From contig NC_057918.1 in assembly GCF_018873765.1 (NCBI RefSeq), positions 9,060,862 to 9,124,861 on the forward strand: DNA of 64,000 bases, written 5' to 3'. The DNA is from Telopea speciosissima (Eukaryota; Streptophyta; Magnoliopsida; Proteales; Proteaceae). The translations under genes and the position numbers were made by a program. Below the pieces are notes generated by a model. It was not told the DNA's origin, did no database searches, and saw only the letters and a program-made list of their open reading frames with translations. Positions 1-64,000 of the stretch are shown one piece after another; the first letter of the stretch is position 1, and each line of letters starts with the position of its first letter.

Positions 1-357
1 GCAGACCCATATTTGAGTGTGTGTATGCTTAAGAATTGATGTTAGATTATGTGTGTACTTGAGAAGATCTAGGGATTTTAGAGCTATTTTAGTGTTTGAG
101 ACTTTTAGTGTCTAGAATCGTTATAGACCCCAACGTTCTCATTATTAAATGAGTCTAAATCCTAGTTTTGAGATGATAGTAAAAATGACGGTTCTAGGAT
201 TGACTACCATGGGACTAGAACCCAAAAACCACCGTGCGTGGCGCGGGGGTCATGTACGAGTCCAAGGGGGGATTTAGTCGGCCTAAAGTCGGATACCCCT
301 CCTGTCTCCAAAAAAAAAAACCACTGTGTTTGACAAGCTACGATATGCCCAATCGAC

Positions 358-430
<73 letters not shown>

Positions 431-961
431 GAATACCTTACCTGATATAATATCTTTTTTTTTTATTTTTCTGACCTAACACCTAACCATGTCTAGATAT
501 ATATAAAAAAAATATTGCTCAACACCCAATGAATTAAAAAATCTTGTTCACTTAAATGCTCCTGCATGCACTCTTATTTGCATGCACTCTTATTGGTCCC
601 CTATGCTACACGACCAGTTATTATATATATATTGGCTAAGTATCTAATAATCCATATCTATGTGTGTTTCCATTGTTGCTCCACCCATTAAGATATAGGG
701 AATTTTGGTAAGATTAAGATATAGGGAATCAAAACGTCATTTTCTAGATGACATTCATGACCACCTAATCGCATAAAACTTGTATTTGGGTGTAGAACTT
801 CTCCGAAAGACAAAATTAGAAGACTTCATTGACAATGGAAATGCGATATCTTACAAAAGGCCATAGCCACCTTTGGAATTGCTACCTAATTGAATAAATT
901 ACTTGTCTCTCTCATTGAAAAATAAGAAATGGGTGAAAGTTTTCTTTCATTAGTGGGGGAG
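1..961. other. AT-rich intergenic DNA
   Basis: No coding region is recognisable. The only clear structure is the compound microsatellite near 362-430. Short reading frames here consist of simple repeat or lack any family resemblance. Confidence 0.6.
362..430. repeat. compound (CT)n(CA)n microsatellite
   Basis: About 48 bases of uninterrupted CT dinucleotides run directly into about 20 bases of CA dinucleotides. Both tracts are perfect, so the locus is probably length-polymorphic. The short reading frames across it are translations of the repeat. Confidence 0.95.
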
Positions 962-963
962 GA

Positions 964-1160
964 AGAATTCTGAATCAGGGTCGTCTGTAGCGTGGCACAG
1001 TGTGTAGTGCACCATCCGATGATCTGCAATGCATGGGCACGCATCCCAACACATAGGTGGGTTGTGGGCTGCGTGCCTATACGTTGCAGACCGTCGAATG
1101 TGCGCTACATACTATGTCGCACTACAAAGGAGCCCCACGCAAAAATTCTCACACCATCTG
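964..1160. mobile_element. fold-back MITE-like element
   Basis: The segment is a long imperfect inverted repeat. The left arm reads GTGTAGTGCACCATCCGATG and continues to about 1045. The reverse complement of the right arm (about 1126 back to 1060) reads ATGTAGCGCACATTCGACGG. Arms of 60-70 nt at roughly 75 percent identity by eye enclose a very short loop. This is the form of a small non-autonomous fold-back DNA element. The outer ends are uncertain and I could not define a target-site duplication. Confidence 0.6.
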
Positions 1161-1169
1161 GTGATGTGA

Positions 1170-4100
1170 CCCCCTCTGATGGGATTCTCATCCTATCACA
1201 AACTCCCAATTAAATGATATTGTTTCTCTTTATCATCAAATGTTGAGGATGCACATGGTGAGGGAATTTCTCCTTCACCATGAGTGAATGGAAACTCGGT
1301 CTAAATAAAAAGGAAAAAGATTGCTATATTGCTTTTATACAAATTCGTTTATACCTTCCTCACATAATAAACAATAGAATCCACAGTGATATTTGTCTCT
1401 CCTATTTTGATCATGTGTGCTCTATATGAATGATTCCATTTTCCAATCCCTCATTGGTGGTGGTGTGCCAATTTCTTCTTACAATGCCCTTGTAGAAAAC
1501 CCTCTCCCATAAATAAATTTAATCACTTATAATGCTAAAAAAAGAAAAGAAAAAGGACCCCTATACCATCAATGTGAAGGAATCTTTTGTGTTATATCAA
1601 TGATGACACGGAAAACAATATTATTCACATGAAGCACACATGATAAAGAGAATGAGAAAAAAATAATTAAAATATATATATATAAGCCAAGCATTTTAAT
1701 GGATCAATGACTGAAATAAAAGACTAAATATTATAATGTGAGCGAGTTTTAGGGTTTGGTTACCCAACAAAGGTTACTTGAGTGGTATCTATTATGCAAT
1801 ATGGCAGGTTGGATATGGAGCCTGAAATTTGATGGATAGGTAAATACCCCAAGGTCAAAAAACCTAAGTTAAGTTGGGCAAAAAGCAAAACAAAGAATTT
1901 AAAGATCTTAAGACTATAAAAAGGGTTCATGGACATACATTGGACGGGAGTGTGCTATCGAGTGTAGGTGATCCTCCAACCAAATAATTGATCTAAATAT
2001 GCACTACCAACAGAGGGGGACCAAGTAACTAATCGCTAATAACAACTTAGGTCTAAATTCTAAAGGGTGGGATTCATTCGAGCTGGGCTGGGGTTTTAAA
2101 AACCCAGGCCCATCACAAGTTTATTTGAGCCCCAGCCCACCTATCTGGGCTTAGGACAATCCAGGTGCGGCCTTAGAAACTTGACTTTTGGCCAGATGGT
2201 TTGGAATGAGCCCAAAACATTACAAGAATACTTTACATATGTATGCCTAGTGCTGTGGCACGTGAAATCAATTACCTACCTGCCCCATGAGTTAAAAATC
2301 CCATTTATGTTGATGCCTCTCTGCACGTTCTCATTGGTCTACATAATTTTGTTGAGGTTCTATATGTTTGGGTTAGGATTTTGATCTATTACATGTATTG
2401 GGGTAAAATTATAATTGTACGGGAATTAAAGTTTCTAGGGTTTTCTATATATTGTCTCTATTGGAAAAAATCTAGACACAAGTAAGGGGATCACATTGTA
2501 TGGTGAAAAGTGGTGTAGAGCGTGTTTTTTTTTTGGCTTAGCTTAGTGAAAAATTTTCTGGTTCTCTCGATTGGATGTAGACATTCGTATCAAACCATGT
2601 TAAATTTCTCATATTGTGTGTGATTATTTCTTTAATTTATTCCTCGTGTTGTATGTGATTGTTTGATTAGTTTCTTTCTCGTGGTTGCACATTCCTTCCC
2701 AACAATAGGTAATCTAAGTGAAAAAATGTATTTGGGCTGGTCTATACATATATAATGTGTACATATGTTCGTTCATATATAATCCTACATCAAGGTTCGT
2801 AATCTCGGATTGGATCGGTTGATTTTGGCTGAATCGGATCAGTATCGGCCAAGACCGATTCCAAACCGATCCACCTATACGAACAAAGGTAAAAAGGTAG
2901 AAAAAAAATCAGATTTTTTAACGATAAAACAGTGACAAAAGTGTCATATTTGTCCGAGTTTGGGTGATCCTGATCTAACCGTGTCCTAGAAAAGGGTATC
3001 AACTATACGGGATTCACATTTTTCAAGAAAATTGAGAAAAAATATTAAAAAGATTCATGTGAATGGAAATCTGCACAGATGACGTGGTAATAATGTAATA
3101 TTTTTCCCATTTTTTTATTAGCTTTTGACTCAAGATAATCAAATTGCAAATTTTTTTTTTTTTGGATGAAATCAGATTGCAAATTTGGACCCCTCTTTTG
3201 GTAAGGTCAATGTTTTTGGTATCTTCTGACAAATCCTGACTTGTATATTCTTTTGATTTATTTGAATTAAATATTTAAGCGTTTACCACAAAATAATATA
3301 AAGTAAATAAAATAGACGATTTTATATTTGAAGGCTCGAAGCTGCAAAAAACTATATTTTGTGTATTTGACTCTAATAACTTTTACTTTTGATCACCAAT
3401 AAGAGGTCGAAACCTTTTTTTTTTAATTATCGATTTACTTATATATTAGACCAACTTGATTTGATTATCAAAACATCTTTTTTATATTAGTTGTGTGTGA
3501 AAAAACATTTAAGCATTAAAAAGGAAAAACCCTGTGGAAATAAATATAAAGGAAGAGGGATTACCTACCCCGAGGACAATGAGAGCACGTGTGGGATATC
3601 CAATAGGTATGACATTTTTTATTTCATGGAGGGTGGGGTGTCGCAACTAAGGGTGTCAATCGATACAGTTTTGGTTTGGAGGAAGAGACAATGAAAAGAA
3701 ACCAAAATCATACCGTACTAGGAACTCGAATGCATTTTCAATATCGAAATCGTATGTAGTCAATTTGATTTCAATACGATTTTTTATTCAATTTCATAAT
3801 TTATAATCACCATACATACATGTGTATACACTTTTGAATTCGAGAATAGGTAATTCAGTACGGTTCAGTTGGTACTTTAGAAATTTGATCCATAATATCT
3901 CCTTGGCTTGGCACATTTTGTCCAACTCTTAGCCCAGCCTGCCGGGCTTGTAATTCAACATGAATTTCGGGCTGGGTTTCACCTGCTGAGGTCTCTATAT
4001 GTGTCGCTTAGTGCAAAGGCCCAGCCCATCAAATTGGCGCCTCCAGTTTCAATGGTGAAAAGTGAATCTCTCTTCAACCATGGATTCTGATACTCTGATT

Positions 4101-4200
4101 GGACTGTGAAAGGGTATTTCTGATTCCAATCATTAGGTCAAACCATCAATGGTGAAGAGATTCTTCACCAAGTTTGGAGGAAAACTTAATCATGTAAGTA
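1170..4200. other. intergenic DNA with scattered repeat fragments
   Basis: No host gene is recognised. Visible pieces are a GC-rich fragment with repeated CCCAGCCC-type words at about 2060-2170, a GATCGG-rich inverted-repeat fragment at about 2785-3010, a dispersed repeat word block at 3570-3650, and a hAT-like terminus word (AAGGGTGTCAATCG) at about 3650. The remainder is AT-rich and featureless to my reading. Confidence 0.5.
2785..3010. repeat. GATCGG-rich dispersed repeat fragment
   Basis: Repeated words GGATCGG, CCGATTCC and CCGATCC flank a centre containing 'acaaaagtgtc'. The same order, including a centre with 'gcaaaagtgtc', is seen at 25910-26155, where the ends form an inverted repeat. 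The two probably belong to one short non-autonomous family. Ends here are approximate. Confidence 0.45.
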
Positions 4201-4211
4201 ATATAATTGAT

Positions 4212-4387
4212 GGGAAAGATAACGCTACTTGGGCGCATGTGGTATGCTGTCCTTGCACCCAGACACAAGAGCAGGTGACATGACCATCGTGCCCCCGATA
4301 AATTCTGCTTTTTCATGGGAGTGTGGCCGTCATTTTGCGTACCCCTATATATGCGCATAGGGGCAACCAGGTAACGTTCTTTCTCCC
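4212..4387. mobile_element. Mutator-type MITE
   Basis: The element is 176 bp with terminal inverted repeats. The left end begins GGGAAAGATAACGCTACTTG and the reverse complement of the right end begins GGGAGAAAGAACGTTACCTG. It is flanked by near-identical 9-mers, ATAATTGAT on the left and TTAATTGAT on the right, matching the 9-bp target-site duplication typical of Mutator-like elements. The copy at 25444-25611 has the same terminus. There is no coding capacity. Confidence 0.8.
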
Positions 4388-4389
4388 TT

Positions 4390-7300
4390 AATTGATATTC
4401 CACTTGGTGGATGTGTCAATGTCTATGTCGTACCATTTTTCAGAGGTCATGGTTAATCAAAATCATAGTTAGTTAAAAACTTAAAATGGGGATGACAATA
4501 AAACTTTATGCGTTACGACGTGTTTAAAACGGTTCAGAATTCAAACAGGGTGGTACAAAATACGATCGAACATTTCAAAAACGGCAAAAAGAGAAAAACA
4601 GACTGAACAAGTTTAAAAGACATGAAATATACTAATAGTACGTGTTTAAAAATTATTTAATATTATACAAACATATATTGTAGAACCAATTCATGTCTTA
4701 TTAATTAAATAATAATATTTGATGTAATAATTATAAGTTTATATAATATTACATTATTTCAATAAAAATTACGTTTTTTTTTTTTGTCAAGTGTAAGTTT
4801 GGAATTTTCTTCTCATGTTAGTCAATATGTCCAACCTAACATTACAAAACTGAGAAAAAGATAAGAGAAAAGAAGATCCGACGACTTTTTAGATCCAAAA
4901 TCAAATATTTTTCATTTGATGGAAAACAAAATGCATTTTAAGATACTTTTGAGATCCAAAATGAAAATAGAAAATCAGTTTTTGAATGGAGAAACAATCA
5001 TCCTAATTAGTTGTTTAAATTCACTTTTGGGAGGAGGGGGTGGTTGGGGTTTCTGTGCCTTACACTAATGTTTAAAACATATCTTGGCCCCCTAACTACT
5101 AACCATTATTGGCCTAATCCAATGAAAACAAGAAGTCAACATTAATTATGATAGTATTAAGAACATTCTGGTCATTATTAAATTATAATCCTCAAATTTT
5201 AATATAATAATATGAACACTAATTGTTATTGATCATTTTAACTTACTAATATTGTGTTAAAAACTTTCCTTGTTCACTAATAAATCGATTAATTAAACTC
5301 ATGTTTTTATAATCAATTCAATCCTTTGATCCAATTAGGGGCAAATGCCTACAAAAAGATCGCTTGGATTTTATCCATAGTTTATTCCTTACCTCTTAAA
5401 TCCTATTTTTAAATTCTAATTCAAATTTTTTTTTACCTGACTGAAATAGAATAAGATTTGTTAAAATATTTCTATAACTAGCGTATAACCCTTACATCAG
5501 TGCAGGGCCAATGAGAGCACAAATAGAAACATCAATATGGATGAGATTTTGGGTGAATCATCTAGCCCCAGGGTTTTTTTTTTTTTTCCGGATAGTGGGG
5601 TGGGGACGGTGGGGGAACAACATATATGGAAATACATATTATAGTTTACATAGATTTACTTAGAACTATAGAGCTACATAGGGGAGTACAATACTGTAAA
5701 GCTACTGAGGGAATAGAACTATAGGGAACCTGGGACCGGAGGGGGAAGGGAGGGGGCGAAAAGGAGAGAGAGAGAGGATCCCGGGGTGAGAAGAGAACAG
5801 CCGACTCCGTTGGCAGCAATCGCTGGCTTGCATCATAAATCACTGTGCTGGAGTAGGGAACAAGTCTGCTCTGCAGCTACATTAGATCATTCCAAACCTT
5901 GAAAGTCACTTTTTATGCTGCTGGACAGGCTCAAACCCGAGACCTGTGCTTTACATCTTGATGTCACAAGCCACTGAACTCCCCTATGTAGTCTAGGATT
6001 GATATAGTCATTTCAAACCATTGAATAGATTGGTGATCCTTCGACTCGCTATCAAATTTTATGGTCAAATTCAATCATATGTTTCACCATGTATTGTAAT
6101 CCTTTAACTCCTCTTACCTCTTTGGGATCAGTCCCATGGCTTCTATGTTCTGAATATGCGTGTGCCCGTGGGACTGGTCAGGCTGAAGGTCCTGACAACG
6201 CCATTGGCAAAAGCAAAAAAGGTACCCATTGACAACACTATTTGTGCTTCACTGGTTGAGCTGTGCTTGGTCTTCAATGAGCTTTTGCTGATTGGCAATT
6301 AGAGGTTTGTAAAGGATAATTTTTGCAGAGGAGGGGGTTGGGTATCTTCTTTGGGGTAGTTCAAATTGTGAAGCCCATTGATGATCAGCTTATTGAAGCT
6401 TGAATCAAAAGGCTCTAGCTCTTTCTAAGTGGCAACTCTTCCAGCTGGGAGGCTATGCATATGATTTTTTGCCTTTTTCTTTTCACTAACCACAATCAGT
6501 TAAGAGAGGTGACTCAATAAAATTACTGTTTTTTGCTTAAACACTTTGGGCAGGTTGATTGCTATGGTTATATGGGTAGAACCATGAAAGAGTTTAAAAA
6601 AAAACATGTAGCACAATTTTAACTGGTTTGATATCAGATTGATGTGATTGGAGATGTTTTGAATTTCTCCTAATTTATATGTTCTAGCAACCTTCTTGAA
6701 ACATGAGGCTTTGCAGTACTAGTATTGGATTTATCATGTCATCATCTTCTCACAAGTAGCTCTTAAGTGGATTACTCAACAAGATTTAACCTTTTGAAAC
6801 CCCTAAATAATCTCACTGATGAAACTAGCTAGCTTGAATCATTGTCTGAGATACACTTAAATTACAAACAGGAAAACTAGAAGCTTTATTTTATTTTGTT
6901 TTGTTTTTATAGAAGACAAATGAGAATCCAATCTCTTATGAAGATAAGAAATAAAAGCATATGTTTCTCTGGTAATTAGCATGAAACACATGCTGTGTGA
7001 GATGAATAATCCCATGTTGGAATTTCATCTTTCAGGTAACTAATCAGAAAAAGAAAAAGAAAAAAAAAAAAAAAAGCGAATTCTCATCGGTAAGTCATGG
7101 TAGTATTGAGGAATCAGTACATATTTCATGTTGGACTTTTGCTTCAACGAAAAAAGAGAAGAAGAAGAAGGAAAGGATAGGCATCAACTTGAAATGCTTG
7201 TATATGATAAATACAGACAATTAGCAGTAAATACAAGAACAACTTTGATTGTACTAAAATAATTGCTCAGTTTAAAGTTGGCTTCCATACATGCAAAACC

Positions 7301-7588
7301 CTAAATGCTTTGGCCCGGTCGTCGTGTTGCATGCGACCTCACTTCATTATTTCCCAGATGTAAACATGGCTATGTCTGCTCATGATCAACAGAGTCATGA
7401 ATACTTATCTGATTGTAACCCAACTCAAGACTCAAGAGGCATCTGCAACATCTGCAGAAGTATTTGGTGCAAAATATATGTTGGCTGATTAAGTCTTAAG
7501 GCCATATACCATCAAATCATGTGTAGTCAAAAGCTTCTAAGTAATTAAGCAGTACTGGGATTTGTCCTAAGCCATTGTTAGAAGATAT
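4390..7588. other. intergenic DNA downstream of the zinc-finger gene
   Basis: No confident gene. At 5505-5560 there is a copy of the repeat word block also seen at 3570 and 57882. At 5930-5995 the minus strand contains GTCTCGGGTTTGAGCC, resembling a Pol III B box, so a decayed tRNA-derived SINE is possible. A 48-codon plus-strand frame at about 6154-6300 has no recognised family. The rest is AT-rich. Confidence 0.45.
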
Positions 7589-8356
7589 TCAGACATTTGG
7601 TTGCATGGCAAGCCCTAGTTGAAGTTCCAGACTCTTACAACTTTGCTTGGAAATAGGCAAAGGGGAAGGCTTGATCAATGAAGGTCCATTCTGGATCGAA
7701 CTGTTTGTGGGTGTCACAGTGAATTTACAAGTATCTTGTGGAGCTGGGAGAATAGAGGGTAAAGCATATGATTTTGTGAGAGGAGAGCCATTAAAGTATG
7801 CTTTTTGAGTGAAGGGATTGAAACTAACTTGTGGATCTTCAAAAGGTGTAAATTGATCAGTTATATAGGAAGAAGAAGGTTCATAGAACCATGGAGGGGA
7901 AAGATGGAAACTGAAACCATGGTGATTCTGGAGAGGTTGAAGGTAACAACTTAGGCTTGCCTTCCTTGCTTGAAGTTGAAGTCTTTTCTTCTTCAGCCTC
8001 TCCTTTTTATGAGCATTTTGGTGACCACCAAGAGCCTGTGAGTTTGCAAACCCTTTGAAACAAAATTGACACTCATACTTCTTATCATCCATTTCAGGTG
8101 CTGGAGTAGTAGTAGTAGTACCACTCTTCTCCTTCACAGATTTCTGTCTAGGCAAAACTGTGTTTGAAGAACTTACACTTTCATCTCCTTCCTCAGACAC
8201 TCTAGAGCTCTGACCATCATTTGTATAGGGATCCACCTCAAAACCGAAGATCCGAAGCTTCTTCTCTTCAACATGGAAGCCTTCTCCTCCATCCAATCTA
8301 GGGGAAAGAAGGGTAGTCTCTGCAACTCCTTGTTCTTCCACCACATTCCTCTCCAT
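7589..8356 (-). CDS. single C2H2 (QALGGH) zinc-finger transcription factor, ZFP5/ZFP6/ZFP8-GIS type
   Basis: A 255-residue, single-exon protein. It has one plant C2H2 finger at residues 94-119, with C96, C99, H112 and H116 and the plant-specific QALGGH signature that contacts DNA. A conserved N-terminal block, [13 protein letters not shown] (about 32-44), is typical of the ZFP5/ZFP6/ZFP8/GIS group. A C-terminal LELQL (243-247) matches the LxLxL form of the EAR repression motif. Between them lie a Ser/Thr/Glu-rich segment and a Pro/Ser/Phe-rich tail. In Arabidopsis these proteins act in the nucleus downstream of gibberellin and cytokinin signals to control trichome and root-hair initiation. 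That role is inferred here from the family. The ATG at 8356 is chosen because the frame further upstream opens only on a TTG. There is no intron, as usual in the family. Which exact member it is cannot be decided. Confidence 0.93.
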
Positions 8357-8399
8357 TTTCCTCAAAAATTAATGAAGAATATGAAGTTGTCTATATAGC

Positions 8400-9924
8400 T
8401 CTTAGAAACAATAATGCTGTTATTAGTTGTTCTTCTCTCTATGCAATTTATAATGAGCTCATTTTGTGTTCAGGATGCAATGAACCCAAACACAAGATAA
8501 GTTTATAATAAAGAACAGTAGAAATATAAATGAGTCCATTATTAAAGGTGATGAAGAAATGAAAAAAAATCAATAAGAATCAAATGGAAGGAGCCGTCAT
8601 ATGCAGTATTGGGTTAAAACTTTTCCTTATTATAGTTAGATACGGTTCAAACTTTCCTCTATCAAAGGGGATTCACTCTGTTTTCTTAAAGAGGAACCCA
8701 TGGTCCATAAACATTTTGATTATCAACTTGGGCATTTGAAACACTGATTCCATGCTTTTGGAGAACAACGTAATATTAGATTTACTCCAACCCCAGAAGT
8801 CAAAATTAGTGGGGATGCAATCACCTGGAAGGTGCTCAACTTTTGCTAATAAAACCTCTTTTACTGTACTTAATTAGAATATTAAATGTTAATTATCTTG
8901 ACTAACTAATGAGCAAGTAGATTTATGTATTGTCTTAAATCTCAACCTTAGATTACCATAAACAAATCAAATATAAATATGATCAAGTAGCATATTTGTG
9001 GGTACCCAATCCCATCTGCTACAGGGTTTAATAGGGCACTACATAATAAATATTCTATTTAGTTTTTGATTAGTGATTACTGTAAAGATGTTCTTATCTG
9101 CCACTAGACACATGCATCTAAAATTCCTTGAAACTGTCAACTTTGACCATTTTTTTGCCAAAGCTTCTTCGAATTTGGGGGGAGTAGTTGTTAAAACAGA
9201 GGAATATTAGAAGTGGGTAATGATGTGAGCATTTTATATACTAATATGGGTCTACAACAAGATCTGAGCAAATCTTCTTAGAGTATGGCAAACCTATATT
9301 TTAAACTCAACAGCATAGGTTACAGCTGAATCCAATCGTCAGCTTCTATTATTGAATAAACAAGCAAAGCCTTTTGGTTGGAAGTCTGTTTTAATTGGAC
9401 CCCACTCATTGTAACTTTGGGACATGTTAGAAACTATTGGATTTGTATTTGTTAGTCGCTTGTCTCATATTAGATCTTCTAATGGTGGACTTCTTCCACC
9501 AATGGTTCTCTAGCATTATCTTCTCTCCTTCCCCCCCCTTCCCTAATCTAATCATATTGCTTTCTTGCTGTAACCAAAGTCCAAGTAGGCTTGCTAAGTC
9601 ATCAAGCATTCACCATCTTAACACATGGATCTTATGAAGCCATCTAATGGAGAGTTGGATCTTGGTGACCAGGTGAGTGGGTGGGTGGGTGAGTGAGTGA
9701 TTGATTGATTGATTTCATCTTAATTTCACTTCATTTCATTTCATTTATACTTTGGTGGAGGCAGGGGAAGAGGATGGTCCCTACCCATCAGCCACCTTAA
9801 TAGCTCATTCTAATCCATTCTCTTTCTTTTTCTTCCAGACAAATCCTTGGGGAAACAAAAAACTAAGAATACCACAATTGACTCCAGAGGCTGAGGTTGG
9901 AAACCCATTAATATATTTGTTTAT
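8400..9924. other. 5' flank of the zinc-finger gene and intergenic DNA
   Basis: AT-rich. The promoter of the minus-strand zinc-finger gene should lie here. A CTATATAG word about 30 nt before its start codon is too close to be a convincing TATA box unless the leader is very short. A degenerate tetranucleotide tract (GTGA/GTGG then ATTG and TTTCA units) lies at about 9672-9748. No other gene is seen. Confidence 0.5.
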
Positions 9925-12900
9925 TTATTTAAAGTCTGTGCTACAATAGTATTTGGATAGAGGGCAGGGCTGGTCACAGGAGGTTCTTTGCTGATTAAGA
10001 AGCCCTTTCTTCCCACACATATGGCAGAGCTTACCATGGCTGACAAATAGACAATTCAGATCAAATTTCAATTCATTTGGTATCCGTTTGTTGAGATGAA
10101 GGTATGCCTTCTCCCTGTCTGCCTGTACGGGTACCCAACCCATAGTCTTTGTGATCCGAAAAACCTGTACAGGAGTATTTGAAAATTTGCAGAGTCCCAC
10201 ACTCCCACCAATAATTAGTGAATGTGAGAAAAATTGTAGTCTGCAATTAAAATATTTCTACACTCACGTGTGTGTCCACGGGGAAATCATCTTGCTGAAG
10301 ATGGAACATTAGTACACATGCCACCTGTCATCCATTTGACAACAAACAAAAAATTATAGAGTAAATACAGAATTAGGATAATAATAAGGCAAGATCTCAT
10401 AATAATTATCTGCAGGTGGTGGAGCTCCCATCTAAATTAGCACAAAAAATTCATAATTATCAATAGAAATTTGTAAGAAAGAAGTTTTAGATCCATAGGT
10501 CCAAACCGAAAGGAAGGTGCTAAACGTAAGGTCAAGTTCAGGCAAACCGACATTCTGAAATGAAAGCCATGGCAAGAAACTCACTCCACAAGGTATATCC
10601 ATTGTCAATACATGAAAGAATAAGAACAAGACGACTGGGTTGTGATGTGGTAATCTCACCTATGAATGGAGTAATCTTGACATTGGGTGGTGTAGGCATC
10701 CCAGTTAATATACAATTATACATACGGAAGAGGGAATCCTTTGAACAGCATATCCCTATTAAGTACAGAACTGTAATTTAAAAAATGTGAAAAGATGCTC
10801 ACTTTCATATCCTTACGAGTCTCCATATTAAGTAGCTGGTGTTGTTGACATAGCCAACACCTTTAGTTGTTTTATATCACAGCACTTTCAAAAAAGGGAA
10901 TGCTGGACCACAGTATCAAAAGCTATGACCAGGCTACCAGCTATGGGTAAACGTAGCTGCCAAACGATCAATGAATTCAGAAGCGAAAGAATAAAGCATA
11001 ACTTTCTCTGTGAGGTGCTTTACTTCCCAGATACTCAGAACCTGAGAGGAAATGCTACCATCATAGCACAAGCAATTTCAATGGTATCTATAGATCCATT
11101 ACCTTACTGAAATGGACAACTAAAACAAAAACACTATTGGAAAGTGCTTGACATCTTGGAAACTTGCCAACGTCTGCTCATATGTAAATTATTTGGAAAT
11201 ATTTTCATGGTTTTATGTTTTTGTGCTCTTGGGTCCAAAACTTGGCAAGTAGCTCCACTAAAGGGTCATAAGAATCAATACAGAAAAATTATAGTGCAAG
11301 CCTCCATTGTATCAAACTTCTGCTGTCTGGGAACGCTAAAACAGGATCCAGATGCACTTCATGCTTGATTGAAACCATATAATAGTAAAAAATAAAGCGT
11401 GTTGGAAATATAATACCCTAACTCTAATTACAGAAGTTAGGTTTAATTGCACAATACTAATTAGAGCAGAAAAGGTGGTTGCTTACGGGTTTTGATTCAA
11501 AGGCTGGAATTACAGGACTGATATCAGAAAGAGAGAGAATAAGCAGGTCAGAAGCCAGGGAAAATTAAGAGATCATATTTTTGGTCTAAATAAGGGTGAG
11601 GAAGGAGATCTATGGTAACTCACAAATTAGGGTTTGGTTTTGGCTGAAAATTATGGCTGTGTGGTCTGTTTGGTAGGGTGGATTGATGGATAAAATTCAA
11701 GGGAATTCCCTGGTCCACAGCAGGTTGTGATGGGCTCAGTCATGGGTGAGAATTCAGAACAGGGTAAAAGAGAGGTGGGGATGGTTAGGGTTCTGGAATT
11801 AGGTTAAGGTAGGGTTTACCTGGGGTGAAATTTAGAGGCTACCAGAACAGATTAGAGTGAGTTATGGAAGATTGAAGGTGGCTAGAAGCATGGCTGAAAA
11901 CAGGTATCTCCTAGGTGTAGGAAGAGATGGAAACAGATCTAGTTGATGGAGACTAGAATGGCTGATCACAGGTATCTGTTTAGGGAAGCAGAACTTGAAT
12001 TACAGCAACAATGGCAAAATCACCCTTGAGAGGCCCAGGGAATCCACCCACAGACCAAATTGAATCCACTCCCCCACTACTAGAGCTCTCCATGGACTGG
12101 ATTTTAATCCAGATCCGATCTGTATCGAAGTTCGTTAAAGGCGTATGTGGATTGATCAAAATCCAGTCCAATCCAGTCCAATTAAGATCCATTTATTACA
12201 ATCTCCCACATATATAAAAATATACAGATAATATGTAAATTACATTTATGCTATATATGACACATGATACATCAAGTAGTCATCTATATGCAGGGACTGG
12301 GAGGACATTTTATTACTGTATGAGGTCATCAACCAGGGAATGGTGATAGAAAACAGAAGTTGGATGCTAAAACTTATTTTTGTGATGTTAGAACTAGTTT
12401 TAATTCCTAACATGTTTTGTTATCATGCTTAATTTATTAGTTCGAACATGTTTCTAATGCTTAGTCAATGTTGTGATGATATGCAGCAGATGTAGATTAA
12501 TAATTCAATTAATGTGAGAAGTTGCTATCAAACGGATACTCTGATTCGTAGTTCAATATCCAGTTATTAAATGGACAAGGACATGGAGTGGAAATTGCAT
12601 ATCCTGCATGGATATTCTAAATTCCTTAATGAACCAGATATGGAGTCATGCATATCTGCGCCATATCCAGTCCGTTTACAGCCCTTCAATGCACACAGTG
12701 AACCCACACAGAAGAGGTGGCAGAGAGGGATTTTATTGACATTTGCATAGCAATGAGAAGGTTGATCCCTATTTATGGAGGCAGGGATCAGCCCAATAAC
12801 TTGAGTTCCAAGTAAAAACAAAGACAGAAACTGGCTCGCACTGAAAATATAAGCTAGTTCTCAGTCTAATAGCAACAACTGAGTAGCTATCAGCCTTCTA

Positions 12901-15900
12901 GAAGTATACGGAAACTAAGTTTAAAAGCTCAGAACAAAGATAGAAATTAAGAAATTCTAGACTGTAGCAGCTGGAGAATACTGGAAGGCTGCTGGAAAGT
13001 CCAGAATCAGTGGTCGATTTAGGTATTTTCCCCCCTTTTCTTCCTGCCGTCTGGATCAAACTGTCAATGATAAGTATGTTACCTCAAACTGCTTTTGAAG
13101 TCCTTAGCATTGATATAAAGGTTTGTTAAAAATGTGTGAAAACTCCGTTGCATCTCATGCTTTTGGGGGACTTCAGAGATGATAAAATAGGTTTCTCTGA
13201 ATTTATATAATCATCTAGAATTCAAACCAGAAACAGCTTGAGGGCCTTACTGGGAGTAGAAATTTCTAGTCTTCAAATGGCAAAACCAGATTCCTCTAAT
13301 GCTCTCCCGGATGCTGAAGTAGGCGGTTCACATATCCTTGGAAAATAATGACAAACCTGATTTGTCTGGAGTTCTATTTGATCCTGCCTGGGATTAGACG
13401 TAGTCTGGTTCTAGTCTTACATTATATTGATTTTAAAAATAATGCCCTGATCATAGTTTTTGCTTTACAAAGGGGGGGCCTTGTTAGTAGGTTTCGGGAT
13501 ACGAACAAAAAGCATTTTACTTGCTAGAACCTGTGAAATGACAAAATAACCCTTCTATACATCACCGTTCATTTTGCATGGATATCCTTAAAACTCAAGT
13601 TTTTATGCATTTCTATGGTTTCTCTTGATTGTTAAAGCATGTTAATAACAACAACAACAACAACTCAGCCTTATCCCAACTAAATGGGTTCAGCTACATG
13701 GATCCTTGCAATGACAAAAATAATTAAAAATAATAGTAAAAAGAAAAAAGGACAATAAATTGACAAAAACTCAGGAATATTCCACCTAAATGGGGTCAGC
13801 TACATGGTAGTTGCCCTCCAATCAGCTCTATTCGAGGCCATACTTGAGACAAGGCCCAAACTATGCATGTCTTTCCTCACTACTCCTAAGGTAATTTTAG
13901 GTCTGCCCCTTGATCTTTTAGATCCTTCAACCTGAATCAAATCACTCCTCCGAACTGGTGCATCCCAAGGCCTCCGTTGAACATGACCATGTCACCTCAA
14001 ACGACTCTCTCGTAGCTTCTCATGTATAGAATGTTAATAACAAAAGCACATAAAAGCACCTCATTGTGGAGGCAATCTTATGAAGCTATGATATTTTGGT
14101 CATTCTATATGCTTGAACATTTTACATGCTTTGACCTTTGGCCTTTTTATATGCTTTAACAATCAAAATGTCATAACCAGGGGCAAAAGAGGTAAAACTT
14201 TGTCCACTGTGGGTTTGATGGATATACAATTTGAAATGTGAGGTTTTTGGATAAGGTTTTTTTTATAAGGGGCTTTTAGATACTTACCTTATAATAGAAG
14301 AAGGAAAACTGGAATAATGCAATGAAAAACATATCTACTATAACTCTCTTCCCCTCCCCCCCCCCCAAAAAAAAAAAGAAAAAAATCATGTGTACTAGAT
14401 TGAGTATGCGTCCTAGAAACGAATTTACTAGCTATGATCAAGGTTCAAGGTGATCAAATGTCCATTATGTTTACTCTGCACCTCATCTAACTCAATTCAG
14501 CAATATGGTTGACCAATTATGGTACATAGAAAGAGTGGTCATTAAGGATGTATAGTGACAGGCCTCTCCAATACAGTGTGATAGCATCCGAGGAACATAA
14601 CCATCACAAAATCACACACAATCAATCAAATCAAAAAATCCCAAGGAGGTGTCAGCTGGTTTAAGGATGCATAACTTGGGTATCAAAAGAGAACTTTATG
14701 AAAGCTACTGGCAGATGCAATCCAGTGGCGAAGCTAGTTGAGATTTGGGAAGGAATAGCACAGCATTTGACACGACATGGAAACAGTTTATCAGGTTAAA
14801 CATAAGAGCAGAGGTTTTAATTGGCTAGCTGAAAAGAAACAGAATAGCATTTGGTACCATGTGGAACCATCATTAGGTTGCATCGAAAGGAAAATGTTTG
14901 ATTAACTTTCATGTTCAGCCAGCAAAGCCTTTGATAACATCAGACTTATTGATCTAAGACAAGGATGGGTCTGTGGTAAGCTTTTAGCTTTGGCACGAGT
15001 CCAAATTTTCATAATTTTATGGATTTGCAGATGGAAGTTAGAATGATATAGTCCCCAGAAAATAAATGATCCGACCAAAGTCACCTGCCTAATAAAACTT
15101 GACTGCAGAATTTTGTAAATCAAGGTTAAATCTTTAAATATGGGTATAATTCCATTATTTGATGCATCCTGGTTTGCATCTAGTTGAAACACTTGCTTTC
15201 TACAAAAAGGTTTCTGTATTTATTATATATCATGTACCTGGAAATTCCAATTTGAGAGAGTACAAATGAATGAACCATGTATTTTGACTTCTAAATCCAG
15301 ATCGTAAATATTGTATAAACAGAGAGAGAAATCATGGCTTTGTGGATCATTACTAAAAATAAGCACTGTAAATTCCAACCATGAACTCGTGCACAAGTAT
15401 GAATTTTTTTTTGTTCTGATACACATTATTATTACTAGCACATCTGATCTGTTCTCAGTGGAACAGATAGAGAAGTCGCAATTTTTAAGATCCTCAATGA
15501 ATGAAAGCATCCCACACATTTCTTCTTTTACCATCCATGATGTCATATTTCCCTTCTACTAAAATCTAAACATGTCAATAGGGCCACAGGACAAGTCTTG
15601 GGCTTATTCAGACCAAATAGGGGTAAGGAAATTCTGTGCAGAACTTCTTTCTCTTAGAATGGGTTTGGAGTTTGCGATTAGAAGAGGGTTTTAACTATAT
15701 TAAGGTGTAAGGAGACTTAGCCACTCTTGTGTCTAGGGTATCAACTAAGGATAGCATATGGAGTTTGTTCATACCATCAGACGCATTAGTCCTTGGCCTC
15801 ACAAGTGAACTCTTCATTCCATTGGCAGCCTACAACTGCAAATGGAATTGCAGATCAGCTAGCTGGGCAAGTGGTGGGTAGTCTGCTTTAGTGGTTGGGA

Positions 15901-17855
15901 AGTTCTTTGCCCTTGGAAGACTAGTCTCTAGTACCATGTACTTGTATTTTTCTTTTTCCTCTTCTTGTTTCTCTTGGTCGCCTTGAGAGGCCGATACTTA
16001 ATCCTGTTGTGGTTTGTACTTGTTTCAATCTTTTCTAATAAAATTGTTGTTATCTATCCCCCACCTACACCCCAACAACAAAAAGAAAAAAAGCAAGGTC
16101 AATGGGACCAGAATGCAATTTTTTATAGGCTAATCTCTTCTCTTGCACTCTTTCTAGATTGCATAGATGATGACTGGGACTTGAGAAAATAAATAACGTA
16201 CTCAGCTCACCAATCCTTATCCCAGCAACTTGAGATTGGCTTCAAACTAATAAACAATATAATACTCCACCATAATTGAAATTATCACAATATGACAGCA
16301 AAATCACAGCCACAGTACCTAAACTTTGATATAGAATTTTCTTTTCCCTTCATCTTTTGAAATATCATAGTAGACTACTAGTATATATTCACTGGATTTC
16401 AAACAGACAACATTCATAAGATCCAACTATAAATAGAACATTCAGCATCTTGTGCAGCACATAACTAAAGGGTGTTTTAGCATCACTACCAGTCAAGATA
16501 ATAATCTTCAAATAATGGAGCATTACATTCTTCATTCCAAAAATATCTGAGACATAAAATTAGAGGACACAGACACACACATTGAACCTTCAAGTTCATA
16601 CATAATCTTACTCTTAAATCAAAGTCTGTCCTAATACTTTATACTAATCAACTTACCTCCTCAACCCCACCCCCCTTCCCCCAAAAAAAAATTCTTTGGT
16701 CTCCTAATCATTCTCTAAATAATAGTTCCTTAGTTTAGCTAGACTCTTGTAGAAGTCCTAGTGGGCTATGTCCAACAAAAGGGCCCCAAATATCATGCAA
16801 ATGGCACCTAGAAACAAAAGCCATGGAAACTACACACACAAGAATATCCCTAATGACCAGCTTCCTGATACTAAACCTGATTATGTTGATAGCAGAAGCT
16901 CTTCCTGTATATCCTGATTTCAGCCATGCACATTCGCTAGTAGCTCCACATTTTTTGTTTTGCCGTTTAACAGCACATAAGTTTCAATAAATTCGTCCAC
17001 AGTTTACCCCAGTCAGCAGAGTTTGCAGACTAAGAAGGTAAGAATCCATAATACTAACAAACAGTAGTCAAAAGAAAATTTATAGTTTTAATTGAAAAAA
17101 GAAAAAGAAAAAGTACCGTCTTGGGTCCAATGCCTTTGTAACGACAGAGCTCGGCCTTGATTTCGTCAACTGACATGTCTCTCAAGTACTCCAAGCATAT
17201 TTTACCGTTCTTCTCGAGCAAGGCCTTCAATAGGTTCTTAATGCAGGAAGCTTTTCTCCCAGCTAAGCCACCACATTTAATGGCATTCTCTATACATTTT
17301 GATTCTGCACCATGAACCTTCATGCAAAGACCCAAAATTTCCATAACGGTTCAGAAGAATGTGTGTCGTGTGAAAGTGTGAGTGAGACAAAGAGGCAGAA
17401 AAGCATACATCTTCCCAAGTGGGGAAAGCGCGTTTAAGAGAAGCGAAAGCCCTTGTGGAGTTGGCATCAGTTGTATTCTGCGAGAGAAGAATGCTTATGA
17501 GACCATCCAACACAGTTTCAGTTTCATCTTCCCCGTCCTCCCGTGGCTCGGATTTCACCGAGGGAAGCGATAACGATGGCGAAGGAGGAGAAGGAGAAGA
17601 ACCCGCCGCGTCAGGACTAGAAGTAGGGTTATTCTTCCACTTCTTAGATCGATACTTGGCGAACTCAGGAGGAAAGCCATTTAGTACCAATAAATCGTCC
17701 CTAACTGCTCGGCATTCTTCCGGGCTGGGTCGAGGGTGAGTTGGGTAGGGTTCATTCATGCTTTCAGAAGCTGCATTGTCCTTCTTCTCTACAATCTCAG
17801 ATTTGGCGGGAGATGGCTTTGGCGGTTGAAGCTTTCTTTTTCGGCTTCTCTCCAT
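9925..17855 (-). CDS. HhH-GPD DNA glycosylase, endonuclease III-like (At3g47830 type), four exons
   Basis: Exons on the minus strand are 17855-17409, 17317-17117, 10324-10268 and 10164-9925. All junctions are GT-AG in phase 0, giving 314 residues. Residues 1-95 are a basic, Pro/Ser-rich leader. The HhH-GPD domain follows, with TVLDGLISILLSQNT early in it and a helix-hairpin-helix at YKGIGPKTVACV. K215 in GPKT is the expected Schiff-base lysine and D233 in FPVDTH the expected catalytic aspartate. Cysteines 273, 282, 285, 298 and 302 at the C-terminus could hold an Fe-S cluster, but their spacing differs from bacterial endonuclease III. The family excises damaged or modified bases in base-excision repair, and this branch is uncharacterised or poorly characterised. 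Intron 2 is 6.8 kb and separates the two catalytic residues, while introns 1 and 3 are 91 and 103 bp. An in-frame ATG at 17978 would add 41 residues. I prefer 17855, where the MERSRKRK start looks family-like. Confidence 0.9.
12055..12195. repeat. short inverted-repeat fragment rich in TCCAGTCCAAT
   Basis: Words such as 'tggactggattttaatccag' on the left and 'aaatccagtccaatccag' on the right are largely complementary, so the stretch can fold back. It is probably a decayed MITE. No target-site duplication could be fixed. Confidence 0.4.
13652..14030 (-). mobile_element. RTE-type LINE, 5'-truncated 3' end
   Basis: The minus-strand copy ends in the GTT/TTG trinucleotide tail and the family 3' end (CATGTAGC..CCATTTAGTTGGGATAAGG on the element strand). 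Only the region encoding the end of the reverse-transcriptase reading frame plus the 3' UTR remains. It is flanked by a perfect 13-bp target-site duplication, ATGTTAATAACAA, at 13639-13651 and 14031-14043, which fixes both borders. It sits inside the second intron of the glycosylase gene, in the same orientation as that gene. Confidence 0.9.
15660..16085 (+). mobile_element. L1-type plant LINE remnant (RNase H end and 3' UTR)
   Basis: A frame at about 15838-15873 reads ANGIADQLAGQV, matching the end of the RNase H domain of plant L1 LINEs, where N and D of the 'N..AD.LA' motif are conserved. It is followed by the T-rich, 'ctaataaaattgttgttatc'-like 3' end typical of these elements. Everything upstream is decayed and no full domain survives. 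It lies in the glycosylase intron in antisense orientation. Confidence 0.6.
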
Positions 17856-17939
17856 ATCCTCACCACAGAGAGCTGGCGAGTGCCGCGAATCAAAGAGACT
17901 ACGATTGCGCAGAAAACTCTCTCTCTCTCTGGTCAGTGC

Positions 17940-18477
17940 TTTAAGAATTGCGATCGGCCAATCCCGATTCCAGTCCATCGGGATCTGTCTATCAGTGCTG
18001 GATTTCTAGGGTTAGAGCACATTTTGCCGATTCCTTGACTAATCCAGACCAATTTCAGTCTGATGCGGGATCGAAACCGATCCGGATTCCGTTTCTATTC
18101 TTTCAAGCACTGCTCTCCCGCCTGAGCAAACTCCCAGGTCGTTGCGTTTCACTGCCAGTGTTTTAATAATGGGGAAGCGGATCGGTGAATCGACCGATTC
18201 ATATTAAAATCAGTCATGATCGATCCCCATTCTCACCGATTTACTCAATTGATTCACACGGTCACACCCAAAAATGGGTTTCGTCCCCGATTTCATGTTT
18301 TAATAAAGGAACCGTAAAACCAAAGGGGATTCCTTGTATATGAATTGTGAAGCATTTCGATTTCCCAATAATGTTCATTTTGGGTATATTGACCCTACAA
18401 TGTTCATTTTGGGCACATTCAATATAAGCCACTAAAATTTTCAAATGGCCTTATTAGGTTTCTTCTGAAAATAAAAA
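17940..18477. other. glycosylase 5' flank with GATCGG-rich repeat
   Basis: Upstream of the glycosylase start codon, 17950-18260 is rich in CCGATCC, GGATCGG and CCGATTC words like those at 2785-3010 and 26812-26945. The native promoter of the glycosylase may be interrupted or partly supplied by this repeat. No other gene is seen. Confidence 0.45.
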
Positions 18478-20367
18478 AGAAAAATTTCACGAACACCCCC
18501 TTTAAGTATTCAATATGTCACGGACTTACCCAATTTAATCAAAATGGCACGTTACATTAAGCATAGTTACTTAATTAGCAATCAAAATTGAAATGTCTAT
18601 TTTACACACTTTAGTTATCTAAATAAAAAACTCTCATTCCATTTCAAAAAAAAAAAAAAACTTTTCTTCCCTCTCTCCTCTCTACCTACCTCCTCTGCAA
18701 CCTGCATGCAAGAGGGACGAGAGCCTGCCGGAGTTCAAAATCGGACAATTCCTCCCTCCTCTCTAGATCTGCAACTTGTGTACGCTTTCTTGTTGGAGAA
18801 GTTCTTCTCGGATCGTAGTATCTCGGCTAAAACCTCTTCAAAATTGGACCGCTCTCTCCTCTCTGGATCTGCAACTTCGCGAGGCCTCTCTAGGTTCGAG
18901 ACTTTTCGCCTTGTCGGAGGACCCAGCGAAAGTCCGGTTCAAGCTGTCGGACTTCAAAATCGGACCATTTGATTCATATTATTGTTGAACAGATCACAGA
19001 AGTGACTGGAACATAAGAGGTTCTTAAGGGCAAAGGACATCCTGCTCTTTCCAAAATATCTAATACTGTCAAATAACGGTGTTGCTCGTGCATACATTAA
19101 TGCCTTCTCACCACTGTTTCAAAAACTCAATCAGACCCGTCGAATTGGAATCAGCCATAACTGATCTCTATTTAGGGCATTCCAGAGCAGCCATTTCTAG
19201 GGTTTTTAGGATTGGATTGTTAGGTATTCAGATCTGAGGGGCCGATTATAGGGTTCTTGAGAGCAATTCCATCGTAGACCTATTTGATCCTCGAATCCAA
19301 GTTGAAACTCCTTGCTTCTCATGCTACTTTGATCAATTGTGCAATGGATGAACTAAAGAATTAATAAGTAGACTGACATCTCCATTTTAACAAGATAATT
19401 GATGCATGGTAATGGGTTTTTTTTAATGAAATGGAGCATGTTGAAAGAACCAAGGTTACTTTGGTGTATAATAACGAATCACATTTCAACGATAAAGGAA
19501 TAATTAAGGTGGAGGAAGAAGAAAACCCAAATTCAATTGAGGTCTATGTCTTAACTGCAACTATTATCCACATCAAGAAAAATACCCAAAATGGGATTAT
19601 CCCACCAAAAAAAAAAAAAAAATCCACCACGGTATAATTATTTTCTATTTCTTTGTTACTAGAAGGTGTCTCCGATCTTTTCCCAGAATGCTCTCCCTCA
19701 CTCTCATCACTCAACTCTGAATCAGACCTTGAACTAGGGTGCCTATGCCTCCTCTTGTGAAATTGCTTCTTCCTAAGATCTTCCTCAGACCCATTCTCAT
19801 AGTCATCACTACTGATATCATCGTCCAATCTTGAGAGGCGCTTGTTTGGCCTTCGCTTGGATTTCTTTTCTTTCCTTCTCTCATGATCGCCTGAAATTTC
19901 ACAGTGCCCATGCTTCCTGTGCTTCTTGTGTGCTCTGTTTGCAGTCTTTCACCCTCTCGCACGCAGGTTGCAGAGCTAGGTAGAGATGATTGCTGGTTCG
20001 ATTTTGGGTTAGGTGGATTATAAAAGGGATACAAGGTTGAAGGAGCAGGGTGGGCCGTGGGGATGGAGTTGCAGGAAAGGGGTTGCAAGAGGAGAAAGAA
20101 GAAGCAGAAGCCCCACTGTCAGATTGAAGAAGACGAAGATAATGATTTGTATTGGGGTTTTATTCTTAAGGGTATTATGGGAAGTTCATCCTGTGGTAAA
20201 GATAATTTTATCATTATAAAAGAGTTAATAACAATTTAACTGCACCTAACGGAGTGGACTAAATTGAAATAAAATCATAAAGTAAAATGTGTCTGTGATA
20301 ATTTTTCAAAATATGATAAATCCGTGACATATTGAATACTTAGAGGGGGTGTCCGTGAAATTTACCC
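18478..20367. mobile_element. 1.9-kb Pack-type TIR element (probably Mutator-like) carrying a gene-like fragment
   Basis: The left end contains TTTCACGAACACCCCCTTTA and the reverse complement of the right end contains TTTCACGGACACCCCCTCTA. The inverted repeats extend about 50 bp, through AAGTATTCAATATGTCACGG. The flanking 9-mers AAATAAAAA and AAAAAAAAA fit a 9-bp duplication but are low-complexity. No transposase frame is present. The interior holds GC-richer segments unlike the surrounding DNA, including a minus-strand frame (about 19630-19940) with a basic/acidic protein fragment, and CT-rich leader-like sequence at 18660-18980. That composition is the pattern of a non-autonomous element that has acquired host gene pieces. 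Confidence 0.7.
19640..19937 (-). pseudogene. captured fragment of a Lys/Arg- and Ser/Asp-rich nuclear-type protein
   Basis: Inside the TIR element the minus strand reads a continuous stretch of about 95 residues. It starts after a plausible acceptor (TTTGCAG) with AHKKHRKHGHCEISGDHERR, runs through LSRLDDDISSDDYENGSEED, and ends with SRSDSELSDESEGEHSGKR. Alternating basic and acidic-serine blocks are typical of splicing-associated or other nuclear proteins, but I cannot name the parent gene. There is no start codon in a sensible context, and the frame runs into unrelated element sequence. It is most likely an exon fragment without function of its own. Confidence 0.5.
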
Positions 20368-20440
20368 AAAAAAAAAAAGACCTATTGACATATCTATCCA
20401 ATTCCAATGGTTAGATAAGACCCTTTCTTAAAGGAACAAT

Positions 20441-20578
20441 GGGAGAATATTCTCTGTGTCGGGGGTGCAGGCTGCGCCCAGACACATGGGGGTGGGCGCA
20501 ATGATCACCCTGCTCCCCTGAGTGGCAGGCCCATGTGTCTGAACATAGCCTGTGCTACGGCATAGAGAACATGAGCCC
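20441..20578. mobile_element. Mutator-type MITE, second subfamily
   Basis: A 138-bp element. The left end is GGGAGAATATTCTCTGTGTC, and the reverse complement of the right end begins GGGCTCATGTTCTCTATGCC and continues GTAGCACAGGCT. The internal word CAGACACATGGG occurs near both ends in opposite orientation. Flanking 9-mers AGGAACAAT and AAGAACAAA agree at 7 of 9 positions, consistent with an aged 9-bp target-site duplication. Confidence 0.75.
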
Positions 20579-20579
20579 A

Positions 20580-22229
20580 AGAACAAAATATGATAAAAGT
20601 TTTGTCTGTTTGGTCCATCATGGACTGGCCACCTACATTGAAGGATAATTTTACAAATCCAACCATTCAACATGAAGGACATGATTTAAACTAGCCACAT
20701 CTCAATTTTCACAACAAAAATCTGTCCTTAACCCCATCTATTTGGCATATTTTCCGTCGCATTTTTTAGCAATCCATTTGTTGTTAAAAAGTAATTAATA
20801 AATATTCAAAGTTTTAATTTGAGTCTCAATTGATCTGTCATGTGACAAATATTTGATTCGATCACTTAATATCTTATGGTCGAACAGATCACCAAACTAG
20901 CTTAAACTGGAGCAAAGTAAGCCATTGAATAATAAATCACATTAATGTTGCTAGCCCTATAATATTAATTGTAGAGAGTTCTTCTTGCAGCTAGGATTCA
21001 TCTATGAAAGCAAAATAGGGATTAATTACATTGATAAACAATGTGGATTTGTGTTATCTCTCGCAATTTGGTAGGGCTTCCTTCAAGTGAAGATTGCGAA
21101 GACTAGTCAAGCGAAGCTACAAATCAGACTGCAAGTTTTTGTTTGATCTTTTGAAGTTAGCATCAAGTTTTATTTATGTAATATTGTAAGGGATTGATTT
21201 TCATTCACAATGTATGAGACATGGTCAATATTTCAGCCGTCAGATAAGACACAAGAATCGAGTATTCCTATCCAACGGTCGTAGTGTTGACTATGTTCAT
21301 ACAAGACCAAGTGAGTCTACTAACATGTATTTCAGCTTTGGATAAGTAGTATTCCAATAATCCTCCTCATTACCAAACAATGACAAACAAAGATCAATAA
21401 CAATGAAGCTGATACATAACCATAGCGGCTTTTATGCTTAAACTCCTCACCATAGTTCTGACTTGTTGGATTCCAGATGAGTGGACTTTGCTGAATTCAA
21501 TTACTAAACATATAAGAAATGCAAAAGCAGATGCTTTAAGTAATGAACAATATGACAAGGAAAACAAGAACCGGATGCCATTAAAACTTTTGATAGATAT
21601 AGAAGGAAGGAAGTCACCCAATGTATCAATTCCACCCTTGCACTCCGACGAGATAGATTCTCTCATTATGTATGCTTTTATTAAGGAGGAGGAGGATATG
21701 GATAAGACTCGTTAATTAAAGGGTGAAGATTTTTTTATAACCAGAGAGAGAGAGAGAGAGAGAGAGTCTGAAAGGAATCTCCACTCTGAGGTTGTGGGTT
21801 TCTTTACCTTTAAATTAAAATTAGAGAAAAGTATTTGTACATGGGAGATTCTCAAATCAACTCCCTTAAATAGGGGAGACAAAAGTATTAATATCATTTT
21901 AGATGAAAATTTATACCAATCTAATTGCATTCAATGCCTGTTATGGACATGCAAGCTATGCATGAAAACTTTTGCCTTAAAACTAAAATGCAACCAATTG
22001 AAACTTTCCCAATTTATATTCTTACTTTTCTTAAAGCCACATTTCTCTATACATCTTCGCATAAAAGAAAGATAAAAGGGTGAATTATTATCATCACAAA
22101 CATCTGCTATGTCATGTGGATAGGTATGCTATATCATGTGGATAGATGATATGTCCATTGTAATGGTTGGATAGATATGACATGATCTAGATTAGCTACG
22201 TGTCAATTTTTAAAATCTAATCTAATCAA
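20580..22229. other. intergenic DNA
   Basis: AT-rich and without recognised genes. A (GA)n tract lies at 21741-21766. A 93-codon plus-strand frame at 21434-21715 has no stop and an acidic C-terminus, but no family resemblance or gene signals. Confidence 0.5.
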
Positions 22230-22371
22230 GGGAGAATGTTCAATGTTCTTTGTGCCATAGCACAGGCTGCTCCCAGACACATGGGTAGCCTGTGCAGGGG
22301 GTAGGGTGGTCATTGCATCCACCCCATATGCCTAGGGCCAGCCTGCACTACAGCACAGAGAACATCGGCCC
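22230..22371. mobile_element. Mutator-type MITE, second subfamily
   Basis: A 142-bp element of the same subfamily as 20441-20578. The left end contains GTTCTTTGTGCCATAGCACA and the reverse complement of the right end reads GTTCTCTGTGCTGTAGTGCA. It carries the internal CAGACACATGGG word. The flanking TCTAATCAA and CTTAATCAA agree at 7 of 9 positions, as expected of an old 9-bp duplication. It lies about 240 bp downstream of the PUB stop codon. Confidence 0.78.
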
Positions 22372-22608
22372 TTAATCAAATATCCTCTTTTATATTGATA
22401 CACATTTCGTATATGTCTTTGTAATTTTAGAAGAATATCACATTCCATTGTTATATTGATAATTACCAAAAAAGAAAGAAAAAGAAGGAAAATATGTTTT
22501 TAATTTACATCCCTTAAACAAAAAGTGGGGAATTTGGAGGTGAAGAGTGGCAAGAAGGGGGAAAGACAAAAGAAACCCCCAATAATTACAATGAAAGTGA
22601 AAATAAAA

Positions 22609-24198
22609 TTAAGTCGAATTGGCAACCGATGAATCCTTGCCACAAACGAATCGGTTGCGAGTCCGACTCAGCGTCCCCGAGTCCAACAAGCCCTCCCAGT
22701 CCACCTCCTCCTCTCCCTCGCCCTGTTGGTCAATCCCAGTACCTCTCATCAACTGTAATACCCTCTTAGCCTTCTCCCTGGCTCGTTCGCTCCCTCTCTC
22801 TTCCACTTCTCTCAACACCTCCGCCGCTCCCGCCTCCTTCGCCAGCACTTTAAACCTCAAACTCCCTTGACTCAGCGCGTACAACGCCCCAACACAGTTT
22901 TCCCGAGCCGTTTCCGAGTTCAGCTTGTTTCCCCTCAACATCCCCACGAAGCATTCCACCGCGTTCGCGTCGAGCAATGCGCTCCGCCCCTCCGCACACG
23001 CCGCTAAGTTGCAGAGTATAAGCAGAGCCCTGCTCGCTAGGTCCCCTCCGTTTACCATGGCTAACAGCGTCGGCACAGAACCCAGCTTCACGAGTTTGGA
23101 ACGGTTGCTTTGAACCAGCGAGAGATGGTACAGAGCCATCGCCGAGTCGTGCCGAGCCCGCTCGCTCTCCGACCGGAGCATGTGGAGCAGCGGTGGTAAC
23201 GCACCTAATACACCTATGGCCATCTTGTTCTCATCGTCAAGAGCGAGGCTGAAGAGCGCACCCGCAGCGTGTTCCTGCGCTTCAGAGAACCCTCCCTTCA
23301 ACACATCGATCAATGGTGGAACGATCCCAGCCCGTACGATCTTTACCTTGTTGATCTTTTCCAACGAGAGATTCACCAGAGATGCCACCGCGTTTATCTG
23401 GATGACGGAGTAGCGTGAGTTCAGGAGAGATTTTAGCACCGAAAGCAATCGTGGGGTACAGAGTGGAACCCTCATATCTGCGTTGGTTCTGGTGATCTTT
23501 CTCAGTGAGATCACGGATTCCTCTTGTTCGAACACTTGTAAGCTCTTGAGCTTGACGACGATCTCCTCCTCTTCCGGGGACATTGGATTTAAGCTCTCGT
23601 CTGTAACATTGTCGGACGACGAAGAAGATGAATAACAAGAGGGCCGCGTTGCGAATGGTAAAGGTGTGCCGGGAGTCCCGATAATTACCGATTCCTCAGA
23701 GCTTGTGTAGAAGTGAGTCGGCCGGCGATTTAACTCGGTTGCTGCGTAAGAAAATTTGACTGGAGGCTTCTCCGCCACTCCTTTAAGCAACTCTTCCTTC
23801 TCTGTTTCTTCTTCTTCTTTTGTGCAATTGAGAGTTGATTTCTCAGGCGGTATTAGTGCACGAACAAGCTTCTCCGCGGAGCAGAGCTCTGGAGGTGTTG
23901 GCCGTTCAACACCATTAGTACGGCACCAGTTGAGAATAGTCGATTTAATGGCGATGTTAGGGATTACAGTAGAGAAATCAGGTTTTGAGCCATCTGGGAG
24001 TATTGGAGTAAACCCCAAGTCTTTACAAACCTGAACACAGATTCGCTCAATAGTATGCCCTGAAGCAACAATCACCGGATCCGCCATTAAAGACCCAGAA
24101 ATCGGACAGACGAATTCCTTTGGGGGCTCCTTCCATTCTGATTTTAACGCAGCTGGCCGGTACAGGAAGATCTTCCACCTGTGTTTACCGTTCCCCAT
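22609..24198 (-). CDS. U-box/ARM-repeat E3 ubiquitin ligase, PUB38/PUB40 type (copy A, intact)
   Basis: An intronless gene of 529 residues. A basic N-terminus (MGNGKHRWKIF) is followed by a U-box at about residues 24-98 (PPKEFVCPISGSLMADPVIV through the IKSTILNWC end). After an acidic/Ser-rich linker, ARM repeats occupy about residues 205-480, with the family signature INAVASLVNLSLEKINK. A conserved acidic tail (about EEEVDWEGLLDSG) closes the protein. The U-box binds the E2 and the ARM repeats recruit substrates, so this should be a cytosolic or nuclear E3 ligase. Arabidopsis relatives PUB38/39/40 act in brassinosteroid and stress signalling, but its substrate here is unknown. The start is the ATG at 24198; the frame opens upstream only on GTG. 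This copy lies at the left edge of the tandem duplication. Its partner at 44476-45786 lacks the U-box. Confidence 0.95.
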   Translation of the reverse strand: MGNGKHRWKIFLYRPAALKSEWKEPPKEFVCPISGSLMADPVIVASGHTIERICVQVCKDLGFTPILPDGSKPDFSTVIPNIAIKSTILNWCRTNGVERPTPPELCSAEKLVRALIPPEKSTLNCTKEEEETEKEELLKGVAEKPPVKFSYAATELNRRPTHFYTSSEESVIIGTPGTPLPFATRPSCYSSSSSSDNVTDESLNPMSPEEEEIVVKLKSLQVFEQEESVISLRKITRTNADMRVPLCTPRLLSVLKSLLNSRYSVIQINAVASLVNLSLEKINKVKIVRAGIVPPLIDVLKGGFSEAQEHAAGALFSLALDDENKMAIGVLGALPPLLHMLRSESERARHDSAMALYHLSLVQSNRSKLVKLGSVPTLLAMVNGGDLASRALLILCNLAACAEGRSALLDANAVECFVGMLRGNKLNSETARENCVGALYALSQGSLRFKVLAKEAGAAEVLREVEERGSERAREKAKRVLQLMRGTGIDQQGEGEEEVDWEGLLDSGTLSRTRNRFVCGKDSSVANST

Positions 24199-24773
24199 CT
24201 TAGTAGCTCTCACTAATCTCTCCTACACTCTTCAATCGTTCAAAGATGAAAGAACTAATTGTCCGGTTACTCACGAATTCGTAAAATAGAAATCTCATAT
24301 TTTTCGTCGTTCAAAACACCAAAAATCCAAACCAGACAATAGTCCGTGATCAGAAACCAGTAGTAGCCCTAGCCCTAGCCCTAGCTTCTGGAAGGGAAAT
24401 CCAGACATATTAACTCAAAAGGAGAGCCCATAGTTTAGAGACCAGGTCTTAGCTTGAATCTCAGTGGTTGCAGGTTTGCAGAGACAACGATTCTGGGACA
24501 GATAAAGAAGGGTTGGGGTTGCTTCGTGTAGCTTTTTTTTTCTCAGAGCTTACGAATAGCACAAAAGTTCAAAACAGATAAAATATAGAGATTACGTCTT
24601 CCGTCTCTTCGATGAGTTAGAGTTACAGATATTCCGAAAAAACAAACTTTACGGACGAGGTGGTTTCGGACTTGGGAATCTTTTATCTGCGGGGATTCAA
24701 TTTTCTTCAGTTCCAGGAATACCCTTCGTATGTGACAATTATAACGAACGTGACATGGAAAAGCTGAATGATA

Positions 24774-24787
24774 TTATTATATATAAG
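24774..24787 (-). promoter_or_regulatory. candidate TATA box of the PUB gene
   Basis: The minus strand reads CTTATATATAATAAT about 580 bp before the start codon, next to a conserved CCGCCCCTCGTGACT block. The duplicate gene has the same arrangement (CTATATATTAAT plus the same GC-rich block), though the DNA between is diverged. The distance implies a long leader, possibly with a leader intron. Conservation may also simply reflect shared descent. Confidence 0.5.
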
Positions 24788-24799
24788 ATCAGAGTCACG

Positions 24800-25443
24800 A
24801 GGGGCGGGGTCACGCCATGCTGTCTCGTTTTATGGGCCTACTTTTATAATATATGAATGCAGCCCATTTCCTTATCCAAAAAAAAGAAAAAAAAAAGAAA
24901 AGAAAATTTAGCCCATTTAAGACAGACTATATCATAAGCCTTTTATTAGGTGGCTCATTAATTTCTAATCACGTGGAGGATGATGTAGTAATTCTAATTG
25001 TTGGATAGATAGGTCTAAATTGGATTCGTTACATGTCAAATTTTAGAATTTAATTGAACCAAATATCATTTAATGTATTAGCACGAATTTTTGTGTTTTT
25101 CAGTCTATTGTATGTCTATGCTTTTTTTTGGCTAACAAAAGTTTCTGGACCTTCGGCTCGACTTGTCCCCTAGGCATGCACATACACCCCAATACACGTG
25201 CATTGGGTCAGCATTGGATCATATGAGAGTCATAAAACTTGTGGGGCTGACCCCAAGAGGGTGAGGGGAATCGGGGTGCAGTCTATGTTGTTATACAACT
25301 AAGTTGTATATCTCCATGCACTCTCTTGTAGTCCTTAGATTTTCAAAACAATATTTTAAGACTCGGACAAACTTTATTCTTTGGATGGACATGTCTAGAG
25401 TTGGATCAGCCATATGCCAAATTTCAAAACCTAATTTAATTAA
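24800..25443. other. intergenic DNA upstream of PUB copy A
   Basis: Contains the end of the block shared with copy B (to about 24.9 kb), then sequence without a counterpart there. GC-richer words at 25150-25300 suggest an old repeat that I cannot classify. No gene is seen. Confidence 0.4.
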
Positions 25444-25611
25444 GAGATAAAGAATGCCACCCGATGGCATAAGTACACGCCGCACACGAAATGACTGACA
25501 CATCCTTGGTCCTTTCAATCTTTTGAGGGGATACACCGATCATTTCACGTGCGACCTGTGTTTGACGCAGGTACACACCACGCTGCCCGACCAGGTGGCG
25601 TTCTTTCTCCC
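25444..25611. mobile_element. Mutator-type MITE with perfect 9-bp TSD
   Basis: A 168-bp element. The left end is GAGATAAAGAATGCCACCCG, and the reverse complement of the right end is GGGAGAAAGAACGCCACCTG. It is flanked on both sides by a perfect TTTAATTAA (25435-25443 and 25612-25620). The termini match the copy at 4212-4387, defining the first MITE subfamily in this window. The perfect duplication suggests it is younger than the other copies. Confidence 0.87.
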
Positions 25612-25909
25612 TTTAATTAAAACCCTCAGGTGTATTGACATACATTCTAGTATTTTTAAGCCGTCAAGTTGTATGCCATGCAATTTCCCATAGTTCTTAG
25701 ATTTTCAAAGTTTCATTTTGGCACTAGTCAATATTCGTTTGAGTTGAAAGTAGAGGGCAGTTCAGCAGTTTGTTTAGCACCAGGTCATAGTCTTTTCAAA
25801 ATCCAACACAGTAACTATATCCAATATTCGCAAAGTTTTAGAGCTACTTCAAAAATCAAACATTTTTTATAGCCTATTAGTCTACAAAGTAAAAGTACCC
25901 TCTAATGAT

Positions 25910-26155
25910 CATGGTTTGAGGTATCAGACATGGATCGGCCTTATTGGGCAATCTGTATTGGTATCGACACAGGCCAATCTTGATACCTGGTTGATCCCGT
26001 GTCAATGGAACGATATGGATCAAGGGTAAATTTATTAAAAACTCAATTTTTATGAAAAACCAGGGGCAAAAGTGTCTGATCCAGGCCAATCCATACCGGT
26101 ATCATCGATTTCCAAGATGACCAATCCCAATCCGACACCATGCATTTAAACCATG
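25910..26155. mobile_element. fold-back MITE-like element, GATCGG family
   Basis: The ends are inverted: CATGGTTTGAGGTATC on the left, and CATGGTTTAAATGCATGGTG as the reverse complement of the right. Subterminal GGATCGG and GGATTGGG words occur on both sides and a short AT-rich centre contains GGGGCAAAAGTGTC. The related copy at 2785-3010 shares the order. No target-site duplication was identified. Confidence 0.55.
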
Positions 26156-26159
26156 TCTA

Positions 26160-28165
26160 TGATCCATATATAGGATGCTCATTGAAAGTTTAAGTGGACC
26201 ATCTCATTAGTACTTTTGTTTACCTTTCTCTCACAATCTAATTCTCCTTTTGTTTAAACCCAATAAGTATTATTGCATCTCATCATTTGGGTTAACACAC
26301 AAATCAAGATCCCCAAGATTAGACTTAAAAGTGGGTGAAAGTGGAATTTTTCGTGTTTGAACCAGAGTAGTACTAGAATGGGTGACCACTCCTTGGAAAT
26401 CCTCGTGTTACACCCAATTTTTTTTATTTTATTTTTTTGGGTAAAAAGAAAAGAAAGTGAAATTTTTAAAGGGAAAAGAAAGAAGAAAAAGAAGATCAGA
26501 AGGAAAGATGGCGGCAGCAAAGCTTGATGGAGAAGGTGGATGATGCTAAGAGTTGGAGCATTTTCAGATGACCCAGTCTCTGTGAATTGACTGGTTCCTG
26601 AAGAACCACGAGGGGGTGTTGCTATTTGAAAGAGAAAAGAGAAAAGATTTCAAAAGAAAAAAGAAAAAAAGAAAAAGGTACAACGTTGAACATTCCTTTT
26701 AGATCCACTAACACCACTCAATAATTGAGAGTCATGTGTTAGGTATTTCCTTCTCTTTGTTTCTCTTTCACAGCTATGAAAGTATTCACTTAAAGTGATA
26801 CTAATATCTCTCCGAAATCGGTTGAATCGCCCGAATCGGTATCTCATATAGGGGCTAATCCACCCGATCCAATTTAGGGTGATCCGGATCAATATCAATA
26901 TCGATCTCGACCGATCCCAATTTGATTCTCAAGAACTAAAACCATATCATGACTACTGGCCCATTACTTAGCGGTTAAGGTAACTTATAAATTAGGTTTG
27001 GACTTGGTCTTCAATGGTGGGTCATCTATTGTTTCAGTCATGGGAGCACTTGGGCACTCCTTTTAGTCCATCTTTCACATCTTGAAAGCCACCTTTGCTT
27101 AGTTGTTGCTTTCGTCCATGGCTCCCACCTTAGTCTTATGTGCTTTAATTAGGTTAGTTTCTTTAATTTCTTCTTCTAAGTTCTAATGGGTAGTAAAGAA
27201 CTAGAAAAGTTGAGAATGATAGAAGCAAAATCATTAGTATCTGAAAATTAAACCTGGAAGACTCTTCCTCTCTTCCTCAATGTCATAATTTATCACACAG
27301 AATCATGCATTAAGCACACACACAAACAAATTAAAGTAGAGAATCAAATATGCTTTACGTTATCATTTCTTTGAAAAAGATTGTAAAAGAAAGTGCTTTT
27401 GCCTTTACATAAATCATATTAAATCAAAACCAAAAGCTAGCAATGAGAAGAGCAGTTAAGAGTCAAGAGAGAGCCAAGGTTACTAACAAATTATGAAGAA
27501 GCCATTAATGTATTTGTGAAGGTGCAGTTTGCTTAAAAAACTACTGCTTCCCTTCTGTTATATCTTCAGATTATAATATTGTAATTTTCCTTCCTCACAT
27601 GTCATAACCATACAAAGAAATGTTTAAAGTCCAAGTATCAAAAAACTCCAAAAAACAAAGACAGATAGACTGAAGCTGATCAGTTGGTACCAGTGATCTG
27701 ACAATGTATAGATAAATGGAGTAGGGTTGTAAAGTTCAGTCTTACAAGCAGTCACATGTTCCTTATATGTAGAAATGAATACCTACTACAATGTTGAAAT
27801 GATGGAAATTCCAATTGTAAACAAAGAATCACACTAACACAAAGATTTACGCGGTTCAGTAAGATTGTTTACGTCCATGGTGAGATGAAATTAGGTCTCT
27901 ACAAAGAATAATATCTCTACAAAATCATAGCAACTTTATATAAGTATAATTTACCGAAATACCCATATAACCTTTTGAAATCAACACACAAATGCAAGCG
28001 ATGAAATACAAGATATCATACCCCTAGCTCCTTACTACCTTTACAGGTTCAGGATTTAGTCTTCTATCATAGTTGTATTCCATCAGAAAAAACCTTCAGT
28101 ATTTCTCTTTTGGGTGATCAGAAACTTTAGTCTATCATAGGTTGTATTCCATCAATAGAAAACTT
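26160..28165. other. intergenic DNA, partly duplicated
   Basis: About 26.16-27.31 kb matches 47.28-48.04 kb in copy B, including an ATGGCGGCAGCAA block and a CCATGGCTCC block. A GATCGG-rich fragment at about 26812-26945 has no counterpart in B. From 27.31 kb the match ends. The word 'tttacgcggttcagtaag' at about 27850 resembles a sequence common in plant repeats, but I could not classify it. No gene is seen. Confidence 0.5.
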
Positions 28166-28320
28166 GAGGATGGATCTTTGTGCAACGGTTAGGTTGCTCC
28201 ATTGTGACCAAATGGTCAAGGGTTCAAATCTCTGGAAAATATTCTCTCAACGAAGCAGAGATAAGTCTGCGTACATTATGACCCTCCTCAAACCCTACAA
28301 TGATAGGAGCCTTAGTCTGA
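28166..28320 (+). mobile_element. Au SINE
   Basis: Matches the plant Au SINE in order: GTGCAACGGTTAGGTTGCTCC head, GGTCAAGGGTTCAAATC B-box region, then CTGCGTACATTATGACCCTC and the GGAGCC...end. The body is degraded relative to the copy at 54583. It lies in a part of copy A with no counterpart in copy B. Confidence 0.85.
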
Positions 28321-28439
28321 GATAGTCCAAGCTAAACCTAGAACACTATTTCAGTCCCGTGGTTAGGTCCTATGATTAATCAGAACCGTACGTTGGTTTT
28401 GACCAAACATTTTCTCATTTGGGCACATGTCCAAAAAGA

Positions 28440-28580
28440 TGGACTAACTCAACCATTTGCTGTATTATATATATTCATGCAGTACTACTTTTCAATAGTT
28501 AAAGGGTTTTTGGACTAACTCAACCATTTGCTATATTATATATACCCATGCAGTACTTTCCAATAGTTAAAGGGTTTTTT
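28440..28580. repeat. two-copy tandem repeat, about 71-bp unit
   Basis: The unit beginning TGGACTAACTCAACCATTTG and ending TTCAATAGTTAAAGGGTTTT is present twice in a row with a few differences. There is no coding content. Confidence 0.85.
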
Positions 28581-29039
28581 TTTTAAATAAAAATCTCACC
28601 TTGACCTCTAATGCCTATCTATGAGTAAATATGGATTCATAAATAGGATCAACTACATAATTCTTCTTTTGCTATTCATCAACTATGCTTAAAGCTATGT
28701 TTAATATAAATTTGGAACTTTCATATAAATGATAAAAGACTCTTAGTCAAAGAGGCCAAACTATTATCCTATTTCTAAACAAAAATTTCCATCATTTCAT
28801 TACATTTGAAAATGAAAATTTTCATCAAACTTATGAGTCATAGTTTGTTATTTGATTTCACAATACAACAGTTGCAATATGACGGGCAGGATTAAGTGCT
28901 TGCTTTAGAGTAGGTTTTACTTCTTGTAACCACGGTTGGTTACATCGATCCTGTAACAATTCTGTTAAGATCAACGTATACAATGGGGAACTATGGGTAT
29001 TTTTAGTAATAAAAATTTCAATCTCATAATGATCTTTTG

Positions 29040-29135
29040 TCTTTGTGTAATCGGGCGGTCCCGGTGTGGGGTCTTAACCCGTCGAGCACCCGACCGGACC
29101 GACCGAATGCTAGCCCGGCCTTATTTGCTAGTTTT
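29040..29135. repeat. GC-rich dispersed repeat fragment
   Basis: Contains GGGCGGTCCCGGTGTGGGGT and AGCCCGGCC words. A similar stretch, GAGCGGTCACGGTGCAGGTT, occurs at 30590-30720, on the other side of the inserted LINE. The right one ends GGTTGACACCCCTAAT, resembling hAT-type termini. They may be halves or two copies of one element. Confidence 0.4.
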
Positions 29136-29448
29136 GAAACCTTGTGAACTGAATATTTATAAATTTTAGTCGCATGTTTAGTCTTTAGATGATCGATCCG
29201 GTTTTAACTTTATATGGGTCTTGAATATTTTCACCTCTTGGTTGATGGATTAGGTTTTTAATACACATATATGTTATAATATGTTCTCACTCACTCTCAT
29301 ATCAAAACTGATGCAGTAGCTTGATCCCTTGTAGCATGAGTAAGCCCACAAGACATTGGACTTTAATTGATACTTTGATTAACTTATTTACCCATATTTT
29401 GAGGACCACATGATTAGGATTTTTTTTCCCACTATGATCAAAACTAAT

Positions 29449-30511
29449 CCCCTATAACAATTGGGTTACATCAAGGATCAGCTCTAAGCCCCTATTTGTT
29501 TGCACTTATAATGGATGATTTAACCAGGCACATTCAAGATGAGGTCCCTTGGTGTATGCTTTTTGCTGATGATATTGTTTTGATGGATAAGACAGTGGAA
29601 GGGATTAATGCAAAGCTAGAGTTATGGAGATCAAACTTGGAATCGCGAGGCTTTAAGCTAAGCAGAACAAAGACAGAGTATTTGATGTGTAACTTCAGTC
29701 AAACCAGGAGAGGTGATGAAGTGGTGAAACTTGAGGAGCGAGCGCTACCACAAAGTGAATGCTTTAGATACTTGGGGTCAACCATTAACAAAGAGGGTGA
29801 TATAGAGGATGATGTTTCCCACAGAATTAAAGTAAGATGGATGAAGTGGAGAGGTGCATTGGGAGTGTTATGTGACAAACGCATGCCTATTAAGCTTAAA
29901 GGAAAATTATATAGGACAGTTATAAGACCAGTCATGACTTATGGAGCAGAATGTTGGGCAGTTAGGAAGAGTAATATAGATAAGATGAGTGTAGCAGAGA
30001 TGAGGATGTTGAGGAGGATGTGTAGCAAGACCAGGAGAGATAGAATAAGGAATGATTGTATTAGAAACAAATTGGGAGTTGCACCAATCCAGGACAAGCT
30101 TCGTGAGAGCTGCTTGAGGTGGTATGGTCATGTCCAACGGAGACGTATGGATGCACCGGTAAGGAAGAGTAACCGGATTCAGTTTGACGGAGCTAAAAGA
30201 GGTAGGGGCAGGCCTAAGATGACTATTGGAGAAGTGGTAAGAAAGGATATGAATGTGGTAGGGCTCAATCCTAGTATGACCGTAGATAGAGTTGTTTGGA
30301 GGACTAGGACCCATGTAGCCGACCCCTTGTAGGGGAATGTTCATGGGATGCTGTTTTGACCTTTTTTTCCTTTACTTATTTTCTATTCTTCTCTCTTTTA
30401 CTTCTTGTACTTCTTTTTACTTCTCGTATTTCTTTTACTATCATAGCCTCTTCGGATCCATGTAGCCGACCCCATTTAGTTGGGATAAGGTTATGGTTGT
30501 TGTTGTTGTTG
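29449..30511 (+). mobile_element. RTE-type LINE, 5'-truncated
   Basis: A 1.06-kb insertion bounded by a perfect 14-bp target-site duplication, TGATCAAAACTAAT, at 29435-29448 and 30512-30525. It starts inside the reverse transcriptase (GLHQGSALSPYLFALIMDD) and ends with the family 3' end and a GTT tail. The reading frame to 30332 is open. Confidence 0.95.
29457..30332 (+). pseudogene. C-terminal part of RTE LINE reverse transcriptase
   Basis: An open frame of about 290 codons begins at the LINE truncation point. It shows motif B (GLHQGSALSPYLF), the catalytic motif C as LFADDIVLM with both aspartates present, then FRYLGSTI and the thumb and C-terminal region with RWYGHVQRR. The N-terminal endonuclease and first RT motifs are missing because the element was truncated on insertion, so it cannot act. 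The open frame suggests a fairly recent insertion. Confidence 0.9.
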
Positions 30512-30589
30512 TGATCAAAACTAATAAACCTAAGAAACGAGGAAGAAATTGTTTATTCTATTACTCTTAATCTGTTAAAGCCCGTTTAG

Positions 30590-30720
30590 AGTTAAACATG
30601 CCCGACCAGGCCCAGCCCGAAGACATAAACGAGCGGTCACGGTGCAGGTTTTAAGCACCGTGAGGCCCGGCTAGGCCCGACCAAACCCAACCGAGTCCAA
30701 CCGGTTGACACCCCTAATGT
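30590..30720. repeat. GC-rich dispersed repeat fragment with hAT-like end
   Basis: Rich in GGCCCGGC and CCCGACCA words and ending CCGGTTGACACCCCTAAT, which resembles the TAGGGGTGTCAA terminus of many plant hAT-type MITEs. The other terminus was not found. Confidence 0.4.
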
Positions 30721-30852
30721 TCATACTTCATACTTTAAAATTAGTATACAACCTTTTTAGGACTTCTCACATTGTTAGTCTCAAAACGCCTAAGAAACAC
30801 CACGGAAACACTTGAAGCTATGAAACTTGGAACCTAAAATCGTTTATACATG

Positions 30853-31208
30853 GTACAACAACAACAATTCAGCCTTATTCCAACTAAATAGGGCCAGCTA
30901 CATGTATCCTTACCCTCAACCAGCTCTTTTAAAAATATACATGATACAAGACCTAAGCTTTGCATGTCTTACCTCACCACCTCTCCAAAAGTCATCTAGG
31001 TCTGCCTTTGGCTCTTTTGGCTCTTTCAATCTGAATCAAATCATTCCTTCTAGAGTATCTAAAAACCTCCGTTATACATGGCCATGCCTCCTCAAAAGAC
31101 TTTCTCATAGCTTATCAGGTATCTGAGCTACTCCTGAATCAGTTCTAATTTGATCATTCCTTTATCCTTCCTAGATTTACCAGACATCCATCTCAACTTG
31201 ATCGTTTT
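30853..31208 (-). mobile_element. RTE-type LINE, 5'-truncated
   Basis: The 3' end and GTT tail lie at 30853 on the minus strand, followed by the family 3' UTR and a degraded piece of the C-terminal reverse-transcriptase region. The right border is estimated from where similarity to the copy at 38100-38560 stops. Confidence 0.75.
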
Positions 31209-32035
31209 GCAAGGGACCTTCATTCTCTTGATCTTTTGATTATTGATGTTGTAAGCCTACCAGTACTCTTAGAGAATTCAATCACCAGAAGTCTTCTAGC
31301 AAACGTCCAGCTTAGAACTAATGGATACAAAGTTACAAGCCCTATAGAACAGATCCTGTTCAATTAAAGTCATGGCAAGACATCCAGCTTGAAGCTCATA
31401 CCAGTTAATAGGCTATGTTAGCAAAAGAATAAGGGCAGGCGAAGATGTGACAGTTTCCAGTTTCAAGTTTTCTGTCATTTCCTCATTTCCCCTCTTTTGC
31501 ACCATAAAACAAGTGGGTTCTTGAGAAGTGAGTTTATTATGCCGTCAGGCCCGTCACAAAAATATTATGCATGACATTAGGGTGAACTTGCTCCCATGAT
31601 AACACAAAACAAATGATTAAGCAGACTATATCTACTCAAATCTCTTTGAACTGAAGGAATTAATTTCAATGTGGTCCGAAAGGCAATTAAATAATCTAAT
31701 TTCTTCATCCTAGATTTAAAGCAAAAGTGGGAAAATCCCAGTAAAGCAAGATTCAATACCATTTTCTCATTGTACATCTCCACATAACTTACCCCAGGTC
31801 TATCAGCAGGTTAGCTCTCAAATTCCGTTGAAGCTGGAAGGATTCAATCATCTCTCAGTTAGCTCACGGGCACCACCATCAATTTGAGATGAAAAGCCAA
31901 TGGTGATAAATCTGATATGGAGGTTGGTCATAGAATAGCACAATGCCCCCTATGCGCTGCAATCTAAGTTCTACTAGTCCAAGGTGGTTGTTTGGAATGA
32001 GGCATGACAGCAAGAAGAATTTTCTTTTTCGGACC

Positions 32036-33698
32036 CTGAAATCACAGCCCTCATGAGCAAAGAACACCTAACTCATTTCATACAAGGATGGCAATGAATA
32101 TGACAATAACAACAAATTATTTCATGACACCTAACAGAATAAGGTCCTAGAGGCACCACTGACATAGTACCTTTAATTAAGATAGTGAAAAATGAACAAG
32201 GCATAGTGGATGGATAAGACCAATTATCTACCACTTCCATATTCCAAAAATACTAACCATCTTGTATCAAGGTTACTCCAATGGAATATCAACTTTGTCA
32301 AGCATTTAACAAACACTTCCAGAGGGGGTGGGGGAAGTCAGATAAAAACAAGAAGTTAATATAATTTTAGATCCCCACCCTTTTTCTCCTTTCCAGTGAA
32401 CACCGGTGTTTTGCTAAATGGAACAGCCACGGAAATGGTCTGAGCTGTCGATTGACATCTCAATGGCCCAGGTGGTGTCCAGAGCATTTCAGGAACGTTG
32501 CACTGCCAGACATTTAAAAAAATTATTCATTTGAAGTCAGTAGAAGGGACATCGTAAAAAGGGAAAATAGGGAGGAAGTGGAGTAAGTGTAATGATGTAA
32601 AAAGGGGAAAGAGTGAAGAAGTGGAGAAAGGGTGAAGTGTTATCTAAAAAATTAAAATGAACATATATACAGAAAGGAGACGTGGAGCTGGTCTCTGTCC
32701 CTTCTTCCTTTCCCTAAGAGGGTTTGGGAGAGAGAAAAAACAGAAATGGGAAGAGTCTCCACCTCCGATTTCGACATGGACAGAGTCCATATCAGTGAGC
32801 TTCTTCTAGGGTGCGCAGGGACACACACACACACACACAAACACACAAAGAGAGAAAGAGAGAGAGCAACCTGCAGCCAAGAGTAAGGGTTCTACATGAG
32901 TTAACATACCAACATTTGTAAAGTGTCCCAGCCAACCCAAAGTTCCAAATGGGAAAAATGGACGTCCTGGAAATTTTTCAATGAAGCTGTGGCTTTCAAA
33001 GCACATTCACCAGGTAACAAACCAGTAATCCTCATGTGCATTGTCTAATAATAATGAAAGAACAACAACAATGACAACCACATTATAAAATTATATATAA
33101 GGGCAAAGTCTCCCTGGATGGTCTATCGTGAGAAGCCTCTCTCATGATAGCCCATGTTCCTGCCACATGGCATTTCCATTGGTGCTCAAATTTCATGGAT
33201 CAGTTATCCTCATCATCATTCTATGACCCTGGTAACTTTCAGCCCAACGCATCGAGATATAAAGATCAAGCAACAACTTAAAAATTCAACTCTAGTAGTT
33301 TTATTTCAACTGTTGAAAATACAGTACAAAAAATTCAATACAATTAAGGCCAAAAGGTTGATATGTGACCCCAAATTTGATATATAACCACCAGCTAATC
33401 CACAGGATGTACAAGCCATCCAACAGTGGGTCCCAATGACCCAACATCACTGTCATGAGAAGTTTCCATATAATAAACGAAGTGGAGTTCTTTTTCCTAG
33501 TATGAGTTATCATTATAAAAATTGATATTGGCATTTAAAGTTTGAAAAACAAATAAATAGAAAACTTCCAAAACATAATACAAGCAGCAAGCACATTAGA
33601 GATGCAAACAGAAAAAACAAATTGGATTCACATCCAAACACAAAAGTAACTTTATTCAGAAATTTATAGTAAAGACAATGGATTGAATGCAATAATAC
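32036..33698. other. SAM copy A intron and repeats
   Basis: Intronic sequence of the SAM pseudogene. It matches copy B (49.7-51.5 kb) in blocks, but lacks the 230-bp tandem duplication and the G-run found there. A (CA)n(GA)n-like tract lies at 32821-32866. No gene is seen. Confidence 0.6.
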
Positions 33699-34890
33699 CA
33701 TGGGTATTCCTAGATCTTTGAGGCCATTGTCCTTTTATCTGCCCCCATCTGCCTCAATGCAGTCATGTCCTCCTGTAGATTAATAAACGTTTGGTGCCAG
33801 CCACAATTGGAAACAACAAAGATAGGAGTTCAATTCCGGCAAAGTACCAGAATTTCAGCAGATACTGCAAAAAAATTTGGCCCAGTTCTATTTTCTGACC
33901 TATCAGAACATAGGCCTTGATATTATACCATACAATGTCCTTTTGTTTCTTCACAAGTCTATCTTTTAAATATCAAAGTTGAAATAACTTTCCCAACCTA
34001 AGGCATAGTGGTAGATATGTCTATACCTCTCTCATATGTCACGAAATATCCAGGATAAGAGGTTCCAGGAAAGAAAGGGGGAAAAAAAGGAGAGGGGGGG
34101 AGGGGAGAAAATAAGTGTGCATACTCTGGAACCTAATAATCAGCCAAGTATTTCATGATAATAAGATCAAGATTCACTGTCAGATGAGCCTCATTTAATA
34201 GATTAATTATGAATAAATCAACTTGAAAAGATGAACCTAACCATTTATCCCTGAGGTCACTTGAACAGCCAAAAGTTAGTTTCAGTGAAGTTTCTACAAG
34301 TGCTGAAATAAAAAAATAAAAAAAGGATGGATAGAACATCTATCCAAAAAGGGGGGGGGGGGAGGAGGAAAAGAAAAGACAAGGTCATTTGGACCTCGTT
34401 TGAGTTTGATTTGACAAAGTAAATATTCTACTTTAGTCTCTAGGTGAGAACCAAACGGTTAAGACAGCAGAAATAACCTGTAACACTGATCAACAGAAAC
34501 AGACTAGCAACAAAGGAAGGGGGCATCAAATAGAAGCAGAAGAAACATGAGGAAGACGAAGATGAGGTGACGCATTATGGTAGATTTCAGAACCCTACCC
34601 ACAACAGAATTAAATGGCTCACAACCAGCAAGCTATCACCACACATAACCCCCTCATTCTAAGGTTTAGAATGACCTAAATTCAGTTTAGTTGAATATAA
34701 CCAGCAATACTTCAATCCCCCCAAACAAGATGAAGATCCAACGGTCGGATCTGAAGTTATTAACAAAGGAACAAAATAGTAAGTTTCTTTCAAATTTAGA
34801 AACAATGCTATATCTCAGCATCCATGTGGCAGAATATCACAAAAACTTGACTAGGACCAGCAGTCAATGAGTATAGTTAAGCATATGTGA

Positions 34891-35073
34891 AAATCCAACC
34901 TATCCAATGACTATGTATCTCAGATCAACTGCTCACAATAATAGCAACTGAGGATCAGTTTTAGAAATTAACAGTAGCCATAAAATCCAACCAATCCAAT
35001 GACTATGTATCTCAGATCAACTGCTCACAATAATAGCAACTGAGGATCAGTTTTAGAAACTAACAGCAGCCAT
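34891..35073. repeat. two-copy 91-bp tandem repeat
   Basis: The block running from AAAATCCAAC through CAATGACTATGTATCTCAG to CAGTAGCCAT is repeated at once with only a few differences. The corresponding place in copy B (about 52.3 kb) has a single, shortened version, so the repeat arose, or was lost, after the segmental duplication. Confidence 0.9.
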
Positions 35074-35511
35074 AATAAATCCACAGGACAGAAAGCCACC
35101 AAACTCCAATCGAGTTTTATTAGGGCAGTGACCAATCCTCCAAACCGACAACCAGATCTGAAGGACAGATATTGCTGGAATAATAACCCAACACAGAACA
35201 GGAAAACCCAGAAACAGAGGTGCCGCAGGTCTTGTTTAGTTGCAGTGAAACTGTCATGCCCTTATCAAAGTTAGTGAACCACTTTAAGAAAACACCAGAA
35301 TAGAAACATAACATCAGTGAAGAAACTGAATGAATAAATTGGTAAAACTTAATGGATATTGCAGACCAAGGTAAAAGAAAATAGATCAGACAAGGAAAGC
35401 TATGACTTGAGTTTCCCACTCAAGCCTCGACCAGTTTCCCACCAGTCATGTACTGCTTCTTACAACAACTACTTCACACAGTACAATGCAGCCATAGTAA
35501 GAAAGGTTAAA

Positions 35512-35676
35512 AAGGGCATAGCCATTCCACGAGGCTCCCGCCACTGTGGGTATGGGAGGATCATAATGTACGCAGCCTTACCCCTGCTTCGCAAAGAGGC
35601 AGTTTCCCGACTTGAACCTGCCACCACAAGGTTGCAGTGGAGCAACCTTACCGTTGCACCGAGGTCCGCCCTCCCA
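35512..35676 (-). mobile_element. Au SINE
   Basis: On the minus strand it carries the full Au SINE order: GTGCAACGGTAAGGTTGCTCC head, a B-box-like GGTTCAAGTCGGGAAACTGCC, GGGTAAGGCTGCGTACATTA and the GGCGGGAGCCTCGTGG end. It lies in about 530 bp that is missing from copy B. Confidence 0.9.
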
Positions 35677-37018
35677 TAGCAACAAAGGTTGTAGTATCAA
35701 AATTTGGGCTTCTATTCTTCCCCATTCTCTTATTAGTAAGTTCAACTATGTTACAGAAACAGGAGTCTCTAGAATTAGAAACTAATATGTGGTACTCTAA
35801 CAGAAACAACTATTACTAAACAAATAATAATAAAAATAGAAACAAATAACTAAAGAGGTTCACAAACTGTCTTCCTACGCTAAGCAATAAAAGGGTCCTT
35901 AATAGGCCCAGGCTGGACCATTAATTGGGCCAAAAACATAAGCCACAAGTGAGCTTTTAAAGCTGGGATCGATGGGACTTCATGGCTGGCCCTTTGGGCC
36001 TAAAGCCTGGCTCTCTCAATGGGTGTTTCTTCTTCTCTTCTGCCTTTATTCGATCTACGTCATAAGGTGTACCTAGACAACCACACCCAGGGTTCCTAAA
36101 TACCTTTAAAATTTCAAATAATTCCCCAAATCAATTAAGGGTATACATAGATTCTTTAACTCCTAACCACCTATAACTCATTTACTGTTCACTGGCAGCC
36201 ACCCCATTTGAATTGTAGTCATAGCCATTCCATATCAAGTCTAGCAGAACTGTAAGAATTACAAAGCACCCAAAGATTAAGAGGAAGCAATACCATGGAA
36301 ACAAAAACAAATATGACTACTTTAGTTCAGTTGGATACCATAAAATCAACTTTATGACAAATGTGGCTTCCATACCCTCAGACTTTATGCTCAGCCCCAC
36401 CGGTCAACTACATATCCTGATCCCATTAAAAAACAACTGTTTCCGAGATACAAGACCTGGTGGTGAATCCTGCTCTCGAGGGCTGAGATGCGCCCCCATT
36501 ATCATAACTATGGAACATGAAAGCATGTAGTCTATCCTACATCCTACCTGTCTTACATCAGCAAGACATGTATGCTTATCTAACAATTCAAGCGAGGCTC
36601 GATAATTATCAAATATAACCCTTGTCATTAATGAACTTCAGAACAGTCTAGTTTCAACAGTCATTGGCTAGGTGATCAACTAGGCCTTTTCATATCATAT
36701 ATTAACGAACTGGCATGCATACTAATCAGGTCATCTAGACTACAAAATCAACTAACACCAAATCATTAGTTCACCAGGTATCAACTATTACTCATGCATG
36801 TTTTTAAACCATAAATAACAATTCAATCTCATGCTCCCATCTTATATATACTTTATTGTTTGTATTATTCTGTAATTGTCATTCATTTGTCATATTTCCT
36901 TTCTTGGGGAGTGAATAAACAAATTACAAGGATAAAGGTGCAGGTACAATAAGGACATGGTGCTGGATTTGATGAATCCCCCCCCAAAAAAAAGGGATTT
37001 GAGGTATCAGAGGTATAT

Positions 37019-37484
37019 CAACAACAACAACCATTACCTTATCCCAACTAAATGGGGTGGGCTACATGGATCCGATAGAGGTGTAAAAAAATAGAGTAAA
37101 GGAAGAAGTCAAAGCAGCATCCCAGAGACATCCTCCTACAAGGGTGGGTCGGCTACACGGGTCATTGTCCTCCAAACAACTCTATCTGCAGTCATAATAG
37201 GATTGAGCCCTATCAGACGCATATCCTTTCTTACCACTTCTCCAATAGTCATTTTAGGCCTGCCCCTACCTCTTTTAGCTCCGTTAAACTGAATCTAGTC
37301 ACTCTTTCTTACTGGTGCATCCATGGGTCTCCTTTGTACATGACCATACCACCTCAAGCGGCTCTCACGGAGTTTGTCCTGGATTGGTGCAACACCCAAA
37401 TTGGTTCTAATAACATAATTTCTTATTTTATCTCTCTTGGTCTTGCCGCACATCCTCCTCAACATCCTCATCTCCACCACACTC
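37019..37484 (-). mobile_element. RTE-type LINE, 5'-truncated
   Basis: A GTT-tailed 3' end at 37019, 3' UTR, and the C-terminal reverse-transcriptase region. A minus-strand frame at 37295-37486 reads LGVAPIQDKLRESRLRWYGH, close to the LINE at 29449. The matching site in copy B (about 54.55 kb) reads straight through GAGGTATATATATAATTT without it, so it inserted after the segmental duplication or was already polymorphic. Confidence 0.9.
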
Positions 37485-39351
37485 ATCTTATATATATAAA
37501 AAATAAATTTAAAATATTGATAACAATTTTCATTAATGAAAAAATATTTTAAAGCATTATTAAATAAATCAAATCAAGTACCCAAAAGAAAAGATGAATT
37601 AAACAACAACAACAACAAAAACAACTCAACCTTATCCCAACTAAATGGGGTCGGCTACATGGATCCTGCTACGTGTAAGTTTTTTCAATTTTTTCTCCTA
37701 TTAGTTTTTTCCTATTTTTTCTCCAATTAAAGTCTGAGGAAGTAATTATCAAGTCCTTAGGAGAGTGGGTTATGAAGAGCCACTATGTAGGAAATTACAT
37801 TGACATGGGGAGATTCTTTAGGAATTAGTTATTGAAAGAAGGTAGGAAGGAGTCTATAAATTAGGAGTGGATAATGTACTTAATTATGATATTTTGAAAT
37901 ACGAGCTTTGGCTTAGGAGGTCGTTTACCCTCGAAGTAAACAATTGTTTATTAATTTAACTTCTTTGTTTCCAGCACTCTTCTCCAAAAATAGTAAGAGA
38001 AACAGGAACAAGAAGCAGAGAGCTAAGGTACTTGTCCTAGGAAAGTATCCTTAACGGATTGAGTTCATCCTCCTCATTTACATGCTCAAGAAATCGAGAA
38101 AAACAGATCCTCACCCTCCTATAAGCTCTATTCGAAGTCATACTTGATACGAGACCTAAGCTATACATGTCTTTCCACACCACTTCTCCTAGGGTCATTT
38201 TTGGTATGCCCGAGGCTCTTATAGAGTTATAGTTTCTTCAATCTGAATCAAATCACTCCTCCGTACTGGAGCATCCAAAGGCCTTTGTTGAACATGGCCA
38301 TGCCACTTCAAATGACTTTCTCGCAGTTTATGTCTATGGAAGCTACTCCCAAATGAGCTCTAATATGATTATTCCTTACTTTATCATTCCTAGTTTTGCC
38401 ACACATCCATTTCAACATCCTCATCTCTGTTACATTGAGTTTATCTATATGATGCTTCTTAACTGCCCAACATTTCACACCATACATCATAGTTGATTGT
38501 ATGACTGTCCTATAAAATTTTCCTTTAGTTTTAAGGGAATACGTCGATCACATAACACTCAGGACGCACCTCTCCACTTCAACAACAACAACAAACTCAG
38601 CCTTATCCCAACTTAAAGGGGCCGGCTACATGGATCCAAACAAAACAAGGTAGGAAAAAGATTGAAGAGATGGGGAAAGAGGTAAGAGAAGAAAAATGAA
38701 AAATGAGAAGTGAAGAAGGGAAATAAAGGAAAAGATGAAAGATAAAAGCAAGAGGAAGAGGCACAACCCAGCAAGTCAGGAGAATCTTAGCTAAATGGGA
38801 TCTGCTACATGGATCCTTGCCTGCCAATAGGCTCTATCCAAGGTCATATTTGGAACAAGACCTAGACTATGCATGCCTTTCCTCACAACTTCTCCTATGG
38901 TCATTTTCGGACTGCCCCTAACTCTTTTAGCTCTTTCAATCGGAATCATATCACTCTTCCTTACTAGGGCGTCCCTGGGCATTGGGCCAACTCGCAAGTC
39001 AGCTCTAATACGATCATTCCTTACTTCATCCTTGGGCTAGTTTTCCCACACATCCATCTTAACATCCTCATCTCTGCTACACAAAGCTTCTCAATAAGAT
39101 ACTTCTTAACCGCCCAACATTCCACCCCATACATCATAACTAGTCGTACAACAATCTTATAGAATTTTCCTCAATTTTAAGGGAATACGTCGGTCGCACA
39201 GCACTCCAAATGCACCTCTCCACTTCATCCATCCCACTTTAATTCCTCTATGTCGCCTTGTTTATTTAAGATTAACCCCAGATTTTTAAAATAGTTACTT
39301 TGTGGTATCTCTCTTTCCGCAATTCGCACCATGTCGGTATCCATCATACAA

Positions 39352-39655
39352 CAGCAACAACTCAGCCTTACCTCAACTAAATGGGGTCGGCTACATGGAT
39401 CCTTTCAAGACAAAGTATGGAAAACTCAGGTCCTCACAAGGGAAAGGTAAGTACGAGAAATGAAGATTAAAAATGAAAAAATGAGATAAGAAAAGTGAGA
39501 AATAGACAATGAAAAATGAGAGTAAGAGGAAAGAGGCTAGCCCAAGGAAATAGGAAAATCTCAGCTAAATGGTGTCGACAAAATGGATCTTTGCCCTCCA
39601 ATAGGCTCTATCTAAGGCCATACTTGGCACAAGCCCCAAGCTATGCATGTCATTC
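39352..39655 (-). mobile_element. innermost RTE LINE tail (third level of nest)
   Basis: A new GTT-type 3' end and family 3' UTR (ATGGGGTCGGCTACATGG on the plus strand) interrupt the host LINE. The host sequence resumes at about 39656 with the region that corresponds to 42080-42110 in the outer LINE. Confidence 0.7.
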
Positions 39656-39659
39656 TAAA

Positions 39660-41860
39660 ATTACACATCATATAATTTATCTCCATTCTACTAATCTAAA
39701 GGCCACTTGTTTCTAAGGTTGATCTCCAAAGCTCTAGTTTAGTGTTAATCCTTGCTTTTGTCTCATCTACCAATACGATATCATATGCGAAGAACATACA
39801 CCACGGGACCTCGTCTTGAATTATCTTGGTTAGGTCATCCATGATAAGCGCGAAAAGATAAGGGCTTAAGGCTGAATCCTGATATAACCCAATCGTTTGG
39901 AAATTCCTTGACCTGGCCTCCCGCAGATCTCACACTAGTTACCGCGCCCTCAGACATATCTTCTTTTATTATATCCAAATATTTACTCGACACCTCTCTC
40001 TTCACTAGAACATGATGAATTAAATCTCTAAGGACTCAGTCATAAGCTTTTTCCAAGTCAATAAAGACCATATGGAGATCCTTCTTATTATCTCTGTATC
40101 TTTCCATGAGCCTCCTCAATAAGTACTACCAGGCATAAAGCCAAACTAGTTCACCGAGATATGGGTCTCTCTTCTCAAGCGGGCTTCAATAACCTTCTCC
40201 CAAAGTTTCATACTGTGGTTCTTAAGCTTTATGCTTCTATAGTTATTCCAGCTTTGAATATCCCCTTTATTTTTGTGGATCGGGACTACAATGCTTCTCC
40301 TCCATTCATCTGGCATCTTCCTTGTGTTCATAACCCTATTAAACAAATTGGTTAACCAATATACTCCACAACTTCCAAGGATTTTACACACTTCTGTTGG
40401 AATCTCATCTAGGCTTGGTGTCTTGCCTGCTTTCATCTTTCTTAAGGCTTCTTTAACTTCCACCACACTAACCTTCGTACATATCTATGACATGTGGTAT
40501 CTTCTTAAATAATGTAATCATCTGGATCATTTCTTCTCGACCTATCTCCATTAAGTAGGTTACAAATATACTCATCCCATCTCTTCACAGTGTCCTCATC
40601 TCTTACCAACACTCTTCCGTCATCACCTTGCATACACCTCACCTGGTTGAAATCTCTACTTTTCCTCTCTCTCATCTTTGCTGTCGTATGTATATCTTCC
40701 CCTTCCTTTGTGCTTAGGCTGATATAGAGATCCTCATATTTCTTTGCCCTAGCCATCCCCACAATCTTCCTAGCTTCGTTTCTAGCATCATAATACCTCC
40801 TTTTATCCTTTATTTCTTTCGTCCTTTGCCATATCCTAAAACACTCTTTCTTGGTTTTAATGCCTGCTTGGACCTTGCCGCTCCACCACCAAGTCTCTCT
40901 AGGGGCCTGATGACTACTCTTCGCTTCCCCTAGCACATCCTTGGCAACCCTCTTAATAAAAGTCATCATCTTGTTCCGCATCACATTGGTGTCTCCCTCA
41001 AAGTCCCACTTTCCTTGTTTGACCACATTATTTATAGATGTCCTCAAGGATTCCCCTTTTAAACTCCACCACCTTATCTTAAGGTATATAGTTCCTTCCT
41101 CCTACCTTTCTGTACACTGAGGCACATATCCAAGACCACCAATCTATGTTGGGTGGTTAGGCTCTCCCCTGGAATAACCTTACAGTCCTTACACCTCCTT
41201 CTGTCTACCCTACTTGTTAGGAAGAAGCCTATTTGGCTGGTATGATTCCTACTTTTATAGGTAACTAAGTGTTCATCTCTTTTTACACAGAAAGTGTTCA
41301 CAATGGCAAGATCATACGCCACCACAAAGTCTAGGATTGAGGTCCCCTCCTCGTTCCTCTCCCCAACTTCGAAACCGCCATGTACACCTTTATAACCCCT
41401 ATAATCCCCTCCCAACATGTCCGTTCATGTCACCTCCAAAAAATAATCAATTCTTTTTTGCCCAATAAGTCATCCAAGTGATACCAAAATTGACGCTTAG
41501 TACTTTCATCCAATCCTACTTGGAGTGCATACGCACAAACAACACTGACAACCTCTTTCTCTAAAACCAGTTTGATGGATATAATCTCGTCTCCCAATCT
41601 TTTGACCTCTACCACATCATTCTTGAGATCTTTGACCACAATTATGCCCACTCCGCTTCTATTACTATGGTCTCCCGTATACCAAAGTTTGAAATCATCC
41701 AACACCTTAGCTTTGTTACCCTTCCATCTTGTCTCTTGGTTACAAGCGATATTTATCCTTCATCTTCTCATAACATCTACCAACTCCAGGCTCTTACCCG
41801 TTAAGGATCCAATGTTCCAAGAAGCTAATCTAATCCTACGCTTCTAGGCTGGAAAATTTC
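39660..41860 (-). pseudogene. RTE LINE endonuclease and reverse transcriptase, decayed
   Basis: Reading on the minus strand, the endonuclease starts near ASWNIGSLTGK (about 41.8 kb) and continues with QETRWKG. Open pieces at 41705-41430 and 41418-41074 include GERNEEGTSILDFVVAYDL and, where SQID is expected, SQIG. The linker is at 41047-40505. The RT begins at 40466 with AGKTPSLDEIPTE and includes MPDEWRRSIVVPI. Further on, motif B reads GLYQDSALSPYLFAL and motif C reads FFAYDIVL instead of FFADDIVL. Several stops and frame changes separate the pieces, so the element is dead in both enzymatic parts. Confidence 0.88.
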
Positions 41861-42894
41861 CTCTCACTAGCCCTTGTCTACTTATCACCGCACTCGGGCG
41901 TTGACACGGCGTGTCACTTACGAAGGACGCACCTCTCCACTTCATCCATCCTATTTTAATTATCTGCGAAACCTAATCCTATATATCATCTTCTTTATTT
42001 ATGATTGAGCCCAGATACCTAAAATAATCACTTTGCAGAATCTCCTCATCAATTTTCACCACCTCATTATTTGTCCTAGTGCAACTAAAGTTACACACCA
42101 TATACTCCATCTTCGTTCTATTTAGCTTAAAACTTTTTATTCCAAGGTTGATCTCCATAACACCAACTTGGCGTCAATCCCTACTTTTGTCTCACCTACA
42201 AAAACAATATAATCAGTAAAAAGCATACACAGAGGAACCTCATCTTGAATGTCTCTGGTAAAATCATCTATGATAAGCACAAACAAATAAGGGTTTAAAG
42301 TTGATTCTTAATTTAACTCATTTGTAATTGGAAATTCACTACCTTGACCCCCACAATTTTTACACTAGTCACCACACCATCATACATATCTTTAATTATG
42401 TCCACATATTTACTTGAAACACTTCTCCTCTCTAGTACTTGCCAGATTAATACTCTAGGGACTGTCATAAGAATTCTATGTCAATAAAGACCATATGGAG
42501 ATCCTTCTTGCAATATCTAAATCTTTCCATCAATCTCCTAAGCAAATAGCTTATGTCGTGGATCTTCCAGGCATAAAACCAAAACGGTTCACCGTAATAG
42601 TAGTTTCTTGTCTCAGGTGGGTTTCAATAACCCTCTCCCATAATTTCATAGTATGACTCATTAGTTTCATGCCTCTATAGTTATTGTAGCTCTAAATGTC
42701 ACCTTTAATTTTATAAATCGGAACCACAATGCTTCTACTCTATTCATCTAGCATTTTCATTATGCTCATAATCTTATTAAACAGCTTGGTTAGCCAAGAT
42801 AAACCACAGATTCTAAAGCTCTTCCACACTTTCTATTGGAACCTCATCTGGATTTGGTGCCTTGCCTACTTTCATCCTCCTCTTTTACTTCTAG

Positions 42895-43287
42895 CACTCT
42901 AAAATTAACCAGTCTCAGAAATGAAACATCTAATATATGTTTTAGTACTAGAAAGAAAAATTCCAATGGTATATTCAACAATACATGTATCATATATAAA
43001 CATGAAGTGAGAAAGTCAAATTCCATGGAGAACGAGTGCCCAGTCCTAGAGCCCAAGATCAACTACAGAGGGAAAGCAAGAATCGTACCAGCAAGGGGTA
43101 AACTTTCCCCCACCCCCCCCCCAAAAAAAAGAAAGAAAGTAAAAGTAAAAGAAACGAGGATATTCACTTTCTAATCCTTGAATAGAAAGTACCTTAGGCT
43201 TCATGGTTATCGTTCTCAATGGATAAGGATGGAATAAAGGTTCCCTAGTTGCTCAACAAGCACTAGGGTAAAGTGCATGATGCTTAC
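42895..43287. other. SAM copy A intron
   Basis: Matches 54.75-55.1 kb of copy B, including the block ATTCCATGGAGAACGAGTGC followed by a C-run and A-run. The antisense reading frame here is shared by both copies only because the DNA is duplicated. Confidence 0.65.
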
Positions 43288-44033
43288 TTCCCCAGCCCGA
43301 AAGAAGAGGATATAGCATATTTCCCCAGACCAAGTGAATGTAGAAGGCTATCAACAGTAGTATGTGGTTCCTAGCCCTACACAAAACCAAACCAAAAGGG
43401 CAAAGGCAAACATAAATGAACCAGTTTAAATCCTACGGGAACAATAGTAGTTGTAGATTTTTTTCAACAAATGAGTGACTTTGTAACCAATCAGCATTCA
43501 AAACATTCACCGAATTAGATCATCTAAGGATCAAATGCAACTAGAGAGTTAAATTAAAAAAATGCACCACTAATGGTCAAAAGCAACCAACAGTTTCAGA
43601 AGATAGCATAATTGTTGCATCAGGCATTAACAGTTTGCAGTCAAACGATATGCATTAGACTCCATGCAACACAAAAATTTACCTGATTTTTCATCATAGC
43701 ATTGATCACCAGTAACAGTTAACTGCAATTACAATCCTTGAGAATAAATATTTGTTCTCTGAATAGAAATTAACATGTAATCATGTACATGTTAAAACTG
43801 CGCAGGTTTTCTCAGACCCACAATATAGCTAAGAGTTGCATTTGTTCCATTGAGAAAAATAATGAGTAAAAAGTATTTCCAATTAATACCATCACAAACA
43901 CTCCTACAGTTCCTGAACCAGCAATGCTCTGGAAGCTGGAGCTAATGTTATATCTATATTGTTCTGCACGAATGACTTTCTTAAACAATATTCATCACAA
44001 AGACTGCCATACAAGGATGATAACTCAAATGAA

Positions 44034-44561
44034 TGTAGAAGGCTAGCAACAGTAGTATGTGGTTCCTCATCCTACACAAAACAAAACCTAAAGGGCAAAC
44101 GTAAATGAACCAGTTTAAATCCTACAGGAACAATAGCAGTTGTAGACTTTGTCAACAAACAAGTGACTTTGTACCAATCAGCATTCAACAATCACTGAAT
44201 TAGATCATCAAACGATCAAAAGCAACTAGATAGTTAAATTCAAAAAATGCACCTCTCTAAGGGTAAAAAATAACTAATAGTTTCAGGGGAATGCGAAATT
44301 GATCCATCAGGCCTAACAGTTGGGAGCCAGAAGATATGCATTAGACTCCATGCAACAAAAATGTACCTGATTTGCATCATAGCATTGATCACCGGTAACA
44401 GACTAACAGTTACTATAATTACAATCTTTAAGAACAAATTTTTGTTCTCTGCACAGAAATTAACATGTAACCATGTTAATCCTGTGCAGGTTTTCTCAGA
44501 CCCACAACATAACCAAGAGTTACATTCTTTCCGTCAAGAAAAATTACGGTCATATAAGCAT
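44034..44561. repeat. local tandem duplication of the SAM exon 5 region
   Basis: Repeats about 43340-43870: part of the SAM-start exon (GAGGAACCACATACTACTG on the minus strand) and the intron next to it. The preceding copy extends about 160 bp further into the intron (to the equivalent of about 55717 in copy B) than this one (55561). Confidence 0.8.
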
Positions 44562-45786
44562 GTAAGATCCTCTTAGCCTTCTCCCTGGCTCGTTCGCTCC
44601 CTCTCTCTTCCACCTCTCTCAACACCTCTGCAGCTCCCGCTTCCTCCGCCAGCCCTTTAAACCTCAAACTCCCTTGACTCAGGGCGTACAACGCCTCCAC
44701 GCAGTTCTCCCGAATCGTTTCCGAGTTTAACTCGTTTCTCCTCAACATCTCCACGAAGCATTGCACCGCGTTCGCATCGAGCAATGCGGTCCGCCCCTCT
44801 GCACATGCCGCTAAGTTGCAGAGTATAAGCAGAGCCTTGCTTGCGAGGTCTCTTCCCCTTGCCATGGCTAGCAGCGTCGGCACAGAACCCAGCTTCACGA
44901 GTTTGGAGCGGTTGCTCTGAACCAGCGAAAGATGGTAGAGAGCGAGCGCCGAATCGTGCCGAGCCCGCTCGCTCTCCGACCGGAGCATGTGGAGCAGCGG
45001 TGGCAACGCGCCTAATACACCTATGGCCATCTTGTTCTCATTGTCAAGAGCCAGGCTGAAGAGGGCACCCGCAGCGTGTTCCTGCGCTTCAGTGAACCCT
45101 CCCTTCAACACATCGATCAATGGTGGGACGATCCCCGCCCGTACGATCTTTACCTTATTGATCTTTTCCAACGAGAGATTCACCAGCGATGCCACCGCGT
45201 TTATTTGGATGACAGAGTAGCGTGAGGTCAGCAGAGATTTTAACGCTGAAAGCAATCGTAGGGTACAGAGCGGAACCCTCATATCTACGTTGGTTCTGGT
45301 GATCTTTCTCAGTGAGATCACGGATTCCTCTTGCTCGAACACTTGTAAACTCTTGAGCTTGACGAAGATCTCCTCCTCTTCAGGGGACATTGGGTTTAGA
45401 GACTCGTCTGTAACGTTGTTGGACGACGAAGAAGATGAAGGTGTGTCGGGAATTGCCGTACTTACCGATTCCTCGGAGCTAGTGTAGAAGTGAGTCGGTC
45501 GGCGATTTAACTCCGTCCCTGCATCAGAAAATGTGACTGGAGGCTTCTCCGACACTCCTTTAAGCAACTCCTCCTCCTCCGACACCGATAAATTTTTCTT
45601 CTCTGCTTCTTCTTCTTTTATCTTGCATTTGAGGGTTGATTTCTCAGGCGGTATTAGTGCACGAGCGAGCTTCTCCGCGGATCTGAGCTCTGGGGGTGTT
45701 GGCATTTCAAAGCCATTAGCACGGCACCACCAGTCGAGAATAGTCGATTTAACGGCGACCTTCAACCTGTGCTTATTGTTTCCCAT
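44476..45786 (-). CDS. ARM-repeat protein derived from PUB38/PUB40-type gene, U-box deleted, chimeric C-terminus (copy B)
   Basis: A 436-residue open frame from ATG at 45786. It aligns with the gene at 22609-24198 throughout the linker and ARM repeats. After MGNNKHRLK it jumps to VAVKSTILDW: 72 residues containing almost the whole U-box are removed in frame. The last 48 residues of the parent, including the conserved acidic tail, are replaced after KAKRIL by 28 residues (HAYMTVIFLDGKNVTLGYVV and GLRKPAQD). These are encoded by SAM-gene intron sequence across the duplication junction. Without a U-box it cannot recruit an E2, so if expressed it could only bind partners through its ARM repeats. 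The long open frame and mostly conservative changes favour recent origin or some constraint. It could equally be a young pseudogene. Confidence 0.82.
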   Translation of the reverse strand: MGNNKHRLKVAVKSTILDWWCRANGFEMPTPPELRSAEKLARALIPPEKSTLKCKIKEEEAEKKNLSVSEEEELLKGVSEKPPVTFSDAGTELNRRPTHFYTSSEESVSTAIPDTPSSSSSSNNVTDESLNPMSPEEEEIFVKLKSLQVFEQEESVISLRKITRTNVDMRVPLCTLRLLSALKSLLTSRYSVIQINAVASLVNLSLEKINKVKIVRAGIVPPLIDVLKGGFTEAQEHAAGALFSLALDNENKMAIGVLGALPPLLHMLRSESERARHDSALALYHLSLVQSNRSKLVKLGSVPTLLAMARGRDLASKALLILCNLAACAEGRTALLDANAVQCFVEMLRRNELNSETIRENCVEALYALSQGSLRFKGLAEEAGAAEVLREVEERGSERAREKAKRILHAYMTVIFLDGKNVTLGYVVGLRKPAQD

Positions 45787-46183
45787 CTTTAATATCTCTC
45801 CCTAATCTCTCCTACGTTCTTCGAGAATTCAGAGATTAACGAAGTACTTGTCCGGTTTCTCAAGAATTCGTAATATAGAAATCCCATCTTTGTCGTCGTT
45901 CGTAAACCAAACAAACCAAACCAGACAATAGTCAATTAACAGACACCAGTACTAGCAGTAGCTCCGGCAAGGGAAATCCAGACATATTAACACGGAGAGA
46001 GAGAGAGATGATAGAATTACTGTCGAACAAGTCTTAGCTTGACTCTACCTGCTTGCAGATTTGCAGAGACTGAGATTCTGCGCGACAAGATAAAAAGAGA
46101 AGCTTTCTTTACTCTAGTTTTGCTTACGAACGATGGCCCACAAGTAACAAACAGAAAAGAGATTACGATTCGGTCTTGGCTGA

Positions 46184-46195
46184 ATTAATATATAG
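46184..46195 (-). promoter_or_regulatory. candidate TATA box of the U-box-less PUB copy
   Basis: The minus strand reads CTATATATTAAT about 400 bp before the start codon, beside a GC-rich block CCGCCCCTCGTGACT that is also present upstream of the intact PUB gene. The upstream region was duplicated along with the gene, so this copy may be transcribed. Confidence 0.45.
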
Positions 46196-46419
46196 ATCAC
46201 ATCACAGTCACGAGGGGCGGTGGGGGCCGGGGCCACGCCTGACGCTGTCTACTCTCGTTATGGGGCCCTGCTTTTATAAATATGAATTTAGTCCATTCTC
46301 GGGTTTGGGCCGGTATGGTGTTGAAACGATACTAATATGGATTGGTTTGGGATCGATGGTTAAATAGGCTTGGGTTTGGTTCATAGTATTTTTTGGACAA
46401 TAAATTTAAGGAGCTTATG

Positions 46420-46582
46420 AGGGTAGGTTTTGGTGCAACGGTAAAAATTGCTCCATTGTGATTAAAAGTGGTCACAAGTTCGAGTCTAAAAATAGTGAAA
46501 GATGGGGTAAAGCTACGTACATTATAACCCTCCTTAGATCTTGCAGAGGCAGAAATCTCGTGCACTGGATACGCCCTTTTAG
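46420..46582 (+). mobile_element. Au SINE with perfect 16-bp TSD
   Basis: The Au SINE order is complete: GGTGCAACGGTAAAAATTGC head, GTCACAAGTTCGAGTC B-box region, CTACGTACATTATAACCCTC and the CTCGTGCACTGGATACGCCC end. The duplication ATTTAAGGAGCTTATG flanks it at 46404-46419 and 46583-46598. It is specific to copy B. Confidence 0.95.
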
Positions 46583-46599
46583 ATTTAAGGAGCTTATGC

Positions 46600-46670
46600 A
46601 ACTCCTTGCGTCTATATAAAAAAGGGTGGGCTAGCCTCATTTTTCAGTCATTCCAATCTCATTTTGGATA

Positions 46671-46704
<34 letters not shown>

Positions 46705-49633
46705 AATATTTGGTTTTTGGATTCGTCGAGAGCAGTTTTCTTCATCTCGGAAAGATCAAAAGAGTAGTACAACACTTATATGATTATCCTCGAAGATTGT
46801 TTTATCATGGAGATAGAATCACAAGATCTCCAAAGTGCATTAATAAGGAATGTTTACTACTACCTTAAGGAGAATACTATTTCTTGCATGACTCAACTTT
46901 ACACCATTGATTCCGAATTCATTGAAAATTGATTTATTTACTTGAAATCAATTTCTCTACTTGAAGATTGGTTCATTAATTGAAAACTACTCACTCGATG
47001 TTTTGTTCATTGTTTCACTCACCTTAAGTGGATACGTCTCTTACATGAATTAAGTTTTATATTCTCATCTTTACTATTCAAGCATATTAGTTACTACAAG
47101 ACTCAAGTGACATATATGTTGAAAGTAGAGGGCACTTCAGCAGTTTGTTTAGTCTCAGTAAGCCATAAACTTTTCAAAATCCAACACAGTAACTACTGCT
47201 ATAAGTTTCGGATTTACTTGTACCACAACAAATATCAAACTCTTCTTCATCCTAATCCACAAAGTTTAAAAGAGACTTCTATGATCCATTGGATGCTCAA
47301 TTAAAAGTTTAAGTGGACCATCTCATTAGTGGTTTAGCTCACCTTTCTGTCACAATCCATATTCTCCATTTGTAAAGATGAGGATCCCAAGATTACACAG
47401 ACTTACACAGTATGTGAAAGTGGAATTTTCAAAGAGAAATGAAGGAAGAAAAAAGGAGATCAGAAGGAAACATGGCGGCAGCAACGCATGATTATGATCT
47501 GTGAATGACTAGTTCCTGAGAAAACGATGGGAGTTGTTATTTGAAAGGGAAAAAAAAAGAGAAGAGTCCAAAAGAGAAAAGTGAACGTTGAACATTCCAC
47601 TTTTAGATCCACTAACACCACTCAATTATTGAGACTCTTGTGTTTCTTGTATCCTTCCCTCTTTGTTAATTTGTCTTTCATATACGATATTAATTGGCTG
47701 TGAGAGTAGTCACTTAAAGTGATACTAATCCATCCCCACAAGATGATCGCTAATGGTCCATTACTTACCTTTCAATCATACGGGACTATGGGAGCACTTG
47801 TGTCCTCCTTTTAGCCCATCTATCACATCCTGAAAGCCACCTTTGCTTAGTTGTTGCTGTCGTCCATGGCTCCTCGTTAGCTGTCTCTGCTTAATTAGAT
47901 TAGTTAAGTTTCTTTAATTTCTTCTTCAAATTCTAATGGGTAGGAAAGAACTAGAAAAGGAAATCATAGGTATCTTAAAGACATGGAAGACTCTTCATCT
48001 CTTCCTCAATCTCGTAATATATCACATATATAGACTCATACATGGTATGATCTGTGATTAGGTTTTACGTCCATAAAAAATGATAACATGGGGGCATCTT
48101 GATCCATGTGTGACAATTTTATTTGATAAATATTAAAGTTATAGCCACTTGATCAACTAGACCAAGTGGGAGAATGTTAAAAATTTTCCAAGTGGTAAAA
48201 ACACACACAAGAGTTTCGTCTTTGGTTCAATTATGAGTATATTTAAAGATCTTGTAAGAATGTCTTCCTATGATAGATTAGAAGGCATAAGGCTATATAT
48301 AAGACTGGTCACTACCCTAGTGATAACTGATAACGCTGCAACTATAGAAGTCTCACATCTATTTTGCAATCAGATTTCGGTTACGATCGTGAGTTTAGCT
48401 TATCAGCGTTCATTTCCATGGCTTCGGGTACACATTTTATAATTTGTTTTAATTTATTATACGTATTTTTTGTTTTTTAATTTACAGGCTTTTAATGGCG
48501 GCCCTTCAAAGGCAACCCACAACCTAGTCCACAAAATACAAGACATCAACCCTCAACAAAGTGATGAAATCAAAATGTCCACACGCTTGGAACGCAATTC
48601 ATATTGCCATGAGACAATTGCAGACTTATTGTTGCAAGAGGTTTAACCTAGGTAGGCGAAGAGTCTAACAACATGGGATAATGATCAGAAGCAAAAGAAG
48701 TTCAAGATGACAGGGTGGCATATGGCCAATGAAATATCCAAGTTGGACTTACCCATACACCGATCCAAGCATTCCTTAATTAATGTAAGGGGTTTTGTTC
48801 ATTTGATGAAGTGAAATCCGACCCTTGAATACTTGTACTGAGCAAACCCAAGAAGCAAATAACTCCCCTAAAGAAGGTAAACCTTGCTGTAATGACTCAA
48901 TACATAGAGCAGATGCTATCAACCCTATAAACCAAAACGACTGGTATTCTCATCAAAAAATAAGACTCAGATTCAGGTGAGGCATCCATGCCAATATATT
49001 AGATATGGGTCCGGATTGATTTCAAATCTGATAGCTACAATCAAACCATTCCTATGTCAAATCTAAAATTGTTTCCCAGAAACAATTGTAACGCTAAGCT
49101 AAATGTGCCTGCCTTGTACCTTTTATATTTTTATTATAGCAGTTGCAAGCCTACTGGTACTCTTAGAGAAATTAATCACCAAAACTATTCTGGCAAACAT
49201 TCTAACTTAGAACTTGTGGATAGAAAAGATCAGAACTATTGAAGTTCATAGTAATATTATGCATCGCATTAGGGTGGACTTGTTCTCAAGATAACAGAAA
49301 GCAAATAAATAAGCAGACCATATCTACTCAAAATCTCTTTGAACTGAAGGAATTAATTTTAATGAGGTACGATAGGCAATTAACCAATCTAATTTCTACA
49401 TCCTAGATTTTAAGCAAAAGTGGGAAAATCCCAGTAAAACATGATGCAATAATATTTCCACATTGTACATCTCCAATTCCATTGAAGCTGGAAGGATTCA
49501 ATCACCTCGCAGTTGGCTACGGGGCACCGCCGTCACTTTGAGATGAAAAGCTACTGGCGTTAAATCTGATATGGAGGTTCTTGATCTGGTTGCTGATCTT
49601 AGAAAAGAACAATGCTTCTCTATGTGCTGCAAT
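46600..49633. other. intergenic DNA of copy B
   Basis: A (CT)n tract lies at 46670-46705. 47.1-48.04 kb and 49.14 kb onward match copy A. 46.6-47.1 and 48.04-49.14 kb do not, and I cannot classify them. No gene is recognised before the last SAM exon at 49634. Confidence 0.5.
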
Positions 49634-52600
49634 CTAAGTTCTACTAGTCCAAGGTTGTCGTTTGGAACGAGGCATAACAGCAAGAAGAATCTTCTTTCTC
49701 GGACCCTGAAATCACAGCCCTCGTAAGAAAAGGACACTTAACTCATTTCAAATGAGGATGACAATGAAAAGGACAATAACAACAAATTATTTCATGATCA
49801 TAACAGAATGGCCAAGAAGGCACCACTGAGATACTACCTTTAATTAAGATAATGACAAATGAACAAAACATGGTTAATACAAATTATCTACCACTTCCAC
49901 TTTCCATACATTCTCACCATATAGTATCAAGGTTGTTACTCCAATGGGGTGGGGGAGTTAAGATAAAAACAAGAAGTCGATAGAATTTTAGATCCCCTCC
50001 TCCTTTTCACATTTTCAGTGAACACCAGTGTATTGCTAAATGGAACAGCCACAAAAACAGTCTGGGCTGTCGTTCAACGTTCAAATGTCCCGGATGGTGT
50101 CCAGAGCGTTTCAGGAACGTTCCACAGCCAAACATTTAAAAAATCACTACTTACGGTGTCCAGAGCGTGTACACACACATGAAAAGGGACATGTGAAGTT
50201 GGTCTCTGTCCCTTTTCTTATCCAAGGAGGGTTTGGGAAGATTGAAACAGTCTCCACCCCCAATTCCAACGTGGACAGAGTCACACACACACACACACAC
50301 AGATCCTTACTGTTACAGGTAACCAATGTTTCTGCTCTCAGACTTCATGGAGAGGGAGAAACAGGGGAGAGAGGTTCAAATGATACAGAGAGAGAGAGCA
50401 ACCCAGAACCCAGGATAAGGGTTCTAAACGAGTAAATGAGCAACCCAGCCAACCCAAAGTTCCAACTGGGAAAAATGGGCGTCCTGGAAAGAAGAATCCA
50501 TTTTTCAAGGGAAATCTGCACTGATTCAATTCCGGGACGGTGAGGCCTGGTGACCGGCCTTCGAGCGTCCCGGATGCATCCGGGTAAGTTGAGGTAGTCA
50601 CATTCACATACCCATACTTTTCTACTAAAATCCAAGTAATTTGGTGAAAATAAAAAATATATGGGGAATAATACACTAAATTCAAGTGTGCTTTGTGTGT
50701 GTGTGGTGCCCTGGAAAGAAGAATCCATTTTTCAAGGGAAAGCTGCACTGATTCAATTCCAGGACGGTGGGGCTTGGTGACCGGCCTCCCAAGAGTCCCG
50801 GATGCATCCGGGTAAGTTGAGGTAATCATATTCACATACCCATACTTTTCTACTAAAATCCAAGTAATTTGGTGGAAATAAAAAATATAAGGGGAAATAA
50901 TAACACTCAATTCAAGTGCACACAAAGGTAATCACATTCATACAAGGAGAAATAATAACAATCAATTCAAGTGCCTTTGTATGTTGGGGGGGGGGGGGGG
51001 GGAGAGGGGGTTGAGGGTAAAATTTTTCAATGGAGCAGTGGTTTTGAAAGCTCATTCACCAGGTAACAAATCAGTACTAATCCTCATGTGCATTGTATAG
51101 TAAGTTTTAGCCCAGTCTGAATTTTCTGCATAGAGATATAAAGATCGAGTAACTGGTTAAAAATTCAACTCCAGTAGTAGTTTTATTTCAACTGTACCAA
51201 ATACAAGAGAAAAGATTCAATAAAATTTGGGCCATAAGATTTATATAGGACCCCAAATTTAACATGTAGCCAGTAGCTAATCCACAGGGTGAGAAGTTTT
51301 CATATAGTCCACGAAGTGGAGTTCTTTTTCCTCATAACAGTATCATTATAGAAATTGATATTGGCATTTAAAGTTTGAAAAAAAAAAACAGATAGAAAAC
51401 TTCAAAAACATAATACAAGCAGCAAGCACATTAGACAATGCAAACAGAAAACACAAATTGGATTCACAACCAAACACAAAAGTAACTTTATTCAGAAATT
51501 TATAGTAGAGACAATGAATTGAATGCAATAGTACCATGGGTATTCCCAGATCTTTGAGGTCATTGTCCCCCATCTGCCTCAATGCAGTCATGTCCACCTG
51601 TAGATTAATAAATGCTCAGTGCCAACCACAATTGGAAACAACAAAGACAAGTGTTCACTTACTGCAAAGTACCTGAATTTCAGCAGATATTGCAAAAAAA
51701 TTGGCCCAGTTCTATTTTCTGACCTATCATAACTAAGGCCTTGATATTAATACCATACAATGTCCTTTTGTTTCTTCACTAGTCTATCCTTTAAATATCC
51801 AAGTTGAAATAATTTTCTCAACTGAATGCATAGTGGTAGATGTGTCTATAGTCTATATTTCTGTCATATCCCTAACAATCAGCCAAGTATTTCATGATAA
51901 TAAGAATAAGATTCAGTGTCAGATGAGCCTCATTTAATAGATTAGTTACATAAAAATCAACTTGAAAAGACGAACCTAACCATTATTCCCTGAGGCCATT
52001 TGAACAGCCAAAAGACAGTTTCAGTGGAGTTCAATTAGAATTCATTTGAGTCAGATTTGACAAAGTAAATACTCTACTTTACGTGAGAACCAAATGGTGT
52101 GACAGCCAGGGATAACCTGAAACTCTGGTCAACAGCAACGGACTAGCAACGGGGGAAGATGCGCATCAAATAGAAGCACAAGAAGCATGCGGAAGCCAAG
52201 GATAAGGAAACAGATTATGGTAGATTTCAGAATCCTACCTACAAGTCTACAACAGAATCGTATGGCTCACAACCAGCAAGATATCACCACACAATCAAAC
52301 CAATCCAATGGCTATATATCTCAGATCAAGAGAACCCAGAAACAGAGGTGCCACAGCTCTTGTTTAGTTGCAGGAAACCAAAGATATTTTTGTAACTGTT
52401 ATGCCCTTATCAAGGGTAGTGAACCACTTTAATGAACCACCAGAATAGCAATATAACAGCAGTGAAGAAACTGAATGAAAACTTAGTAAAACTTAATGGA
52501 TATTGCATACTAAGGTAGAATAAAATAGAGTAGATAACGAAAGATATGTCTCGAGTTTCCCACTCAAGCCTGGGCTCAATGGAACTTCATGGCTGGTCCT

Positions 52601-55600
52601 TTGGGGTCTAAAGGCTGGCTGTCTTGATCGGTCTTTCTTCTTCTCTTCTGCCTTATCTATGTCATAAAGCATACCCAGACAACCACATCCAGGCTTCCTA
52701 AACACCTTTTAAATTTCAAATAATTCCCCCAAACAATCAAGAAAATACTCCACTATCATAAATTGAATTAGAATGGGTATACGTTGATTCTTTGACTCCT
52801 AACCAACTAAGAGGAAGCAATACATATATGCCTACTTTAGTTCAGTTGCATGCAATAAAATTAACCTTAGAGGAAGCAATACCATGGAAACAGAAACATA
52901 TATGCCTACTTTAGTTCAGTTGCATGCAACAAAATTATCCTTATTAAAAAATGTGGGTTCCATAACCTCAGACTTTATGCTCAGCACCACCGCTCAACCA
53001 CATATCCTGATACCTTTAAAGTATAAACTTTTCTGAGATTCTAGACCTGGGGGGAAATCCTGCTCTTGAGGGCTGAGATGCTCTCCACATATCATAACTA
53101 CAGAACATGAAAGCATGTAGTCTACCCTACATCCTACAAGGTTCGAGATTTTGCCAAGATTTCAGGAAATCTCACAAAATATTTCGGTTTCAACAAGTGT
53201 CGAAATGAAACAGCATGCAATACTCAAGAATGTCCAGATTTCTTTTGGTCATACATTTTGTTTCGCCGAAATTTCGGGCAAAACATTAATTTGCTTTTAT
53301 AATAAAAGCAAAGTATCGAACGATTCGTCATGTTTTTCTAGGGATGAGGGAAAAGCCTAGTATTTGTAATTTCTTGACCAAATCACTATTGTACAAGGTT
53401 GGAACAAGTACTTGAGAAGTAGAGGAAAGCATTGGAAACAATGATTTGCTGCTTTGTTTGAAGATTTATAGGACTGTTGTGGAGGACTTCGAACGTCTCT
53501 TCTGTCATACTATAACATGGCCAGCTTTTGTGATACAGTCAGAGGATAACTTGACTTGGCAGCAGCAATAACAACATTCTAGCGGTTTTGATCCTACCCG
53601 AAACTCGATGTGGTACTAGGACTCTAGGATGGGCAGAGGGGCGACTTGCTTGTATTGTTGACCATGGTATATGCAATTGACAACATTGTTATGAACCATT
53701 ATGATGTATGATTTATGAAATGCTTTATAATTTTATGTCTATTCATACATAATGCATATTTAAGTTGTTTTACTTGAATTACATGTGTTCTAGTACTAAA
53801 AATTGTGTGGAATACGCCATATTAGAGAATGTTACAGCATACACTACCAACCTACGGTACGAAATCAAACTATCATTTGGGTGTGAATTTTTTAAAATCT
53901 AAGGGTTCTACCATGTTTAGAGGGCGGCCTAAAATAGGGTTTCATAGAAATTTTGGGAACTAATTTGGCCATTTGGGCCTCGAAACCCTTCATCGAAATT
54001 GCTGGTGAAAATGTACAGGTTTCGACCAAAATTAAAGTTTTGGCTAAAATATTTCAGTTCCGAGCCTGGTCAAAATCTAGAACCTAGCATCAACCTATCC
54101 TACCTCAGCAAGACATGTTTGCTTACGCAACAATTCAGGATCGATAATTATCCAATAGAACCCTTGTCATTAATAAACTTCATAATAGTCTAGTTCAGGC
54201 GCATCAACAGTCATTGATTATTTGATCAACCAGGCCTTTCATATCATATATTAACCAACTGGCATGCATACTAATCAGGTAATCTTGACTAGAAGATCAA
54301 CTAGCACCAAATCATTAGTTCACTAAGTATCAACCATTACTCATGCATTTTCTAAACCATAAATAACAATTCACTTTCATGCTCCCATTACATATATGTA
54401 ATTTTCATTCATTTGTCGTATTTCTTCTCTTGGGAGTGAATAAACAAATTACAGGATAAAGGTGCAGGCACAATAATGAAACAGGGTGCTGAACTTGAAT
54501 AATCCCAAAAAAAAAACAGGATTTGAGGTATCAGAGGTATATATATAATTTATTTTTAAAAAATATTAGCAATTTTCATTATTAGTTCGAGTCTGGAAAC
54601 AGCCTCTTTACAAAAGCAGGGATAAGGCTGCGAACATTATGACCCTCCCCAGACCCTGCAGTGGCGGGAGCCTTGTGCACTGGGTACGCCTTTTTTAGAA
54701 AAATATTTATATAAGCATTATTAAATAAATCAAATTAAAGTAAATATTAAATTAACCAGTCCCAGAAATGAAACATCTAATAAATGTTTTATTACTAGAA
54801 AGAAAGATTTCAATGGTCTATTCAACAATACATGTATCGTATATAAACATAAAGTGAGAAAGTCAAATTCCATGGAGAGGGAGTGCCCAGCCCTGGAGCC
54901 CAGGACCAACTGCAGAGGGAAAGCAAGAGTCTCGTCAGCAAGACGGGTACGCCTTCCCCCACCCACCCCCCCCCCCCCAAAAAAAAAAAAAAATGAAGAT
55001 GGTATAAAAAGGCCCTCCTTGCTCAACAAGCACTAACTAACTTGTCTCCAACGGTATCAGGTCACATACATCTTACGTCCTGGAAAGGTAAAGTGCATGA
55101 TACTTACTTCTTCAGCCCGAAAGAGGATACAATATTTGTCCAGACCAAGTGAATGTAGAAGGCTAGCAACAGTAGTATGTGGTTCCTCGCTCTACACAAA
55201 ACCAAACCAAAAGGGCAAACATAAATGAACCAGTTTAAATCCTATGGGAACAATAGTAGTTGTAGATTTTTTCAACAAATGAGTGACTTTGTAACCAATC
55301 TGCATTCAACATTTACTGAATTAGATCATCTAAGGATCAAATGCAACTAGAGAGGTAAATTCAAAAAATGCACCTCTCTAATGGTCAAAGGCATCCTAAC
55401 AGTTTCATGGGATAGCAAAAATTGGTCCATCAGGCATGAAAAGTTTGCAGTCAAACAATATGCGTTAGACTCCATGTAACACAAAAATTGACCTGATTTT
55501 GCATCATAGCATTGATCACCAGTAACAGTTCCATTGAGAAAATAACGATAATATATGCATGAGTAAAATGAATTTCCAATTAATACATCACAAACACTCA

Positions 55601-57324
55601 CACAGTTCCTGAAACCAACAATGCTCTGGAGCTAATGCTGTATCAATATTTTTCTGCACGAATGACTTTCTCAAACAATATTCATCACAAAGAATGTCAT
55701 ACAAGGATGATAACTCAATGTAGAAACAAGTATACAAGAGTTTCCATCTAATGATTTACAAATTTAGCACAAGTTCATTGTTCCATTTCCGAGCTTATAC
55801 TTATCCATATTTTATGGAACAATGTTGATGTATATAATTTCAAGGCCATCAAAATTGATAAATATTGGTAACCATGCCCTGATACTTGTTTCCCATCTTT
55901 TTTTCTTTCTTCTTTAAGGTTTTTTTTTTTTATAGAGGGTATATAAACTTTTACAAAATGGTGGTTACTCATATCGGCAAGAAAAACTAAGAGCAATGGA
56001 ACAGAAGTGCTACCATATATGAACTCTTCTGCATGATGTCAGTTGGAGGAGGGAGCCGCGCAACCGGTTTTGCAGGAACTGGCGCCACACCAGTTTTTGT
56101 CATATAAATTGTAGGACCTGTAAACCTGGAAGTATCAAGATTGTCTTTGCTCATATAAGATGGTCTAGAGGCATCGACAGGTCTAATTGATGGCAACTGC
56201 CGGTGGTCATCCATATTCCTTGGAGGAGAAAGACCTCTAGAAGTTCCTAAATTTCTATAGGGGGATCTACGTCTCAATCCACCCATAGTCAACGACGAGT
56301 AAGATTTCCTCATTGAGTTCATACGAAGCAAATCATCTGCACTCCTTGTTGGAGGAATACGCCTCACAAGGCCATTGACCTTTGGGTCAGGCATGCGTTG
56401 CCACGAATGAGTAGCCGCCATTGCAGAGTGTTCTGTTCTTGAGGGCTTTTTACGGCGGTCCATGTCATGTTCTTTACCATCACTCCTAGTTCCCCTAGAC
56501 AAGTTCTTCCGCATCAACTTAAACCTCAGGTCGTCTCTGCCAATCTGAGAACCTTTAATCATTAACAGAGAACAAAGTCAGCAAGGAGAAAAGCAGTTGA
56601 GAAACAAAAGAAATGCAAATTGGCATCTCCATGATAATGGAATAAATATGAGTTAGATTTTTACCATTCATAACATTATTACTTGGAGTCCACTTATTGC
56701 CATCTCTCCTTTGTCTACAGAACATAATTAACTCATTACTTTCAAGGTGAAACTAAAAGAGAAATTTAATTTAAGCGAATGATAATAAATACTTGAAGAA
56801 CTTCCACTCCTCAGGATCATAGGAGTCTTGGATGGCCCAATAATATGTTCACATATCGAACGGCAGCACTTGACCAACTCCTCATTAAACTCAAAACGGA
56901 GACCATTAATGGTAAAAAAAACACAAGGAAGTCCAGTAAGGCAAGTCGAACACACCGTTTGCTTTTGGGTTGGCTCCCATATAGCAATGGATTGTCCATA
57001 TTACTTCCTAGTCTCTCCCTTACCGATCGCTTACTCCCGGATGTTTGCACATGATCAGAACGACCATTATCTAATACCAGTCCCCGCCTCTTCACAACCT
57101 ACAAATGATCAGAAATCAATGAATAAAATTCTAAGAAAACAGTCCAACAATCAAATAATTAGCTGAACCAACAACCAAAACCTATCAAACCCTTACCATA
57201 ATTACTATTAGAAGCCAAATTTAAAGAAAAAAATTGAAATACTTTGCTTCAACAAGAAAGATAATGAAATGAAGTGTACCTGACCACTACGCCCCAGAGT
57301 TATCGTGACCTGGGGCCTCGACAT
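49634..57324 (-). CDS. SAM (sterile alpha motif) domain protein, At3g07760 type, seven coding exons (copy B, intact)
   Basis: Coding exons on the minus strand are 57324-57280, 57098-56956, 56714-56665, 56552-56014, 55191-55108, 51597-51535 and 49705-49634. All have GT-AG borders and consistent phase, giving 331 residues. It starts MSRPQVTITLGRSGQVVKRR. A basic, Ser/Arg/Pro-rich, probably disordered middle follows (to about 259). A C-terminal SAM domain (about 262-322) contains TVASLLHSLGLDKYCILFRA, VDMTALRQMGDNDLKDLGIP and GPRKKILLAVMPRSK. SAM domains mediate self-association or RNA and protein binding, and the plant family has no settled role. The chain could be extended upstream in frame for 15 codons, but no ATG is present there. 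I therefore start at 57324. Introns 5 and 6 (3.5 and 1.8 kb) are repeat-rich. A broken duplicate lies at 31964-44071. Confidence 0.92.
50484..50930. repeat. two-copy tandem repeat, about 225-bp unit
   Basis: The block from CTGGAAAGAAGAATCCATTT through CCCGGATGCATCCGGGTAAG to GGGGAAATAAT-like sequence occurs twice (about 50484-50704 and 50711-50930) with small differences. It contains a near-palindromic CCCGGATGCATCCGGG. Copy A has no trace of either unit between the flanks GGACGTCCTGGAAA and TTTTTCAATGAAGC. Confidence 0.88.
53138..54086. mobile_element. 949-bp TIR element specific to copy B
   Basis: The left end is AAGGTTCGAGATTTTGCCAA and the reverse complement of the right end is TAGGTTCTAGATTTTGACCA. 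Subterminal words of the AAATATTTCGG/CCGAAATTTC kind recur in the element. The flanks ACATCCTAC and GCATCAAC fit a degraded 9-bp duplication, and copy A shows the uninterrupted site (about 36.55 kb). No transposase frame is present. The interior at 53400-53640 is less AT-rich and may be acquired sequence. Confidence 0.75.
54583..54700 (+). mobile_element. Au SINE, 5'-truncated
   Basis: Starts at GTTCGAGTCTGGAAACAGCC and continues through GGGATAAGGCTGCGAACATT, CCCTCCCCAGACCCTGCAGT and GGAGCCTTGTGCACTGGGTA to the T-rich end. The head with the A box is missing. The corresponding site in copy A (about 37.53 kb) reads directly from CATTAATG into the following sequence without the SINE. Confidence 0.93.
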
Positions 57325-57458
57325 GTTTCTCTGAGCAACAACAGGTCGAGTTTCAGAAGCTCCGGAACCCTAAGTAAACCAGTTTACGAATCAAACCAAC
57401 TAATGAAATCAGAAAAGGGAACTTCACTATCTTCGAACCGAAGAAGATTGATGAAACC

Positions 57459-57476
57459 CTAATCAAACATCATCAT
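57459..57476 (-). promoter_or_regulatory. possible five-codon upstream ORF in the SAM gene leader
   Basis: Three consecutive ATG codons followed by TTT GAT TAG (peptide MMMFD) lie about 135-150 nt upstream of the chosen start. It could damp translation if this stretch is in the mature leader, but a plausible splice acceptor (ACTTAG at about 57371) lies between the two, so its inclusion is uncertain. Confidence 0.35.
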
Positions 57477-57559
57477 AGAGAAGAATATGAAGAAAATTAG
57501 AAGAAACCGACTGGGTCTGATGGAGAAGGAGGACAGGAAACAGGATCACCGCGTCTTTT

Positions 57560-60348
57560 TCGTTTTTCAATTTTCAACGAAAAAAAAATACATTTGCAAA
57601 AATAATGAGAAATATTTTCAGGCTTTCAGCAACAATAGTACAGCTGAGGGGCCGAGTACCGGGAGGAGGGGACGAACTTTCCACATTTCAGTGGAAAATA
57701 CCGAACTACCCGCTTTGTTCAAGGATAATTATTAATTAACATAGGGTATATCCGTATATATAGCCCTTGTACATTGCCCTTAATGTATCTAACATTTGAG
57801 CAAGACAATGTTGTCTGATCCTGTAATGTCTTATATCTTTTTTTGGTTTTTGATAAAAAATGTCTTATATTAACGCAGGGGTCAATGAGAGTGCACATAT
57901 AGGTATCAATCAATATAAATGTAATTTTAATTTCATAGAGTAGGGTGACACTTTTGCATACTCCTGTGTTTTGGCTGTTGGAGCCACGCAACTAGGTGAT
58001 GTTCTATTTAGAGAACTATCTATGAGGGTATCTCTTATTTGAAATGAAATACCCATAATGTTGGAATGAGGATTTTTTTTCACATACTATACGACATGAT
58101 GAGTCATGGAGTACACATTAACATTCGCTCTCTATCATCAAACAAATTGTTGGCGCTTTACTAAATGAACCATCTCCACCCTCTCATTGATGAGGTTTCC
58201 CACTAGAGTTGCAAACAAGGTCGGTTTGGGCAGGGTTTTTTAAAACCCAAACCCAACCTTTACCCGCTCTCAAGGCCAGGTCGGGCTGCCCCTATTTGGC
58301 CCTAATGATGGGAAGGGGGAAGGGGGAAGGGAGATGTAGGTGTTCAGCTAAGTTGGTGGGAAGGAAACTGTAGGAGTTGGGCTAGGCTGGGTGAAGAAGA
58401 GAGAAGAAAGAAGAACGAAGACATGGTAGGGTTGGGCCAGGCCGGGCTCAGCCTCAGGTCTCTACCCTGGCCCTAACTCGAGGCCAGAAATTCTCAACCT
58501 TGACCTGCCCTCAGGACCAGGGTATCTCAGCCCAGGCTCTATTCGGGGTAAAGGTGGGCTCGGGCCATCAGGGCCAAACTCGCGCCCCTATTTCCCACGA
58601 TCCTGGAGACTCTAGCCTAGAGTGGGAAACTTCTACGCTTTAAAATGATATGCCGGGCAACCATTTCATATTTCCAATTTTATTGACACCACTTCCTCTA
58701 GAAATTCCTCGCCATCACTATCTCCCTCCTCTATCCTTTGCATCTCTTCCCCATCTTTTGCACATCTCTACTCCCTACAGCAACCCTACCCCTCTCTCTC
58801 TCTCTCCAACCCAACCTTTGCATCTCTCCTCCGTACCTCTCTTTTTTCTATCTCCTCTCACTACAAGTGGATGCTATGACAAATCAATTGGATAGAGAAG
58901 AAGACACTATATGAATAAAATTAGAAATATGGAAAGAGAAAATACTACAAACATAACAATTATCAAACAAAACATAATATTTAAAACATAAGGTATCGGA
59001 TATAATTTCTTTCAATGTTAGAGATCTTAGGTGTAATTTATCCATTGATATATGGAGAGGATTCAAAGGAGATTAGTAAAAGGGAATGTCTAAATGACGC
59101 CTTTATAAGTGTATTTAGAATTTGAAATCTTTTCATTGCCCCTTATTTTATTCATAAAAGTTATTTATATCAAAAGTAAAATTGAGTTTTGAAAAATAAT
59201 TTGTAAGTGACTTATCACTATATATCATTATAAAAAACATGTGTGTTTTTATAGAAAATAGTTTTCTATCTAGAGTATGGTCTACACCAACACTCCCATG
59301 TGTTTATCTCTCTCCTCCTCAAAACAAAGGGTTAGAATTATCTTTTTGTATGGAAATGTTGATATAGGCTACACTTTCGTACAGAGTTCTTTTTCCCATA
59401 TTATTATATTAAAAGTTAAAAAAAAAAATTTGTATACAGACGGTGCTTGATAGATGACCATACATAACCATTGGATGAAAGATTAGAGTCAACGGTGCAC
59501 CCCCGCGCAAGTAGCAAGGTCTTACTTCTTAGCTTCGCTAGTCATAGTCAAGTGTAAAGTGTAATATTCCCTTTAGTCAAAAAGGGTTGGGGAAATATCT
59601 CAGATTTTGAAGTACGACGTGACGCAGGGTGGAATTGTTTGATTTTTTCTTTCTTCTTTCGTAATGGTTACGGACTGGTTCACCATGTGCCGCGTCGACT
59701 TGTTACTGTTCACGATGGCCACTCAATTTGAATTAGTTCACGTCACCAAACGGAATAATAAGATTCCTGCGAAAACCTATTTGTTGAACACCGCCTCAGT
59801 TTCCGTTTGGTTATAAGGAAAAATCCTGGCTCTGGCCCTGAAATGTCCAGGCAGACTTTGAGTGGGGTGGGCTTGGCAGTCCAAATTGCACCCTAGTTCG
59901 GACAATTCCTTGCAGTGCTAATTCAACTACTCAAGCCTTAGCCATTAACCAGTGCCTTCTCTAGTGCAAAGGGCCTTTTTTTAGCTTCCAATCTGCTGCC
60001 AGTCCCAGAAGATAATTCAATTTAATCAAGTTTCTTTGCTAGGCCCAAATGAGAATTCCTGAAAATAGGGTCTCCATGGAAGCAGGATTTTGCAGATGAC
60101 TGGGTGGGTGCCAAGCAAAACCACTGAGGGGAATCTGTTTGTTATGGGGCACTCAAAACTCTCATAGGCGTAGATAAGACTGTTAAACACTAAGGCCAAA
60201 ACTGCTCTTACTCAAAAACAGCAAAAGAGGAAAGAGAAAATTAGACACAAGATTAAGACAGAAAATAGCAGGACCCATCATTGAAAAGGATATGAATGTA
60301 CACACAATTGGGCATAATTCAAAGTAGTGAAGTTAACATCCTAGATGG
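57560..60348. other. intergenic DNA between the SAM and FTR genes
   Basis: No gene is recognised. Visible pieces are a dispersed repeat word block at 57882-57960, a GC-rich fragment at about 58195-58600 with GGCCAGG and GGGCTCGGGCC words (possibly hAT-type), and a CT-rich stretch at 58660-58870. 58900-59900 is mostly AT-rich. Downstream sequences of the FTR gene precede 60349. Confidence 0.5.
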
Positions 60349-63300
60349 TTATATATTTGCTGTTGTTTCCGTGATTTCTTCCAAGGAGATGGTCTGCATA
60401 GAGAGAAACAACATCATGAGATCAAGAACTAAAATGGAATAATAATAGCAACAATGACAAAGTAATAATTAAGTAATCTACCAACTTAGGTAACTCCAGA
60501 AAAGGACCATGACTAGATTGTGCTAGATTTCCACACTCTTTCTCTTCCCCCAAGGAAACCGAAATAGAGAGAATTGTGTCCAATTGTATAGAGTTTAGTT
60601 TCAGTATCATGATATTCCAGTGTCGTCAGTTTCCCCCCCCCAAATTTTACAATTTAATCAAATCAGAGTTGTGGTCACAGTATCAATTATACACTTTGTA
60701 GGATTTCACAATTTAAGAGTTCTAACCATAATTATAGGATGGAAAGAAAATCTCACTCTAACGCATTTCCACAAACATGAAATGGGTGCTACATCTATAA
60801 ATGGAAAGCAAGGGGAATAATGGAGTGCATGAAAAATCTGGATAAGGTTTATTGGAAGTAGAATACAGGTTTTAGTAGGGAATAATCCTAAAGATTAAAT
60901 TTGACACACAAACTTTGGGTTTTAGGTACTAAGCTATTAGCACAAGCATGGAAATTAACTGCAAAAGCAGAACTTTTATGGAAGGGTTAGAAAAATACCT
61001 GCTCCTTGCCAGCAAAATCATTTTCAGGTGTTAGGAATAACATGCAGTGGCACTCCTTCCTGCCAAGATAATGTTCCATTGAGATACAAGGCTTGGCCAA
61101 ATTTGTAAACTAGAGAAATTTGTATAAACCCAAGCTCAATATACACATAAATATCATCCAGAGAGTAGATCATTCTGTTGCATCCCAGTTCCATATCTTC
61201 ATTTTTAAGGAAATCAAGTCTCCAAATGTTACTCATGCAGGAACAATCCTATTATCCTAGTTCTGCAAAGATGTATTTATCCTTATAAATATTTAATGTT
61301 TAATCTTGTATAAGAGCTGGATCAAAACCTCATTTTGGTTCAAATAGTGAGGTAACATGGATGATAAAGTGGGGAAAAAAAAAGAATTGGAGATAAAGTC
61401 AACAGAAAAATTACAAGAATGACAGTGGATTCCAATACAGTAGAATGACATTCTTGTAATTTTATGAAACATTAAATTCACTTCTTGACCATCTCCCATG
61501 CTTTTTTAGGCTGATGCCTCATGAAAAATCCAAAAATGACAAATTGTGATGAAAGTGACTCTTTTATTTATTTATTGGAAGTCATTGAGGTTCATAGTTG
61601 TAAGTTTCTTCACATTATAAGAGAGTTTATATTTGGTTATTGGCTAAACTCATTTTAGTACAGGGTAAGTCACCTTTTCAGTTTAATGAAGAGATTATGT
61701 CAAGGGCCATAGCCTGGTAACTCAGTAAGAGCTAATATAGTTGAAAAAATTTGGGTCTGAATTGTTTTGGGAGCAAGGCCTCATGCAAGAAACCCTAGGC
61801 AATGTTCTTCCTTGATCTTGCTCTTTTATCACTTCTTTGTTCCTTTCTAATAATTCTCTGAACTTCTAATTTACACCTCTTGTTATATCTAGTAGTTAGT
61901 GTCGTTTTCTCTATTCTATTGAATCTGATTCTCTCTCTTCTCTAAGTTCTTAAAAAACTGGTTCACATTTTTTTTTCTTTCTTTTGTTTCCTGAACTCTT
62001 GTCCTCAACACTAATCCGAGCCCAAATACCTCACTGGCTTATTCATACCCCAAGGTAACAGCCTACAATTTTCACCTTTCTCTCCAAAACATCCTAACTA
62101 GAAAACTCTCTATCTGAATGAAGAAATCCCATATGTCCCAACAGCATCCCTTGTTTGCCATTCTTTTTCATCCTTTCAACTTTCAAGTTTAATACAAATC
62201 TGAAAACCCTCCACCTAGCATCTCCAGTTTCTCTAACAAGACCCGTCTCCAAATCTATGATTGCCACACTGGCTCCAACTATACAAGGCCATGAACCATA
62301 ACTGATTTTCGCAATAGGCTTTAAATGCTCACTTCTCCCCTGTCCAAATTTTCTACGCAATCCATTACTTTGTACTCATTTCTCTCCCTTGAGCAGGCCA
62401 GTGGTACGAGAGGATTCCCCATACCAATCCTGCATCACAATTTTCATCATGTTTTCTGATAACAATGCACTACTTCATAAAGTCACATTTACCATGGCCC
62501 TTCTAGAAACTAAAAATGTTAAGCTAGAATAACAAGAACTTGGACGCGCTGATATTTTGCTTTTCTGGTGAGGAATGTGTCCCACTTCCTGCTACATGTT
62601 AAAAAACAACCATCATCAGCATATCTAGACCCAAAACAAACAAACAAAACTCTTAAAAGTAAGCTCTCGGAACTTGCTTTGGGGTTTGGGCCATGACTAC
62701 TTTGCAGATGGCAGATCAATATCAGCCTACTCTCAAGCCAAATGATGAGTCTTGGTAAGATTTTTTGGGTTAAGGGTAAGGCGGCATCTCAATTCTCACC
62801 TCCCCCTCCCCCTGTTTCTTTTGGATTGACTCAATGAAATTCTAAAGGGCTGGCCTAGGGTCCTGAAGTTCTGGTGTTTTTCCAAAAAAAAAAAAAAGGA
62901 ACTAGATTATTGTTTACCATTTTATCAAACGTGAATACATTCGAAAAGAGTTTAGCCTCCACTCTTTCTGAAAATAAATCCATGAATACTGCAGTGTACA
63001 TCCAGTTGTACTCAACAACTTGATTTCATTTGACAATAGACAGAACTTGAGTTCACTTCCTCTTAAGAATCAAGACATCTTCATGTAGGATATCTTTCAA
63101 TGAAGCTGGGTAATTAGTAATCCACATGACTTCTAGCAAAACAAACACTTGAATGATGCAAACATCATTGACCAAAAATCATATTTAGATTCGCTGCCCA
63201 GAGGTGTACAATGTGGTTCCACTTTCATTAGTCCAAAAAAAAAGTATCACAGACTTTTGTTTTTAATGGCTCACTTTTCAAGCAATGAACTAGCTGATTA

Positions 63301-64000
63301 AAGAAAGACAATCTTAGATTGAAGGCTCGAAAGAGAATGTTTAATGACAAATAGAGAAAACGAAGTGGGAAGACAGACTAGCATATTAATAAAAATACCA
63401 GCGAATAATTCAAAAGCATGAATCATGAGAGTAACAAAACTTTAAAAAATATAAGAAATATACCCTACATTTTTCAGAGGGTAAACACAAATGAATTTTC
63501 AGCATCTGATCCTGATTCATTAAATGTGCCATGGAATAGAAGCCAATTGTATAAAGGAAGCTTATATAGGAAATAACTCTTTCATGTTATACACAAGAGT
63601 AATAATGTTATTCAAAGCAAGAGTTACACAGTAGCAGGTCTCCCAACCCCCCCCCCCCCCCCAAAAAAAAAAAAAAAAACACCCCAAAACACACACCAAA
63701 AAAGAAGCAGAATTTGCCAGGTAAGGTATAGTTTATACCAGTTCAAGTTAAGAAATATCTACCTCTCTCTCATAGGAACACATGGACAGTTCCAAAAGCC
63801 CTGTCCTGCCTCTGCAGGTTTGTCATCATAATGCCTGAAATATAAAGTCAGAGTTACCAAGGTTATGACATGAGAAACGCAACAAAATCCATCTTGATCC
63901 CATTCAGCAGGTGTGATTTTCAATAGGGAAAAAAGGCAGAGGAATATAATTATACAACAAGATCAATGAGAAAAATATTTACCTACAAGGGCAAAGTGGT
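60349..64000 (-). CDS. FTRC: ferredoxin-thioredoxin reductase catalytic chain (last four exons, 5' end outside window)
   Basis: Exons on the minus strand are 64000-63983 (partial), 63834-63763, 61059-60999 and 60393-60349, all with GT-AG borders and matching phase. Together they give the final 64 residues, ending TTANI. The cysteine pattern is diagnostic: CPC, 16 residues, CPC, 8 residues, CHC (PLCPCRHYDD, GQGFWNCPCVPM, KECHCMLFL). In the known enzyme one cysteine of each outer pair forms the redox-active disulfide and the other four hold the 4Fe-4S cluster. The enzyme sits in the chloroplast stroma and passes electrons from ferredoxin to thioredoxins, switching on Calvin-cycle enzymes in the light. 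The transit peptide and N-terminal half must lie to the right of the window. Intron 2 of those seen is about 2.7 kb and holds no recognised gene. Confidence 0.95.
61060..63762 (-). other. FTRC intron
   Basis: The donor is GTAGAT after the exon ending at 63763 and the acceptor is GGCAG before 61059. The sequence is AT-rich, with a C-run/A-run at about 63647-63680 and an A-run at about 62885-62897. Minus-strand frames at 62094-62360 and 62519-62719 show no family resemblance. Confidence 0.8.
63646..63680. repeat. homopolymer C-run followed by A-run
   Basis: About 17 C followed by about 17 A in the FTRC intron. Similar C-run plus A-run stretches occur at 43111-43128 and 54967-54993, both in the SAM introns. 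Such runs are common sites of sequencing error, so their lengths should not be trusted. Confidence 0.8.

Follow-up and report, generated by a model that had tools for sequence, protein, structure and literature searches.

An old tandem duplication in Telopea speciosissima left a U-box-less PUB copy that is most likely a functional ARM-only protein

We analyzed a window of 64,000 nucleotides from Telopea speciosissima contig NC_057918.1, which contains two direct tandem copies, copy A and copy B (Table 1). The ARM repeats of PUB-B, the PUB gene at the start of copy B, have been under purifying selection as strong as that on full-length genes over the whole branch since the duplication, as shown statistically. 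The ARM omega of 0.15 and the contrast with dispersed PUB fragments of the same genome indicate that PUB-B is most likely a functional ARM-only protein, which would have evolved in parallel with, and independently of, barley HvARM1. A history that combines the duplication, a later patch at the end of copy A and the retention of PUB-B as an ARM-only protein is probably the best explanation of this locus.

Table 1. Features of the duplicated PUB-SAM locus (positions in the window)
Feature	Positions	Strand	Description
Copy A of tandem duplication	22754..44561		21.8 kb, with most of the expansion at 27,298-31,227 and 37,578-42,901
Copy B of tandem duplication	44562..55561		11.0 kb
PUB-A	22609..24198	-	Intact U-box + ARM gene, 529 codons + stop, one open frame
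SAM-A	31964..43381	-	5'-less remnant; borders approximate
X1	43267..44028		SAM intron/exon stretch, nearer to B than other copy A sequence is
X2	44026..44561		Probable original end of copy A SAM intron, after X1 at a short match
PUB-B	44476..45786	-	436-codon ARM-only frame, U-box region deleted in frame (216 bp)
PUB-B tail	44476..44563	-	28 codons + stop from SAM intron; first codon includes the shared TG
Duplication junction	44562..44563		SAM intron fused with PUB coding sequence over a 2-bp TG found in both parents
SAM-B	49634..57339	-	Apparently intact sterile-alpha-motif gene; borders approximate
SAM-B SAM-domain exons	~55,108-55,190, 51,535-51,597, 49,634-49,705 (with stop)	-	Open frames
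SAM-B upstream conserved exons	~55,990-56,577, 56,671-56,727, 56,955-57,098, 57,271-57,339	-	

Self-BLAST and a chained alignment both gave one A-B diagonal, from 22,754/44,561 to 44,028/55,718, with order and orientation kept. This is what the first-pass annotation had claimed, and the self-alignment that it proposed as a check showed a single diagonal interrupted by sequence lying mainly in copy A. The chained alignment consists of 23 collinear blocks, with 1,171 aligned bases in PUB and 5,439 elsewhere. The diagonal is broken at A 27,298-31,227, where the counterpart in B is 1.1 kb, and at A 37,578-42,901, where it is 10 bases. The best A-B E-value was 0.0, so chance is excluded. Beyond 24,250, the non-PUB blocks differ at 564 of 4,515 sites (12.5%, or ~0.13 substitutions per site), and the tandem duplication is an old event. 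Elsewhere in this genome, a segment named C8 is collinear over ~58 kb and has one SAM-PUB unit; within this one genome, to which the comparison was confined, its arrangement is likely the ancestral SAM-PUB order. Rfam gave no matches over 20-58 kb of the window.

The TG at the junction corresponds to PUB-A 22,754-22,755 and to the SAM intron in B, which ends GCATG at 55,561, and the duplication coordinates proposed earlier were thus accurate. Junction anatomy and the single-copy C8 segment agree with borders in the PUB coding sequence and in a SAM intron. No long repeat was found at the two duplication borders, and homologous recombination between such repeats is ruled out because only 2 bp are common to them; this length falls within the 1-3 shared bases for which end joining had been suggested. 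Together, the sequence and the C8 comparison show a tandem duplication of an ancestral minus-strand SAM-PUB pair, in which a break inside a SAM intron and another close to the 3' end of the PUB coding sequence were joined over 2 shared bp. SAM-B and PUB-A stayed whole, and SAM-A lost its 5' exons and went on to decay. The two SAM copies, predicted earlier to be 5'-less in copy A and intact in copy B, have the expected forms, SAM-B being apparently intact. In SAM-A, the three SAM-domain exons were found and no others, and two of them carry frame-changing insertions (+5 and +11). In SAM-B, the joined translation of the three open SAM-domain exons matches Pfam SAM_1 (PF00536, E=4e-15); the gene was not listed in a genome scan by PF07647. 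With two gapped codons left out, the changes between the SAM copies (7 N and 2 S on the A branch, 3 N and 3 S on the B branch, 2 unresolved) are too few to use.

The end of copy A has a further history. X1 differs from B at 43 of 599 sites (7.2%), compared with the 12.5% of the other blocks (p=9e-5), and since it is less diverged from B than those blocks, it was probably copied from B after the duplication. Its right part (43,862-44,028) is the counterpart of B sequence past the duplication breakpoint. Because copy A thus contains sequence from beyond the breakpoint, a simple single-event duplication is ruled out, and the earlier claim that one event suffices has to be given up: the X1/X2 patch requires a second. 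X2, which adjoins X1, repeats part of the intron segment once more. It differs from B at 48 of 352 sites (13.6%), in line with the rest of copy A, and from X1 at 12.8%; informative sites group X1 with B nine times, X2 with B once and X1 with X2 never, so that X2 branches outside X1 and B. At the X1-X2 join there is a short match, CAA, with AATGTAGAA nearby in both parents. A switch at CAA fits the letters better than one at AATGTAGAA. The SAM end of copy A therefore appears to have been patched later from copy B, in which case copying would have run past the old breakpoint and rejoined at a short match.

Two other origins of the X1-X2 repeat have to be weighed. One complex template-switching event might have produced both the duplication and the repeat, with X1 and B homogenised later by gene conversion. 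The X1-X2 and X2-B divergences both match the age of the duplication and there are short matches at both joins, but a separate conversion event would be needed where the copy-and-rejoin model covers both features with one event, and we consider template switching unlikely. It is less likely still that X2 predates the large duplication as part of a ~695-bp tandem repeat, with the breakpoint inside it and one unit later lost from B. The position of X2 outside X1 and B and the short matches at the join are compatible with such a repeat; however, it would make the 7.2% between X1 and B the age of the duplication, while the other blocks beyond 24,250 stand at 12.5%, and it needs conversion as well as an additional loss in B. 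We thus retain patching from copy B after the duplication as the preferred reading.

PUB-B duplicates part of a PUB gene that is present in full in this genome. Profile searches found U-box and ARM matches in PUB-A, and ARM-type matches with one weak HEAT match but no U-box match in PUB-B; for this reason PUB-B is not classed as an E3 ligase. PF25598 and PF00514 were above the cut-off in both. PUB-B also lacks its original 3' end and the sequence formerly behind that end, and the 28-residue tail stands in place of the last 48 residues of PUB-A. Designed ARM proteins (PDB) align with PUB-B from about residue 150 to 408-411, and the junction comes after residue 408. The U-box was lost by the in-frame 216-bp deletion, and the last 28 codons are read from the SAM intron. 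Although dS between PUB-A and PUB-B is 0.25, the 436-codon frame has been kept. This dS is even along the gene (linker 0.258, ARM part 0.2485), which rules out recent conversion of the PUB-B ARM by PUB-A as the source of its conservation. Neither gene has a stop, as two 'stop' labels are single-position swaps in codons with several changes; 13 of the 118 A-B differences in PUB were not polarised. The earlier description of an intact PUB in copy A and a 3'-truncated PUB in copy B holds for both copies, but PUB-B is not merely broken, given the in-frame loss of the U-box and the purifying selection on its ARM repeats.

All three indels in the PUB block keep the frame, as does the 216-bp deletion; in the other A-B blocks 80 of 94 indels would change it. 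No stops were observed in PUB-B, compared with 3.4-4.8 expected at 0.10-0.15 neutral changes per site; at 0.06 neutral changes per site on the B branch, 11.7% of runs were free of stops. Maximum likelihood gave a B-branch omega of 0.307 over all 397 shared codons (p=3.3e-5 against omega=1) and 0.153 over the 281 codons of the ARM region (p=2.0e-6), with an interval of ~0.07-0.31 for the latter read off the likelihood profile. For the N-terminal linker omega was 0.74, a putative relaxation seen as omega=1 not being rejected (p=0.52).

Could PUB-B still be a decaying pseudogene, its frame open by luck or as the relic of a recent U-box loss? It has lost its catalytic domain and 3' end, its linker omega is 0.74, and dead fragments also show low pairwise omega: PUB-A against five stop-carrying fragments gave 0.23-0.38, and pooled values among fragments were 0.56 for the ARM part and 0.80 for the N-terminal part. 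Simple pairwise omega values thus mislead at this locus, and a branch model was run with nine dispersed PUB ARM fragments of the same genome as the control (177 codons; eight of the nine carry a stop), with the tree fixed and the fit limited to 60 iterations. Omega was 0.91 for the fragments, 0.14 for B and 0.20 for the other branches; equality of B with the fragments was rejected (p=4.2e-4), while equality with the other branches was not (p=0.49). Of the methods tried, only this model separates PUB-B from dead fragments. Since it sets the PUB-B ARM apart from fragments of the same gene, omega=1 is rejected for the ARM region, and PUB-B has neither stops nor frame-changing indels, whereas one or more in-frame stops interrupt 13 of the 15 fragments examined, decay is an improbable account of PUB-B. 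The B branch runs from the duplication onwards, so part of the ARM constraint may predate the loss of the U-box. A haplotig or mis-join as the source of a false second copy is barely credible and, judged from the assembled sequence, is ruled out by an A-B divergence (~0.13 substitutions per site beyond 24,250, with the PUB dS) that we take to be more than that of alleles; each copy also has private sequence.

The closest counterpart of PUB-B is known from barley. HvARM1, a barley resistance gene, is described as an ARM-only gene of Triticeae derived by partial duplication of HvPUB15 (Rajaraman et al. 2018, PMC6092874). Like PUB-B, it derives from a U-box/ARM E3 gene and lacks the U-box, is of similar length (442 versus 436 residues), and shows purifying selection on the ARM part with most of the rest neutral. 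HvARM1 is non-tandem and comes from a PUB of 831 residues, whereas PUB-B is tandem to a parent of 529 residues and differs in that its U-box was removed by a separate in-frame deletion and its tail comes from the intron of a neighbouring gene. HvARM1 is also constrained at the very N-terminus and has tested functions, whereas any function of PUB-B is putative. An engineered PUB13 ARM domain without the U-box, a laboratory construct rather than a natural gene, resembles PUB-B in this respect; it hampers target ubiquitination and is dominant negative (Zhou et al. 2015, PMC4449551). SINAT6 is a natural relative without catalytic activity and competes with E3 paralogues that are active (PMC11864678), but it is a truncated RING protein and not a U-box one.

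By analogy with HvARM1 and the PUB13 construct, PUB-B most likely makes an ARM-only protein that would bind PUB-A partners without ubiquitin transfer and act as a competitor, stabiliser or decoy. A tentative proposal, to which we give slightly less than an even chance, is that PUB-B represents a second natural case of an ARM-only protein antagonising a U-box ligase, evolved independently, in tandem with its parent and with an intron-derived tail. If so, partial duplication would be a recurrent source of 'headless' ligases in plants, with a kept ARM part and a free linker as the signature. The locus suggests that loss of the catalytic head of a ligase with retention of the binding domain, as in HvARM1, can recur, and PUB-A and PUB-B form a testable pair of target and competitor. 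Truncated tandem copies are easily mistaken for pseudogenes; here retained function can be distinguished from decay, since one genome contains the intact parent together with a single-copy relative and numerous dead fragments of the same gene.

Surveys of Drosophila yakuba, with chimeric genes from tandem duplications (PMC5460883), and of Oryza fusion genes (PMC9199173) do not name a PUB-SAM case in their abstracts. For the Oryza fusion genes, strong purifying-selection signals were reported for 90% of gene pairs. In these other lineages, as here, duplication or fusion within genes gave rise to new gene structures.

A self-BLAST of the window, whose matches chained into 23 blocks, bore out the direct tandem duplication proposed in the first-pass annotation, and the coordinates proposed for it were right, or off by a base or two at most. 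The window is C3:9,060,862-9,124,861 of an 823-Mb genome and its gene content is that of a plant. On the minus strand the gene order is SAM-B, PUB-B, SAM-A, and PUB-A, where SAM and PUB are the sterile-alpha-motif and U-box/ARM-family genes and the suffix gives the copy. The reverse strand of the window is collinear with C8:9,940,225-9,998,385, a segment with one SAM and one PUB, and thus the single-copy state was taken as the older one. By inference, this segment is a homeologue left by a genome or segment duplication. The dS of PUB was 0.251 for A versus B and 0.466 for A versus C8 (397 codons); judged from these values, the tandem duplication has about half the age of the C3/C8 split. Over 5,114 sites past 24,250, the A-B blocks had a mean of 0.129 substitutions per site.

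Features of the tandem copies and of elements carrying PUB pieces (window positions; for L-numbered loci, positions within the locus)
Feature	Position	Size	Description	Evidence
Copy A	22,754-44,561		Direct tandem copy	Self-BLAST and chaining, 23 blocks
Copy B	44,562-55,561		Direct tandem copy	Self-BLAST and chaining, 23 blocks
PUB-A		529 codons	U-box and ARM matches	
PUB-B		436 codons	ARM-type matches, none to U-box	
X1	43,267-44,028		SAM intron/exon stretch, right end of copy A	
X2	44,026-44,561		SAM intron stretch, right end of copy A	
Reverse-transcriptase frame, copy A	29448-30332		Stretch without a counterpart block in copy B	PF00078
Repeat, copy B	50483-50918	1.9 repeats of 228 bp		
Intron gap, copy B	55530-55559	~130 bp missing	SAM intron sequence kept in X1, X2, and C8 (C8 with gaps)	
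Element in window	18478-20367		MULE-like	
Element in L005	623-2546		Pack-MULE-like	
Element in L007	944-2827		Pack-MULE-like	
Element in L004	984-2690		Element-like	

The sequences at the breakpoint are CAACTGTAATACCCTC in PUB-A, AAGCATGTAAGATCCTC at the junction, and ATGCATGAGTAAAATG in the SAM intron of copy B. The letters show two bases common to both parent sequences (TG, 44,562-44,563), in agreement with the one to three noted in the first-pass annotation. Since only these two bases are common, the junction fits end joining or template switching at almost no homology.

A single event, which had been thought sufficient, does not account for the right end of copy A, which carries sequence from the far side of the breakpoint and a second intron copy. 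In the self-BLAST, 43,862-44,028 of copy A matched 55,559-55,718, past the breakpoint at 55,561 of copy B, and it is followed by X2, a second and partial copy of the intron. Over 352 common columns, X1 and B differed at 6.8%, X1 and X2 at 12.8%, and X2 and B at 13.6%. With C8 as the outgroup, nine informative sites joined X1 with B, one joined X2 with B, and none joined X1 with X2. X1 and B differed at 43 of 599 sites, versus 564 of 4,515 (12.5%) in the other A-B blocks past 24,250 (p=9e-5), while the divergence of X2 from B was consistent with those blocks (p=0.51). On this evidence, copy A probably ended in X2 at first, and X1 was probably copied from B later. The letters are ACTCAAATGAATGTAGAAGG at the X1-X2 join, ACTCAATGTAGAAAC in the B tail, and ACCAAGTGAATGTAGAAGG at the X1 start; the switch point at the join is likely the common CAA, near which AATGTAGAA occurs in both the B tail and the X1 start. 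It is possible that X2 came from a repeat already present before the duplication, or that a single complex event was followed by conversion.

Copy A had been described as an intact PUB with a SAM lacking its 5' part. PUB-A, which we take to be a member of the Arabidopsis PUB38-41 group, agrees with this, and three SAM-A exons were found, but two of them also have insertions (5-bp, 11-bp) absent from C8 and B. For copy B, the SAM is apparently intact and the truncation of PUB at its 3' end held: the SAM-B exons found are open and conserved, and the last 28 codons of PUB-B, past KRIL at residue 408, are SAM intron and replace the last 48 of PUB-A. PUB-B is, in addition, without a U-box. The domain search gave a U-box match in PUB-A and none in PUB-B, where the U-box was removed by a 216-bp in-frame deletion (length from chain block ends and an alignment). 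Where splice sites of SAM-B were checked, the second SAM-domain exon had an AG acceptor and a GT donor and the last exon an AG acceptor. With exons joined, its SAM part matched PF00536. A whole-genome scan with PF07647 gave seven places, none at this locus, presumably because the domain is divided among three exons.

PUB-B, which lost the U-box and its original tail, shows constraint in its ARM region. Polarised with C8, the B branch had 30 nonsynonymous and 35 synonymous changes, with 12 and 24 in the ARM part. Omega of the B branch was estimated with a three-taxon codon model. Over the whole shared region (397 codons) it was 0.307, and omega=1 was rejected at p=3.3e-5. The 281 codons of the ARM region had 0.153, again with omega=1 rejected (p=2.0e-6; range about 0.07-0.31, read by eye off the likelihood profile). 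For the 116 linker codons the value was 0.742, and omega=1 was not rejected (p=0.52). This branch starts at the duplication, and its omega takes in constraint from before the U-box loss. In simulations, 3.4-4.8 stops were expected at 0.10-0.15 neutral substitutions per site, with 3.8-1.2% of runs stop-free, and 2.1 stops at 0.06, with 11.7% stop-free. The synonymous count puts the B branch at about 0.12 per site. In the other A-B blocks, 80 of 94 indels were frame-changing over 5,439 bases; the PUB block has none, versus about 8.6 expected on the B side if half are assigned to B.

Dispersed PUB fragments served as a control. PUB matched at least 35 places in the genome, counting PUB-A, PUB-B, and the C8 gene, and 15 dispersed fragments (5 and 10 from two genome searches) were used. 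At least one in-frame stop was found in 13 of the 15, and a frame-changing gap in four. Pooled pairwise omega among the fragments was nevertheless below 1 (ARM 0.56, N-terminal part 0.80), which cautions against simple methods; PUB-A versus five fragments gave 0.23-0.38. We thus rely on a branch model that included nine ARM fragments (177 codons), eight of which have a stop and two of which (L038 and L039) are near-identical. Stop-holding codons counted as missing data, the fixed tree came from the very data being fitted, and the fit ran for at most 60 iterations. Omega was 0.91 on the terminal fragment branches, with no significant departure from 1 (p=0.64), 0.14 on PUB-B, and 0.20 on other branches. 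Equality of PUB-B with the fragments was rejected (p=4.2e-4), and equality with the other branches was not (p=0.49).

The repeat domain of PUB-B appears to be complete, since alignments to several designed ARM proteins in the PDB run from about residue 150 to 408-411, up to the junction. The top-scoring PDB chain was Vac8 (best stretch 176-313). The PUB13 ARM domain alone is reported to hinder ubiquitination of its target, both in vitro and in plants (PMC4449551). Barley HvARM1 is described as an ARM-only protein of 442 residues from a partial duplicate of HvPUB15, with purifying selection on the ARM region and the very N-terminus and neutrality elsewhere; it adds to mildew resistance and has interaction partners in common with HvPUB15, and the paper considers roles as antagonist and decoy (PMC6092874). 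PUB-B resembles HvARM1 in its size, its content, and its pattern of selection. Its route of origin is different, and its parent PUB is shorter. Among the open-access papers listed for U-box-less or partial PUB genes, HvARM1 was the sole clear precedent, and no PUB-SAM duplication was found; one of the papers has the phrase 'lacking the U-box' and two have 'without U-box'.

The dispersed ARM-region fragments (L008 and L037-L044, on C1, C2, C4, C5, C9, and C11) group with PUB-A, not PUB-B (support 91). The same three pieces (PUB-A codons ~261-394, 441-474, and 492-506) occur in five of the nine; the remaining four were retrieved around a single piece only. Other PUB pieces lie in element-like stretches. 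The terminal inverted repeats of the L005 and L007 elements start GGGTTTTTTACA, and their 9-bp target duplications are AAATAAATA and AATTTTTAA. Both hold the U-box end of PUB, with 94% and 93% identity to PUB-A and a stop in each. L006 has the same piece, but the ends tried there gave no target duplication. The element-like stretch in L004 holds a longer piece of this region and has a different terminal repeat (10/12 terminal bases) and a 9-bp target duplication. The MULE-like element of the window has ends similar to those of L004, with 16/20 terminal bases inverted; its flanks are alike at 8/9 bases but A-rich, and thus give no clear target duplication.
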